Shown here in pieces: positions 1 through 64,000 of a DNA stretch of 64,000 nucleotides. The stretch comes from an uncultured Flavobacteriales bacterium. GTDB lineage: Bacteria > Bacteroidota > Bacteroidia > Flavobacteriales_D > Sanyastnellaceae. The translations under genes and the position numbers were made by a program. The stretch spans positions 1 to 64,000 of the forward strand of contig CALSMK010000006.1 of NCBI GenBank assembly GCA_943787435.1. The letters run 5' to 3'. Under the pieces are notes generated by a model. The model saw only the letters and a program-made list of their open reading frames with translations, was not told the DNA's origin and did no database searches. Numbering within the stretch: the first letter of the stretch is position 1; every line of letters starts with the position of its first letter.

Positions 1-1591
1 AACACGGGCGCGAAGTACAGCGAAGGCGCGTTCTCAAAAACCGTGGGATTGAACGGCGTGGGCACCAAGGCGGTCAACGCCTTGTCCAATGAGTTCAAAA
101 TTGAAAGTTTTCGGGAAGGTGCCGTGAAGGCCGCCCGTTTCGAGCAAGGGGTTTTGGTGGAAGATGCCGATGTGGTGGACACCTCCCTGCGCAATGGAAC
201 CCGCACCCATTTCCGTCCCGACGATTCGGTGTTCAAGGGCTACCAATACCGCAAAGAGCATGTGGAGCGGTTGCTCTGGAATTATGCTTACCTGAACAGC
301 GGGCTCACCTTGGTCTTCAATGGAGACAAAATCCACAGTGAGAACGGCCTCAAGGATTTGATCACCAAAAACCTCTCAGCCGAGCCGGGATATCCGATCG
401 TTCACTTGAGGGGAGATGACATTGAGGTCGCCTTGACCCACACCCAGGCTTACGGTGAAGACCACTACAGCTTTGTGAATGGCCAATACACCACGCAAGG
501 GGGGCACGCACCAAAAGGCCTTGCGCGAGGCGTACGTGAAGGTGGTCCGAGACTTTTTCCAGAAAGAATACGACCCGGGAGACATTCGAATGGGACTCAT
601 GGCGGGCATCGCGGTGCGCGTTCAAGAACCGGTGTTTGAATCTCAAACCAAGACCAAGTTGGGGTCTTCAGAAATCCGACCTGGAGGAACCAGCATCCGC
701 TCCTTTGTTTATGACTTCCTCAAGGTCGAGCTGGCCAATCACCTGCACCGCAACCCAGAGACCGCCGATGCTTTGCTCCGGCGGATCATGCAGAGCGAAA
801 AAGAGCGGAAGGACCTGGCCGGCATCAAAAAGTTGGCACGGGAGAGGGCCAAAAAGGCCAACCTGCACAACAAGAAGCTTCGCGACTGCCGGGTGCACCT
901 CACCAAAAAGCACGACAGGGCGGAAGAGTCCACCTTGTTCATCACGGAGGGTGACAGCGCCTCAGGCAGCATCACCAAAGCCAGGGATGTGGGCACCCAA
1001 GCCGTGTTCTCCCTGAAAGGAAAGCCGCTCAACTGCTACGGCCTGACCAAGAAAGTGGTCTACGAGAACGAAGAGTTCAATCTGCTCCAAGCCGCGCTGG
1101 ACATTGAAGACGGCTTGGATGGTCTACGTTACAACAACGTGGTGATCGCAACCGATGCCGACGTGGACGGGATGCACATCCGCATTCTACTGATGACGTT
1201 CTTCTTGCAGTTCTTCCCAGATCTGGTTCGAAAGGGCCATCTATATGTCTTGCAAACGCCACTCTTTAGGGTGCGTAACAAGAAGAAAACCCGGTATTGC
1301 TATACCGACGAGGAGCGCCTGTCTGCCATAGCGGAATTGGGCCCCAAACCTGAAATCACGCGATTCAAGGGACTCGGGGAAATCAGTCCTGACGAATTCT
1401 CGCACTTCATCGGCGAAGACATCCGCTTGGACCCCGTGGATTTGGGGGGAGAACAGAAGCTCGATGACATGCTGGCCTTCTTCATGGGCAAAAACACGCC
1501 CCACCGCCAGCGCTTCATCATCGACAATTTGAGGGTCGAGAAGGACCCCGACGCTGAACCTGAGAAGGAGGAAACCACGGAAGCAGCATGA
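1..1591 (+). CDS. parE: DNA topoisomerase IV subunit B (ParE), 5' end outside window, one frameshift
   Basis: ATPase subunit of topoisomerase IV, which decatenates daughter chromosomes together with ParC. The reading frame is open from base 1, so the N-terminal part of the GHKL ATPase lies upstream. The visible part begins in the ATP-lid region ([15 protein letters not shown]). The TOPRIM domain follows, with EGDSASGS near 946-970 and the acidic [11 protein letters not shown] near 1150-1182, then RFKGLGE near 1360. The frame breaks in a six-G run at 499-504. Removing one G joins GQYTTQGG to [12 protein letters not shown] without loss of conserved sequence, so this looks like a sequencing insertion. 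The stop overlaps the parC start by ATGA (1588-1591). ParE is preferred over GyrB because parC follows directly; the family assignment is certain. Confidence 0.93.
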
Positions 1592-4344
1592 CGGAGGAGA
1601 ACCACGACCACGAGGAGCAGGAGGACGCCGGTCACAAGCCTGAAGAGAATTCAGAAGGCCCATCCGACGCCTCTCAGGATTCAGCCCAGGACGATTCGCA
1701 AGAGGAGTCCGCAAAAGGCGCTCCCTCGGACCTTCCCATGGAAGGAGAAGAGGACATGGAGCAGGTCATCCGCATCAAGGGGATGTACAACGAGTACTTC
1801 TTGGACTACGCCTCGTATGTGATTTTGGAACGCGCGGTTCCTCACTTGCACGACGGGCTAAAGCCGGTACAGCGCAGGATTCTCCACTCTCTCAAAGAGA
1901 TGGACGACGGGCGATTCCACAAGGTGGCCAATGCCATTGGCAACACAATGAAGTTCCACCCCCACGGTGACGCGAGCATTGGTGACGCCATGGTCCAAAT
2001 TGGTCAACGCGAATTGGCCTTGGATTGTCAAGGAAACTGGGGCAACATCCTGACCGGTGACCGCGCTGCGGCGCCCAGGTACATTGAGACGCGCTTGAGC
2101 GCATTTGCCAAAGAGGCCCTGTTCAAACGCCAAGACCACTGAATGGCTGTCCACCTACGATGGGCGAAACCAAGAGCCGGAGACATTGCCGGTTAAATTC
2201 CCATTGCTGTTGCAGCAAGGTGCAGAAGGCATTGCCGTCGGCCTGGCCTGCAAGATGCTCCCTCACAATTTCAATGAACTCATTGATGGAGCTGTGGCCT
2301 TTCTCAAAGGCAGAAGCTTCAAGCTGCTGCCCGATTTCCCGACCGGGGGTGAGGCGGATTGTGAGCAGTACAACGATGGCTTGCGGGGCGGTCGCATCCG
2401 CGTTCGCGCCAAACTCAGAAAGGAGGACAACAAAACCCTCGTTGTAGAAGAGCTGCCATATGGAGTCACGACCACGTCATTGATTGAGAGCATTCTCAAG
2501 GCCAATGACAAGGGGAAGATCAAAATCAAACGGGTAGAGGACAACACGGCCAATGAGGTCGAGGTGATGATTCACCTGGCCAATGGCGTGAGTCCGGACC
2601 GCACCATTGATGCGCTCTTTGCCTTCACAGATTGTGAGGTCAGGATTGCCCCCAATGCCTGCGTCATTGAAGATGACAGGCCCGTTTTCTTGGGGGTCAA
2701 AGACATATTGAAGCGGAGTGCCGATCGCACTCGGATGCTGCTTGGAAGGGAGCTTGAAATTCGCCTTGGCGAACTGCAAGAGGCTTGGCATTTTGCCTCG
2801 TTGGAGAAGATTTTCATCGAGAAGCGGATTTACCGCGACATCGAGGAGTGCGAGACTTGGGACGCCATTCTTCATGCGATTCATGAGGGATTAAAGCCCC
2901 ACATTAAGCACTTGATTCGGGCCGTCACCGACGAGGATGTGACGCGGTTGACCGAGATCAGAATCAAGCGGATTTCCAAGTTTGACTCCGACAAGGCGGA
3001 CCAGCGCATTGCCAACATGGAGGGTGGAAATTGAGGAGGTCAAAAACCATTTGGCCCACCTCACCGACTACACCATCGAGTGGTACCGCCAGCTCAAAAA
3101 GAAGTTTGGCAAGGGCCGTGAACGCAAAACCGTTCTCACCACGTTCGGCACCATTGACAGTGCCAAAGTGGCTGTGGCCAACCACAAACTTTATGCAGAT
3201 TACGCGGAAGGGTTTGTGGGCATCGGCATGCCCCCGTGGCGAAGGGGAGTACATCTGTGACTGTTCCGACATCGCCGACGTCATTGTCTTCAGAAAAGAC
3301 GGGACCATGCAGGTGTCCAAGGTCAGCCCCAAAGCATTCTTTGGCAAAGACATCCTTCATGTGGGGGTGTGGAAGAGGGGGGACGAGCGAACCACGTACA
3401 ATCTGATTTACAGGGATGGCAAAAAGAGTTCAGGTGGCCGAACGTTTGTGAAGCGGTTCCACGTGACTTCGATGACGCGCGACAAGGTGTATCCCTTGAC
3501 CAAAGGTTCGCCCGGCAGTCAGGCCTTGTGGTTCTCGGCCAATCCCAATGGCGAAGCCGAACAGGTCACGGTTCACTTGAGCCGGGTACAGCGTTTGAAA
3601 TCGCTCAAGGTGGACGTTGATTTCGCCGAAGTGGCCATCAAAGGCCGGGGAGCGGCAGGCAATACCGTGACCAAGCATCCGGTCACAGGCAAGGTGGACC
3701 TAAAGAGCGCAGGGTCGAGCACCCTCGGCGCGCGAAAGGTGTGGTTTGATGCCTCCGTGAAGCGCCTGAACAGTGAGGGGCGAGGACAATTGTTGGGGGC
3801 CTTTGGGCCCGATGACCGCATTTTGGTGGTCATGGAAAGTGGTGCCTACGAGCTGGTCAAGCCGGAGCTGTCGGTGCACTTCCCCGACGACATGATCCAC
3901 TTGGACAAATGGCGACCCAACCGCGCCTTGACTGTGGTGCACAGAGACGGGGAGAAAAAGGCCGTTTATGTGAAGCGTTTCAACGCTGAATCTTCGAGCA
4001 AGACGGTGAGTTTCATTGGAGAAACGGAAGGCTCTTCCATGCTTCTCTTTACCGACCATGGTGCACCGATCATCAAGTGCAAGGCCAAAGACTTGGGCGA
4101 ACAACGGTTCAGTTTGGCAGAATTCATTTCGGTCAAGGGCGTGAAAGCCCGAGGCAAAAGGTTGTCTGTGGATCCCCGGGCCAAGGTGGTCATGGAGGAC
4201 ACCCCTGACCCCAATTTGGAACTGGAAGAGGCAGAAGCAGTTCAGCCCACAGCAGGCAATGAAGAGGGGCCAGTGGAGGCATCCGAGGTGGACTCGGATT
4301 CCAGCAACAATGCCCCTGCCGAAGCCAAGAAAACCGGTCCCTGA
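1588..4344 (+). CDS. parC: DNA topoisomerase IV subunit A (ParC), split by three frameshifts
   Basis: DNA cleavage and religation subunit of topoisomerase IV. An acidic N-terminal extension rich in Glu and Asp (about 60 residues) precedes the core. The core has the winged-helix region and the active-site tyrosine in [11 protein letters not shown] near 2070-2097. The second half is the beta-pinwheel DNA-wrapping domain, ending in another acidic tail. Three single-base insertions break the frame: AAA at 2125-2127, GGG at 3022-3024 and CCCCC at 3231-3235. Deleting one base at each site gives an uninterrupted ParC, for example ALFNAKTTEW and [15 protein letters not shown] at the first and third junctions. 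The gene is translationally coupled to parE. All breaks fall in homopolymers, so real pseudogenisation of this essential gene is unlikely. Confidence 0.92.
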
Positions 4345-4382
4345 AGAGAAATCGACCAAGCCTTCTTCGGAAGCCGATGATT

Positions 4383-4407
4383 CAGAAGGGCAGAGCACCC
4401 TTTTCTG
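4383..4407 (+). terminator. possible terminator after parC
   Basis: CAGAAGGG and CCCTTTTCTG form an imperfect stem with a two-base bulge around a seven-base loop. A T-rich stretch begins about ten bases further on. It lies in the 80-base gap between parC and the GH13 gene. Weak, because the T run is not adjacent to the stem. Confidence 0.3.
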
Positions 4408-4424
4408 AGGGTAATTTTTGCCTC

Positions 4425-5854
4425 ATGAACCGATTTTTTATTGACCCTCGCCGTTGGCGTTGGACTCTGTTCCTGTGGCGATGCCCCAGCCGATCAAGCG
4501 ACTGGAGACGCTCGCGCATTGAATGCAGAGAATACCTTGGACGCGTTGGTCCATCCAGAATGGTCGCGCAATGCCGTGATTTATGAGCTCAATGTTCGGC
4601 AGCATTCTCCCGCGGGGAAACTTGAAGAGTGCCACAGCAGATTTGGCGCGGATCAAGCAGCTGGGCGTGGATGTGATCTGGCTCATGCCCATTCATCCCA
4701 TTGGCGAGCTCAACAGGAAAGGAGGGGAGAATGGAGAGCATGGCATTGTTGAGCCAGGGAGCTCTTCTTTGGGGAGCCCATACAGTGTTCAAGATTACAT
4801 GGCGTTGAACCCCGATTTCGGGACCATGGAAGATTTGGACGCCTTTGTGGCCAATGCCCATGATTATGGGATGAAAGTCATCTTGGACTGGGTGGCCAAT
4901 CACACCTCCTTCGATGCTGTTTGGGCCATGGATTCTGTGGCCAGTGGGTATTACTTGCGCTCTCCAGAAGGGGAATTGCAGCATCCTGAAAACACCGACT
5001 GGACCGATGTGGCCCAGCTTGATTGGGACAACGGCGAAGCCAATGGCCTGTATGACGCCATGGAAGAAGCCATGTTGTTCTGGGTACGCGACCACAATGT
5101 GGATGGCTATCGATGCGATGTGGCGGGCAAGGTGCCCACGGCATTTTGGAATCGGGTGCGCCGTTCTTTGGAAGAAGTGGAGCCCGAAGTCTTCATGTTG
5201 GCGGAGGCGGAGGAGCCCGAGCACCATGAACGGGCCTTTGATGCCAGCTATGCATGGGAGTTTCATCACCTCACCAACGAGTTGGTCAAAGGGGAAAAGA
5301 ACGCAGACGACATTCGGGAATACCTGAACCGCGAGGCGGAACGCTTTCCTTCTTCGGCTTATCGCATGACGTTCACCTCCAACCACGATGAGAATTCTTG
5401 GAACGGAACCACTGCAGAGCGCTACGGAGAAGCCCACAGGAGCATGGCGGTCTTGTGTGGAACGGCCTTCGGAATGCCGCTGATCTATGGGGGACAAGAG
5501 AGCGAAATGGACAAGCGACTTCGTTTCTTTGAGAAGGACACAGTGCCCTGGGGAGACTACCGCGCACTGTCTTTTTATCGGATCCTGAACGACGTCCACC
5601 ACCGGAATTCAGCCTTGCACAACGGTGAATTTGGCGCCCCTGCTGTTCAATTGACAGAGTCGGGAGACCTGCTGTATTTCGAACGCCAACAAGAAGGGTC
5701 TTCGGTTCGGGTATTGATCAATTTGAGCGACGAGCCTGTGGCGTTCAAGCCTGAAGGATTGGAGGGGTATCGGGCCACATTCAGCCGCAAGTCGCTGGAC
5801 CGCGAGACCTGGGATCCATGGTCATTTGAGGTGTTTGTGAAGGCTGGAGCATGA
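4425..5854 (+). CDS. GH13 alpha-amylase-family lipoprotein, two frameshifts
   Basis: Glycoside hydrolase family 13 enzyme, expected to cleave or transfer alpha-glucans such as starch or maltodextrin. The ATG at 4425 followed by one base too many in the six-T run at 4434-4439 gives a lipoprotein signal (MNRFLLTLAVGVGLCSCGD), so the protein is probably outer-membrane anchored. A second extra base lies in the G run at 4614-4617. Conserved GH13 regions are visible: DWVANHTS (region I), DGYRCDVAG with the nucleophile Asp (region II), EVFMLAEAEE with the acid/base Glu (region III), and FTSNHDENSW (region IV). A short C-terminal beta domain follows. Its stop overlaps the mgsA start (ATGA), suggesting coupled expression. 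The exact substrate cannot be told from sequence. Confidence 0.87.
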
Positions 5855-6213
5855 AGTACATCGCTCTGATTGCCCACGATGGAAAGAAGCAGGAGCTGGT
5901 GAGCTTTGCCAAGCGGTTCCAAAAGTTCTTCAACCAAGTGCCCATTTTGGCCACCCAAACCACTGGAAGCCGTTTGGCCGAAGTGGGCATAGACGTGGAT
6001 ACTGTGGCCTCCGGACCAAAAGGGGGGGACGCCCAGATTGCGGCCAAAGTCACTGAAGGAGAAGTGGCTGGAGTGATTTTTTTTCGCGACCCCATGGGCA
6101 AGCATCCACACGAACCGGACATCAACATGTTGCTTCGGTTGTGCGACGTTTACAACATTCCCTTGGCGACGAACCCAGCCACAGCTGAGTTGATCGCCAG
6201 AAACATCTCATAG
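5851..6213 (+). CDS. mgsA: methylglyoxal synthase
   Basis: Converts dihydroxyacetone phosphate to methylglyoxal and phosphate, a bypass used when sugar phosphates accumulate. The 120-residue protein matches the family along its whole length: IALIAHDGKK at the N-terminus, SGPKGGDAQ with the catalytic Asp (equivalent to E. coli Asp71), FFRDP...PHEPD, and NPATAE near the C-terminus. It lacks the C-terminal extension of the E. coli enzyme. Its start codon overlaps the stop of the GH13 gene, so sugar release from glucans and this overflow enzyme are probably co-expressed. The identification is firm; the link to the GH13 enzyme is inferred from position only. Confidence 0.95.
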   Translation: MKYIALIAHDGKKQELVSFAKRFQKFFNQVPILATQTTGSRLAEVGIDVDTVASGPKGGDAQIAAKVTEGEVAGVIFFRDPMGKHPHEPDINMLLRLCDVYNIPLATNPATAELIARNIS

Positions 6214-6217
6214 GGCC

Positions 6218-9134
<2,917 letters not shown>

Positions 9135-9146
9135 ATTTTAGTAGAC

Positions 9147-9175
9147 GTAGGATACTTCTTAATCCTGTATTCTAC
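9147..9175 (+). promoter_or_regulatory. inverted repeat between ligA and the giant gene P1
   Basis: GTAGGATAC and GTATTCTAC are nine-base arms with one G/T mismatch, separated by eleven bases. The element sits 13 bases after the ligA stop and about 65 bases before P1. It could be a weak ligA terminator, though no T run follows, or a regulatory site for P1. It is the only structure seen in this gap. Confidence 0.3.
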
Positions 9176-9239
9176 TTTGTAGTAGGTGCCCGTTTTGGAT
9201 TGGTTTTTGGGTTATCTTGAAGAACCTTAATTCTTGACG

Positions 9240-12200
9240 ATGAACCAGTTGAAGCAATGGGCCCTCTTTTCTTTGGCCTTTTTCCAGTTTGGCTTGATGG
9301 CTTACGGTCAGTCATGCTCCGATCCTGCGGCATGCAATTATGACCCCTCCTCAGGCGGTCCAAGCGATGTTTGCTTGGACATAGAGACCATTGTGCATAC
9401 GGGAGGCGCATTGGACGGTCTCACCACCTACAAGCTGTATTTCCAAGGGAGTGATTCGTCTGACTTTGTAACGGCGGTTTACGGCAATGAGGATGACCCC
9501 TTGAGTCTGACCACCACCACAGAATTCTACCAGCACCCCTTGGGAGGTGCTTCAGCAGAGGCCATCAACCCCCTTCTGCTCGGAGGATTCCCAGAACTGG
9601 AGTTCGACAGCTATGTCACCATCGGTTTGGATCGAAAAGCGGTGCCTGCGGATGGTGAGAATTCGGCCAGTCTGATTGCTTCTCCAAACCAAAACTGGAT
9701 TTCGACGTTTGAACCGGGGTCAGGAGCACCAGGATCAGACATCATCATTGACGATGCCGTTGGGGGATTGTGGTTCATCTACAACGGAGACGTCAATGGG
9801 GCAGCAGGGACAGACCAGAAAGTGCTTCTCGCTCAGTTGACCACCGATGGTGTGATAGCAGGAACGATTCATGTTCAATACTTCCCTCAAGGGGGAGCTG
9901 CTGCGACGGTGACTTTTTCCTTGGACGCCTTGTGTGAGCCAGATGGAAACAACGACAGTTGCACCTATCCCGAAGAGTTCTTGGATTGCTCGGGGAATTG
10001 TTTGAATGACGCCGACACGGATTTAATCTGTGACGAAGTGGACGATTGTGTGGGTACAGTCGATGCCTTGGGCGTGTGCAATGGGGATTGCGCTGCCGAT
10101 GAGGACGAGGATGGGATTTGCGACGACAACGACGACTGCGTGGGCCAATTGGATGCCTGTGGAGTATGCAACGGCCCCGGCCCCATTTATGATTGCGGAT
10201 GCACGGCCATTCCACCCACCGATTGCGATTGCAATGGTGCGCAAGATGATGCCCTTGGGGTTTGCGGAGGCGATTGCACAGCCGACGCCGATGGCGATGG
10301 CATTTGTGATGATGTCGACGACTGCGTGGGCGAAGTGGATGAATGCGGCATTTGCAACGGACCTGGTGCGACGGGGAACTGCGGCTGTGATGACATCCCT
10401 GATGGCGACTGCGATTGCGATGGCAACGAGTTGGATGCCGTTGGCGAGTGTGGAGGCACTTGCACAGCCGACGTGGATGAAGATGGCATTTGCGATGATG
10501 TGGACCCCTGTTTGGGTGCGCCTGCTCTTGTTGCCGTGTCTCCTTCGAATGGACTCTTTTGTGCAGGCGGCGACTTGATCGCGTTGTCGGGATCCAACCT
10601 CTGTGACGCGACCCTGACTGTGGACGGCGCATCTGTTGCAGTGACCAGCAGCACCCCCAGCCAGGTGAACTTTGCCATGCCTCCGGGTGCGGGGTCTGCT
10701 GCCGTGGTGGTGACGACACCCTCGGGCACGTCGAATTCTTTGACTCTAAGCTACGCGGCTCCAGTTCTTGCCGCAGGTTCTCCTGCAGCGGGGTTGTCCT
10801 GTGTAGGTGGCGATTTGATCGCGTTGTCGGGATCCAACCTCTGTGATGCGACCCTAACTGTGAATGGTGCTTCTGTCTCAGTGACCAGCAGCACCCCCAG
10901 TCAGGTGAACTTTGCCATGCCTCCGGGTGCGGGGTCTGCTGCCGTGGTGGTGACGACACCCTCGGGCACGTCGAATTCTTTGACTCTAAGCTACGCGGCT
11001 CCAGTTCTTGCCGCAGGTTCTCCTGCAGCGGGGTTGTCCTGTGTAGGTGGCGATTTGATCGCGTTGTCGGGATCCAACCTCTGTGATGCGACCCTAACTG
11101 TGAATGGTGCTTCTGTCTCAGTGACCAGCAGCACCCCCAGTCAGGTGAACTTTGCCATGCCTCCGGGTGCAGGATCAGTGGATGCGGTGGTGATCACACC
11201 ATCGGGCACTTCAAACGCGTTGACTTTGAGTTACGCAGCGCCAGTTCTCACAGCGGGTTCTCCTGCAGAGGGACTCGCTTGTGCTGGCGGCGAATTGGTC
11301 GCGTTGTCGGGGTCCAACCTCTGTGATGCGACCTTGACCGTGGACGGCGCTTCTGTTCCAGTGACCAGCAGCACGCCCAGCCAGGTGAACTTTGCCATGC
11401 CTTCGGGTTCGGGATCCGTGGTTGCGGTTGTCAGCACGCCTTCCGGCACTTCGAACGCCTTGACCTTGGAATACGGAGCGGGGGTTTGTTCGGACCCCAC
11501 GGCTTGCAATTTTGATGGCGCAGCAGCATGTGGCGGTGGTGAATGCCTTTACGAGGATGTCATTGGAGAATGCGGAGGAGATTGTTCTGCCGACGACAAC
11601 GACAACGGCATTTGTGATGATGTTGAAGGCTCGGGTTGTGCCGATGAAGCGGCGTGCAACTATGACCCTTTCGCCGAGCCTGTTGATCCAGAACCCATCA
11701 CCGACTACTGTTTGCTCACGGAAGCTGTGGCCGTTCACGATTCCGGAGACCTGGCCGGCATGACCACTTATCAAGTGTCCATTCAAACCATGAATGAGGC
11801 CGACTTTGTGACGTCCGTTTCTGGCAACATTGCTGCACCGACCATGGTGCAAACCACGACCTCATTCTTCCAACACATACTGGGAGGAGCGACACCCCAA
11901 AACGTGAACCCTCTGCTCTTGCCAAATTTTGCCGAATTGGCGTTCGACAGTTGGGTCACCATTGGACTGGATGGTCCTGCAGACGCTGTGGCCGGCGAAA
12001 ATGCAGCCTCCATTGTTCAGTCCCCAAACCAAAGCTGGTCTTTGGGTTTTGATCCAGGAGGAGGCAGTCCAGGAGGAGACATTGTGATCGATGACGAAGT
12101 CGGAGGGGTGTGGTACATCCTGAACGGCGACGCCAATGGCTTTCCCGATGAAAATGGACGGGTTTTGTTGGGTCAATTCACCACCAGCGGAACCCTTTCG

Positions 12201-15200
12201 GGCAACATGCAGGTTCAGGTGTTTCCCAATGGAGACAACGAGAACTTCTTGCTGTTGGACCTGCCCCTCGGCATGGGTGTGGGATGTCCAAGTGGGGGAG
12301 GCGACAACTGTCTGTATGACGATGCCCTCGGGGAATGCGGAGGAGAATGCACGGCTGATGCAGACGAAGATGGAATTTGCGATGATGTGGACCCCTGCGT
12401 CGGCACCATCGATGCTTGCGGCATCTGCAACGGGCCGGGCGCGATTTACGATTGCGGCTGTGAAGGATATGCCGATGGAGCATGCGATTGCGATGGCAAC
12501 CAAGAAGACGCCTTGGGCGTTTGTGGCGGAGACTGCGCGGCTGACGCCGACAACGACGGCATTTGCGACAATGTAGACGACTGCGTGGGCCAACTAGACG
12601 AGTGCGGCATTTGCAATGGACCAGGTGCCACGGGAGATTGTGGTTGCGATGACATTGTCGAGGGCACTTGCGATTGCGATGGAAATGTGCTCGACGCCAT
12701 TGGCGAATGCGGTGGAGACTGCACCGCAGATGTCGACGGTGACGGAATTTGCGACAATGTGGACGATTGCGTGGGGGACTATGACGCCTGTGGGGTGTGC
12801 AACGGGCCCGGCGCGATTTACGATTGTGAATGCGAAGACCTTCCGGATGGCGATTGCGATTGCGATGGCAATCAGGAAGACGCCATTGGCGTTTGCGGTG
12901 GCGACTGTGCAGCCGATGTGAACGACAACGGCATTTGTGATGACATTGAAGAAGCGGGTTGTGACGACCCCGAAGCGTGCAACTACGACGAAAACTCCTT
13001 GCCTTACTCACCTCCAGCGGTGGACGAAGGGTACTGCGTGGAGCTGCGCACAATTCAAGAGCATGAGGAAGGCGAATTGGATGGGTTCACCACCTATCAA
13101 GTCTTGCTTCACACGGAACACCCAACGGACTTTGTGACTTCGGTCTATGGCAACAGTGTTGAACCATTGGCCATTCAAACCACGACTTCATTCTACCAAC
13201 ACTTCTTGGGCGGGCAGACCCCAGAGAATGTGAATCCTTTGCTTCTCCCGGTATATCCAAACTTGGCTTTTGACAGTTGGATCACCATTGGACTGGACGG
13301 CCCGGCCAATGCTTCCTTTGGAGAGAACGCTGCGTCTACCGTTCAATCTCCAGATCAAGCTTGGGTGACCCTGTTTGAGCCCGGAGGCGGCGCTGCTGGA
13401 GGAGACATTGTGATGGACGACGAAGTGGGCGGGGTTTGGTACATCCTCAATGGAGACGTCAACGGCCTGCCAGCCCCCGATGGAACGGTGTTGTTGGGAC
13501 AGTTCACCACCGATGGGGACTTGTCTGGAAACATCAATATCCAAGTCTTCCCACAAGGAGACAACACGGATTTTCTCAAGCTCAATCTGCCCATTGGCGG
13601 CAATTGTGTGGCCGATGGAACCAACCCCGCATGCACCTATCCTCCTGGAGAGGACCAGGACTGCGATGGCACCTGCATCAATGATGCCGATGAGGACGGC
13701 ATTTGCGATGAGCAAGAAGTGGCCGGCTGTCAGGATCAAAATGCCTGCAACTACAACGAGGACGCCACCGATGACGATGGCTCCTGCTTGCAGTTGGATG
13801 TGTGCGGCGAATGTGGAGGAGATGGCATCCCAGTAGGGGACTGCGATTGCGACGGAAATCAATTGGACGCTTTGGACGTCTGCGGTGGCGATTGCACGGC
13901 AGATGAGGACTCCGATGGCATTTGCGACGATGTGGACCCTTGCGTGGGCGAGTTGGATGCCTGTGGTGTCTGCAATGGGCCAGGCGAAGTCTACGAGTGC
14001 GGTTGCGCGGACATTCCCGCCGGGGATTGTGATTGCGACGGAAACCAAGATGACGCCGTGGGCGTCTGCGGAGGCGATTGCACAGCAGACTTGGACGAAG
14101 ATGGAATTTGCGACGACGTTGACCCTTGTGTGGGCGCATTGGATGCATGCGGGATTTGCAATGGTCCCGGCGAAGTGTACGACTGTGGATGTTCTGACAT
14201 TCCAGCTGGAGACTGTGATTGCGATGGCAACCAAGACGACGCTGTGGGCGTCTGTGGCGGTGACTGCGCAGCCGATGTGGACCTCGATGGGATTTGTGAC
14301 GACGTAGACCCCTGTGTGGGATCGTTGGACGCCTGCGGGGTGTGCAATGGCCCCGGAGCGGTTTATGACTGCGGATGTGCAGACATTCCCGCTGGCGATT
14401 GTGACTGCGATGGCAGTCAAGAGGACGCCATTGGAGCATGCGGTGGGGATTGCCAAGCCGATGTGGACGCCGATGGCATTTGCGACGATGTCGATCCTTG
14501 TGTGGGTGAATTGGACGCTTGTGGCGTTTGCAATGGCCCTGGAGCGATTTACGACTGTGGATGTGCGGACATTCCCGATGGCGATTGTGACTGCGATGGC
14601 AATCAGCTGGATGCCGTGGGTGTATGTGGCGGAGATTGCTTGGGTGATTCCGATGGAGATGGGGTGTGTGACACCGATGAAGTGCCAGGATGCACCAACC
14701 CAGCATCGTGCAACTACGACCCCAATGCCACCGACGAGAACGGAAGCTGTGAAGTGGAAGATGCCTTGGGTGTGTGCGGTGGTGATTGCCCAGCCGACCT
14801 CAATGGCGACGGCGTTTGCGACACCGACAACGTCTTTGGCTGCACTGAGCCCAGCGCTTGTAACTACAACGCCAGTGCCGACGTGAACAACGGCTCATGT
14901 GAGTTCTTTAGCTGCTTGGGATGCACCGATGAAGATGCGGTCAACTACAGCCCAACGGCCACGCAAAACGACGGCAGTTGCTTGTTTGATGGCTGCACCA
15001 ATTCAGCCGCCGACAACTATGATCCCAATGCTGACCTCGACGATGGAAGCTGCGAAATCTATGGTTGCACAGATGCTACGGCGTGCAACTACGATCCGCT
15101 GGCCAACGCCAACGATGGCAGCTGTGACTTCAGTTGTTACGGGTGCATCAATTTGTCGGCTTGCAACTTCGACGACAATGCCACTGTGGACGATGGCTCT

Positions 15201-17696
15201 TGTGAGTTTGTGAGCTGCCGAGGCTGCACCGATCCCGACGCTGCGAATTATGATGACACTGCATTGATCGATGACAATTCATGCTTGTACGAGGGTTGCA
15301 CCAACCCAGACGCATCCAACTATGATGCTGGGGCGGACTTGAACGATGGTTCGTGTGAGTTCCCCGGGTGCACCAACCCACAAGCGTGCAACTTTGACTC
15401 TGGTGCCACCGTGGACGATGGCTCTTGTGATTTGACTTCCTGCTTTGGTTGTCTGAATTCACTCGCCTGCAACTATGACTCTTTGGCCACCATTCCCAGT
15501 GGAGATTGTGACCTGCTGAGCTGCCGTGGTTGCACAGACCCAGATGCGTTCAACTACGACTCCGATGCGACCATAGACAACAACAGCTGTTTGTTCTTGG
15601 GTTGCATTGATCCCGAAGCGGACAACTACGACCCCAATGCGGATTACAGCGATGGATCTTGCTTCTACTTGGGCTGTACAAACCAGTTTGCCTGCAACTT
15701 TGACATCGACGCTACAGTGGACGACGGTTTGTGTGACACTGCGTCGTGCTATGGATGCACCAATCCATTGGCCTGCAACTACGACAGCACGGCCACGACC
15801 TCCAATGGCTCCTGTGACTTGTTCAGCTGCCGCGGATGCACCAACCCAGATGCGGTCAACTATGACGCCACAGCGACCATCGACAATGGCAGCTGTGTTG
15901 TCGTGGGATGTCAAGATGAAAACGCCGACAACTACAACCCGGATGCCACGTACAACGACCCGTCGCTGTGCACTTATTCGGTCGTGGAAGGTTGCCTCAT
16001 TTTGCAAGCGTGCAACTACAACCCAGATGCCACTCAGTCCGATGGCAGTTGTGATTTCGATTGCTATGGCTGCACCGATCCATCGGCCAACAACTACAAT
16101 TCCACATCCACTTTGGATGATGGTTCATGCACCTATGGCATGCCTCCAGGAAACGTCATGTTCATGACCGGTTGTACGCTTCCCTTCGCCTGCAACTTCG
16201 GCGATGCAGAGAACCCATGTGAATTCGACAGTTGTGCAGGATGCCTCGAGGAAGGCGCGTGCAACTATGACCCAGAAGCCACGTTGGCCACCACATGCTT
16301 CGAGCCGCAGGATTTGTGCAATGGAGCGACCAATGTGGATTGCGACTGCAACTGCCTCAACGATGCCAACAGCAACGGAATTTGTGATGAGGAAGAGACA
16401 GGAGGTTGCACCAATCCGCTCAGCTGCAACTACAATGCACAGGCTGCGTTCGACGATGGGTCTTGCGACACCACCAGTTGTGCCGGTTGCACCGACGCCA
16501 CGGCTTGCAACTATGATGCAGAGGCCACGCTGAACGACAATTCATGTGACTACCAGACGTGCACAGGTTGCACCGATTCAACGGCTTGCAATTACGATGA
16601 GAGCGCCACAGTGGCAGATGGCAGTTGTGACTTTGCCCAAGACAATTTGGATTGCAACGGCACCTGCTTGAACGATGTGAATGAGAATGGCATTTGCGAC
16701 GAGGAAGAAACCGAAGGCTGCACCAACACATTTGCTTGCAACTTTGACCAAGACGCCACCATTGACGATGGCAGCTGTGAATCGGAAAGCTGTGCTGGTT
16801 GCACCGATAACGTGGCTTGCAATTACGACAGCGAGGCCATCATCAACGACCAAAGCTGTGAATACGAGAGTTGCTTGGGATGCACCCAGTCGGATGCGTG
16901 CAATTACAATTCAGGAGCGTCTCAAGACGATGGAAGCTGCATCTTCCCAGCCAGTGAATACTTGGACTGCAACGGCGATTGTTTGCAGGACGTGAACCAA
17001 AATGGGGTGTGTGATCCCCTCGAGGTTCCCGGCTGCACCAACAGCGACGCATGCAACTATGACTCAGAGGCCACCGATGACGATGGCAGCTGTGACTTTG
17101 TGAGTTGCCAAGGGTGTTTGGATGCCTCTGCTTGTAACTACGACGCTTTGGCCACCCAGTCTGATGGGTCTTGCGACTATGCCTCATGTGTGGGTTGCAC
17201 TGACTCGGGCGCTTGCAATTACGATCCGTCGGCCACCCAGTCCGGAGGGGGATGTACCTACCCTGTGGGTCTCCTTTACGACTGTAACGGCGAATGCGTC
17301 AATGACAGCGACGGCGACGGCCTTTGTGATGAACTCGAAGTGGAAGGATGCACCGATTCAGGGGCTTGCAACTACCAGTCGCTGGCCACCAACGACAATG
17401 GGTCATGTGAATTTTCCAGCTGCGCGGGTTGCACCATTCCTGCGGCATGCAACTATGATGCAAACGCCACCCAAGACGATGGGTCATGTGACCTTGCCAG
17501 CTGCTTGGGATGCACCTATGCCGATGCGCTCAACTACGATGCGTCGGCCACCATCGACGATGGTGGTTGCTTGTACGACTGCAACGGGGGAGGAGGCGAC
17601 AGCTGCCCAGCGGACTTGACCGGCGACGATGTGGTCGGTGTGGCTGACCTGCTGGAGTTCCTGATTTACTTCGACACGTCGTGCATCATTGATTGA
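9240..17696 (+). CDS. giant secreted modular protein P1 (2,818 aa) with Cys/Asp repeats, TIG domains and EF-hand-like tail
   Basis: Unnamed extracellular protein; function unknown, probably cell-surface or matrix. A signal peptide ends at AYGQ (residue 24). Then come a CSDPAACNYDP repeat, domain A copy 1 (9372-9938), thrombospondin-3-like DxDxDGICDD repeats to about 10520, four IPT/TIG-like Ig domains of 80 residues (10528-11485), domain A copies 2 (11704-12291) and 3 (13033-13610) separated by more DxDxDG repeats, and about 32 tandem CxxxxACNY...DDGSC repeats (14691-17580). The protein ends in a 27-residue tail (17604-17684) bounded by Cys, with an EF-hand/dockerin loop. No classical T9SS sorting domain is seen. 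Asp and Cys richness suggests a calcium- and disulfide-stabilised rod. The frame is intact over 8.5 kb. Start is ATG 9240, since the signal peptide begins there. Confidence 0.9.
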   Translation: MNQLKQWALFSLAFFQFGLMAYGQSCSDPAACNYDPSSGGPSDVCLDIETIVHTGGALDGLTTYKLYFQGSDSSDFVTAVYGNEDDPLSLTTTTEFYQHPLGGASAEAINPLLLGGFPELEFDSYVTIGLDRKAVPADGENSASLIASPNQNWISTFEPGSGAPGSDIIIDDAVGGLWFIYNGDVNGAAGTDQKVLLAQLTTDGVIAGTIHVQYFPQGGAAATVTFSLDALCEPDGNNDSCTYPEEFLDCSGNCLNDADTDLICDEVDDCVGTVDALGVCNGDCAADEDEDGICDDNDDCVGQLDACGVCNGPGPIYDCGCTAIPPTDCDCNGAQDDALGVCGGDCTADADGDGICDDVDDCVGEVDECGICNGPGATGNCGCDDIPDGDCDCDGNELDAVGECGGTCTADVDEDGICDDVDPCLGAPALVAVSPSNGLFCAGGDLIALSGSNLCDATLTVDGASVAVTSSTPSQVNFAMPPGAGSAAVVVTTPSGTSNSLTLSYAAPVLAAGSPAAGLSCVGGDLIALSGSNLCDATLTVNGASVSVTSSTPSQVNFAMPPGAGSAAVVVTTPSGTSNSLTLSYAAPVLAAGSPAAGLSCVGGDLIALSGSNLCDATLTVNGASVSVTSSTPSQVNFAMPPGAGSVDAVVITPSGTSNALTLSYAAPVLTAGSPAEGLACAGGELVALSGSNLCDATLTVDGASVPVTSSTPSQVNFAMPSGSGSVVAVVSTPSGTSNALTLEYGAGVCSDPTACNFDGAAACGGGECLYEDVIGECGGDCSADDNDNGICDDVEGSGCADEAACNYDPFAEPVDPEPITDYCLLTEAVAVHDSGDLAGMTTYQVSIQTMNEADFVTSVSGNIAAPTMVQTTTSFFQHILGGATPQNVNPLLLPNFAELAFDSWVTIGLDGPADAVAGENAASIVQSPNQSWSLGFDPGGGSPGGDIVIDDEVGGVWYILNGDANGFPDENGRVLLGQFTTSGTLSGNMQVQVFPNGDNENFLLLDLPLGMGVGCPSGGGDNCLYDDALGECGGECTADADEDGICDDVDPCVGTIDACGICNGPGAIYDCGCEGYADGACDCDGNQEDALGVCGGDCAADADNDGICDNVDDCVGQLDECGICNGPGATGDCGCDDIVEGTCDCDGNVLDAIGECGGDCTADVDGDGICDNVDDCVGDYDACGVCNGPGAIYDCECEDLPDGDCDCDGNQEDAIGVCGGDCAADVNDNGICDDIEEAGCDDPEACNYDENSLPYSPPAVDEGYCVELRTIQEHEEGELDGFTTYQVLLHTEHPTDFVTSVYGNSVEPLAIQTTTSFYQHFLGGQTPENVNPLLLPVYPNLAFDSWITIGLDGPANASFGENAASTVQSPDQAWVTLFEPGGGAAGGDIVMDDEVGGVWYILNGDVNGLPAPDGTVLLGQFTTDGDLSGNINIQVFPQGDNTDFLKLNLPIGGNCVADGTNPACTYPPGEDQDCDGTCINDADEDGICDEQEVAGCQDQNACNYNEDATDDDGSCLQLDVCGECGGDGIPVGDCDCDGNQLDALDVCGGDCTADEDSDGICDDVDPCVGELDACGVCNGPGEVYECGCADIPAGDCDCDGNQDDAVGVCGGDCTADLDEDGICDDVDPCVGALDACGICNGPGEVYDCGCSDIPAGDCDCDGNQDDAVGVCGGDCAADVDLDGICDDVDPCVGSLDACGVCNGPGAVYDCGCADIPAGDCDCDGSQEDAIGACGGDCQADVDADGICDDVDPCVGELDACGVCNGPGAIYDCGCADIPDGDCDCDGNQLDAVGVCGGDCLGDSDGDGVCDTDEVPGCTNPASCNYDPNATDENGSCEVEDALGVCGGDCPADLNGDGVCDTDNVFGCTEPSACNYNASADVNNGSCEFFSCLGCTDEDAVNYSPTATQNDGSCLFDGCTNSAADNYDPNADLDDGSCEIYGCTDATACNYDPLANANDGSCDFSCYGCINLSACNFDDNATVDDGSCEFVSCRGCTDPDAANYDDTALIDDNSCLYEGCTNPDASNYDAGADLNDGSCEFPGCTNPQACNFDSGATVDDGSCDLTSCFGCLNSLACNYDSLATIPSGDCDLLSCRGCTDPDAFNYDSDATIDNNSCLFLGCIDPEADNYDPNADYSDGSCFYLGCTNQFACNFDIDATVDDGLCDTASCYGCTNPLACNYDSTATTSNGSCDLFSCRGCTNPDAVNYDATATIDNGSCVVVGCQDENADNYNPDATYNDPSLCTYSVVEGCLILQACNYNPDATQSDGSCDFDCYGCTDPSANNYNSTSTLDDGSCTYGMPPGNVMFMTGCTLPFACNFGDAENPCEFDSCAGCLEEGACNYDPEATLATTCFEPQDLCNGATNVDCDCNCLNDANSNGICDEEETGGCTNPLSCNYNAQAAFDDGSCDTTSCAGCTDATACNYDAEATLNDNSCDYQTCTGCTDSTACNYDESATVADGSCDFAQDNLDCNGTCLNDVNENGICDEEETEGCTNTFACNFDQDATIDDGSCESESCAGCTDNVACNYDSEAIINDQSCEYESCLGCTQSDACNYNSGASQDDGSCIFPASEYLDCNGDCLQDVNQNGVCDPLEVPGCTNSDACNYDSEATDDDGSCDFVSCQGCLDASACNYDALATQSDGSCDYASCVGCTDSGACNYDPSATQSGGGCTYPVGLLYDCNGECVNDSDGDGLCDELEVEGCTDSGACNYQSLATNDNGSCEFSSCAGCTIPAACNYDANATQDDGSCDLASCLGCTYADALNYDASATIDDGGCLYDCNGGGGDSCPADLTGDDVVGVADLLEFLIYFDTSCIID
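10662..11170 (+). repeat. 269-bp perfect direct repeat, offset 240 bp, in the TIG array of P1
   Basis: Bases 10662-10930 and 10902-11170 are identical, so the two copies overlap with a 240-base period that equals one TIG domain. The flanking first and fourth TIG copies are clearly diverged. This points to a recent unit duplication or gene conversion between the middle domains. A collapsed or expanded assembly is possible. Confidence 0.85.
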
Positions 17697-17722
17697 TCCA
17701 GGCACCAACCTCTGCCTCAAAC

Positions 17723-17752
17723 AAAAAAGGCCGTCCCTTGGGGCGGCCTTTT
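17723..17752. terminator. bidirectional intrinsic terminator between P1 and the lectin gene
   Basis: AAAAAGGCCG...CGGCCTTTT forms a strong GC-rich stem with A runs on one side and T runs on the other. It lies between two convergent genes (P1 stop 17696, lectin stop 17772), so it can terminate transcription in both directions. Confidence 0.8.
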
Positions 17753-17771
17753 CTGTGGGGGCAAGTCTCGC

Positions 17772-19832
17772 TTATTCCCGAATCAATTGCAATGAACCGG
17801 TGGCCGAGCCAGACTGGCTGTCTCCACAAGTGGACGTGTAGTCCACCACGTACCAATAGGTTCCCGAGGTCAAAGGCGATCCTCCAGCACCATTGCCATA
17901 CCAACGGATGGGCGTGCCCGAAGCGAATCCGTTTCCTGCATTGGTGAAGACCACCGTGCCCCAACGGTTGTAAACACGCATTGCATAGTTGGTGAGCACC
18001 GACAGGGCTTCTACGTCGGGCACATCGGCGAGGAACGGATACCAGCTGTCATTCTTGCCATCGTTGTTGGCGGTCAAAATGTTGGGGAAGGTGATGGAGC
18101 TGATGTCCACGCCAAAGTCTTCCCCGGTTTCGGCCACCACAAGCAGGCTGTCGGCACAACCCGTTTCGGCCCACTCAACCAACATTTGATACGTTCCCGC
18201 TGCCTGAATGATGGGCCCGAAAGACCCACTTGAAGGGGACACCCCTTGGGTTGTGCCATTGTCGGCATTGATCCAAGACACCGAGGGCGTGAGGCCGGGC
18301 GGGCCAAATGGCGCGTATTCCACCACGCCCGCGCCCAACACGGGCTGACCTGGATTCAGGCAGGTCAAAGGATCCACCGAGCCTGGCAGCAGCTCCGGTT
18401 CGGCGCTGGCGTCCAACACATCTACGTTGTAGACCGAAGTGCAGCCATTCACGGGGTTGGTGACCGTGGCCACATAGGTCCCTTCCTCCAAGGCCTCCAC
18501 GCTTGGGCCTTGCCCGAGGATTTCTCCATTGGGTGTGGACCACACGACCTCGGCTCCTGGAGACGATAGGTCGATGGCTTCCAAGACCACCGTGGGGTCA
18601 TTGCACGTCAAGTAGGCCTGGTCGGGGAAAGTTCCAGTGTAGGAGGCGGTGTCGATGGCCACTTGAAAAGGAGCGGAAGCTTCACAAAGCCCGTCCTGAA
18701 AAGAGAGCAGCAATTCGTAACTGCCAGGAACTTCCACCGTGGCGTTGCCTCCCAAGGACTGGATGGCTCCGGTTTCTGCAATCCAAGTTTGGGTCAAAGG
18801 GCCAGGAAAATTGGACTGGGCCTGCAAGGTGAGCAGGTCATTGTCACAAGTGAGGTCTTCCAGACCCAAGACATCGGCGGTCATTTCTTCAACGTTGAGC
18901 TGAATGGTGTCCACCACATCCACGCCGCAGTTGTCTTCATAGGAGATCACATACACCAAGGGTTCGGTGAGGCCACCGGGTGGAGACACAACAGGAGACG
19001 CAATGGAAGGGTCGTTCAAGTAGTCTGAGGGCATCCATGTGGCCGCCCCGCTTGGACTGGGGACGTTCAACTGAAGGTTGGCCCCTGGACAGACGTAGCT
19101 CTCTGCTGCGCTGCCCAAGATGTTCTCCTCCAAGCACACCGTGTGAACATTGTTGGCGCCGCCAGTGCCCGAGGTGAATCCAAAATAGACTTGGTTTTGG
19201 CCTTGAAAAATGTCATCGATCAAGTTGACGAAGCCCTCCAGTCTGAGTTCACAATCAAAGTAGACCTGCACCAATTGCGTTTCTGGGTCCCAGGTCACCC
19301 GTCCTTGGTGGTCTTCTCCGTCTTCGATGTTGGGGTCAAAGGCGTCGGCTTGCACGGGACCGGCAATGGCCGAGGGCAGCAGGTGATTCACGCTACCGTT
19401 GGACACCATGGCAATGTGGTCGCCAATGGGGTCACCGAAGTCGGCGTTCTGCCAAGTGTCGAATTCCACGGCAAAGGCCGGCTGGAAATCTTCTCCGAGA
19501 AAACCGATGCCGCCGCCACTTTCTCCAATCACATCCACGCCCACAGTCTGCAGAACGAAGCAGATTCCGTCGGCGCCATTGCCGTCGTTGTTGCCCAAGT
19601 TTAGAATGAACTGAAGGTCCAAGGGCAGGCTCAAATCCACTTGGTCGGCATACCACACACTGCCCGTTTGTGTGTTGATGGCGGGCGTGATCTGGTAGCA
19701 ATCGTCTCCGGTGGCTTGGGCAGCACCGTTGAGGTAATAGACGGGGTCACCCTGTGACAGCGCATTAACATGCGACAGTCCGAAGAAGGCGAGCAAAACA
19801 AAAAGATTGATGGAGGAGTGACTCATGGCCAT
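17772..19832 (-). CDS. secreted L-type lectin with Ig-like regions and gliding/T9SS type B C-terminal domain
   Basis: Probable surface carbohydrate-binding protein exported by T9SS. After a signal peptide (MAMSHSSINLFVLLAF...) comes an L-type lectin fold of about 220 residues, with NLGNNDGNGADGICFVLQ, the acidic EFDTWQN strand and YFGFTSGTGG. Several Ig/PKD-like segments rich in Pro, Gly and Thr follow. The last ~90 residues match the CHU_C/gliding-motility C-terminal domain: FPNILTANNDGKNDSW, YNRWGTVVF, and a GTYWYVV strand before the end. Start 19832 is chosen for the signal peptide; ATGs at 19871 and 19865 are alternatives. The gene follows the TonB-dependent receptor on the same strand, so a shared function in glycan capture is possible but unproven. 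Confidence 0.88.
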   Translation of the reverse strand: MAMSHSSINLFVLLAFFGLSHVNALSQGDPVYYLNGAAQATGDDCYQITPAINTQTGSVWYADQVDLSLPLDLQFILNLGNNDGNGADGICFVLQTVGVDVIGESGGGIGFLGEDFQPAFAVEFDTWQNADFGDPIGDHIAMVSNGSVNHLLPSAIAGPVQADAFDPNIEDGEDHQGRVTWDPETQLVQVYFDCELRLEGFVNLIDDIFQGQNQVYFGFTSGTGGANNVHTVCLEENILGSAAESYVCPGANLQLNVPSPSGAATWMPSDYLNDPSIASPVVSPPGGLTEPLVYVISYEDNCGVDVVDTIQLNVEEMTADVLGLEDLTCDNDLLTLQAQSNFPGPLTQTWIAETGAIQSLGGNATVEVPGSYELLLSFQDGLCEASAPFQVAIDTASYTGTFPDQAYLTCNDPTVVLEAIDLSSPGAEVVWSTPNGEILGQGPSVEALEEGTYVATVTNPVNGCTSVYNVDVLDASAEPELLPGSVDPLTCLNPGQPVLGAGVVEYAPFGPPGLTPSVSWINADNGTTQGVSPSSGSFGPIIQAAGTYQMLVEWAETGCADSLLVVAETGEDFGVDISSITFPNILTANNDGKNDSWYPFLADVPDVEALSVLTNYAMRVYNRWGTVVFTNAGNGFASGTPIRWYGNGAGGSPLTSGTYWYVVDYTSTCGDSQSGSATGSLQLIRE

Positions 19833-19906
19833 GCATAAAGCTATCCTCACCACCCTTGGCTTCATGCCCATTCTAAAACCGGTCCCAACCGACCACCGTG
19901 GAAATC

Positions 19907-22552
19907 TCAGAAGCGGACCGCGAACTTGAGGTTGATGCGGCGCGCGGTGAGGTAGTTCGGGATGGCGTAGCGCCGTCCGGACACGTCTTGAATCCACGTG
20001 TGGTTGACGGTGTTTCGGATGGCCAGCAGGTTGAAGATCTCCAAGGCCACAAATCCTTCGAGGGGCTTGACGCGGTCGCTGCCGTCTTTTTTCAGGCGGC
20101 CACGATTGCCGAGGAACAGGTCGCGGGAGAAGCCAATGTCCACGCGTCGATAGGCGGGCAAGCGGAGGGTGTCTTTGTAACGCTCGAAGTCCGGAGGGCC
20201 GAAGGGAAGACCCGTGCCATAAAACAGGCTCAAGAGGACCTTGAACTGCGGGGCGCCCGGCATCTCATCTTGGAAAAGCATGGACATGGAGAACCGCTGG
20301 TCGGTGGTCCTGGGAATGAAGCCAGGCTCGACGAGGGTGCTGTCTGTGGCCACCGGGTCAAAGGAGTACCCTGGGACAATCAACTCGCCAGCCTCGTTGT
20401 AGAAGTCGTAGTAGCCATCGTCGGTCAGGTCCTCTTGGGCCTTGAGCAAGCTCATCCTCATCCAACTTTGCACGCCGTCGATGAACTCGCCGTTGAGCAT
20501 CACATCGATGCCCGTGGCTCGGCCCACAGCGTTGTTGTCGGCATAGTAGCGCAGGCGAACGTTCTCCACTTCATAGGGGATGAGGGATGCCATGTCCTTG
20601 TGGTAGAGCTCGGTGTTGAGCAAGAAAGGCCTTCCGTGCCAATCAAAGCGGTAGTTGGCGCCGGCAATGATGTGCAATGCGCGTTGGGCGCGGATGTCGG
20701 GGTTGACTTGCCCGGTGAGGTCCCGCATTTCTCGATAGAAGGCAGGCTGGTAATACCATCCGCCGGCCAGGTTGAAGGCCACATCGCGCATGACCTTGTT
20801 GCCCAAAGAGTCTGCGCCCATGGACCACTTTGGCTTCCAAGCGGCATGCACCCTAGGGCCGCCCACGGTTTGGCCATTGAAGGTCCAGTGGTGGGCACGC
20901 AGACCTGCGTGCAATTCCCACTCGCTGCCATCGCTCCAGTTGCCCTTCCAAGTGTCTTGGGCATAGGCCATCAATCGGCTGGATGCGGTGCGGTTTTCGG
21001 TGCGCACCACGTCTTGGAGCAGAATCTCTTGAAACGGGCGGTCCGAAGAGGAGGTGTAGCCGATGTTGTCTTCGGGGTGCGGGATGATGTAGCCTGCGCT
21101 GTCCACCAATTCCCATTCGTTCAAGGTGTCGTCAATGATCTCGTGCCGGGCTTGGACTCCCCATTCCGTGAGGTGGGCTTCCTTGTCCCAAGTGAACGAG
21201 CCGCGGGCACTTCCCGAAAGGACCGTGGCCTGCAATTCGTTGCGCGCATGGTTGAGGAAGTAACCCACGCCTTGCAATCCCAAGGCCTCGCCAAAGGCGT
21301 CCGAGCCTGGGTCGCGTTCCAATTGGCTCAAGAAGTAGCCGCCGAGGATGTCGAAGGTCTCCTCTTCATCGGTGCGAAAAGCAGAGGCGATGAACCTCAC
21401 GCGTGAAGTGGGGGTGACCCGCTCTGCAGCCAAGGCTCCAAAGCCGGTTTGGTATTGCGTGACCTCTTGACCGTCGAAGTACACCGTAAGGCGAAGGGCC
21501 TCGTTGATGGTGCCCACGTTGGTCTCCCGGGTTTGCGGAATGAACCGGTATTGGTTGCGAGCCACAGTTCCCAAGGCTTGGATTTCCCATGGGCCGTAGC
21601 CGTCGGGATCGAAAGTCACGTAACTCTGGAAGTCCGTGTAGACCGGGCGGTATTCGCCGCTTTCATCAAGGCTACCCAACACGTAGCCGTTGTTGCGGTA
21701 GCGAAGGCCCATGTTATAGGTCCAGCGCTCATCCTTGGATACGTCTTCGAATTGGAACTGCCCCCCGAGCAAACTGGCCGTGGCGCGGCCAGCAAATCCC
21801 TGTGGCCGACGGTATTGGATGTCGAGCACCGAGCTCATCTTGTCTCCGTATTTGGCCTCAAACCCACCGGCCGAAAAGCGGATGGATTGGATCATGTCGG
21901 GGTTGGGGAAGGAGAGGCCCTCTTGCTGACCGGCCCTCACCAGGAATGGACGGTACACCTCGATGCCATTCACATAAACCAAGTTTTCGTCGAAGCTTCC
22001 GCCACGCACATTGTAGGCGCTGGAGAGTTCACTGGTGAAGTTGACAGGGGCTTGAATCAAAAGGTCTTCTACCGTTCCGCGCACACTGGGCACCCTTGAG
22101 GCCACACGGGGATCGATTCTTTGAATGGGGCTGGTTCGCGTTCCGTCAGCTTCCACCTCGGCTTGATTCAGGGCCACGCCGGCCTTCAAGCGCACGTTCA
22201 AGCGTGTGCCTTCTTCGGTGGGGACGACTTTTTTGGTGACGGCATCAAACCCAATGAAGGAGAAGCGAATGGAAATTTCCTGGGCCCCCCTCAATGGCAA
22301 GTCATACCGGCCTTCGGCATCGGTCACAGCCGCTGATCGGCTGCCTTGCGGAATCACAGTGGCTCCGGGGAGTGGTTGTCCCGAAACATCGGTGACACGG
22401 CCAAAAACCCGGTGCGTTTGAGCAGCAGCGGATGCAGATAGTCCAAAAAGAAGGACAAGAATACCAAGGTTGCGCACGAGCAGTTGAACGGAAAAGAAGC
22501 GAAAGTGTTGCACGCGGTCAACGCTTGCGGTAGTCTCCATTGCGGAGGGCAT
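19907..22552 (-). CDS. TonB-dependent receptor with N-terminal carboxypeptidase-like domain
   Basis: Outer-membrane beta-barrel for energised uptake; the substrate is unknown. A signal peptide ends near ASAAAQ. The CarboxypepD_reg-like domain follows (FGRVTDVSGQPLPGATV ... TDAEGRYDL), then the plug domain with YNVRGGSFDENLVYVNG, and a barrel of about 600 residues that ends in aromatic FAVRF. At 881 residues it is somewhat shorter than SusC-type receptors, and no SusD partner is adjacent. The start overlaps the end of the upstream regulatory-domain gene by about 35 bases; the ATG at 22540 is an alternative. The overlap suggests an operon 23177 to 17772. Confidence 0.92.
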   Translation of the reverse strand: MPSAMETTASVDRVQHFRFFSVQLLVRNLGILVLLFGLSASAAAQTHRVFGRVTDVSGQPLPGATVIPQGSRSAAVTDAEGRYDLPLRGAQEISIRFSFIGFDAVTKKVVPTEEGTRLNVRLKAGVALNQAEVEADGTRTSPIQRIDPRVASRVPSVRGTVEDLLIQAPVNFTSELSSAYNVRGGSFDENLVYVNGIEVYRPFLVRAGQQEGLSFPNPDMIQSIRFSAGGFEAKYGDKMSSVLDIQYRRPQGFAGRATASLLGGQFQFEDVSKDERWTYNMGLRYRNNGYVLGSLDESGEYRPVYTDFQSYVTFDPDGYGPWEIQALGTVARNQYRFIPQTRETNVGTINEALRLTVYFDGQEVTQYQTGFGALAAERVTPTSRVRFIASAFRTDEEETFDILGGYFLSQLERDPGSDAFGEALGLQGVGYFLNHARNELQATVLSGSARGSFTWDKEAHLTEWGVQARHEIIDDTLNEWELVDSAGYIIPHPEDNIGYTSSSDRPFQEILLQDVVRTENRTASSRLMAYAQDTWKGNWSDGSEWELHAGLRAHHWTFNGQTVGGPRVHAAWKPKWSMGADSLGNKVMRDVAFNLAGGWYYQPAFYREMRDLTGQVNPDIRAQRALHIIAGANYRFDWHGRPFLLNTELYHKDMASLIPYEVENVRLRYYADNNAVGRATGIDVMLNGEFIDGVQSWMRMSLLKAQEDLTDDGYYDFYNEAGELIVPGYSFDPVATDSTLVEPGFIPRTTDQRFSMSMLFQDEMPGAPQFKVLLSLFYGTGLPFGPPDFERYKDTLRLPAYRRVDIGFSRDLFLGNRGRLKKDGSDRVKPLEGFVALEIFNLLAIRNTVNHTWIQDVSGRRYAIPNYLTARRINLKFAVRF

Positions 22553-23177
22553 TGATGAATTGTCCCCAAGCCAGCGGGTTCAAGAGGCTGACAGGAACCA
22601 CACCACCTTGATACCCTGCCATTTCGGCTTGACGGGCTTGGAGCACCCTAAAGTTCTCTTGCGGGCTGGATCCCATGTCGGCCATCCGGTCGTACAAGGC
22701 CATGGGGTCAAATTCCAAGTTGCGCCGCGCACGTTCGCGGGCATCGGCTTCCAACCTCAGCGCCAAAAACTCTTCTTTGAAACGTTCTCGGCTGGGCCAA
22801 GGGTAGATCCTGGCTTCGTCCATGATCACCGTGTCCCGGCCCAAGGGCAGAACCACACTCATGCGGTCAGGCATTTCTTGGCCGGTCAAATCGGGTACCA
22901 CCAACTGCCCTTGTATCAAACCGATGGCACTGAAGCGAATGGTGTCACCTACCCGAGCAGGGATGGCAAAGAATCCATATTCATCGGTGATCGTGCCACG
23001 CTGGTCACGCGCCCGATAGACGGTTGCAAAGGGGATGGGACCCAAGGAATCGCCCTCGACCACGACACCGGTCAATTGAACGACCATGGGGCTGGCCGTG
23101 GAATCAGCCTGGGCAAAAAGCCCGGACGAAGAACAGGCCAGAATCGCGACGGCCAGAATGCGGAACAGGTTCGGCAT
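22518..23177 (-). CDS. small secreted carboxypeptidase-regulatory-like domain protein
   Basis: 220-residue exported protein of unknown function. A signal peptide (MPNLFRILAVAILAC...GLFAQ) precedes one beta-sandwich segment resembling the CarboxypepD_reg-like fold (LTGVVVEGDSLGPIPFATV ... TDEYGFFAIPARVGD). A charged helical C-terminus follows (SRERFKEEFLALRLEADAR). Such proteins often neighbour TonB-dependent receptors in Flavobacteriales; here the gene overlaps the receptor start. ATG 23177 is chosen for the signal peptide. Confidence 0.75.
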   Translation of the reverse strand: MPNLFRILAVAILACSSSGLFAQADSTASPMVVQLTGVVVEGDSLGPIPFATVYRARDQRGTITDEYGFFAIPARVGDTIRFSAIGLIQGQLVVPDLTGQEMPDRMSVVLPLGRDTVIMDEARIYPWPSRERFKEEFLALRLEADARERARRNLEFDPMALYDRMADMGSSPQENFRVLQARQAEMAGYQGGVVPVSLLNPLAWGQFINALRNGDYRKR

Positions 23178-23217
23178 GTGCCAAAGGTAACCGGAGAGCC
23201 GAGCCCTCCGTGGGAAT

Positions 23218-24816
23218 TCACAACGCTTGGGCAGTCTTGAACTCTGAAGTGGTGTGGAAGGTGATCTCAGGGAAGTTGCCGCGCTCCATGTCCAACAGGA
23301 ACTGCGAAGGGGAGAGGTACACGTCGTTTCCATCTTTGTCTACAGCCATTTCGGTAACCTTAAGTCGCTTGAATTCAGCAAGTTTCTCCTCGTCTCCCGT
23401 GAGCCAGCATGCCATGTGGTAACGCTTGGGAATGAAGCTGGCTTTGGCTCCGTACTCGTGTTCTAGGCGGTACTGAATGACTTCGAATTGAAGTTCTCCA
23501 ACCGTTCCAATGATTTTTCGGTTTCCCGGATTCATCACAAACAACTGGGCCACCCCTTCATCGGTGAGTTGCTGAACGCCCTTCTCCAATTGCTTGGATT
23601 TCATGGGGTCGTCATTTCTGATTTCCTTGAAAATCTCAGGAGAAAAACTGGGGATGCCCTGAAATTGCAAGGATTCTCCTTCTGTTAAGGTGTCTCCAAT
23701 TTTGAAGTTTCCGGTGTCATAAAGCCCCACCACATCACCGGGGTAGGCCTCCTCCACCACGCTTTTGGCCGACGCCATAAAAGTGGCCGGATTGGAAAAC
23801 TTCAACTTCTTGTTCAGGCGGGTGTGCATGTAGAAAGCCCCCCTTTTAAAGGTGCCGCTGCACACCCTCAAAAACGCAATTCGGTCGCGGTGGCGTGGGT
23901 CGATGTTGGCATGGATTTTAAAGACAAAGCCGCTGAACTTTTCCTCTGTGGGTGCCACCTCTCTTTGGGTCGTGGGCCTGGGCCTCGGGGTTGGGGCAAT
24001 GTCAATGAAGGCATCCAACATTTCCTGCACCCCAAAATTGTTGATGGCCGATCCAAAAAAGACCGGAGCCACCTCGCCTCTGGCGTAGGCCTCCATGTCG
24101 AGAGGGTCGTAAACGCCCTCCACCATTTCCACGTCTTCCCGGAGTTCTGCAGCGTGGTCTTCGCCAACCAACTCGTCAATGCGCGGGTCATCGACTCCCT
24201 CAATGTTGAGCAGGTCTTCGGTCACGCGTTGCTTGTCGGATTGAAACAGCCTGAGCGTTTTGTTGAACAGGTTGTAGACCCCCTGAAACGTGTGGCCTTG
24301 GCTAATGGGCCAGGAGAGGGGCCGAACTTTAATCGACAGTTTCTCTTCGAGCTCATCCAACAGGTCAAACCCATCTCGCCCTTCCAGGTCCATCTTGTTG
24401 ATGAAGATGATCACCGGGGTGTCCCGCATGCGACAGACCTCCATGAGGCGCTCCGTTTGGGCCTCCACACCTTTCACGCAGTCGATCACCAAAATGACGC
24501 TGTCGACTGCAGTCAAAGTGCGGTAAGTGTCTTCAGCAAAATCTCGGTGACCTGGCGTGTCCAAGAGGTTGATCAAGCAGTCTCGGTATTCAAAGGCCAT
24601 GACCGAAGTGGCGACCGAGATGCCACGCTGCCGCTCAATCTCCATGAAGTCCGAAGCTGCAGTTTTGGTGATTTTGTTGGACTTCACCGCACCCGCTGTT
24701 TGAATGGCTCCACCAAACAGGAGGAATTTTTCGGTCAGCGTGGTTTTACCGGCGTCCGGGTGGCTGATGATGGCGAAGGTTTTTCGCCGAGAAATTTCCT
24801 GGGTCAATTCGGACAT
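23218..24816 (-). CDS. prfC: peptide chain release factor 3
   Basis: GTPase that recycles RF1/RF2 from the ribosome after termination. The 532-residue protein has the G1 motif [13 protein letters not shown], the G2-region [11 protein letters not shown], the G3 [14 protein letters not shown] and the G4 NKMD. Domain II and the RF3-specific C-terminal domain follow ([20 protein letters not shown]). The RF3-type [14 protein letters not shown] and [12 protein letters not shown] separate it from EF-G and LepA. ATG 24816 ([16 protein letters not shown]) matches the family start. The gene begins 13 bases after the upstream glycosyltransferase stop. Confidence 0.96.
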
Positions 24817-24829
24817 GGCGTCGGCAAAA

Positions 24830-26017
24830 TTAGCCCTCTCCTTCGTTCTGGCCGCGCAACAATGTTTCCCAACGTTGGACCACAGCTTCTCGACGGTGGT
24901 TGTCGATGTAGCTCCGGCCATTGGCCACCCGTTCTGCAATCAAATCGGGGTTGTTCCGAAGTTCCATCAAATGCGAGGCGAGGGTTGAAGGGCTGCTCAC
25001 GGGGAACGTCCATCCGCGCTCGCCCTCCAGGATTTCAGCTGTTCCTCCAGTGTTGGTGCCGACAATGGCCCTTGAGCTGGCCATGGCCTCGAAGGTGACG
25101 GTCCCTACACTTTCTTGTTCTGAGCAAACCACCACCACATCTGAAGCCATATAAGCGGGTTGAGGAAAGGTCATGTAAGGCCTAAAGTGGACCCGCCATT
25201 GCAACTCTTTCTCTCGAACCAAGGTGCGCACTTCATCAAAGTAATCGCTCAATTCATCCAAGGTGGGGTCGCCCACAATCAACACATGGGCATCTGGCGG
25301 CATCTCTGTGAGTGCACGAATCAAAATGGCCTGTCCCTTTTTTCGGTCGATTCGGCCCACAAGGCCCACCACAAATGACTCTTGAGAAAGCCCCAGTTCC
25401 AATCGGCATTGCCTCCGGTGTTGCACCGATGTCCCAAGAGAATCAAACCATCGGTCGTCCAAGCCTAGGGGAATAATGTGGGTGCGAGATGGGACAATTG
25501 GCGTGCGGCTGTTGACTTGGGTTTTGAGCCAATTCAAGGGGGACACCCATGCATCGACTGCACCATACCTCATTCTGTGGTAAGGTGATTTTTTGTTCTT
25601 GGAGATTTGCATCCCCTGATGGAACAACAGCCGGGTCGACCCGCGCATCAGTCCCACTAGCCATCGTGAAAGGGCAGAAGAGTCAAGGTCTCGTGGATCC
25701 CTGATCCACAGCCAGTCGGCTTGCCAGCGCATCAGTCGAGTGGCCCTGTGGATGGCTGTGGCCAGTGCCAAGTACCGGCTGCTCCGACGTACGGTCCTGC
25801 AATCAAAGGCTTGGTCAGCGCCAATTTCGCTCTGCATGTGGGCCAAGGCGGCCCTGTGCAAGGGGGAATCCTCCAGACATAGAATGCGAACAACATGGCC
25901 AGCTTGGGCCATCCATCGGGCATGGCGCAAGAGGTTCATTTCGAGTCCTCCCCAGCCCATGGAGCTGGACAGAAAGACCAATCGAAGAGGGCGCTCAGTT
26001 GGGGTGGTGGTGCTCAC
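24830..26017 (-). CDS. GT4-family glycosyltransferase
   Basis: Probable sugar transferase for a surface glycan or lipid-linked saccharide. The N-terminal Rossmann domain begins [23 protein letters not shown], with the donor/acceptor glycine loop. The C-terminal domain has [18 protein letters not shown] and ends with [17 protein letters not shown], the EX7E region typical of GT4. A GTG start at 26017 overlaps the upstream SDR stop by four bases (GTGA), so the two genes are probably co-translated. Acceptor and donor cannot be named. Confidence 0.85.
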
Positions 26018-26745
26018 AGAAAATCAGGTCGGATTGTAATGTCGGAAATGATTCCTTTGCCTCGATTCTGAATCGACAACAAGACTTGTTCAGCGATGAA
26101 TTCGGGCTTCATGCCCTTTTTGAAGTTGGGTCGATACTGATCCAGCAGCTCCGCGTCTTTGGTTTGTTCAATGAAGGCGGTGTCTACAGCCCCAGGGCAA
26201 ATGGTGGTGGAGGCGACTTGCTTGCCGAGGTCCTGGCGTATGGCTTCGCCGAGGGCGAGCACCGCGTGCTTGGTGGCGCAATAGACGCCGCTGGTGGGAA
26301 ACACATTGCGCGAGGCAACAGAGCCGATGTTGATGAACAGGCCCTTGCTGGCGATCAAGTGCGGCAGGCAGGTGTGAAGGGTGGTCAAGACCCCCTTGAT
26401 GTTGACATCCACCATGTGAAGCCAATCGTCGAGTTGGGCCTCGGCCATGTTGGAAAAGATGCCCAGTCCAGCGTTGGGGATGGCCACATCTATGCCCCCA
26501 AATTCTTGAATGCAGCGGTTGACCGCTTCTTCTTGTGCCCCGCGGTCCAGTACATCTCCAGCCATGGTTTCTATCCTGGCCTCACCGACGGCATGTCGAC
26601 GTGCATTGTCTGCCACAGCGTCGAGCATTTCGCCCCGTCTGGCCATGGCAAACACGTTGTGGCCCGAGGCCAGGAGGGTCTGCGCAATGGATGCGCCGAT
26701 GCCACTGCTGGCTCCTGTGAGAAAAACGGATTGAGGCTTGGTCAT
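26014..26745 (-). CDS. short-chain dehydrogenase/reductase
   Basis: NAD(P)-dependent oxidoreductase of the classical SDR family, 243 residues. Seen are the cofactor loop FLTGASSGIGASIAQ, the structural AIPNAGLG, the catalytic Ser region NIGSVASR, and the YCATKHAV motif with active-site Tyr and Lys. CPGAVDTAF follows. The substrate is unknown. Start ATG 26745 is where the nucleotide-binding strand begins. It is coupled to the glycosyltransferase downstream, so a role in sugar or lipid modification is possible. Confidence 0.9.
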   Translation of the reverse strand: MTKPQSVFLTGASSGIGASIAQTLLASGHNVFAMARRGEMLDAVADNARRHAVGEARIETMAGDVLDRGAQEEAVNRCIQEFGGIDVAIPNAGLGIFSNMAEAQLDDWLHMVDVNIKGVLTTLHTCLPHLIASKGLFINIGSVASRNVFPTSGVYCATKHAVLALGEAIRQDLGKQVASTTICPGAVDTAFIEQTKDAELLDQYRPNFKKGMKPEFIAEQVLLSIQNRGKGIISDITIRPDFL

Positions 26746-26776
26746 GGCATCAAATGTACCGGCCAGATCGGATGGA

Positions 26777-28357
26777 TTAACCCGGAACAAGAAATACGAA
26801 CCGAGAGAATACGGAGCCGCCTTGGGCAGACAAAGTGCCCATGTGAATGCCCGGTTGTAAGGCATGGGTGTTGAGCATGGCCCGGCCACCGCCATCCGGG
26901 GCATCCGCTGTGTCTTCACTCGTGATCCTGCCTGCGGAATCGCGCAAAACAAAATCAAAAACACCCTGATAACCTGCACCAACCTGAATTTGGATGAGGG
27001 TGTCGCCGGAGCGGGGCGACCCCAACACGGTCACAGGAATGGATGCCACCTCGGCAACCTCAGCAGCCACGCAAGCCAAAGCGTCGTCTCGCAAGGACGC
27101 GAAGACGGCCTGCTCCACGGCATAGAATGCACTCGCTGGTCCCGACGTGTAGCCGTCCCATTTGCCGTTGGTGATGAACACGCAATTCCAGTTGCCATCG
27201 GGTGTGGCATAGGCATCGCTGATCAACCCATAAGCTTCCCCCGGATGGCCAGGCATGGGGGTCAGGTCCAATTCTGGAATCACCGAGTCATCTCCCCATC
27301 CGCTGGCAGCCAGGTGGAGTCCATTGGACCATTGATTAAAGAGCCCGTAGTAATTGTTCCCATTGGAGCCGTCGAAGGACCACTGCGGAGCCATCAATTG
27401 CCCGAGAGATTCTGTTCCGAGGAAGGTGAGGGGCATCCCCTCTGCATCGGGAGCGGAACCATGGCTCCAGAGCCTGGCGAGGATGGAGAGGTCTCGGGCA
27501 CCAATGCGCAGTCCCCCTTGGGGCGCGAACCCGAGGGCATTTGTACCGGGCACATACTGCGACCAGTCTACTCCATCGGGCATGACCCCACCAAAGTTGT
27601 CGGCTTGCGGGGCCCAAGCTCCGTTGACTTGGCGGTACAGGACGGCGAGGCTTCCAATGTCTTGCAAGTCTTGCACCTTGTAACCCGCATCCAGACCATA
27701 GGGGGCAAAGAGCATCTCGGTCATCAAGAGGTCAAATCGCATGCCTGTCGCCGATTCGAGTACGGTGGCGGCGACGCCGTAATTGAGATTGGCGTATTGG
27801 AACCATTCGCCGGGAGGGGAAGCGCCCCACATATCAGAAGTGTAATGGGACCCGCCTTCGTTCAAGACTGAGGTCAGCACCGGAACTTCGGGAATGGAGG
27901 CATACGTGTCATTGAGGAAGTCGCTGTATCCCGTTCCATCGCGGATGCCCGAGCGGTGGGTCAACAGTTGGCCCACAGTGATCTCCAGGTTGGGATGCGC
28001 GGGATGGAATGGGGGGTCTTCGAGGTAATGGCCAATGGGAACGTCGTAACCGATGACCCCTTGTTCTGCGAGTTTGGCCGCAAGCAGGGCCACCACTGCT
28101 TTGCTGATGGAGGCTACGCGATAAGTGGTGGTGGAGTCCACTGACAGCTTGTTTCCAATGTCGCGCAATCCGGCGTGATGTTCGATGGAGATTTCGTTTC
28201 CGCAGCGGGTCACCACGCTCATGCCGGCCAGATGGAACTCATCCAAAATGCCATCTAGATCACTGTCCTGTGCGCTGAGGATGCACGGGCAGATGAATAA
28301 AACGGAAAAAAGGGCCCCGAGGTAAGAAGGGCTCAAAAGGGACAGCTGCTTGAGCAT
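26777..28357 (-). CDS. secreted serine hydrolase (beta-lactamase/DD-peptidase class C fold) with probable T9SS type A sorting domain
   Basis: Extracellular serine hydrolase; could act on peptidoglycan-like peptides or esters. A signal peptide precedes ILSAQDSDLDG. The nucleophile motif SxxK is seen as RVASISKAVVALLA, the second motif YxN as YANLNYG, and the GQLLTHRSGI block is typical of class C/EstB-like enzymes. The last ~80 residues form a beta-rich module (IQIQVGAGYQGVFDFVLRD ... GIHMGTLSAQGGSVFSRFVF) resembling type A T9SS sorting domains, so secretion by T9SS is likely. ATG 28357 is chosen because the hydrophobic signal begins there. No clear operon partner. Confidence 0.85.
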   Translation of the reverse strand: MLKQLSLLSPSYLGALFSVLFICPCILSAQDSDLDGILDEFHLAGMSVVTRCGNEISIEHHAGLRDIGNKLSVDSTTTYRVASISKAVVALLAAKLAEQGVIGYDVPIGHYLEDPPFHPAHPNLEITVGQLLTHRSGIRDGTGYSDFLNDTYASIPEVPVLTSVLNEGGSHYTSDMWGASPPGEWFQYANLNYGVAATVLESATGMRFDLLMTEMLFAPYGLDAGYKVQDLQDIGSLAVLYRQVNGAWAPQADNFGGVMPDGVDWSQYVPGTNALGFAPQGGLRIGARDLSILARLWSHGSAPDAEGMPLTFLGTESLGQLMAPQWSFDGSNGNNYYGLFNQWSNGLHLAASGWGDDSVIPELDLTPMPGHPGEAYGLISDAYATPDGNWNCVFITNGKWDGYTSGPASAFYAVEQAVFASLRDDALACVAAEVAEVASIPVTVLGSPRSGDTLIQIQVGAGYQGVFDFVLRDSAGRITSEDTADAPDGGGRAMLNTHALQPGIHMGTLSAQGGSVFSRFVFLVPG

Positions 28358-28398
28358 GTCCGAAAATAACAACGATGAAGTCTGTGGCGCCAAAAGCG

Positions 28399-28809
28399 TC
28401 AACAGAGGGCCCAAGGCGCTTCGAGCTGAAACTTGGGGATGATCACTTCGAAAGGCGTGGCCCTTCCCATGGATCGGTTGGCCTGAACGACGTAGGTTCC
28501 GCTCATGGCGCCGATTTCACATTTGAGGTCACAAGCGCTGTCGTATTCAAATACCTGACCGGGCAGAATTTCGGGTTGCATGCCAACCACTCCATTTCCC
28601 ACCACTTTTCTGCGGTGACCAAAGGCATCGACGATGTCCCATTTCCTCTTCAGGATTTTGATGCTCTGATGGCTTCTGTTTTCGATGATGATGCGATACG
28701 AAAAGATGAAACGCATGTCCTGAGGCCGGGAGAACTCGGTCTCGAAGCGGCTCCTGACATGGACCCTGATTCCCTCAGTTGTGGCGCGGTAGACTTTCGT
28801 TCGGCTCAT
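28399..28809 (-). CDS. apaG: ApaG domain protein
   Basis: 136-residue ApaG/DUF525 beta-sandwich protein; in enterobacteria it is linked to Co2+/Mg2+ resistance, though its exact biochemical role is unsettled. It covers the family length. Visible are IRVHVRSRFETEFSRP, FSYRIIIENRS, the glycine-rich VVGNGVVGMQPEILPG, and CEIGAMSGTYVVQ. It lies next to the T9SS Plug gene and close to nqrA, an arrangement I recall from other Flavobacteriia, which supports vertical inheritance of this block. Confidence 0.92.
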   Translation of the reverse strand: MSRTKVYRATTEGIRVHVRSRFETEFSRPQDMRFIFSYRIIIENRSHQSIKILKRKWDIVDAFGHRRKVVGNGVVGMQPEILPGQVFEYDSACDLKCEIGAMSGTYVVQANRSMGRATPFEVIIPKFQLEAPWALC

Positions 28810-28855
28810 GCCATCAATTTATCAAAAAGTCACATCAAAACCAAATAATAATAGA

Positions 28856-30148
28856 TTAATTGGAATCTAAAGCCTCGAAACCAATGATGCGATCCGTGCC
28901 GTCTGAAGCCGGCGCATGGACCATGATCTGGTAGCGATTGGAGGTGCCATTGTGCTCGCCCTCCAAGGTGAAATCAGGCTCAGATGGCAGGGTGGCGATG
29001 TACCGGTAATCATACCAGCCTTGCTTGAGTTGGGTGTCGAGGAAGAAGGCATTCCTTTCGGCATCAAAGGACATTTTGAAGGCGGGGTCTATCGCCCAAC
29101 CCGTCATGGCCCCAAAAAGGTAGACTTCGGGAACAGCGCCGAAGTTCTGATGCTCCATGGAAAACCGAACATCGAGGTATTCGGAGGTCAGCTCCACATC
29201 ATCAAATCGGTCATTGTGGACGGTAAAGCTTCCTTTCAGATCCGGTCGAGCGCCGAGCATCTTGAACCGTCGCGAGGCATCTTGAGCCAGCTCAATCCGC
29301 ACAGCGCCTCCTTCTTCGCGCCGCTCCACAATTCGTTCAATCCCCGGAGCGAGGTAGGACAAGGATTTGAGGTCTGCAGAACGCCAGCGGTCACCTCCTG
29401 AAAAAGTGAGGCCCGGGTCCTGATCAAAGATCAAGACGTCTCCTCGCCATTGACCGGCTTCAATTCGGTGGGCCGCCCATGGCCAGGATCCATTTTGAAG
29501 GATGCTGATTTGCACGTCGCGCATGGGGTTGGTCCAGCGGTGGCCAGAGGGCAGTTCGACCGAGACTTCCAGCCGCTGATGGGTGGCGACTTGAGGGGCC
29601 AGCAATGGCCTTCTAAAAGCAATGTTGACTTCGGAGGCCTTTTCATACACGACAAATCGACGAAGGATGACCACATTGTCGGGCTCGCCCGCCTCGTGTA
29701 CGATGAGGAGATAATTGCCACTGATGGACGGGGCCAGGTTCGCAGAGGGAATGGTGGCCCGAGCATGAGCGAAGGGAACGACCCCACCAAAGCTGTTGTC
29801 GATGTTGCCGATGGGGTCGGGGGCCCACCCTTCGATGAAATCCCAATCCGTGAGGTCAGAGAACTCCGTCCAGTCACTGTTGCAATGCACCATGGTCCAT
29901 TCGTGATCGGGCCAGTCTCCAGTCAAGTCGTCATACTTCAAAACCAGTTTGGCTTGCCCCCCGAGCTCCAAAAAGGGTCCGCCCAAGGGGGCGCCTTCCG
30001 GATGCAGGCGAACCGATTTGATGTGCGGAGCGGTGAAGGCGACAGGTACGTTCTGTCCCAAACCAATGTGGGATGGCGCACAGAAGAACAGGACCAAAAG
30101 AAGGAACCCGGCCAATGGATGCAAGGGAGAAGTCAAGGGAAGAAGCAC
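28856..30148 (-). CDS. type IX secretion system Plug protein (DUF5103)
   Basis: Periplasmic protein believed to close the SprA translocon pore of T9SS from the periplasmic side (Plug, known from Flavobacterium johnsoniae). The 430-residue protein has a signal peptide (LAGFLLLVLFFCAPSHIGLGQ). A DUF5103/T9SS plug first domain follows (LVLKYDDLTGDWPDHEWTMV ... CNSDWTEFSDLTDWDFIEG). The C-terminal part has GAMTGWAIDPAFKM and a GWYDYRYI strand. The start is GTG at 30148. It is transcribed away from nqrA. Its presence agrees with the T9SS-type sorting domains elsewhere in the window. The family is clear; the plug role is by homology. Confidence 0.85.
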   Translation of the reverse strand: MLLPLTSPLHPLAGFLLLVLFFCAPSHIGLGQNVPVAFTAPHIKSVRLHPEGAPLGGPFLELGGQAKLVLKYDDLTGDWPDHEWTMVHCNSDWTEFSDLTDWDFIEGWAPDPIGNIDNSFGGVVPFAHARATIPSANLAPSISGNYLLIVHEAGEPDNVVILRRFVVYEKASEVNIAFRRPLLAPQVATHQRLEVSVELPSGHRWTNPMRDVQISILQNGSWPWAAHRIEAGQWRGDVLIFDQDPGLTFSGGDRWRSADLKSLSYLAPGIERIVERREEGGAVRIELAQDASRRFKMLGARPDLKGSFTVHNDRFDDVELTSEYLDVRFSMEHQNFGAVPEVYLFGAMTGWAIDPAFKMSFDAERNAFFLDTQLKQGWYDYRYIATLPSEPDFTLEGEHNGTSNRYQIMVHAPASDGTDRIIGFEALDSN

Positions 30149-30245
30149 GGGTCAAAAGTACCCCTGCCAAGGCTCTGCACCCCGCCTTGTGGACAATGGT
30201 CATACAGCCATGCCCCAGCATGGGCAACGATGGGATTTCAGGATG

Positions 30246-30263
30246 TACATTTGCGGCGCAAAT
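30246..30263 (+). promoter_or_regulatory. nqr operon -7 element with overlapping palindrome
   Basis: TACATTTG (30246-30253) fits the Bacteroidota -7 consensus TAnnTTTG and lies about 28 bases before the nqrA ATG. A perfect inverted repeat, ATTTGCG-G-CGCAAAT (30249-30263), overlaps it, as an operator would. No clear -33 TTG is seen. This is the most notable structure in the 132-base divergent gap between Plug and nqrA. Confidence 0.45.
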
Positions 30264-30280
30264 CCGCACGTACATCAGAC

Positions 30281-31633
30281 ATGCCTGCATCCGTAAAAAC
30301 CCGGAAAGGCCTGGACATTCGCCTCAAAGGCGGAGCCCACGGCGAAACGCATGGACTAGCTGCCCCCGGGCGGTTCTCCATTCACCCCACTGATTTTCAT
30401 GGGCTCATCCCACGAATGGCTGCGAAAGCGGGAACTGAAATTCAGGCAGGGGACGTCTTGTTCACCGACAAGAAGAACCCCGAAGTCAAATTTGTGAGCG
30501 CCATCTCAGGTACGGTTCAAGAGCCGATCCGTGGTGAGAAACGCCGCATCCTCCGGGTCGATGTTGTGGCAGGAGGTTCGGGAGCTGTTGAGCACACCGC
30601 CCTGAGTGCATCCACTGCAACAGGCGACCAAGTGCGGTCTGCCATGCTGGAGTCCGGCTTTTGGCCCATGCTTCGTCAGCGTCCTTTTGACGTCATGCCA
30701 ACCCCCACAAGTCAGCCCCGCGATATTTTTGTGAGCGGATTCGATTCTGCACCCCTCGCGCCCACAGCAGGGCAAGTCTTGGAGGGCAGGATGGAGGCTT
30801 TTCGCGCAGGCTTGGCATTTTTGAATGCCATGCTGGATGGCAAAAAAGTGGAGCTCGGCGTGCGTGCTGGAGACGACACATTTAGCCAAGTTTCAGAGGC
30901 GAACATCACCTCATTCGACGGCCCACACCCAGCAGGCAATGTTGGTGTGCAGATTCACAACGTTCGCCCCATGAACAAAGGGGAGGAAGTGTGGACGGTC
31001 ACTGTGCAAGACGTGGCGAACATCGGGGAAGGCTTGAGCCAGGGTCGATACGTCGCCAAGCGCATCGTGGCGCTCACCGGCAGCCGTTCTCAACCGGCTT
31101 TGTTGGACAGCACCATCGGAGTGCCCATGTCTCATTTGATTGCAGACCGCGTTATGACGGAAGATACCCGGGTGATTTCGGGACACGCCCTCACAGGATC
31201 GCTTCGCGGCGAAGACGGCGCTCTGGGATTCTTCGACCAGCAGGTCACTTGCCTCCCCGAAGGACATGAGCCACTTTTCTTCTTGACCAAGGGCTGGCTC
31301 GGCCCTGGTTTCGACAAGTTCAGCGCATCCCGTGCCTTTCCAACGTGGCTGTTGCCCAAGGGAAAGGAGTACGATTTGAGCACCAACAACAACGGCGAGG
31401 AAAGGGCATTTGTGGTCACCGGTCAATACGATGCGGTTTTCCCATTTGACATCTATCCTGTCCAACTCATCAAATCGATCATGGTGGGCGACATCGACCG
31501 CATGGAGAAGCTTGGGATCTACGAAGTGGCTCCTGAGGACTTCGCCCTGTGCGAATACGTCTGTACGTCCAAGATTGCGGTCCAAGACATCGTCCGGAAA
31601 GGACTGGACCAGATGATCGAAGAATTCGCCTGA
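30281..31633 (+). CDS. nqrA: Na+-translocating NADH:quinone reductase subunit A
   Basis: Cytoplasmic-side subunit of the Na+-pumping NADH dehydrogenase, implicated in quinone binding. The 450-residue protein matches the NqrA family in length. It starts KTRKGLDIRLKGGA, then has GLIPRMAAKAGTEIQAGDVLF and the EVKFVSAISGTV biotinyl-lipoyl-like strand. The C-terminus has IYPVQLIKSIMVGDIDRMEKLG and EYVCTSKIAVQDIVRKGLD. ATG 30281 is chosen; the open frame extends far upstream but that part is antisense to the Plug gene. It is first in the operon, 30 bases before nqrB, and its frame is intact. Confidence 0.95.
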   Translation: MPASVKTRKGLDIRLKGGAHGETHGLAAPGRFSIHPTDFHGLIPRMAAKAGTEIQAGDVLFTDKKNPEVKFVSAISGTVQEPIRGEKRRILRVDVVAGGSGAVEHTALSASTATGDQVRSAMLESGFWPMLRQRPFDVMPTPTSQPRDIFVSGFDSAPLAPTAGQVLEGRMEAFRAGLAFLNAMLDGKKVELGVRAGDDTFSQVSEANITSFDGPHPAGNVGVQIHNVRPMNKGEEVWTVTVQDVANIGEGLSQGRYVAKRIVALTGSRSQPALLDSTIGVPMSHLIADRVMTEDTRVISGHALTGSLRGEDGALGFFDQQVTCLPEGHEPLFFLTKGWLGPGFDKFSASRAFPTWLLPKGKEYDLSTNNNGEERAFVVTGQYDAVFPFDIYPVQLIKSIMVGDIDRMEKLGIYEVAPEDFALCEYVCTSKIAVQDIVRKGLDQMIEEFA

Positions 31634-31663
31634 TTCAGCCAAAGCATCAGAAGCACAGTCATC

Positions 31664-32941
31664 ATGAAGGCACTTCACAAACTCATCGAGGAACGCGTCA
31701 AGCCCAATTTCACGGGAGACGGCAAACTCAAGCGCTTTTGGGTCGTTTTTGACTCCCTTGAGACCTTCCTCTTCACCCCGGGACACACCACGTCCAAAGG
31801 GGTCCACGTTCGCGACGGCATTGACTTGAAGCGGACCATGTTCTTGGTCATTGTGGCCATGTTGCCCGCCCTCTTGTTCGGGACATGGAACATCGGCCAC
31901 CAGTACTACCTCAGCTTGGGTGAGATCACCACCGCTGACGCCTGGAGCGCGATGTTCCTCGACAAAATCATCGTTGGCGCGATCAAAGTCGTTCCGCTCA
32001 TTGTGGTCAGTTATGCCACTGGACTCGGCATCGAGTTTGTGATTGCCGGCATGCAACGGGCACTGCCATCAACGAGGGTTTTGGTGAGCGGCATGCTCAT
32101 CCCTTTGATCATGCCCGTTGACGTGCCGCTTTGGATGGTGGCTGTGGCCACTGCATTCGCCGTGCTCATTGCCAAAGAGGTCTTTGGCGGTACAGGCATG
32201 AACATCCTGAACGTGGCTTTGACAGCGCGTGCCTTTTTGTTCTTCGCTTACCCCAAGCAGATGTCCGGGGAAATCTGGATTCACGATGTGATGGGCTCCA
32301 AGGCAGCGGGAACGTTGCAGTTGGCCGACGGCTACACGGGGGCAACAGCGCTTGGGACAATTGGCCAATACGGTGGGACAGCCAGTCAATGGTGAAGTCT
32401 CCGCCGGGGTAATGTCCATGTTCGCCGACGGGGGCATGTTCTCCTTGATGAATTGCTTCATTGGAACCATTCCTGGTTCTGTGGCAGAAACCAGTGCATT
32501 GGCAGCCCTTATTGGGAGCCGCCTTGCTCATTTGGACCGGCATCGGCAGCTGGCGCATCATTTCCAGCTTCATCGTTGGCGGACTTGTGATGGGCGTCAT
32601 TTTCAATGCCCTTGGTTTCGCCAATGCATACATGACCATTGGTCCGGTGCACCAAATTGTGATGGGCGGCTTCATGTTTGGAGCTGTCTTCATGGCCACC
32701 GACCCTGTCAGTGCGGCCCAGACCAACACGGGAAAATGGGTTTACGGATTCCTTGGGGGACTTCTTCTCCATCATGATTCGCGTCTTCAACCCCGCCTAT
32801 CCAGAGGGGGTGATGATGGCCATTCTGTTCATGAACGTCATGGCACCCACCATTGACCACTACGTCATCGAGTCCAACATTCGCCGCCGTGAAAAGCGAC
32901 TCGACGCAAGCCGCCATCGCCTGAACCTCCTATTGAACTGA
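31664..32941 (+). CDS. nqrB: Na+-translocating NADH:quinone reductase subunit B, three frameshifts
   Basis: Large membrane subunit that carries covalently bound FMN and helps move Na+. It starts [16 protein letters not shown] and has many hydrophobic segments. The flavinylation site [10 protein letters not shown] (Thr of TGAT) lies near 32328-32357. Three single-base insertions split it: A at 32378, A at 32517 and one G in 32755-32759. Removal joins QYGG to QPVNGE, and ALIG to AALLIW. The last ~90 residues ([20 protein letters not shown] ... [10 protein letters not shown]) are family-typical. The breaks match the error pattern of this stretch and are probably not biological. Confidence 0.92.
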
Positions 32942-32948
32942 AACGACC

Positions 32949-33692
32949 ATGGCATTCAATAAAAATTCCAACGGATACACCTTCCTCTTCGCCATCATCA
33001 TGGTGGTGCTGGTGGGTGCCATCCTGGCTTACACAAGCCTTGTCCCTCAAGCCGCATCCAGAAGGCCAATGCTGCAGAGAAGAAGATGATGAACATCCTC
33101 GGCGCCATTGGTGTTCCGAGCGAACGCGGCGCCGTCGAGGCCAAGTTTTTGGACTTCGTGGAGGAGCGCATCTCCATCGACAGCGAAGGCCGCAAAGTGA
33201 GCGGCATGAGCGGAACTGTGGACTCCGGGAATGCAGACGACCCCTTCAACATTGACGTACAAAAAGACTTCCGCAGCAAGGCGCCTGCCAGCGAGTTGAC
33301 TTTCCCCTTGTTTGCTTGCAACAAAGAAGGGCAAAGACCTCTATGTGGTGCCTGTAGTGGGCAAAGGCCTCTGGGGCCCAATCTGGGGATATGTGGCCTT
33401 GGAATCTGACATGGAGACCATCTACGGAGCTGTGTTTGACCACAAGACCGAGACCCCTGGTCTGGGTGCCGAAATCAAGGAAGGGTTCTTCCAAGAGCCA
33501 TTCAAAGGCAAGAAAATCAGCATGGCTGCCCCGCATTTCGCTGTGGTCAAAGGAGGTGCCCCAACCACAGAGTATTCCGTGGATGGCATCACCGGCGGCA
33601 CGATCACCTCAAAAGGGGTGGGGGAAATGGTCGATCGCACCATGGCCATTTACTTGAAGTACTTCCAATCCGCTCCCAAAGCACAGAAGTGA
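32949..33692 (+). CDS. nqrC: Na+-translocating NADH:quinone reductase subunit C, three frameshifts
   Basis: Single-span subunit with a periplasmic domain carrying covalent FMN. ATG 32949 (MAFNKNSNGYTFLFAIIMVV) gives the N-terminal membrane helix. The frame is then broken by insertions in CC at 33038-33039, CC at 33058-33059 and GGG at 33329-33331. Correction gives SLSLKPHQKANAAEKKMMN and then FPLFACNKEGKDLYVVPVV. The flavinylation motif near the C-terminus reads TGGTITSKGV, with Gly where Ala is more usual in [ST]GAT. The stop overlaps nqrD (TGATG). The identity is secure from IWGYVALESDMETIYGAVFD. Confidence 0.9.
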
Positions 33693-34387
33693 TGAGCACT
33701 GAAACGACCACAGCCGTTGAGCCCAAGCGCGAGTCGCTCTTCTCCAAGAAGAACCGCAAGCTGCTCACCGATCCGCTCGACGACAGCAACCCCATTACAG
33801 TCCAAGTGCTCGGCATATGCAGTGCACTGGCGATCACCGTGCAGGTGCAGCAGGCCGTCATCATGAGCCTCGCCGTGTTGTTTGTGATGATCGGCGGAAA
33901 CGTCATCGTGTCTTTGATGCGGGGCATCATTCCGGACCGCATCCGCATCATTGTTCAGCTTGTGGTGATTGCCTCCTTGGTGATCATTGTCGACGAAGTA
34001 CTCAAGGCATACAGCCCGGACATTTCTGAGAAGCTGTCCGTGTTTGTGGGCCTCATCATCACCAACTGCATCATCATGGGACGCCTTGAAGCGTTTGCAC
34101 TGGCCAACAAGCCAGGGCCATCTATGCTAGATGCCGTTGGAAACGCGATGGGTTATGCATGGATCTTGCTTGCTGTCGCCCTCGTTCGTGAGGTGTTCGG
34201 AAGCGGCGCCATCAGTTTCCCCGGCGTGGGTCAAGTCAAATTTTTGCCCGAGAGCTGGTTCATGGCCAGCGGCGGGTTTTACGAAAACAACAATTTGATG
34301 ATTCTGCCTCCCATGGCGCTCATCACCGTGGGGGTGATCATTTGGATCCAACGCTCACGCAACACCAGCCTCATCGAGGAGAACTGA
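33692..34387 (+). CDS. nqrD: Na+-translocating NADH:quinone reductase subunit D
   Basis: Membrane subunit homologous to NqrE; the pair form an inverted-topology core that binds an iron site within the membrane. The 231-residue protein has a short charged N-terminus, then about six hydrophobic helices. Diagnostic stretches are NPITVQVLGICSALAIT and LIITNCIIMGRLEAFA, which contains the conserved Cys, followed by DAVGNAMGYAWILLAVALVR. ATG 33692 overlaps the nqrC stop. Intact. Confidence 0.96.
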   Translation: MSTETTTAVEPKRESLFSKKNRKLLTDPLDDSNPITVQVLGICSALAITVQVQQAVIMSLAVLFVMIGGNVIVSLMRGIIPDRIRIIVQLVVIASLVIIVDEVLKAYSPDISEKLSVFVGLIITNCIIMGRLEAFALANKPGPSMLDAVGNAMGYAWILLAVALVREVFGSGAISFPGVGQVKFLPESWFMASGGFYENNNLMILPPMALITVGVIIWIQRSRNTSLIEEN

Positions 34388-34401
34388 TCAAAGCTTAGAC
34401 C

Positions 34402-35016
34402 ATGGAATACCTCAGCATATTCGTCAAAGGGATCTTCGTCGAGAACATGATCTTCGCCTACTTCCTGGGCATGTGCTCGTACCTCGCCGTCTCCAAGACA
34501 GTGAAGACAGCCGTCGGCCTTGGATTCGCCGTGATTTTCGTTCTGGGCATCACCGTTCCCATCAACTACCTCCTTGAGAACTTCGTTTTGAAGGAGGGCG
34601 CGTTGACCTGGCTCAGCCCAGAATACGCCACTGTCGACTTGAGCTTTTTGAGCTTCATCATGTTCATCGCGGTGATCGCGTCCATGGTTCAGCTCGTCGA
34701 GATGATCGTCGAAAAATTTGCACCTGCCCTCTACGGGGCTTTGGGCATCTTCCTTCCGCTCATTGCGGTAAACTGCTCCATCCTTGGAGGGGCGTTGTTT
34801 ATGCAAGAGCGTCAATACCCCAGCATCGGAGAGGCCACAGTGTTTGGCTTGGGTTCTGGCGTTGGTTGGTTGCTGGCCATTGTAGCCATCGCCGCCATTC
34901 GCGAGAAAATTCGCTACTCCAACATTCCAGCCCCCCTCAAAGGTTTGGGCATCACCTTCATCTTGACCGGCCTGATGGGCATGGCTTTTATGGCCTTCAT
35001 GGGCATTGAAATCTGA
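34402..35016 (+). CDS. nqrE: Na+-translocating NADH:quinone reductase subunit E
   Basis: Membrane subunit paired with NqrD around the intramembrane iron centre. The 204-residue protein begins [20 protein letters not shown] and has [13 protein letters not shown] with the conserved Cys. It continues to [15 protein letters not shown], with the second conserved Cys, and [20 protein letters not shown]. It is 14 bases after nqrD and 13 bases before nqrF. Intact. Confidence 0.97.
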
Positions 35017-35029
35017 ATCTGTAGAAGAC

Positions 35030-36325
35030 ATGAGCACCACCATCCTTCTCACCATCGTTTTCTTTCTGGCTGTCATCCTTTTGTTGGTCAGCCTGCTCCT
35101 TTTTGCCAAGGCGCAACTTTCACCCAGCGGCAAGCTCAAGTTGGTCATCAACGGCGAGCGCACGCTGGAAGTCGAAGGCGGCAGCACCCTGCTGAACACC
35201 TTGAGCAATGCAGGGGTCTTTCTTCCTTCCGCATGCGGAGGTGGCGGAACTTGTGTTCAGTGCCGCTGCCAAGTCCCTGAAGGGGGAGGGTCCATTCTTC
35301 CCACTGAGGAGCCCCACTTCTCTCGAAAAGAGATCGCCGACAACTGGCGCTTGGGTTGCCAGGTCAAGGTCAAAGAGGACATGGAGATCCAGGTCCCCGA
35401 AGAAGTCTTTGGCATCAAGAAGTGGGAATGCGAAGTGGTATCGAACTACAACGTGGCCTCCTTCATCAAAGAGTTCGTGGTGCGCTTGCCTGACGGTGAG
35501 ACGCTCGACTTCGAAGCCGGTGGGTACATTCAAGTCGATGTTCCTACCACGGTTGTGGAGTACAAGGACATGGACGTCACGGCACACCCGGATCACCACA
35601 AGGACCCAAACACCTTCCAAAGTGAGTGGGACAAGTTTGGCTTGTGGGATTTGAAGATGGTCAACGAGGAGCCCATTGTGAGGGCGTATTCCATGGCCAA
35701 CCACCCTGCAGAGGGCAACATCGTGATGTTGAACATTCGGATTGCCACTCCGCCTTGGGACCGTGCCCGCAATGCATGGATGAACGTGAATCCTGGGGTT
35801 TGTTCCAGCTTTGTGTTTGGTTGCAAGCCGGGTGACAAGTGCACCATCAGCGGACCTTACGGAGAGTTCTTCATCAAAGAATCCGAGGCGGAAATGGTGT
35901 ACATCGGTGGTGGAGCTGGAATGGCCCCCATGCGCAGTCCACTTGTTCCACCTGTTTCACACCGTGAAGACGGGCCGCAAGGTGACCTTCTACTACGGTG
36001 GCCGTTCAAGGAGAGAGCTCTTCTATTTGGATGATTTCCGCAAGATTGAAGCGGAGTTCCCAAATTTCAATTTCCACGTGGTGTTGAGTGACCCCACGGA
36101 AGAGGACAATTGGAACGAAAAGAAGACATTGAAGACGAAGGAGATGGATTCCTTGGATTCGTTCACAATGCTGTGATCGAACACCACTTGAAGCCACATG
36201 AGGCGCCGGAGGACATCGAGTTCTATTTCTGTGGTCCACCGTTGATGAACCAGGCGGTTCTGAAGATGTGCGACGACTGGGGCGTTCCTCCAGAGAATGT
36301 GGCATTCGACGATTTCGGCGGATGA
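35030..36325 (+). CDS. nqrF: Na+-translocating NADH:quinone reductase subunit F, two frameshifts
   Basis: NADH-oxidising subunit and electron entry point. ATG 35030 starts an N-terminal membrane helix, followed by a 2Fe-2S ferredoxin domain ([14 protein letters not shown], then LGCQ as the fourth Cys). An FAD-binding domain has [11 protein letters not shown], and an NADH-binding domain has [13 protein letters not shown] and [13 protein letters not shown]. One base is inserted in CC at 35939-35940 (correct join MAPMRSHLFHLFH). One A appears to be missing in the run at 36118-36121 (correct join [15 protein letters not shown]). The end overlaps apbE by ATGA. Confidence 0.93.
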
Positions 36326-37475
36326 TTTCATCACAACAATCTTCAGGGATTTCCGCCAGCCAAGTGCTGGCGGTCCCGTTTATGGTCCTTGCCTTTGGCC
36401 TTGCGGGCTGCGGTTCAGGTACATCCAATGGCGCTGATGCCGGCGGACCTACAGGTTCGGCAGAAGTGTCTGAATGGGGGCCGGTCCAGACCCATGTTGG
36501 TGAAGCCCAAGGAACCACCTACAGCATCAAGTATTTGTCGGAGAGCCGTCTGGAGGATTCTGTGTTTGAGGACCTGCTGAAAACGATTGACCAAGAGGTG
36601 AGCCTGTGGTTGCCAGGCAGTCAGATCAATGCCATCAACCAATGGGGAAGGACGGATTCGCTTTACGGATTTGTGGATTCGGCCCAAATCATTGGACCTC
36701 TGTGGGCATTGTCTGAGGAGCTTGAATGAGCTCACCAGAGGGGCCTTTGATCCCACCGTGAGTCCGTTGGTGGAATTGTGGGGGTTCGGGTTGTCCAAGC
36801 GCGGCGAAGTGACGCAAGAAGGGGTAGACAGCGTTGTGGCATATACTGGCTGTCGACCCGAGCGCTTTGACATGAACGAGGAAGAGTCCAATGGCATCTA
36901 CCAGCGAACATGGGTCCGCAAAGGCCACCCCAATGCAGCGCTGGATTTCAATGCCATTGCCCAAGGGTACACGGTGGACCTTTTGCTGGAAGAAATCCGC
37001 TTGCGCGGGGTGATGAATGCCATGGTTGAATTGGGGGGCGAAGTGGTGTGCCGAGGGGTGAATGCATCGGGGAATCCATGGCGAATCGCTGTAGACCGTC
37101 CATTGGCCGGGACAGGCGCATCTGATCGGGTGTTGGAGACTGTGGTCTCGGTGAAAGACCGCGCCATCTGCACGAGCGGAAACTACAGGAAGTTCTATGA
37201 GCAGGGAGGCCGGAGGTACAGCCACACGATTGATCCAGCGAACAGGATACCCGGCTGAAAATGGCCTGTTGAGTGCAACGGTTTTGGCTCCGTCTGCAGC
37301 ATACGCAGATGCATTGGCCACGGCGTTCATGGTCTTGGGCGCCGAACAAACCCGAGGATTCCTGGCCACATATCCAGGGTTGGGATTGGACGTGTTGCTG
37401 ATGTCAGACGATGGAGAAGGGGGGTACACCCTGTGGGAAACTCCCGGGTTCAAAGCTGTTTCTGCCCCACTCTGA
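36322..37475 (+). CDS. apbE: FAD:protein FMN transferase lipoprotein (ApbE), two frameshifts
   Basis: Attaches FMN covalently to Thr of NqrB and NqrC, on the periplasmic side. The lipoprotein signal [11 protein letters not shown] gives the lipid-anchored Cys. Family motifs: [41 protein letters not shown] and SHTIDP...TGYPAENG, the metal/FAD-binding end. The frame breaks near 36723 and again near 37245; one inserted base at each site explains both, giving [14 protein letters not shown] and HTIDPRTGYP. It is coupled to nqrF by ATGA, matching its role as maturation enzyme of the complex. Confidence 0.92.
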
Positions 37476-37477
37476 TT

Positions 37478-37693
37478 TTAGACTGCTTCAGAGGCCAAGT
37501 CGTCCTTCTGGCACTGGTCTTGAGGCCGAGCACCACAAATGGAGCAACTGCCGCTGTCATTCTGAAGCAGTGGATTGTTGCTGGAGCAAGTGCCACTGAA
37601 TTCTCCGTCTTTTTTGACCAGAATCTTGATGGCGATTCCGGCAAAGCCGAGGGCGAGCAGCGCGATGGTCAGAAGAAGGGTTGTCCAATCCAT
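37478..37693 (-). CDS. probable Nqr maturation factor NqrM-like, Cys-rich single-span membrane protein
   Basis: 71-residue protein with one N-terminal membrane helix (WTTLLLTIALLALGFAGIAI) and a Cys-rich tail: GTCSSNNPLL, then CSICG and QCQ. This layout, one helix followed by four or so Cys with a CxxC, resembles NqrM (DUF539), which is needed to place iron in NqrD/NqrE. It lies two bases from the end of apbE, on the opposite strand, in the nqr cluster. I infer NqrM function from layout and position; similarity to proteobacterial NqrM is limited. Confidence 0.62.
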   Translation of the reverse strand: MDWTTLLLTIALLALGFAGIAIKILVKKDGEFSGTCSSNNPLLQNDSGSCSICGARPQDQCQKDDLASEAV

Positions 37694-37805
37694 GGGGCTA
37701 ATCTAACAACCACCTTGCGGTTTTTACTGCGCAGGCGAACCAAAGTCAGCTAAGTCTCGTAGTGTAATACCTACATTATATAAGTAATTAGTAGAGTTTC
37801 GTCGA

Positions 37806-37813
37806 TAATTTTG
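37806..37813 (+). promoter_or_regulatory. predicted -7 element upstream of P2
   Basis: TAATTTTG matches TAnnTTTG exactly and lies 26 bases before the chosen P2 start. A second AT-rich palindrome (TTATATAA, about 25 bases upstream) is in the same 146-base gap. No convincing -33 TTG at 19-21 bases is seen. Confidence 0.45.
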
Positions 37814-37839
37814 TACCTTTCTGTGCCCAGTTGTCCTTT

Positions 37840-39546
37840 ATGATTCCTTCCATGCACCCTACCATACGTTTCATTCTCGCCTTTTGCACGTTGATTCTGA
37901 CATCTGGTGCATGGGCCCAAGAATGTGATTGTCCTCCAGTTGCAGACCGCACAGTGGTGGACCTGACAGACAATGAAGGATTGGGAACGGGAACCAGGAC
38001 ACTTCACTGCGACTCCCTCTATGTCTTGAATGGATTTGTGTACGTGAATGAGGGCGATGTCCTGTCCATGGAACCCGGAACGGTCATTCAGGCCAAACCC
38101 GGTCAGGGAGAAATGGCCAGCTGTTTGATTGTTGCACGCGGCGGACAAATCATGGCCGACGGCACTTCAGATTGCCCCATCATTTTCACCTATGAAGGTG
38201 ATCCTGTCAATGGCTCTACCCCTTACAACACGAATGGATTGTGGGGTGGCGTGGTCATCAATGGATACGGCATCCTCAATACCTATGATGGAGATGATGC
38301 AGCCGAAGGCATCATGGATGTGAGCGGTCAAAACCGAGACATTTTTGGAGGACTGGACAATTCAGAGTCCAGCGGCATCATGCGGCACGTTTCCATTCGG
38401 CATGGCGGAAGTGAGATGCCCAACCCACCGGTGAACTTTCAGAATGTGATCAACGGTGATGAAACCAACGGTTTGAGCCTAAACGGTGTGGGGTCGGGCA
38501 CTGTGTTTGAACACATCGAGGTGGTGTCCACTTTGGATGACGGACTCCAAATCATGGGAGGCAGTGCCAACTTGAAATACGTGGCCGTGGCTTTTTCGAC
38601 CGAGGACAATTTTGAATACGACTTGGGCTGGGTGGGAGACATGCAATACTTCTTTTCGCTCATGGACCAAGTGGAGCTCTCGGGAGAACATGGATTTGAC
38701 TTGGAAGGAGACGACTTTGAGTTTCAAGACGTCACATTGAGCTTTCTGCCATACACCAACCCTCAAATCGCAAACTTCACTTCGTTTGGACACGAAGAAG
38801 CGACGGCCGTGAGGTGGCACAACGGGGGAGGAGGCCGCCTGTACAACGGCGTCTTTCAGAATTGGGATTTCGGCATTGACTTTGAAGATGCCGATCCATG
38901 CGACGCATACGAGTTGTTCTTGTTCGGTGAGTTGGAGATTCACAACAACCGGTTTTGGAATGTCGGAGACAGCTTGGCCTTGGACACCATGATCCTTTAC
39001 GAAGGAGGCGTGTGGAATGGAAACATTCAAATCCAAGACCACTTTGTGGCCAACAACAACCAAGGCTCAGATTTGGGCTTGGATGATTCCTTTGAAGCCT
39101 TGGCCGGTTTCATCACTTCGGGTGTGAATCCTTTTCCAACTGTGTCCGATTCTGTGCCAGCGCAGCATCAACCTGTGGGCACCTTTTTTGATCCAGTCGA
39201 TTATGTCGGTGCATTTGAACCCGGCGGGACCAATTGGTTAGAGGGCAGCTACCTGGACCAAATGGGGATGTTCTATCCTGGAGACATTCCAGGTTGCATG
39301 TACGAATGGGCATGCAACTTCGATGCTTCAGCCAATACCGATGATGGCACTTGCGACATTTTCGCTTGTGGAGGATGCACCTATGAGGCCGCCAGCAACT
39401 ACAGCGCAGCTGCCATCCGTGACGATGGAAGCTGCACGGGCTTTGCTGGAAGCACAGGTTGTGCAACGGACGTGGATGAAGACGGAACTGTGGGCGTGAA
39501 TGACCTCCTTGAGGTTCTCTCTGTCTTCGGTTCCTCCTGCGACTGA
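37840..39546 (+). CDS. secreted beta-helix-type protein P2 with Cys repeats and EF-hand-like tail
   Basis: 568-residue exported protein of unknown role. A signal peptide (RFILAFCTLILTSGAWAQ) precedes a region with VYVNEGDVLSMEPGTVIQ and LIVARGGQIMADGTSDCPII, followed by repeated short strands with parallel beta-helix character (SSGIMRHVSIRHGGSE ... EHIEVVSTLDDGLQIMGGSA). This is a known Bacteroidota surface-protein type. Near the C-terminus are two Cys repeats (EWACNFDASANTDDGTC; AASNYSAAAIRDDGSC). It ends with the same 27-residue Cys-bounded EF-hand-like tail as P1 and P3 (39460-39540). Start is ATG 37840; 37852 is possible. Frame intact. Confidence 0.88.
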   Translation: MIPSMHPTIRFILAFCTLILTSGAWAQECDCPPVADRTVVDLTDNEGLGTGTRTLHCDSLYVLNGFVYVNEGDVLSMEPGTVIQAKPGQGEMASCLIVARGGQIMADGTSDCPIIFTYEGDPVNGSTPYNTNGLWGGVVINGYGILNTYDGDDAAEGIMDVSGQNRDIFGGLDNSESSGIMRHVSIRHGGSEMPNPPVNFQNVINGDETNGLSLNGVGSGTVFEHIEVVSTLDDGLQIMGGSANLKYVAVAFSTEDNFEYDLGWVGDMQYFFSLMDQVELSGEHGFDLEGDDFEFQDVTLSFLPYTNPQIANFTSFGHEEATAVRWHNGGGGRLYNGVFQNWDFGIDFEDADPCDAYELFLFGELEIHNNRFWNVGDSLALDTMILYEGGVWNGNIQIQDHFVANNNQGSDLGLDDSFEALAGFITSGVNPFPTVSDSVPAQHQPVGTFFDPVDYVGAFEPGGTNWLEGSYLDQMGMFYPGDIPGCMYEWACNFDASANTDDGTCDIFACGGCTYEAASNYSAAAIRDDGSCTGFAGSTGCATDVDEDGTVGVNDLLEVLSVFGSSCD

Positions 39547-39586
39547 GGCAGGCTGATTGTCGACTGAGGTCTGACGGATTGTCGAC
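39541..39586 (+). repeat. short imperfect tandem repeat after P2
   Basis: Two units of 21-22 bases begin GACTGAGG and end GATTGTC, and the second unit is followed by GAC again. The first unit starts in the last codons of P2. It fills most of the 58-base gap before the convergent PagL-like gene. Confidence 0.5.
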
Positions 39587-39604
39587 CGACGCCTTGCTGC
39601 TGGA

Positions 39605-40746
39605 TTACCGGTTGAATTGTTCTCCGCTTGGCGTTTTGTCGTTGAGCATCCAACCCAGGCCCAAGGCAGGGTGATGCGCCCTGAATCCGTGGGTGTGAAG
39701 TCCCAGCCTGGCCCAAGCGCCTTTTCGAAGATGGACGTTCAAGGTGACTTGATTGTAGCTTTTTTCTTCGGGTTGCCAGGATTGGAGGTATCGGCCGTGA
39801 ACCAAGTCGATGTACATCCTCGTGAACCGGAGCTCAAAGCCCGCATGAATGCCGACTCCCCGTGCGCGGGGTCGATGAAAGGACCCTGCTCCAATGAGGG
39901 CGCCCAACCTCTGTCCACGGCCAAGCCGGCGGTGGAGTCCCCATTCTGCTGTCGTCTCCCGTTGGTCAAGCGGTGCAGGTTGACGTCTACCCACTGAACC
40001 ATACAACATCCAGCCGCTAACGGCGGGCGGGATCCAAGCTAGAACTTGAGTAGAATTAGAATGGCCTTGAAAGAGCGGCTCTGCTGCCAAACAGGCGCGG
40101 TGAAGGAGAGCGCAGCCAAGTTGGTTCCCAGGTTGGGCTGTGTGAACGAGGCGTTGCTTTGGTGGGACAACGTCAAGTGAATGCCCACCCGTTCATGCCA
40201 ATTTGCCGAGGGTTCAAAAGATGCAGGCCGGTGAATTCCGACGTCAATGGCGGCATTGATGGGAGAGCCAATGACCACGCGCTGTCGGCCCTCCGAGGTC
40301 AAGCTGGACCAAGGCTTTTGAGTCCATCCAACGCCAACCCCCAGCCGAATGCGTAGGCTTCTTGCCAACTTCAAGTCGGCCATGCTCAATACACTGCCCT
40401 GCAGCCCAATGGATTGTGACGCACCGGTGGTGCCAATACGAAAGCCAAAACCCCACCTCGGAGCACTGCGGCTGCAAGACCAAAGGCCTTGGCCTTTTCG
40501 TGTCCAATTCACATGCAACTGATGGGCGTGACCATCGATCAAAGACCGAATGGAAGCCCTGTGTGGAATCAGAAAGCCAACGCCAGTGCCCACCTCTAGA
40601 TGATCAGCCTCAGCGGATTGCGTCCACCCTTGTGTGGGTAAAAGCACCACAATGCCCAGCAAAACGCAAACAAAGGGTCCCTTCAAAGTCCACCGCGTGC
40701 AGCGTCCTTGGAACCATGAGTTCGGGAAGAATGGAAAGGGGCACAT
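39605..40746 (-). CDS. acyloxyacyl hydrolase / PagL-like lipid A deacylase, one frameshift
   Basis: Outer-membrane beta-barrel probably removing an acyl chain from lipid A. ATG 40746 starts a signal peptide (GPFVCVLLGIVVLLPTQGWTQ). The key PagL-like motif is HLTLSHQSNASFTQPNLG, with the His and Ser of the catalytic site. After the frame break between about 40041 and 40090, barrel strands continue in another frame (HAGFELRFTRMYIDLVHGR ... RAHHPALGLGWML), as in the ~380-residue Bacteroidota members. One missing base (or two inserted) explains the shift. Total length fits the family. Divergent from mazG. The family call is moderately sure because the two halves were joined by inspection. Confidence 0.7.
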
Positions 40747-40776
40747 TTGCCCCAAAGGTCACCTTAATTTTGATGC

Positions 40777-41616
40777 ATGCCGAATCGCGACGTCATCGAG
40801 CGCCCAGTGTTGACCACACAGAAGGGACAACATACCCGAGGAGAAAAATTGGCGGCCTTTGGTCGCCTTCTGGACATCATGGATGACCTGCGGGAAGGCT
40901 GCCCATGGGACATGAAGCAAACGTTTGAATCCCTGCGGCATTTGACCATAGAAGAGACCTATGAATTGGGAGATGCCATCTTGCAAGGGGACCTGAATGA
41001 GGTGGGCAAAGAAGTTGGAGATTTGATGCTTCACATGGTCTTCTACAGCCGTTTGGGTTCAGAGGCCGGAGAGTTTGATGCAGCCGATGTGCTACACGGC
41101 ATTTGTGACAAGTTGGTGACCCGACACCCACACATCTATTCAGATGTGGAGGCATCCACAGAAGAAGAGGTCAAATCCAATTGGGAAAAAATCAAGCTGA
41201 AGGAAAAAGGAGAAGGGAGGAAGAGTGTCCTCGGTGGGGTTCCTTCCGGATTGCCTTCATTGGTCAAGGCCCAACGCATACAGGAAAAGGTGCGCGGTGT
41301 GGGGTTTGATTGGGACCATGCCGGTCAAGTTTGGGAAAAGGTTCAAGAAGAAATGGGGGAGTTGCAGGCCGAAGTGGATGCCAAGTCAGATCGGATTTCG
41401 GATGAATTTGGGGATGTGTTGTTCTCTCTCATCAACTATGCCAGGTTCCTCGATGTGAACCCTGACGAGGCCTTGGAGCGAACCAACCGAAGGTTCAAAG
41501 ACAGGTTTCAAGAGATGGAGGCGCGCATTGAGGACGCGGGTTTGGATTTGGCCAACATGCCCTTAGAGGAAATGGAATCGCATTGGCAGGCAGCCAAAGT
41601 CAAGTTGGGTCAATGA
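40777..41616 (+). CDS. mazG: nucleoside triphosphate pyrophosphohydrolase MazG
   Basis: Hydrolyses NTPs to NMP and pyrophosphate; a house-cleaning and stress enzyme. The 279-residue protein has two MazG domains: LREGCPWDMKQTFESL with EETYELGDAI and EVGDLMLHMVFY, then GFDWDHAGQVWEKVQEEMGE with DEFGDVLFSL. The acidic metal-binding residues are in place. TAATTTTG just before the ATG resembles a -7 element, so the true start might lie slightly downstream. The stop overlaps the next lipoprotein gene (ATGA). Confidence 0.94.
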   Translation: MPNRDVIERPVLTTQKGQHTRGEKLAAFGRLLDIMDDLREGCPWDMKQTFESLRHLTIEETYELGDAILQGDLNEVGKEVGDLMLHMVFYSRLGSEAGEFDAADVLHGICDKLVTRHPHIYSDVEASTEEEVKSNWEKIKLKEKGEGRKSVLGGVPSGLPSLVKAQRIQEKVRGVGFDWDHAGQVWEKVQEEMGELQAEVDAKSDRISDEFGDVLFSLINYARFLDVNPDEALERTNRRFKDRFQEMEARIEDAGLDLANMPLEEMESHWQAAKVKLGQ

Positions 41617-42401
41617 TTCCGCGTTCTTGGATTCAGCGAGAAGGTCAATGGGCCTCGTTATGGCTGCTGGTTTGCGCTTCGGCGTGGTTTGCGCTCATCA
41701 CCGGGTGCAACCCCAATGGCGCCGGCTGTGGCGTGGCTCTGGGGGATTGGACAACGGACACCTTGACCTTGTCCCAAGGGATACAAGGACTGGAAGTGCA
41801 CGATCGAATCCGCCTCACTTGGGACCCGTCAGCGGCCATTCCGAGTGCTGTGGTCCATGCTGGATCAGGGGTCATCGATGGGCTCGCTGTTGTGGAACAG
41901 GACGAGGTCCTTCGGGTTCAAGACCTGAACAGTTGCCATTGGAGCAGAAGGTTGGACGCCATTCCCCATGTGGAATTGCGCGGGATGCAGTTTGAAGACA
42001 TTCAGCTGATGGGGCAAGGGGACTTCAGCATGACTGACACACTCCATGGAGGGGATTTGATGGTGGTGTGCAATGAGATGGCAGGAGACGCTCACCTGCT
42101 CTTCCATGGGGACACCTTGCGGTTTTTATCGCCCAATGGGGTGGGACATGCCCGAATGGATGGGGAGGCCATTCGATTCAGGTCTTTCTGTGGTGGATTT
42201 GGGGACCTGGATGCCGAAGGCTTAAAGACCCAGCAGATGATGTTTCATCATGCAGGTTTGGGCCGGGTGGACTTGCGACCAGAAGGTTACTTGTTTCTCG
42301 AAATGTCGGGCCATGGCGATGTCCACCTTTATGGTCCAGGAGATCAAAGGGACATCCGCATATCGGATGGAGCCACGGGCTCCTTGATCGAATGGCCATG
42401 A
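41613..42401 (+). CDS. lipoprotein with DUF2807-type (GIN) beta-helix domain
   Basis: 262-residue lipoprotein of unknown function. A lipobox lies in FALITGCNPNG. The rest is a repetitive beta-strand domain like the DUF2807 head domain common in Bacteroidota: RLTWDPSAAIPSAVVHAGSG, DEVLRVQDLN, PHVELRGMQFEDIQLMGQGD, and later GRVDLRPEGYLFLEMSGHG. It is coupled to mazG through ATGA at 41613, which fixes the start. Its position gives no functional hint. Confidence 0.75.
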   Translation: MIPRSWIQREGQWASLWLLVCASAWFALITGCNPNGAGCGVALGDWTTDTLTLSQGIQGLEVHDRIRLTWDPSAAIPSAVVHAGSGVIDGLAVVEQDEVLRVQDLNSCHWSRRLDAIPHVELRGMQFEDIQLMGQGDFSMTDTLHGGDLMVVCNEMAGDAHLLFHGDTLRFLSPNGVGHARMDGEAIRFRSFCGGFGDLDAEGLKTQQMMFHHAGLGRVDLRPEGYLFLEMSGHGDVHLYGPGDQRDIRISDGATGSLIEWP

Positions 42402-42421
42402 TCGAACGGCCTTGATGGCCT

Positions 42422-43207
42422 TTAGTTGCGCAGCTGCATTTCCACAGCGTCTGCAAACGAATTGACCCAAGCGCTGTATTGCGCACCGCTGGGGTGCAAT
42501 CCATCTGGGGCGACCCAGTTTTCTGATTGGGGCCATTGCTGGCTGATGGGGGTGATGTTGTAGTGTGCAATCCCTGCGTTGGCAGTCAGGGTGGAGCATG
42601 AAGCATTGAACAGGGCCAATTCGCTGGATATGGAAGCTTGGTTCGGCTGGCCGAAAGGGGTGTATCCATAATCGGGGATGCTGACCACAAATACGCGGTT
42701 GGTTTGTCCGCCTGCCAGGTCGACGGCCCGCTGAAGCAGGGCTTCGAATTCGACTTCATAGGCCTCCAAAGACAGCCCCTGATATTGGTTGTTGACCCCA
42801 ATAAGAAGGGACACCAGATCAAAACTGTTGGTGTCAATCTGCTGGGCATCCATTCCCGCATTCAAATTGGCCGTGGTCCAACCTGTGGTGGCAATGATGC
42901 GTGCAGGTTCGATTTGAGACTCCGGGAGAAGGGTTTCCAAGGCTGCAGTCAGTTGATTGGGCCAATCTCCAGAATCGGGGACACTTTCACCAATGGTGTA
43001 GCTGTCTCCCAAAGCCAAGTACTTCACGATTTCGGGGGCATTGCCCAATTCTTCCTCGCCCTCTGTGGGGTCTTCATTTTCGTCTTCCTCCTCAGCGGGC
43101 CCGGGCAAATGGGCCTCAGGGACGGGGTCTTGGTCCATTTCTGGCGTGCAAGAGACCACAATCAAGGCCAAGAACATCAAGCTGGGGAAGAAAGGGATAA
43201 GTCTCAT
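42422..43207 (-). CDS. SGNH-family hydrolase lipoprotein
   Basis: Probable secreted esterase or acyl hydrolase. A lipobox (ALIVVSCTPEM) and an acidic Glu/Asp linker precede the SGNH fold. Block I is YLALGDSYTIGE with the catalytic Ser, block III is IGVNNQYQ, and block V is APDGLHPSGAQ with the Asp-x-x-His pair. Start ATG 43207 is preferred to the GTG at 43213. The substrate is unknown. It is convergent with the DUF2807 lipoprotein. Confidence 0.88.
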   Translation of the reverse strand: MRLIPFFPSLMFLALIVVSCTPEMDQDPVPEAHLPGPAEEEDENEDPTEGEEELGNAPEIVKYLALGDSYTIGESVPDSGDWPNQLTAALETLLPESQIEPARIIATTGWTTANLNAGMDAQQIDTNSFDLVSLLIGVNNQYQGLSLEAYEVEFEALLQRAVDLAGGQTNRVFVVSIPDYGYTPFGQPNQASISSELALFNASCSTLTANAGIAHYNITPISQQWPQSENWVAPDGLHPSGAQYSAWVNSFADAVEMQLRN

Positions 43208-43231
43208 AAACACGAAAGAAAGGCATCGGTG

Positions 43232-44122
43232 TCAATTCCGCAGGAGCAAGAGCACAAGAGCTGCCATCGCCAGCAGCCATCCAAGCAAGTTTTTACGGGT
43301 GGGTCTTTCCTTGAAAAACGCAATTCCAGCCAAGGCTGTGGCGAGAACAATGCCCAGGTTGTTGACGGGGACAATCGCCGATCGCGGAAACGGCATGGCT
43401 TGATAGGCCGACAGCAAAAAGAACAAGGATCCCACATTGATCACGCCGAGCAGGACTCCGCCAATCACCGTAGCGCGGTTCCAAATGGGTTTGGAGCCAG
43501 GCAGGAAAGCCCATCGGCTGAGCCCCATCAAGGCGGCAACGGTAAAGGGGACGGCAGCGAAAGTCAATCGATCGGCATCGTCCGTCATGTGCTCCACAGA
43601 GGAAAACCAACCAAATCCGAGGTCAATCAGGCCAGAGCCAAAAAAAACAATGGCTGGCAAAATCAAGTTGGACGACTTGGAAACCCCGTCGGGGTCTGAT
43701 TCCAGAGTAGCTTTACCTGCATCGCTGGCCAGGCGCACCGCTGGAAAGGCCAAGCCAACGGCCAACGTCTTTTGCCAGGTCCAAGGGTCATTGGGGTCCA
43801 GGAACATGAACACCATCATGGGCAGCACCATGGACATCTTGGTGGCAATGGCCACGACGCCAAGCCCCATTTTTTGGGTGCATTCACCAATTTTCTTGAA
43901 CATGTACAAGAAGATCAGCCCCATGGCCACTCCCGCAGCAGTGCTGGGTTCATCCATCCGTTCCCAGGCATGGGAAGGCCCTGCCATCGCAACGGCCAGG
44001 GTGCCAGCGACCATATAGTTCACCACCACAGCCTCCTCGAGGCGCACGCCATACTTCGGGAACAGCCGGAAACAGCTGAACAGGAGTGTGGAAACCACGA
44101 TGCTCAAGCCAAGTGCAATCAT
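43232..44122 (-). CDS. DMT/EamA-like permease
   Basis: Drug/metabolite-transporter superfamily membrane protein of 296 residues with about ten hydrophobic segments, beginning MIALGLSIVVSTLLFSCF. The second half has NVGSLFFLLSAYQAMPF and PVNNLGIVLATALAGIAFFKERPT, typical of the second EamA repeat. The substrate is unknown. Its start overlaps the ribD stop by four bases, so it is probably co-expressed with riboflavin synthesis; flavin or a purine-like metabolite is a guess only. Confidence 0.8.
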   Translation of the reverse strand: MIALGLSIVVSTLLFSCFRLFPKYGVRLEEAVVVNYMVAGTLAVAMAGPSHAWERMDEPSTAAGVAMGLIFLYMFKKIGECTQKMGLGVVAIATKMSMVLPMMVFMFLDPNDPWTWQKTLAVGLAFPAVRLASDAGKATLESDPDGVSKSSNLILPAIVFFGSGLIDLGFGWFSSVEHMTDDADRLTFAAVPFTVAALMGLSRWAFLPGSKPIWNRATVIGGVLLGVINVGSLFFLLSAYQAMPFPRSAIVPVNNLGIVLATALAGIAFFKERPTRKNLLGWLLAMAALVLLLLRN

Positions 44123-45234
44123 GAGGGCAGGGGGATGGACAAAGTGGGGGGAGGACAAGAGCCCACCCAAGTAGAAGAGGATGGATTGAGCCAGTATTCG
44201 ACTCGATCGTCGCCAAAGATGTGTTCACCGCGGAGTTGAGCAACTTCTGGAGTCAGTTCAGGTCCCGGCAATCCCGCTCCCAAATGCCGAGGGGAGTGGG
44301 CCAGACGGAGTTCGTCCCAAAGGCCAGCTGCGAGGCATTGGCGGATGGTTTCGGGTCCCCCTTCGACGAGAACAGAGCGCATGCCCATGTCTTGCAAGGT
44401 GTTCAATGCGGTGAGCAACGCATTCGGTTCTTGGGAAGAAACCTGAATGACTTGATCACCCAGGCCTTCGGGCCCACCAATGACAACACTTTTGGGGCGC
44501 TCAGTATACAATCGAGCATGGGGGGATGTCCGGCCATTGGGGTCCAGAACAACGGGCATCGGTGACGGTCCGAGGGCCTCTCTCACCGTCAGAAGCGGAT
44601 CGTCATTGGTGACGGTGCCGGCCCCCACCAGGATGGCTTCCTCTTCGGCTCGCCACCTGTGGGTCAGGGCCTTGAGCTGGGGGCTGGTGATGGCCAAGCT
44701 TCCCTTTTGTCCCGGCTGGCGAATCGGATCGGCATATCCATCGGCACTCACTGCGCATTTCAGCACCACCCAGGGACGGTTGCGCTCAAACGCACTTAAA
44801 AATCTTCGGTTCAACCACCGGCCTTCTGGCCAAGTATCCATTAGAACAACGTCCATGCCTGCCTCTTGAAGGCAGGTCAAACCCGATCCGGCAACCCGCG
44901 GGTCAGGGTCGGTCATGCCGACCACAACACGCTGAATGCCTGAGTCGATGAGCCGATTTACACAAGGTGGTGTGCGGCCGTGATGGCTGCATGGCTCCAA
45001 GGTCACATAAGCTGTTGCGCGGTGGAGCATCTCTGGATCGCCCGTGAAGGCGTTGAGCGCCATCACTTCTGCATGAGGGCCACCCACCTCGGCATGCCAT
45101 CCCATGGACAGCGATTGGCCGTCGGAAACCAGTACACAACCCACACGTGGATTTGGGGCAGTACCAATGTCCCCTTTTCTGGCCAAAGCCAAGGCTTGGG
45201 CCATCCAGGTTTCATCGCTTGCCGCTGCCGACAT
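44119..45234 (-). CDS. ribD: bifunctional riboflavin deaminase/reductase
   Basis: Second and third steps of riboflavin synthesis. The N-terminal deaminase has the zinc motif GGPHAEVMAL and PCSHHGRTPPC. The C-terminal reductase begins NRPWVVLKCAVSADGY, with GAGTVTNDDPLLTVR and VLVEGGPETIRQCL. 371 residues fit the family. ATG 45234; three bases separate it from folD upstream. With nqrF, apbE and folD nearby, the window is rich in flavin and folate genes. Confidence 0.94.
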   Translation of the reverse strand: MSAAASDETWMAQALALARKGDIGTAPNPRVGCVLVSDGQSLSMGWHAEVGGPHAEVMALNAFTGDPEMLHRATAYVTLEPCSHHGRTPPCVNRLIDSGIQRVVVGMTDPDPRVAGSGLTCLQEAGMDVVLMDTWPEGRWLNRRFLSAFERNRPWVVLKCAVSADGYADPIRQPGQKGSLAITSPQLKALTHRWRAEEEAILVGAGTVTNDDPLLTVREALGPSPMPVVLDPNGRTSPHARLYTERPKSVVIGGPEGLGDQVIQVSSQEPNALLTALNTLQDMGMRSVLVEGGPETIRQCLAAGLWDELRLAHSPRHLGAGLPGPELTPEVAQLRGEHIFGDDRVEYWLNPSSSTWVGSCPPPTLSIPLPS

Positions 45235-45237
45235 CGT

Positions 45238-46127
45238 TCAGTTCAGGGCTTTGGCCTTGGCGGCCAAAAGCGTATTTCTGAGAAGACTCACAATGGTCAT
45301 GGGCCCCACACCACCAGGTACCGGAGTGATCCAACTGCACTTGCCCGCTACTTCGTCGTAGGCGACATCGCCTTTGAGTCGGTATCCGCGTTTGGCTGTG
45401 GGGTCTTCCACACGGGTGATGCCCACATCCACCACCACAGCCCCTTCTTTGACCATGTCTGCCGTGACCATTTCAGGGCGACCAACGGCTGCCACCAAAA
45501 TATCGGCACGCAAGCAGTGCTCCTTTAAGTTCTGGGTGCGGCTGTGGCACAAGGTGACCGTGCAGTTTCCCGGTTGACCGCTTCTGCTGAGCAACAGCGA
45601 CATGGGTGTGCCTACGATGCTGGAACGGCCAATGACCACGGCATGCTTGCCCTCGGTGGGGACACCATTCCGCTCAAGCAAGGTCATGATGCCTGCAGGG
45701 GTCGCTGGAACAAAACCGGGCAAACCCAGTGCCAGATTTCCCATGTTGACGGGATGGAAACCATCGACATCTTTTTGCGGAGCAATGCCTCGGTGACGGC
45801 TTGGGCATCGAGGTGGTCGGGGAGGGGGAGCTGAACAATGAACCCATCGATGTCTGGGTTTTCGTTCAAGCCGCGGACAATCTCAAGCAATTCCGATTGC
45901 TCAATGTCTGCTGGCCTCACAATCAAGGTGCTTTCAAACCCCACGCGCGCACAGCTGCGCACCTTGTGGTCTACGTAAGTCTTGCTGGCACCGTCTTCAC
46001 CGACGAGGACAGCAGCAAGGTGGGGGGGACGGTGACCTTGGTCGACCCAAGCGGTGACTTCTTGGGCGACTTCTTCTTTGATTTGCTCGGAGAGGCCTTT
46101 GCCGTCAAGGATGCCAGTGGTTTCCAT
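45238..46127 (-). CDS. folD: methylenetetrahydrofolate dehydrogenase/cyclohydrolase, one frameshift
   Basis: Interconverts one-carbon folates. The N-terminal half has [16 protein letters not shown] with the catalytic Tyr and Lys, then [12 protein letters not shown]. The second half has [32 protein letters not shown] (NADP binding) and [12 protein letters not shown]. The frame breaks near 45783. One missing base restores [18 protein letters not shown], the family-typical link. The start ATG 46127 is 11 bases after ffh. Confidence 0.93.
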
Positions 46128-46138
46128 TCAAGGGGGGG

Positions 46139-47514
46139 TCATCGTGACATGTGGGGACCTTTCATGGCAGACCCACGGCCCATCATGCTGCCCAAACCGC
46201 GGCGTTTGCCTCCGGAGCCGCTCATCATTTTCATCATCTTCTTCATTTCACCAAACTGCTTGACGAGCTGGTTGATCTCTTGAACCGAAGTGCCGCTGCC
46301 TTTGGCAATCCGCGTTTTTCGGCTGCCATTTAAAGCGTCCGGGTTTTGCCTTTCATGGGGGGTCATCGAACGGATAATGGCTTCAATGTGCTTGAAGGCA
46401 TCGTCATCAATGTCTACGTCTCTGAGGGCCTTGCCCATGCCCGGTACCATGGCGAGCAGGTCCTTGACATTGCCCATTTTTTTGATCTGCTGAACCTGCT
46501 CCAAGAAGTCCTCAAAATCGAAGCTGTTTTTGCGGATTTTCTTCTGAAGCTTTTGGGCTTGCTCTTCGTCGAATTGCTCCTGGGCTTTTTCGACCAAGGT
46601 GACCACATCGCCCATGCCCAGAATTCTCTGGGCCATGCGCTCTGGGTGGAAAGGCTCCAACGCTTCGGGCTTTTCACCTGTTCCAATGTACTTGATGGGC
46701 TTGCCCGTCTCCTCTCGGATGGAAAGCGCAGCACCACCTCGGGTGTCGCCGTCCATCTTGGTCATGATCACTCCATCAAAGGCGATGCGTTCATGGAACG
46801 CCTTGGCGGTTTGAACGGCGTCTTGACCGGTCATGGCATCGACCACAAATAGGGTCTCAGTGGGTTGGATGGACCTCTTAATTCGGTCGATCTCATCCAT
46901 CATGGCTTCGTCCACAGCCAATCGTCCGGCCGTATCGACGATCACCACGTCATTGCCGTGGCTTCTGGCATGACGCATGGCCGCCTCTGCAATGAGCACA
47001 GGGTCTTTTTCGTCTCTTTTGGTGAAGACATCTACGCCAACGCGCTTGCCCATCACTTCGAGCTGATCAATGGCTGCAGGCCGGTAAACATCACAGGCCA
47101 CCAACAAGGGTCTCTTGCCCATTTTGGTGCGCAGGTGCAAGGCAAGCTTGGCCGTATGGGTGGTTTTACCCGATCCCTGCAGGCCACTCATCAGAATGAT
47201 GCCAGGCTTGCCCTTGATGTTGAGTTCGGTGTGCTGTCCACCCATGAAAGACGCGAGCTCTTCCTGGGTGATTTTGACCAGCAGCTGGCCCGGCTTGACC
47301 GCGAAGTCAGCACATCCTCTTGGCCCACGGCCTGCTTCTTTGATCGCGGTTGGCAAAGCGCTTGGCTACGCTGTAGTTCACGTCGGCCTCCACCAGGGCC
47401 CTGCCGGATTTCCTTGGTCGGTCTCGGCGATGTTCGCTTCTGTGAAATGGTGGCTTCTCCTTTCGAAGGCGCTGGAATGTCCTTCTCGAAGCGGTCGCTG
47501 AGGGTTTCGAACAT
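46139..47514 (-). CDS. ffh: signal recognition particle protein Ffh, N-terminal region with several frameshifts
   Basis: GTPase of the signal recognition particle. ATG 47514 gives MFETLSDRFEK, the normal Ffh start. From about 47290 to 47480 the frame changes at least five times, yet all pieces of the N domain can be read in turn: KGEATIS, EANIAET, RALVEADVNYSVAKRFAN, AIKEA, VGQEDVLT, then VKPGQLLVKI. Downstream is intact, with the P-loop GLQGSGKTTHTAKLAL, DTAGRLAVDEAMM, TKMDGDTRGGAALS and a Met-rich M domain ending MMKMMSGSGGKRR. The dense errors are best read as a local sequencing problem in an essential gene. Confidence 0.93.
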
Positions 47515-47627
47515 GAGTTGACAGCAAAGGTAGTCCGCTCTTCGTGCAGGTAGAATTGGCGGGACCTACAGCCTTTTGTAGTCGACGGAATAGCAAATTT
47601 ATTTCGACGAACAGGTGGAAACATCGA

Positions 47628-47645
47628 CTAAATTGTGTAATTTAG
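47628..47645 (+). promoter_or_regulatory. inverted repeat overlapping a -7-like element upstream of P3
   Basis: CTAAATT-GTGT-AATTTAG is a perfect seven-base inverted repeat. Its right half contains TAATTTAG, one mismatch from TAnnTTTG. It ends 15 bases before the P3 ATG at 47660 and lies in the 145-base divergent gap shared with ffh. It could be an operator or the promoter itself. Confidence 0.4.
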
Positions 47646-47659
47646 ATGTGCTTAACTGC

Positions 47660-50600
47660 ATGAACATGCGCTTTCAACTGTACTCCCTCGCTTGTTTGCT
47701 CGTCTCCTTCTTAGGAACAGCATCCGCCCAGAACTCCTGTTATGATGTCACTGGTGACACATTGGGATTCCACCTTTCCGTGGAAACCCATGCCACCGAT
47801 GTCGTAGGCGGAATGACAACATACCGCGTCTACCTGTCCACCCCGGGCACGGATGACTTTGTATCAGCCTGCATTGGTGATGCTTCGACGCCTTTGTTCC
47901 TCAACACCACGACGTCCTTTTACCAGGACCCGTTGGGCGGAACGACGGCGGCCTCCATCAACCCACTGTACTATGGCCCATTCCCCGATGCGGCTTACGA
48001 CAGCTGGGTCACCATTGGCATTGACCAGCAGCCTGTGCTCGCCGATGGCCAAACCGATGTTTCGGTATTGGTCGATCCGAACGTGACTTCTTGGGAAGTC
48101 CCGTTCAGTGCAGGTGGCGATGTAGACATCAGCTCTGCCATTGGCGGTGGCTGGTACATCCTGCCCAGCAGCGCAAACGGAGTGGCCGGCACAGACCAAA
48201 AGGTCTTGTTGGCACAATTGACCACAGATGGGGAGATCAGTGGACAGTTGTACATCCAGATTTTCCCGCAAGGGGACCAATCGCAGTTGATCGAAAACAC
48301 CTTCAGCTTTCAGCAGACCACCTGCGGTGTTGCAGGATGCATGGACAGCAATGCTTGCAACTATGACGATACGGCCACATCTGACGATGGCTCTTGCAGC
48401 TATGCCGCGGCCAACTTTGATTGCAATGGCGACTGCCTGACCACCGAGACCACCTTCAACGTGGACATGGACTGCAGCGGAGAGACGTTCTCTTCCGTGC
48501 ACGTCACGGGTCCCTGGTGCGGATGGTGCGGTGCTGAGGCATACAATACCCTCACCGACGAAGACGGCGATGGCACGTACACGGTTTCCGTGTGCATTCC
48601 TGCCGGCGACGTGGAGTACAAGTACATGATCGACAACTGGGCGTGCTCAAGAGGACCTGGCATCGACGACATGCCCAAGCCGGTGGCGCGTGCGCTCCGG
48701 TCACGGATGTCTGCCACCTATGCCAACCGCGTGGCGGCTTCGGGTCAGCACCACGAGCAGACACCTACGGCAGCTGCTCTGACTTGCGCAGAGCAATTGG
48801 CCTTGCAAACAGTAACGGTGTCATTCGCCATCGACATGAGCAGTTCCGATTACCCCAATGCGGACTACGACAACGTGGTGATCAACGGTTCTTGGAACGG
48901 TTGGAATGGATGGGGAGTGCCCTTGAGCGATGACGATCAAGACAATGTCTTCACTGGCACCTTGGACTTGGACGTGAACTATGGGAATTTTGAATTTGTG
49001 GTGGCTGTGACCGGACCTGCAGACGGCTATGGCGGTTGGGGTCAAGTCATCAACGCTCCGACGGGCGGCGCTTGCTCTGTAGGCAGCCCAGCCAACTACA
49101 TTTTGACGGTGGGTGCTGACGACCTCTCTTTCGCAGCCTGCGCTGGATTGTGCGATGAGACTTGCCCAACAGGGAACACCAGGTTGCGTGGATCAAGGCG
49201 CCAACAACTACAGTTCTGATGCGACTTACGACGATGGCACATGTCTTTACAGCATGAGCTTCTCATTGGATTTGAGCCAAACAGACATGGTCGCACAGCC
49301 GCACATCTCCGGCCAGTTCAATGGTTGGAATGGCACAAGCAATCCCATGACCGATGACAACCTAGACGGCGTCTGGGAAGTCACTGTTGAGATGCTTTCG
49401 GGCGCTCAGGAATACAAATTCACGGCCAACGACTGGGCCACGAGTGAGTCATTTGATGGAAGTGAGTCTTGCACGACGGCTCCTGGAGAATACGTGAACC
49501 GTGTCACCACAGTTTCTGCATCGGCCTCTTTGCCAACGGTCTGCTGGAACAGCTGTTCAGAATGCCCTCAAGAAGGATGCACCACTGAATCGGCTTGCAA
49601 CTACACGTCTTTGGCTGGTTATGATGACGGCAGCTGCTATTTCTGCTGTGCCGATTTGAACAGCAATGTGGCAGGATATGGATTGGAGCAAGAGATCGTG
49701 GCATGGGATGGAATTCCTGGAATGCGCACGTATCGTTTTTACATCACGACGCCCAATGCCGACGACGTGGTGAGCGCTGTGAGTGGCGACAGCGATGTCC
49801 CAACCTTGTTGAACACAACGACTTCATTTTATCAAGACCCGCTGGGCGGCGCATTCCCCAACGGAATCAATCCAGCCACGTACGAAGCGTTCCCAACTGT
49901 CCAATATGACAGCTGGGTGACCATTGGTATCGATCAGGCTCCAGACTTGGGAGCCAACGAAGCTGCGGTGAGCTTCGCTGAAGCTGAAAGCTGGATCACA
50001 GAATTTGAGGCAGGCCAAAACTTGGCCATCGATGGATTCTTCGGAGGAGCTTGGTTCTCAACGGCCAACAACGCCAACGGTTTGGCTGGAGACGACAAGA
50101 AGGTTCTTCTCGCTCAGTTGACCACCGACGGCGACTTGAGCGGACAGCTCTTTGTTCAGGTCCTTCCCCATGGAACGTCCGACGGCTTGGGTGAATTGGT
50201 GACCTTGTCATTCGGTCCTTACGTGGATTCAGAGGCACCCAGTTTTGTAGACTTCCCCGCCGATGTCACTGTGGGTTGTAACGACCCGCTGCCAACCGCC
50301 GATGTTCAGGCCAGTGACGCGTGTTCAGATTGGACCGTGACCATGGAAGAAGCCACATCAGGCGATGCTTGCTTGACCACGGTTGTTCGCACTTACACGG
50401 CAACCGACGGGGCGGGCAACAGCACCAGCTCTTCATGGACCATTTCCGTGGTCGACGACGCTGCACCTTCTTTTGATGGCCCCGCAGATTTCACAGCCAA
50501 TTGCGGCGATGATCTCTCACCAGCTTCTGTTGGAGAGGTGAGCAATGCCAGCGATTGCAGTTCTTTTAACGTGACCTACAACGACGTGGACATGTTCAAC

Positions 50601-53600
50601 ACTGACCCTTGTATTGGTCAGATGATTGCACGCACATGGAGGGCCACAGATGAATGTGGAAATGAAGCCATCGACATTCAAATCATCACGGTTTTGGATG
50701 CAGCTGCACCATCCATTGTATCGGTGCCAGCAGACACCACCATTTCGTGTGATGCTGCCGTGCCTACATCTGAGATTCAAGCCACAGACGATTGTGGTTC
50801 AGTGACCACGTCCCAATCTGATGCGACCACGGACGGCGAATGTGCCGGAGGGTCCACCATCCTTCGCACGTTTGTGGCTGTTGACCCTTGTGGAAACAGC
50901 ACAGAATATGTTCAAACCATTTCTGTGGTGGACACAGTGGCCCCCGTGTTTACGAGTGTGCCAGCTGACCTGACGGTGAGCGTTTATGACGACTTGCCCT
51001 CCGAGGAGGCTGTGGCCACAGACAATTGCAGCAGTGCAACGGTATTGTCTTCTGATCAGACCGATGGAAGCGCCAACGATTATGCGGTGGTGACCCGCAC
51101 ATTCACGGCGGTTGATGCCTGCGGAAACTCTTCCACAGCCACACAGACCATCACGGTTCTTGAGTTGCTCGGATGCACAGACGCTTTGGCGTGCAACTAC
51201 AACGACGCGGCCACTGCCGATGACGGAAGTTGTGACTTCTGTTCTTGCAACGGCGTTTATCCCGCAACAGGTCCATACAACCTCGAGGTGGAAACCGTGG
51301 AGGGAGGCATTGACGGACAGACCACATACCAGGTTTACGTAACCCTGCAAAACGCAACAGACTTTGTGAGTGCATTGACAGGTGGACTCAGAGCACCCTT
51401 CATTCGTGCGCTCCAGTACATCGTTTTACCAGAACCCCTTGGGTTCCGCGAACGCACATGGCATCAACCCACTTTTGTATTCTTCATTCCCAGACCTTCA
51501 ATATGACAGCTGGGTAACCATTGGTCTCACAGGTGCAGCTGACCTCGCTCAAGGCGAAGGTGAGGTGACTGTGGTCGAGGGAGAATCTTGGGTGGCATCT
51601 TTCGAAGATGGAAACGACATTGAGTTGGGAGGTGAGTTTGGTGGAGGTTGGTTCTCCTTGAATGGATCGGCCAATGGACAAGCCGGCGATGACCTTCGTG
51701 TCTTGGTTGGACAGTTCACCACAGATGGTGTATTCAGCGGACAGCTTTACGTTCAAGTGTTCCCAGAAGGTGACGGTGAGAACATGGTCTTCCAGACCAT
51801 GCGTTGGGGAGAGCCACAATGCGGCTGCCAATTGGAAGACGCATGTAACTATGACGCGACGACCGCCTATACAGACAACGAGAACTGCTTGTACCCAGCA
51901 GACCTTTATGGAGCGAGTCACTTTGATTGCGACGGCGTCTGTTTGAACGACTCCGACGAAGACGGTGTATGCGACGAAGACGAAGTTCCCGGATGTACCG
52001 ATGAAGCCGGTTGCAACTATTCCTCTCTCGCCACGGACGACGATGGGTCATGCACCTATCCTGATTACGGATACTTCTGCGATGGCTCTTGCATCAGCGA
52101 TGAGGACTTTGACGGCATTTGCGACTTGAACGAAGTCCAAGGATGTAACCTCGACAACGCTTGCAACTTCAATCCAGCAGCCACAGAAAATGATGGCAGC
52201 TGCACATTTGATTGCTACGGATGTACTTCTGAGTCAGCAGCCAACTACGATGCAGATGCACTGTTGGATGACGGTTCATGTTTGTTCGGAGGGTGCACCG
52301 ACAATGGGGCGTCTAACTATTCTGCAGATGCAGACTTCAACAACGGTTCTTGCATCTATCTCGGATGCACCAACCCCATTGCGTGTAACTACACGGTAGG
52401 CGCCAACCAAGACGATGGCTCTTGCGACCTCGTTTCCTGTGGTGGATGCACCAACGAAATTGCCTGTAACTATGATGCAGACGCCCTGCTCAATGATGGT
52501 TCTTGCGAATTCTTCAGTTGCCGTGGATGTACGGATTCATCAGCATTCAACTACGCCGATGATTCAACGGTGACCGTGGACGATGGTTCATGTATTTACG
52601 GAGGATGCAACGATGACTCTGCTGCCAACTATGATGGCACTGTGGACTTCAATGACGGTTCTTGTGAGTACCAGGGTTGCACCGACAACACGGCTTGCAA
52701 CTTTGATCTGAACGCCAATGTTTCCGACGGTTCTTGTGAGTTCACAAGCTGCGCGGGTTGCATGATCACCTTCGCTTGTAACTACGATCCTGAAGCGACG
52801 TTGCAAGACGACAGCCAGTGTGACTTCTATGCTTGCTGTGGTGACCCAGCCGCAGACAACTATGAAGTTGGCGTGGCGGATTTCTTGACCTATGGTTGCA
52901 TCTACGGGGGTTCTGCTCCTTCTGTTCAACTCACAGGTTGTGACTTGTCCTTTGCCTGTAACTACGGCGACCCAGACAACGATTGTGAATACAACTCTTG
53001 TTCTGGATGCACCGAGCCAGGAGCCTGCAACTATGATGCAGACGCCACCATTCCCGTCACTTGCCTCTATCCAGAGGACATCTATGGAACCGATACGGTG
53101 GACTGCGATGGCAACTGCAACAATGACATGAATGAAAATGGCCAGTGCGACGAGAACGAAGTGTCCGGTTGCACCGATCCATTGGCTTGCAACTACTCCG
53201 ACGATGCCACATTGGACGACGGATCATGTGACACGGCGAGCTGCTCGGGTTGTACCGACGCCAGCGCCTGTAACTACGATGCTTCTGCCTCTGTAAACGA
53301 CGGGTCTTGTGACTATGCCGCCTGCTTTGGTTGCACCGATTCAGCGGCTTGCAACTACGATGAGACAGCCAGCAATGACGATGGAGGTTGCGCTTATCCA
53401 GCCAGCTCCTTTGTGGACTGCAACGGAGACTGCCTGAACGATGGAAACAGCAATGGCATTTGCGATGAGCAAGAGACATTGGGTTGTACCGACGTGAATG
53501 CGTGCAACTTTGATTCAGACGCCACCTTTAGCGATGGCAGCTGTGAGTACACCACGTGCACAGGTTGCACCACGTCTTCGGCTTGTAACTATGATGCGAC

Positions 53601-56600
53601 TGCATCCATCAATGATGGCAGCTGTGAGTTCACGAGCTGCACCGGTTGCACCACGTCTACGGCCTGCAACTACGATGCTGAGGCTACATCCGATGATGGA
53701 AGCTGCACATATCCAGAACCCGAATACGATTGCGATGGCAACTGCCTTGTTGATTCGGACGGAGATGGCATCTGTGATGCTTTTGACGGCAACTATGACG
53801 GGTGTATGGATGCCCTGGCTTGTAACTACGACGCCTTCGCAGACAGCGATGACGGCTCGTGTGACTTCTGCAGCTGTTCTGGCTTCACGTCTGACTTGCC
53901 AGGATATGGCGTGGAGATTGAAGAGTACGCCACCAATGGGGTGCCCGGATACACGACATACCGTGTCTACATCACCACACCCAACACCACTGACCAAGTC
54001 AGTGCGGTGACCGGTGTGACCAGCAACCCCTTGTTCCTTGAGACCACGGGAGACTTTTATCAGCACCCGAATGGCGGCGTGTTCCCGAATGGCATCAATC
54101 CGGTTCTGTTCGACTTCTTCGCAGGAATCGAATTCGACAGTTGGGTCACCATTGGTATCGATGGCCCACCGTCAAGCGCAGACGGCGAAGGAAACGTTCA
54201 AGGACTTCCCGAGCCTGAGCCATGGAGCTCCGTATTTGAATCAGGCAACGGATTCATGATCGATGACGTCATTGGATCGGGTTGGTTTGTCAACCCCGAT
54301 GTCACCAATGGCATCGCTGGGGACGACAGCAAGGTTTTGTTGGCTCAATTGACGACCAACGGAGAATTGACTGGAGAGTTCTACGTCCAGGTGTTCCCAG
54401 AGGGTGACAACATCAACCAAGAGCGTGTGACGTTGACCTTTGGCGGAAGCCAGTGCGGTTGCACCGACATCACGGCTTGTAACTTCTCTCCAAGTGCGGT
54501 CATCGATGATGAGAGCTGCTACTATCCCCAGTTTGGATATGACTGTGGCGACTTGTGCCTCTTTGATGACGAAGCACCTCAGTTTACAGAAATCCCTGAA
54601 GACACAGACGTGAGCTGCTCAGCGGACATCACAGTGGTGATGCCTGCGGCGACGGACAACTGTGATCAGAACTTGACCTTCAGCTATACCGATGAAATCA
54701 TGGATGGCCCTTGTGGTGAGACCTATGACATCTTGCGTAGCTACTTCGTCACAGACGACTTTGGCCTGTCCGACACGGTGTCTCATGTGATCCACGTGGT
54801 GGATGATCAAGCGCCAGTATTCACCAACGTTCCGGCTGACGGAACCATCGAGTGTGGTGAAGATTTGCCGAATGCTCAGCCCATTGCGGTGGACAATTGC
54901 AATGGCGTGACCATCACCCATTCCGATGAAATGGTCACCGAGAGTTGCGGTGGAACAGGGACGTTGGTTCGCACCTGGTCTGCTGAGGATGCCTGCGGAA
55001 ATGTCAGCACGGCCACCACGACTTACACGATCGAAGACAACCAGTCGCCTGAGATCACCAACATGCCTGCTGACACCACGCTCAGCTGCTCGGATGATTA
55101 CAGCTTCCCCATGCCTGCATCATCAGATGCCTGCAGTGAGGTTGAATTGACCGAAGAGGTGAGCTTCCAGGACGGTGCTTGTGCCAATTCATATACCATG
55201 ATCCGCACATTCACAGCCATTGATGCTTGCGGCAACTTCAGTCAATCGGTTCAGGCCGTGACCTTCGTCGACAATACGGCTCCAACCTTTGCGGGTGTTC
55301 CTGCCGACCTCACTCTGGAATGCGGAGACGCGCTTCCTGAACATGAAGTGAGTGCCACGGATGATTGCGAAGGAAGTGTGGCGGTGTCCGTCAGCGATGT
55401 GGAGAACACCCTTAGCGACTGCGCTTATGAAGTGGTGAGAACCTTCACGGCAACAGACGCCTGTGGCAACTCATCTTCGGATCAGTGGACCATCACCTAT
55501 GAAGACACCACTGCACCGACCTTCACTGCACCTTCCGATGTCACATTGGATTGTTCGGCCGACACCACGCCGGCGGGTTCAGGAGATGTCACAGACGCTT
55601 ACGATGCGTGTGATGCCTCACCTGTTGTGACGCATTCCGATGTCATTTCTGAGGGGCAGTATTCCTTGGACGGCATGACAGCAGACATTCGTGTTGAGCT
55701 TCGCTTGAACAACCTCTCTTCTTTCCCACGTGTGCTGGAGGTCATCGGTGCCACCATTGGCGCGGGTGCAGAGCTTGATTTGGACGATGAGGTGTCCAAC
55801 CCATTCAACTTGCGCGGTGCAGTTGGCGTGGACATGAGTGGCAGCAGCATTGACTTGTCCATCCTGGATGTGGTCGGCTCTGAGAGCTATGACTTCATCG
55901 AAGTTCGCATCAGCAACTTGACAGGAGCAGGCATTGTTGGCGCATCTCTGGATGTCCAGAACCTGTTCGTTGACAATGACGCGGTGGAGTTCAGTCAATC
56001 CACGACCGATCAAGAGGTAATCTTCTCTTGGTCAGAGGTGGACGGGGACATGTTGTCCATCCAAGAAGGAGGAACGGCTTCAGCTACGGTGTTGAATGCA
56101 GACAACTGCTTGGCCAACAACGTCATCACGCGTACTTGGACAGTGACCGATGCCTGTGGAAACAGCACCAGCAGCGACCAAGTGATCACGTTGCAAGACC
56201 TGACCGCTCCATCGTTCGACTTTACTCCCGCAGACCAGGACTTGGACTGCAGCGCAGAATATGCCTTCGAAATGGCTACGGCCACCGACGCCTGTTCAGA
56301 TGTAGAGGTGACATTCTCAGACTCTGAATCCTTCCCATGTGAGGGAAGCAGGGTCATCGAACGGACGTTCACGGCGACGGACGTGTGTGGCAACATCAGC
56401 ACCCATGTTCAAACCATCTCTTTCAACGACACCACGTCACCGGTGTTCACTTCTACGCCTGAAGACTTGGCGCTGGAATGTGGGGATGAGTTGCCCGTGA
56501 CGACTGCTGAAGTGGAAGACAACTGTGGCACACCATCGCTGAGCCATTCAGACTCTACCATCCAGGGAAGCTGCATCGGTGAGTATACCGTTGAGCGCAC

Positions 56601-58476
56601 CTTCTTGGCCCAAGACGGATGTGGCAATGAATCCACATATGTTCAGACCATCTCTTACAGCGACAACACCGCTCCAGAGGTGACCATGATGCCGAGCGAC
56701 ACAACTTATGTAATTGTTCAGGGGGCCAGCATTCCTGTGGAGTGGCCAGAAGCCAATGATGTCTGCAGCGAGGTCAGCATGACGTTCTTGGATGTCTGCT
56801 CGGCGCAGTCCTTTGGAGGCTATTCTGCCGCCAGGACATTCACTCTGACCGACGACTGTGGCAATGTCACGGAAGTCTTCCAGCAAATTGAAGTGCTGTA
56901 CATCCTTGGATGTGACGATCCAGAGGCGGTCAACTTTAACCCTGAAGCATTGGGCGGAGACGGCACGTGCCTCTATGAGGGTTGCACCAACGAAGAAGCC
57001 TTCAACTACAACCCACTCGCCGACATTGACGATGGCAGTTGCTTGGTCGCAGATGTTGAAGGTTGTATGGATGCCAGTGCATGCAACTTCCTTGCCGTGG
57101 CCAACATTGAAGATGGTTCATGCGATTACTGCAGCTGTCTCAGTGCACCCGAGATCAATGGGTACAGCCTTGAGCTCGAGCCTGTTGCTGTGGACGGTGT
57201 GCCGGGAATGACCACCTACAGGATGTATGTCACCATGGTGAACCCCACGGACGTTCTGTCCAGTGTGGTGGGTGAAACTGGATTGGAGACCTACATCAAC
57301 ACCTCAACTTCATTCTATCAGGATCCATTCGGAGGCGCATTGGGTCAGTCGATCAACCCTGTGCTCTATGGAATCTCTCCACAGTTGGAATACGACAGCT
57401 GGGTCACCATTGGTTTGGATCAGGCTCCGAACCAAAGCGCAGGAGAAATTGAGGTGACTGCCGTGGAAAGCCAAGATGCCAACTGGATTTCACCTTTCGA
57501 AGCGGGAGGCAACTTGACCATTGATGGTGACTTCGGTGGTGTTTGGTTCACGCTGAATGGTGCCACCAATGCTGTAGCCGGTGACGAACTGCGCGTGTTG
57601 TTGGGTCAATTCACCACAGGTGGATCGATCAGCGGACAAATCTCATTGCAGGTGTTCCCCGAGGGCAACGGAGATGAAGACTTGATCATGACCTTCCCGA
57701 TTGGCAACAGCTCTTGCGGTTGCACCGATGTTGAAGCTTGCAACTATTCAGACTTGGCCACCAATGACGATGGAAGTTGCTCTTACCCTGGAGTGCTGGA
57801 CTGTGACGGTGAGACTTGTGTGAACGACAGCGACCAAGATGGAATTTGCGACGAGTTGGAGGTTCCTGGTTGTGACGACGTCACGGCCATTAACTACCAA
57901 GATGCAGCATCGGACAACGACGGTTCATGCTTGTACTTGGGTTGCATGGATTCAAATGCGGACAACTACGATGCTGGAGCCAACGTGGAGGGCGACTGCA
58001 CGTATCCTGCTGAAGGTTGCACCGACAGTGAGGCAGCCAACTATGATGACAGCGCGTTGATTGACGACGGTTCATGTCTCTATGTGGGATGTATGGATCC
58101 AGAGGCAGACAACTATGACTCTGCTGCAAACGTGGAAGGCTTCTGTGAATACCCAGCTGAAGGTTGCACCGACAGTGAGGCAGCCAACTTCAGCGACAGT
58201 GCGTTGATTGATGACGGCTCATGCTTGTACCCAGGTTGTACAGATTCAACAGCGTTGAACTACGACCCTGAAGCCAACTTCGATTCCGGTTGTATCCTTC
58301 CGATGGAGGGCTGCACGGACCCTATGGCTGAGAACTACAATGCCCTGGCCAACACAAACGATGGCACGTGTGAATACACACCTCCATGTCCTGGTGATTT
58401 GAACGGAGACGGAACCATCAACATCAATGACCTGCTGGACTTCTTCCAGATTTATGGTCAGGATTGCCCGGAGTAA
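47660..58476 (+). CDS. giant secreted modular protein P3 (about 3,600 aa) with HYR domains, Cys repeats and EF-hand-like tail; two frameshifts
   Basis: Unnamed extracellular protein, probably cell surface. A signal peptide (MRFQLYSLACLLVSFLGTASAQ) is followed by domain A copy 1 (47734-48330) and two segments resembling starch/glycogen-binding beta-sandwiches (48440-49130; 49250-49550, with QFNGWNGTSNPM). Then come domain A copy 2, four HYR domains, copy 3, 21 Cys repeats, copy 4, eight more HYR domains (54570-56900), copy 5 and a last Cys-repeat block. The end is the 27-residue EF-hand-like tail (58387-58467). One extra base at 49172-49174 and another near 51381-51385 break the frame; a compensated shift is likely at 48650-48790. 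Correcting them gives one continuous modular protein. ATG 47660 fits the signal peptide. Confidence 0.85.
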
Positions 58477-58523
58477 TCCAACTGCAGACCAAAACCACTG
58501 TCCTCTTTTTGAGGAGTTGATGA

Positions 58524-58552
58524 GAAAGGGGTGCCCATTGGGTGCCCCTTTC
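58524..58552 (+). terminator. hairpin terminator after P3
   Basis: GAAAGGGG and CCCCTTTC form an eight-base stem around an inner GCCC/GGGT pairing. It lies 48 bases after the P3 stop and 28 bases before the DUF493 gene. Only a short T run follows, so termination may be partial. Confidence 0.55.
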
Positions 58553-58579
58553 ACCGTTTGGGTCGATAACTTAGCCGCC

Positions 58580-58852
58580 ATGGACGAAGACCGTCTCAGC
58601 GGATTGCGGGCTCAATTGGATGCCCATCACACATGGCCCTCAGAGTACATGTTCAAGTTCATCGCGCCCAATCAACCGGAGAAGATCGAAGCTGTTCTGG
58701 CTGAGTTCCCTGATGATGTGGATGTGAAGAGGAAGTCCAGCGGAGGCGGGAAATATGTGGCCTTGACCATTCGAGAAGTGGTGCCCAGTGCCGATGTCAT
58801 TTTCGAGCGCTACCAGGCAGTATCCGATGTGGGGAACATCCTTTCTCTTTGA
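58580..58852 (+). CDS. DUF493 (YbeD-like) family protein
   Basis: 90-residue cytoplasmic protein of the DUF493 family, an ACT-like fold of unclear function. Visible are WPSEYMFKFIAPNQPEKIEA, then KRKSSGGGKYVALTI and a C-terminal ERYQAVSDVGNILSL, all typical. ATG 58580 is chosen since conservation begins at MDEDRLSGLRAQL. It is followed after 28 bases by a small membrane protein gene. Confidence 0.85.
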   Translation: MDEDRLSGLRAQLDAHHTWPSEYMFKFIAPNQPEKIEAVLAEFPDDVDVKRKSSGGGKYVALTIREVVPSADVIFERYQAVSDVGNILSL

Positions 58853-58880
58853 ACTTCCCATACCCTTAAATCTCTAGCAA

Positions 58881-59219
58881 ATGCCCAGTCTCGACCTCTT
58901 ATCTCAGGTGCTGTTTGTTGGCCTCATGGCGATGTTCTTGTATGTGCTTTACCGCCGATTCATTGCGATGATGATGCGCGGTCGAAATCAAGGTGTCTAC
59001 GCACGTGTCGTGTCCTGCACTTGGAGCGAAGCAGGGCACATTGTGGTGACCATCGAAGCCCAAGAAGTGGGCTCTTGCCATGTAGAGTGGGAGGGGGGAG
59101 AATCCAAATTGGACGTGGTGAAGGGCACCCATGAACACCACATGAACGCCACAAGCCGGCCCGAGATGCTCAAGTTTGACTTTGGCAATCAGGTGGTGAG
59201 GCGACGCGTGGACCTTTGA
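58881..59219 (+). CDS. small single-span membrane protein, unknown
   Basis: 112 residues with one N-terminal hydrophobic segment (LLSQVLFVGLMAMFLYVLY) followed by a basic stretch (RRFIAMMMRGR) and a soluble domain with alternating hydrophobic residues (IVVTIEAQEV, CHVEWEGGES), probably a small beta domain in the cytoplasm. I do not recognise the family. It is probably co-transcribed with the DUF493 gene and converges with argS one base later. Confidence 0.65.
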   Translation: MPSLDLLSQVLFVGLMAMFLYVLYRRFIAMMMRGRNQGVYARVVSCTWSEAGHIVVTIEAQEVGSCHVEWEGGESKLDVVKGTHEHHMNATSRPEMLKFDFGNQVVRRRVDL

Positions 59220-59220
59220 G

Positions 59221-61018
59221 TCACATGCGCTCGGGCAAAGAAATGCCCAGCAGGTTCATGCCCAAATGGAGACAGCGCGTGAACCGTTCTGTGATGACCA
59301 GCCGCAAGGCGATGACTTGGTCGTCGTCCGCTCCCAAGATGGAATGGTCTTGGTAATAGCTGCTGTAAGCCTTGGTGATGTCGTAACACCAATTGGCCAG
59401 CAGGGATGGATTGTAGGAGATGGCGGATTCCTCGATCACTTCTGGGAAATCGTGAAGGAGGCCGATGAGGTCCATTTCATCGGCTTCAGGACAAGCGATG
59501 CCGCCTGAAGCAAGTTCAGACTCGGCTTTTCGCAGGATGCTTCGACCACGGACATAATTGAACAAAATGAACGGTCCTGTATTGCCATAAAAGTCAATGG
59601 ACGCCTTTGGGTCGAACATCATGTTCTTTTTGGGGTCCACTTTCAACAGGTAATACTTGAGCGCACTAAGCCCAACCCTCTGAAATACAGAGTTTTGATC
59701 CTCTTCATTTAACCCGTCAAGCTTTCCGGCTTCTCGGGCAATGTCCCGGGCGATTCCGAACATCTCGGCCATGAGGTCATCGGCGTCCACAACCGTTCCC
59801 TCGCGGGACTTCATTTTGCCTTCAGGCAGCTCCACCATTCCGTAGCTCAGGTGGTGACATCTGTCAGCCTGCTCATACCCCAGCTTGGAGAGAATGAGAA
59901 ACAACACTTTGAAGTGGTATTCCTGCTCGTTCCCCACGGTATAGACCTGCCTGTCCAAATCGGGACAGTCTTGGAACCTCAGCAGGGCGGTTCCGATGTC
60001 CTGGGTCATGTACACCGTGGTCCCGTCCTTTCTCAGCAGGAGCTTTCGATCCAGACCGTCGTTGGTGAGGTCGATCCAGACTGCTCCGTCTTCCGTTTTT
60101 TCGAAGATGCCCTTCTCCAACCCTTCGAGGACCCGCTCCTTTCCCGCGAGGTAGGTGTCGCTTTCGTAAGTACAGCTTGTCGAATTCCACGCCCATGGTG
60201 GCGTAGGTGGTCGCGGAATCCGGCATAGACCCAGCTGTTCATGGTCTTCCACAATTCCACAGTGTCTGTGTCGCCTTGCTCCCAAAGGCGCAGCGTTTCC
60301 TGCGCCTCCAACAGGATGGGTGCGCTCTTTTCTGCGACAGCTTGTTCGGTTCCAGCGGCGACCATGGCAGCGACCTCCTTCTTGAAGGCCTGTCGAAAGC
60401 CACGTAGTACTTGCCCACCAGTTTGTCGCCCTTGATTCCGTTGGACTCGGGTGTTTCACCTGCGCCGAATTTGCGCCAGGCGACCATGGATTTACAGATG
60501 TGGATGCCCCTGTCATTGATGATCTGCACCTTGGTCACGGCATGTCCACGGGCTGCCAGTATCCGGCTGACGCTGTGCCCCAAGAAGTTGTTTCTCAGGT
60601 GGCCCAGGTGAAGGGGCTTGTTGGTGTTGGGCGAACTGTATTCCACCATCACGTGGGGTGCACTGCCCGCGGGCTCCCGTCCATAGTTGGCTTCTGCGGC
60701 CGCATGGGCCAGCCAATCCGCCCAGTATTCTCTTTCGAGTTCAAGGTTCAGAAAGCCCTTGACGACATTGTACCCCACGACGGGCCCTTCTGCCGCTGTC
60801 ATGGCCTTGCCGAGCTGTTCGGCTGTGGCATCGGGTGCAGCCTTGCTGTGCCGGGCCAGGGGAAAGCAGACCACGGTGCGGTCCCCGGGAAATTCCCGTC
60901 GCGTTTTCTGAACGCTGAAATCTGCGGCGGGCAAGGCGGAACCAAAGGCCGCTTGGAATGCAGAAGCGGCGATGGATTGGAGGTGGGCGTCCAGGCGCTG
61001 AGGAGCAACGGTGACCAT
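59221..61018 (-). CDS. argS: arginyl-tRNA synthetase, three frameshifts
   Basis: Class I synthetase that charges tRNA-Arg. The N-terminal additional domain leads into VEYSSPNTNKPLHLGHLRN with the HIGH-type motif, then IINDRGIHICKSM. The KMSKS-type motif is KMKSREGTVVDADD. The C-terminal anticodon domain ends LGMNLLGISLPERM. The frame breaks near 60390 (missing base), 60216 (extra C/G) and 60170 (extra base). Correction gives YVAFDKAFKKEVAAMVAAG and YATMGVEFDKLYYESDTYL. ATG 61018. The stop codon is one base from the convergent small membrane gene. Confidence 0.94.
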
Positions 61019-61020
61019 GG

Positions 61021-61963
61021 TCAAAAGGCGTTCTTGGGCAGGAAAACTTCAGCCAACATGCACCGCACCGATCCACCGCCCAATTGTTCGATGGTGGGGA
61101 TGGGGGCGTGCACAATGGGGGCGTGCGCGGTCAGGGTGGCGCGTTGTTCGGTAGTAAAAGCGTGGTAAGCGGCGCTGGACATCGCGATGCACGGTGTATC
61201 CTCTGCAGTGCGCACTTCGAGCACATTGCCCGCAAAACCGTTGACTTGTTGGGGGGTGATGTCCACGATGGCATGGCCGGTGGCGCTGAGCGAATCCATC
61301 ACGAGTTTGCGTTGGGCGGGGTCCGCGATGCTTTCGGAGCAGACAACGGCCCACCCTGTGCCGATGGCCAAGCATGACGTTGGTGTGATAAATGGGCGCC
61401 AAGGCATCACCTTGGGTCTGGTGGGCAGTGAACGCCACAAGTTGGTATCCAAAGGCCTCACAGAATTGCTCGGCGGCCTGCTCATCGGTTCTGGGTCCAA
61501 TGGATGCATAAGCGATTCGATTCGTGCGGTCCAAAATCAGACTTCCAGTGCCCTCCAGAAAAACGTCATGTTGCTCGAATTCAGTAAAGTCCACGAATTC
61601 ATCCAAGCCTCGTCCAAAATCGCTGGCGAGCATGTGAATCAGCGATTCTCTCCGCTCTCTTCTCCGGTTGACGGCGAACATGGGGTACAAGCCAACCCGG
61701 CCGTCGGCGTGAAAGCTCACCCAATTGTTGGGGAACAAGGCGTCCGGCGTATCGGCTTCTGGATCATCCTCAAACACCGCCACTTCGATCCCTGCACCTC
61801 GCAAAGCCGCAACAACACCATCAAATTCCGCTTGAGCCAACGATTCAGGATCTGACCCCTCAGTCGACTCCTTTTGGTATCCATTGTTGACGGCGGTCTG
61901 CTCGTTCATTCGAAACGACGCAGGGCGAATCATCAGGATGAGATTCGAGGATTGTTCAGACAT
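61021..61963 (-). CDS. arginine deiminase-related hydrolase (CtlX-like), one frameshift
   Basis: Amidinotransferase/deiminase-fold enzyme, related to citrulline-utilisation hydrolase CtlX. The start LILMIRPASFRMNEQTAVNN is family-typical. FPNNWVSFHADGRVGLYPMF and NRRRERRESLI follow. The catalytic Cys is in GGGSVRCMLAEVFLPK close to the C-terminus. One extra base near 61373 breaks the frame; the join restores HTNVMLAIGTGWAVV. It stops three bases before argS and is preceded by a second enzyme of the same fold, so an arginine/citrulline function is likely. Confidence 0.85.
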
Positions 61964-61990
61964 GGCAGGGTCTTGCTGGTGTAGTGCGGA

Positions 61991-62905
61991 TCAATGGGAG
62001 CGAAGCAATGGCAGTGTAGCACATCGAAACAATCCCCCCATTTTCCCCACGTGGTTCATGGGGCATTGAATGAGGCGGTATCCTTTCTCTCGCAAGATGG
62101 CCGACAAACGATCGAACCTGGGGTCGATCAGTATGACTTCTGGCGCAACATGAAGAAGATTGGATTGAAGCAATGCGGCTTCTTGGAGGCTGATGTTGAT
62201 CACTTCATCAAATCGATCGGTCAATGTGTGGAGTTGATCTCGATCTAGGAAAGCGTCGGGACAGACAATGGCTTGACCCAGCCCCAAAGGCATGAACGCA
62301 CAGTCCAAATGAAGGGCACAACGTAAGGGGTCATCGTCATCCTTGTGAAGTTCGGCGCCCCATACTTCTCGCTTCGGGAAAGTGCGGGCCAGGAAGTCCA
62401 GCCCAGCTTGGTTGGTTCGTGAGGTCTGTAGGTCGAGCAATTCTGACCGGCGTGTCACGCCCACGGCAATCAAATTGTCCATCACCACAACATCGCCACC
62501 TTCCAATTCTGCCTCATCGGGCAGGATGCTCACCTGCGTGTTTTTCAACAGGGGGGCAATGCCTTCCCATTCTGCTTGACGATCTGCGATCATTCTCGAA
62601 CGAATGAAGACGTCGTCGATGACCATGCCGACATCCCTTGCAAACACCTGTTCCAGTTCGGCCATGTCAGCTGGGCGCATGACCTCCACACCTTCGTGGG
62701 AGAGGAGGTCGGCCAAGTGATCGAGCTGAGCCTCTACGTCTTGCGCCTTTGGGTAAGTTCCCTCCAACAGGTGCTTTTTCGATGTGGGGTCATATGAATC
62801 GGCTGCAGTGGGCGCAGGCCCCATGTCTCGGCCATGACCGACCATGACCTTTTTCAAAGGCCCCCATTCATTTCCAATTCCTATGATCATGCTTCCGTCA
62901 TCCAT
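61991..62905 (-). CDS. amidinotransferase / dimethylargininase-like enzyme
   Basis: Second arginine-deiminase-superfamily enzyme, about 300 residues. It begins IIGIGNEWGPLKKVMVGHG. It has ARDVGMVIDDVFIRSRM, the acidic AELEGGDVVVMDNLI, HLDCAFMPLG with the catalytic His region, and GKMGGLFRCATLPLLR with the C-terminal catalytic Cys. The KMGG.FRC ending is closest to arginine:glycine-type amidinotransferases, but hydrolase activity is equally possible. Start 62905 or 62890. It is 27 bases upstream of the CtlX-like gene, on the same strand. Confidence 0.8.
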   Translation of the reverse strand: MDDGSMIIGIGNEWGPLKKVMVGHGRDMGPAPTAADSYDPTSKKHLLEGTYPKAQDVEAQLDHLADLLSHEGVEVMRPADMAELEQVFARDVGMVIDDVFIRSRMIADRQAEWEGIAPLLKNTQVSILPDEAELEGGDVVVMDNLIAVGVTRRSELLDLQTSRTNQAGLDFLARTFPKREVWGAELHKDDDDPLRCALHLDCAFMPLGLGQAIVCPDAFLDRDQLHTLTDRFDEVINISLQEAALLQSNLLHVAPEVILIDPRFDRLSAILREKGYRLIQCPMNHVGKMGGLFRCATLPLLRSH

Positions 62906-62908
62906 GAT

Positions 62909-63811
62909 TCAACGGCCAGTGACCAAAGGACGTTGCTTGAATGTGCCTTGCTCATTGCGGTGCAACTCTGCCAAAGCGACAGCCGAAGAGTCCATCACTG
63001 CAATGATGTTGGGCTGAAGTTGCCACCCGTCGTTCAACCAAACAATTTGATTTGACCGCATGGGGTCACCAAGGTGCCCCCTGAGACCAAAAATCAACCT
63101 TGAGGCATCCGCCACGACGTGACGTCGATAGATCGAATCCCCATCCATGTTCACAAAACTGGTGTCCATGTAGGTGATTTGGGCCTGCGGATAGCGACTG
63201 CTCAATGGCCGACCGAAGTTGCGGTAGTTGCCCGTCCAACGCTTGGCAAAATAAATGTGGTGGCGAAGGTCCACTTCAGCCACGCAGATGTCATAAGTGT
63301 CTCCCTCAAAGAATGGAGAGATGTAACGAAACGACCAGCGGTCCAGTCTGGTGCTCACCCCAATGCTGTCCCATTGGTTGTACATGCGGACGTACAAGTT
63401 GAACAGGGAGTCTGTATCGAACACTTCGGGGACGTTGAATTCTCGAAAATGCGTTTCAAACTCACTCTCGTTGAATGAGCTGAGAAAGCCGTCCATCCTG
63501 GACTTGAATTCAACATAATCCTCATCGGAGAGGAACACTTTGGCAGAGTCGGGGAGATAGAATTCCGTTGGCCCATCCATGTATGACTCACTGGTGGGGT
63601 TCAAATAGTCTTCGCCGGACTTCGAATTCAAGGCCGAACTCCCTGATGCAGATTCAACTGCTGATTCATCCAATGCTGATGTACCTGTTTCAGATCTCTC
63701 TGATGAGGATGAGCGGTTGCACCCTGTGGCACAGAGTCCCACAGAAATCCAAATACATGCAATCAAAGGGATGCGAACAAGAGGGCCCTTGGACTTGAAG
63801 GATGCAATCAT
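62909..63811 (-). CDS. lipoprotein of unknown function
   Basis: 300-residue lipoprotein. The signal has a lipobox in LCATGCNRSS, followed by a Ser/Glu-rich linker of about 40 residues. The folded part has FYLPDSAKVFLSDEDYVEFK, YNQWDSIGVSTRLDRW and LNDGWQLQPNIIAV. I do not recognise the family. It lies three bases upstream of the amidinotransferase gene and may share its operon. Confidence 0.7.
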   Translation of the reverse strand: MIASFKSKGPLVRIPLIACIWISVGLCATGCNRSSSSERSETGTSALDESAVESASGSSALNSKSGEDYLNPTSESYMDGPTEFYLPDSAKVFLSDEDYVEFKSRMDGFLSSFNESEFETHFREFNVPEVFDTDSLFNLYVRMYNQWDSIGVSTRLDRWSFRYISPFFEGDTYDICVAEVDLRHHIYFAKRWTGNYRNFGRPLSSRYPQAQITYMDTSFVNMDGDSIYRRHVVADASRLIFGLRGHLGDPMRSNQIVWLNDGWQLQPNIIAVMDSSAVALAELHRNEQGTFKQRPLVTGR

Positions 63812-63843
63812 AAAACGAAGATAACGCGGTCCACAGGGGGCTT

Positions 63844-64000
63844 TCAGTTGGGAAAATACCCCTTATCCACGTTCGACTCTTGTTGAAGAGTCAAAAGGGT
63901 CCAACGAAGCAAACCATTCACAAATTCGACCCGCTGTTCGTCGTTTCCTGTAAGCAAGCGATGCTTGTGAGCTGGAGGCAAGCCGAGCCAGCTGGTCAAG
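63844..64000 (-). CDS. 3' end of a gene, possibly a LON substrate-binding-domain protein (partial)
   Basis: The last 51 codons of a minus-strand gene run into the window edge. The visible part reads LGLPPAHKHRLLTGNDEQRV, then a helix, and ends DKGYFPN. The pattern of LL..x-D..R at a helix start and a short aromatic tail resembles the C-terminus of Bacteroidota LON peptidase substrate-binding-domain proteins. Only a tentative call, since most of the gene is outside. Confidence 0.4.
   Translation of the reverse strand, partial: LTSWLGLPPAHKHRLLTGNDEQRVEFVNGLLRWTLLTLQQESNVDKGYFPN

Follow-up and report, generated by a model that had tools for sequence, protein, structure and literature searches.

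Three cysteine-bounded tails

The stretch of 64,000 nucleotides analysed here (the window) comes from an uncultured Flavobacteriales bacterium and contains three reading frames, P1, P2 and P3, each of which ends in a 27-residue tail bounded by cysteines (Table 1). The P1 tail reads, from position 17604, CPADLTGDDVVGVADLLEFLIYFDTSC, followed by IID; the P2 tail, from 39460, CATDVDEDGTVGVNDLLEVLSVFGSSC, followed by D; and the P3 tail, from 58387, CPGDLNGDGTININDLLDFFQIYGQDC, followed by PE (direct reading with the frame checked). Seven columns, C1, D4, D8, D15, L16, L17 and C27, are invariant across the three tails, and D4, residue 6, D8 and D15 correspond to positions 1, 3, 5 and 12 of a calcium loop. 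The coordinates, frame, residues, shared columns and loop positions, re-read from the sequence, are those of the preliminary description. Its view that the three tails are genuinely similar was examined with an HMM trained on 33 tails from other proteins of the same genome and run on the window translated in six frames (1,622 frames). Only P2 (4.7e-12), P1 (9.9e-11) and P3 (5.1e-7) were found, the next match standing at 2.2, and the best score of 20 residue-shuffled copies was 0.055, so that a chance resemblance is excluded.

Table 1. Features of the window related to the three tails
Feature	Position	Strand	Description
P1	9234..17696	+	signal peptide, 3 TTYR, IPT/TIG domains, many GC-type Cys repeats, single-loop tail
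TTYR of P1, first copy	9381..9899	+	further copies 11721-12239, 13053-13565
GCTY repeat preceding P1 tail	17508..17570	+	
P1 tail, Cys1-Cys27	17604..17684	+	reading, alignment, hold-out HMM
P2	37831..39546	+	signal peptide (...GAWA/Q), passenger, two GC repeats, single-loop tail
GCTY repeat preceding P2 tail	39373..39435	+	
P2 tail, Cys1-Cys27	39460..39540	+	reading, alignment, hold-out HMM
TTYR in frames neighbouring P3	47774-48280, 49692-50177		
P3 frame	51382..58476	+	TTYR and HYR_4C domains, many GC repeats, single-loop tail
TTYR of P3	53911..54411	+	further copy 57169-57672
Last GC repeat (GCTD form) preceding P3 tail	58309..58371	+	
P3 tail, Cys1-Cys27	58387..58467	+	reading, alignment, hold-out HMM

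All three carriers had been taken to be secreted, and this stands for two of them: the signal peptide of P1 is visible by eye although the heuristic misses it, and that of P2 is called by the heuristic. No signal peptide was seen in the P3 frame, which begins within a domain beside an apparent frameshift at ~51.38 kb; the true start of P3 is upstream of this frame. The passenger of P2 matches no Pfam family above the cut-off.

P1, P2 and P3 match neither the type A (PF18962/TIGR04183) nor the type B (PF13585/TIGR04131) models of type IX secretion system (T9SS) domains, as first described, and are rejected as members of either type. The same description assigned T9SS domains to two neighbouring genes, which is correct for the lectin (type B, CHU_C above the cut-off), while an NCBIfam scan, the only one made for this protein, gave no T9SS domain in the serine hydrolase.

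Occurrence in the source genome

The tail profile matches 54 frames of the source genome, of which 53 were read, C20:30323 being left out. As expected of a terminal tag, the module is C-terminal in 42 of the 53 and not so in 10. One profile finds one-loop and two-loop forms alike: by eye, 24 of the 42 terminal modules have one loop and 18 have two (15 by pattern), and the one-loop form mostly adjoins a GCTY Cys repeat. The idea of a stand-alone single-loop tag is therefore abandoned, since 18 of 42 tails have a two-loop form that is already known in NCBIfam as dockerin_GC. Between 0 and 3 residues follow the last Cys in the 37 strict-pattern tails (36 of the 37 were used as a set, without the near-copy L060). 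Conservation extends beyond the loop to L17, L20 and mostly F-G. In nine proteins of the genome the loop lies directly behind a signal-peptide-like N-terminus, and a lamin-tail protein (L055) also carries it.

The passengers include GH81, GH16, M43, reprolysin, Endonuclease I, FG-GAP/ASPIC, arylsulfotransferase and phosphodiesterase with LamG, among others, and 6 of 20 have no family. The placement of the tail at the extreme C-terminus of unrelated exported proteins, as an alternative to T9SS sorting domains, is upheld. The signal-peptide heuristic, which errs in both directions, is positive in 23/37 tail frames and 31/44 type A frames, with Gln at +1 in 14 and 16, respectively.

Relation to GC-type dockerins

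The NCBIfam model NF041540 (dockerin_GC) spans 67 positions with two Cys-bounded calcium units and has a cut-off of 29 bits. At E≤0.01 it matches 63 of 65 two-loop tails, the strongest at 8.7e-11 (L274, the 66th sequence of the set, was left out), and 21 of 49 one-loop tails. In the source genome, 4 of the 24 places listed are above the cut-off. The window tails fall below it, P1 with 17.7 bits, P3 with 15.7 and P2 without a match; they are likewise below the 22.9-bit cut-off of PF00404, where P3 reaches 17.2 and P1 and P2 have no match.

The structure model of the two-loop form (pLDDT 95.5, pTM 0.77) has as its top Foldseek match the type II dockerin 2y3n_B (TM 0.86, E 3.5e-4, rmsd 1.1, 36% identity), the only match with E≤0.001 among the 38 listed. 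The next 28 of these 38 are, judging by their titles, dockerin, cohesin-dockerin or scaffoldin entries. The two-loop sequence profile also matches 2y3n_B (E 2.1e-9). The one-loop model has a pTM of 0.43 and two weak PDB dockerin matches (E 7.0 and 9.6). Judged by its sequence, the two-loop form is a GC-type dockerin already known to NCBIfam, it is predicted to have a dockerin fold, and the one-loop form is best read as half of such a dockerin; the EF-hand/dockerin-like character first attributed to the tails is upheld. Single units scored against the two halves are closer to loop 2 in 31 of 48 cases, and a reading of the single unit as purely the second half is tentative at most.

The pairing of cysteines was counted in 74 two-loop C-termini found without requiring Cys. 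Both the first and the last Cys are present in 66, neither in 8 and one alone in none; the linker has two Cys in 58, none in 13 and three in 3. This joint presence or absence of the two terminal cysteines probably reflects a disulfide staple.

Relation to T9SS sorting domains

The source genome has 44 type A (PF18962) matches at E≤0.001. For 15 of the 37 tail frames, homologues of the passenger (E≤1e-5) with a type A domain at their end were found, some of them over only 34-92 residues; the best pair shares 53% identity over 472 residues. A loop pattern fits two of the 44 type A frames, in one case as an internal loop of a GH3 protein and in the other apparently by chance. By sequence comparison, homologous passengers bear either the dockerin-type tail or the type A domain. 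Repeated exchange of the two in the phosphodiesterase family was rejected, as a single change suffices in the tree (support 59/81, 62% of bootstraps).

The tail class was found in 37/37 genomes of the window's family and in 2/23 others of a 60-genome sample, and at E≤1e-4 in 4 of 395 genomes sampled from the phylum Bacteroidota, two of the four belonging to the window's family. The module is C-terminal in 46/49 loci titled Flavobacteriales and in 22/23 titled Planctomycetota. SprA was searched for in a set of 29 genomes and was found in 16/16 of the window's family and in 0/13 Planctomycetota genomes with the module (of completeness not given). The module is hence not confined to T9SS-bearing genomes.

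Alternatively, the tail could serve the T9SS of this family as a sorting signal of a new class: the half-dockerin, whether or not a GCTY repeat accompanies it, would be read like a type A domain, the carrier exported and the tail perhaps cut. SprA throughout the examined family is in line with this, as is the occurrence of tail and type A domain on homologous passengers, nearly mutually exclusive and both at the extreme C-terminus. In addition, each of 17 genomes of the window's genus has 43-106 loops alongside 24-61 type A matches, whereas out-of-family genomes have 64 to at least 78 type A matches and 0-1 loops in 22/23 (G047 has no type A match). However, a T9SS-type sorting role is weakened by the same C-terminal module in Planctomycetota in which SprA was not found and by the nine proteins with the loop behind the N-terminus; the dockerin fold of the two-loop model and the near absence of the module elsewhere in the phylum sample also speak against it. 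We consider such a signal unlikely. Of the sorting or anchoring tag first proposed, the T9SS-type sorting part loses ground, and a docking tag is the best reading.

Search for a receptor

The Pfam cohesin PF00963, whose presence would have told against the preliminary reading, has no match in the source genome (78.5% complete), at the sensitivity of a Pfam model that divergent cohesins could escape. It was found in 2 of the 29 genomes, in one above the cut-off. L274 was rejected as a general scaffoldin: its repeat profile matched nothing else in 9,948 frames of at least 60 residues and missed even L275, the weaker Pfam cohesin match.

TTYR is an uncharacterised domain of ~167 residues with three copies each in P1 and the P3 frame; a relative has at least five within a frame of 3,822 residues. 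It matches nothing in NCBIfam; in Pfam only two different families are matched, each by a single TTYR member (E 0.045 and 0.11), and its best E against the PDB is 0.031. It was rejected as a cohesin homologue, hhalign giving a probability of 0.1 against the four L274 repeats, and as a mark of one class only, occurring in 6/37 tail frames and 7/44 type A frames. Searches of 40 genomes of the order (the 60-genome sample less 10 of the 37 family genomes and 10 of the 23 others) found TTYR and tail together in 29, neither in 11 and one alone in none; the only two out-of-family genomes with the tail also have TTYR. Across 21 genera of the family the counts of the two are correlated (Spearman 0.82), and 11 of 13 tail-bearing Planctomycetota genomes have TTYR. 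This distribution is the case for TTYR as the receptor of the tail in a cohesin-free docking system of T9SS bacteria, where TTYR proteins with a type A domain would hold the complex on the cell, tail-bearing TTYR giants (P1 and P3, for example) would act as adaptor scaffolds and tail-bearing enzymes would plug in. As the genomes are related and the counts sometimes disagree (G039 has 1 tail and 13 TTYR), it is a lead rather than proof, and we regard the scheme as doubtful.

Proposed function

In the mechanism that we favour, the tail would be a half GC-type dockerin, one calcium loop plus a helix with its ends probably stapled by the Cys1-Cys27 disulfide, occurring singly, then mostly beside a GCTY Cys repeat, or doubled into a complete dockerin. 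Its carriers would be giant repeat proteins and enzymes exported by Sec, in which it nearly always takes the place of a type A domain. With calcium bound, the tail would most likely dock them to a protein receptor, located either directly on the cell surface or on a surface scaffold displayed, in turn, by the T9SS. The complete proposal has, in our estimate, about an even chance of being right. Counting against it are the rarity of Pfam cohesins, the low pTM and weak PDB matches of the one-loop model, which make binding by a half-dockerin conjectural, the place of the window tails below the NF041540 cut-off and the lack of similarity of TTYR to a cohesin-like profile or a PDB chain. The presumed passage to the surface is a further difficulty, as Bacteroidota are not known to have a route but the T9SS by which so many soluble proteins cross the outer membrane.

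The tail might instead be only a stabilising cap, calcium and disulfide locking the C-terminus against unfolding and proteases without any partner. The paired cysteines, the rarity of Pfam cohesins and the existence of giant carriers rich in disulfides, P1 and P3 among them, would suit a cap, but the tail also occurs on enzymes without Cys repeats, e.g., the phosphodiesterase with LamG, and the conservation beyond the loop and the family-wide expansion seem to fit a binding surface better, which makes a mere cap quite unlikely. Retention of enzymes in the cell's own slime, by calcium-mediated binding of the tail to a surface glycan or lipopolysaccharide, is very unlikely. Its support is only indirect, in that polysaccharide enzymes (GH81, GH16) occur among the carriers and a protein partner has yet to emerge, and no carbohydrate-binding module appears among the listed fold matches of the two-loop form or the best 60 of its 227 sequence matches.

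If the docking proposal is true, the family tags about equal numbers of exported proteins by the dockerin-type tail (42) and the type A domain (44), with hardly any recognisable cohesin accompanying the former, and the partner of GC-type dockerins and the outer-membrane route of tail-bearing proteins become testable questions. A natural half-dockerin would also inform the design of a minimal docking tag.

Comparison with known systems

A literature search on 'GC-type dockerin' gave no match, no title among the matches listed concerns this tail class, and the available part of PMC11557425 holds nothing further on it.

The type A domain PF18962 resembles the tails in its extreme C-terminal place, similar passengers and similar number in the source genome. 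It differs in having 75 positions and no sequence relation to the tail, which also occurs where SprA was not found; the accessible portion of PMC4804311 describes it as a beta-sandwich.

NF041540 shares the Cys-bounded calcium loops and C-terminal place with the tails, but has two units, while the window tails have one, mostly joined to a GCTY repeat. The Bacteroides cellulosolvens type II dockerin 2y3n_B has a fold like that predicted for the two-loop form; it pairs with a cohesin, a domain seldom found in the tail-bearing genomes examined, and its residues 7-62 of 71, the stretch compared, hold no Cys.

Freshwater Planctomycetes have been described with a 'Planctosome' (PMC6461901), and Ca. 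Stygibacter with a dockerin/cohesin complex (PMC8542988); in the parts of these papers available to us, both systems were inferred with recognisable cohesins, whereas the tail-bearing genomes here have nearly none. Both resemble the present case in their dockerin-tagged peptidases and other enzymes and in giant HYR-repeat adaptors or a scaffoldin with a surface-attaching C-terminal domain, and it is on these precedents that the docking reading of the tail draws.

Occurrence of the tail

The 27-residue, Cys-bounded tails of the secreted proteins P1, P2 and P3 lie exactly where the preliminary description had placed them. They align without gaps over seven invariant columns, and the three proteins, as had also been claimed, carry no type A or type B T9SS sorting domain. 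A hold-out HMM of 33 tails from other proteins of the same genome, run against the window in six-frame translation (1,622 frames), matched only P2, P1 and P3 (E-values 4.7e-12, 9.9e-11 and 5.1e-7; next 2.2), while the best match among 20 shuffled copies was 0.055. The observation is thus confirmed, and a chance match as the origin of the tails is ruled out.

Features of the window and of two loci elsewhere
Feature	Position	Strand	Remark
P1 tail	17604-17684	+	Cys1 to Cys27
P2 tail	39460-39540	+	Cys1 to Cys27
P3 tail	58387-58467	+	Cys1 to Cys27
Legume-lectin domain protein	17772-19997	-	CHU_C, a type B T9SS domain; gene convergent with P1
Type IX secretion system plug protein	28856-30148	-	NF052315, 254 bits
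TTYR domains (adjacent frames)	47774, 49692, 53911, 57169		within 47615-58476
L055, same genome	C6:135800-137900		lamin tail domain (PF00932, 4e-16)
L274, genome G025	433-2403	-	better of two Pfam cohesin matches

The window comes from an assembly of 2.12 Mb (34 contigs, 78.5% complete), in which a profile of the three tails gave 74 matches in 54 open frames. In 42 of the 53 frames read the module is C-terminal, in 10 it lies elsewhere, and one frame is a 35-residue fragment. The proposed single-loop C-terminal tail holds for position, but by eye 18 of the 42 terminal tails have two units and 24 have one (15 and 27 by pattern, which missed three degenerate first units). The last Cys is followed by 0-3 residues in the 37 frames meeting the strict pattern. 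Among the 24 one-unit frames, a pattern places a GC-type Cys repeat in the last 110 residues of 18, and reading by eye in 19. Nine of the ten non-terminal modules, mostly without cysteines, stand behind a signal-peptide-like N-terminus, and the tenth is internal to a GH3-like protein ending in a type A domain. The mostly Cys-less loop behind such a start (L102, L103, L104, L105, L106, L097 and L100) often resembles PYNPDxNxDxxIGxxDLLxxLxxFG, and the protein bodies are, by eye only, FISUMP-like or adhesin-like.

Among relatives, a 36-tail profile (E<=0.001, 60 genomes) matched all 37 genomes of the family, with 1-106 matches each, and two of 23 from other families of the order, with one each; in a phylum-wide sample 4/395 genomes, including two of the window's family, matched at E<=1e-4. 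A five-tail pattern scan of named genomes returned at least 78 loci. Among the matches listed, 49 were titled Flavobacteriales or Crocinitomicaceae (module C-terminal in 46), 23 Planctomycetota, including Phycisphaerae (22), two other Bacteroidetes, two "Chryseobacterium gleum", one Euryarchaeota and one Ignavibacteria. The MAGs labelled Chryseobacterium gleum and Euryarchaeota (L213, L224, L177) are perhaps misbinned or mislabelled.

Passenger domains

Pfam families on 20 tail-bearing frames include GH81, GH16, M43 and reprolysin peptidases, Endonuclease I, arylsulfotransferase, FG-GAP/ASPIC, sortilin-type, lysyl oxidase and a phosphodiesterase with LamG; six of the 20 gave no Pfam family. 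Once Cys-rich stretches had been masked, comparison with the genome's 44 type A frames (E<=1e-5) gave homologues for 15 of 37 tail frames, in some cases limited to a short stretch. In the clearest pair, two copies of the phosphodiesterase that are 53% identical over 472 residues, one copy carries the tail and the other a type A domain. The phosphodiesterase has 18 matches in 60 relatives, 15 of them with a readable C-terminus, eight ending in a loop tail (one with 46 residues past the last Cys) and seven type A-like by eye, and a single exchange suffices to explain the tree.

The tail as a half-dockerin

The two-unit form is a GC-type dockerin: 63/65 such tails match NF041540 at E<=0.01, and its AlphaFold2 model (pLDDT 95.5, pTM 0.77) has as its best PDB match the type II dockerin 2y3n_B (E 3.5e-4, TM 0.86, rmsd 1.1, 36% identity), on which the sequence profile concurs (E 2.1e-9). 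One-unit tails taken with the GCTY repeat match NF041540 in 21/49 cases; their model is good locally (pLDDT 86.0) and poor in overall arrangement (pTM 0.43), with only two dockerin matches in the PDB, both weak. From these matches and models, half-dockerin is the best name for the window's tails, which are kin to the GC-type family although their scores leave them outside it. GC-type dockerins are already known, and the half form is a variant.

Of 74 distinct two-unit C-termini, gathered without requiring Cys, 66 have both the Cys preceding loop 1 and the Cys following loop 2, eight have neither and none has just one of them; the linker holds two cysteines (58), none (13) or three (3), never one. 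The Fisher value of the end pairing (7e-11) is inflated by relatedness, since all eight Cys-less cases are planctomycete loci. The pattern fits a putative end-to-end disulfide staple with a second disulfide in the linker. Among one-unit C-termini called by pattern, 85/89 have Cys on both sides.

Export or docking

The preliminary description had taken this dockerin-like tail for a sorting or anchoring tag, a reading that is partly supported. The dockerin likeness and C-terminal position stand, and SprA, the translocon of the T9SS, is present in 16/16 family genomes examined; however, the tail is not tied to T9SS, because SprA is absent from all 13 module-bearing Planctomycetota genomes (of unstated completeness, eight with Phycisphaerae or Phycisphaerales in the title). 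Cohesin partners, which had been named as evidence against a sorting role, are scarce: Pfam cohesin is missing from the genome itself and matches in two of the 29 genomes of the SprA search, both of the family, one over cut-off. The better match, L274, is scaffoldin-like, combining four repeats that resemble cohesins (E 0.014 to the best solved one) with a C-terminal two-unit GC-type dockerin tail; the repeats had no other occurrence in the sequence set searched. The tail is most likely a docking tag.

A lead to its receptor is TTYR, a domain of ~167 residues common to P1 and P3, which gave no match in NCBIfam, none convincing in Pfam and, in the PDB, no chain with an E-value under 0.03. In 53 genomes (E<=1e-5; 27 of the 37 in the family, 13 of 23 others in the order, 13 Planctomycetota), it was found in 27/27, 2/13 and 11/13, respectively. 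The two positive genomes of other families are the same two that bear the tail (Fisher 0.013), and tail and TTYR counts correlate (Spearman 0.94 over 40 genomes, 0.82 when each genus of the family is represented by one genome; tail counts are at-least values in the richest genomes). Such co-distribution could also come from shared ancestry or habitat. Counting against TTYR as receptor are the lack of relation to cohesin by profile comparison, genome G039 with 13 TTYR and one tail, and two of the 13 tail-bearing Planctomycetota having no TTYR. TTYR is about equally frequent with the tail (6/37 frames) and with the type A domain (7/44), as a scaffold found on both sides could be. From the TTYR domains in adjacent frames, the P3 gene would begin near 47.6 kb and be broken, near 49.15 kb and again near 51.38 kb, by apparent frameshifts that are either assembly errors or real.

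Comparison with known systems

Among the titles listed, our literature search showed none on this tail class, though print may hold some beyond the literature covered. In known dockerins, the ends are reported to be held by a non-covalent clasp (PMC5934362), unlike the putative staple of the two-unit tails. Cloacimonadota enzymes with C-terminal dockerins are described beside a scaffoldin of 3,755 residues that combines cohesins with a surface-attaching CTD (PMC8542988). The "planctosome" proposed in freshwater Planctomycetes comprises dockerin-bound peptidases including reprolysin, an adaptor bearing HYR and an anchor with a lamin tail (PMC6461901). It has parallels here in the HYR domains of P3, in a reprolysin among the tail carriers and in L055, in which a signal-peptide-like start and a Cys-bounded single loop precede the lamin tail domain, an arrangement reminiscent of the proposed anchor.
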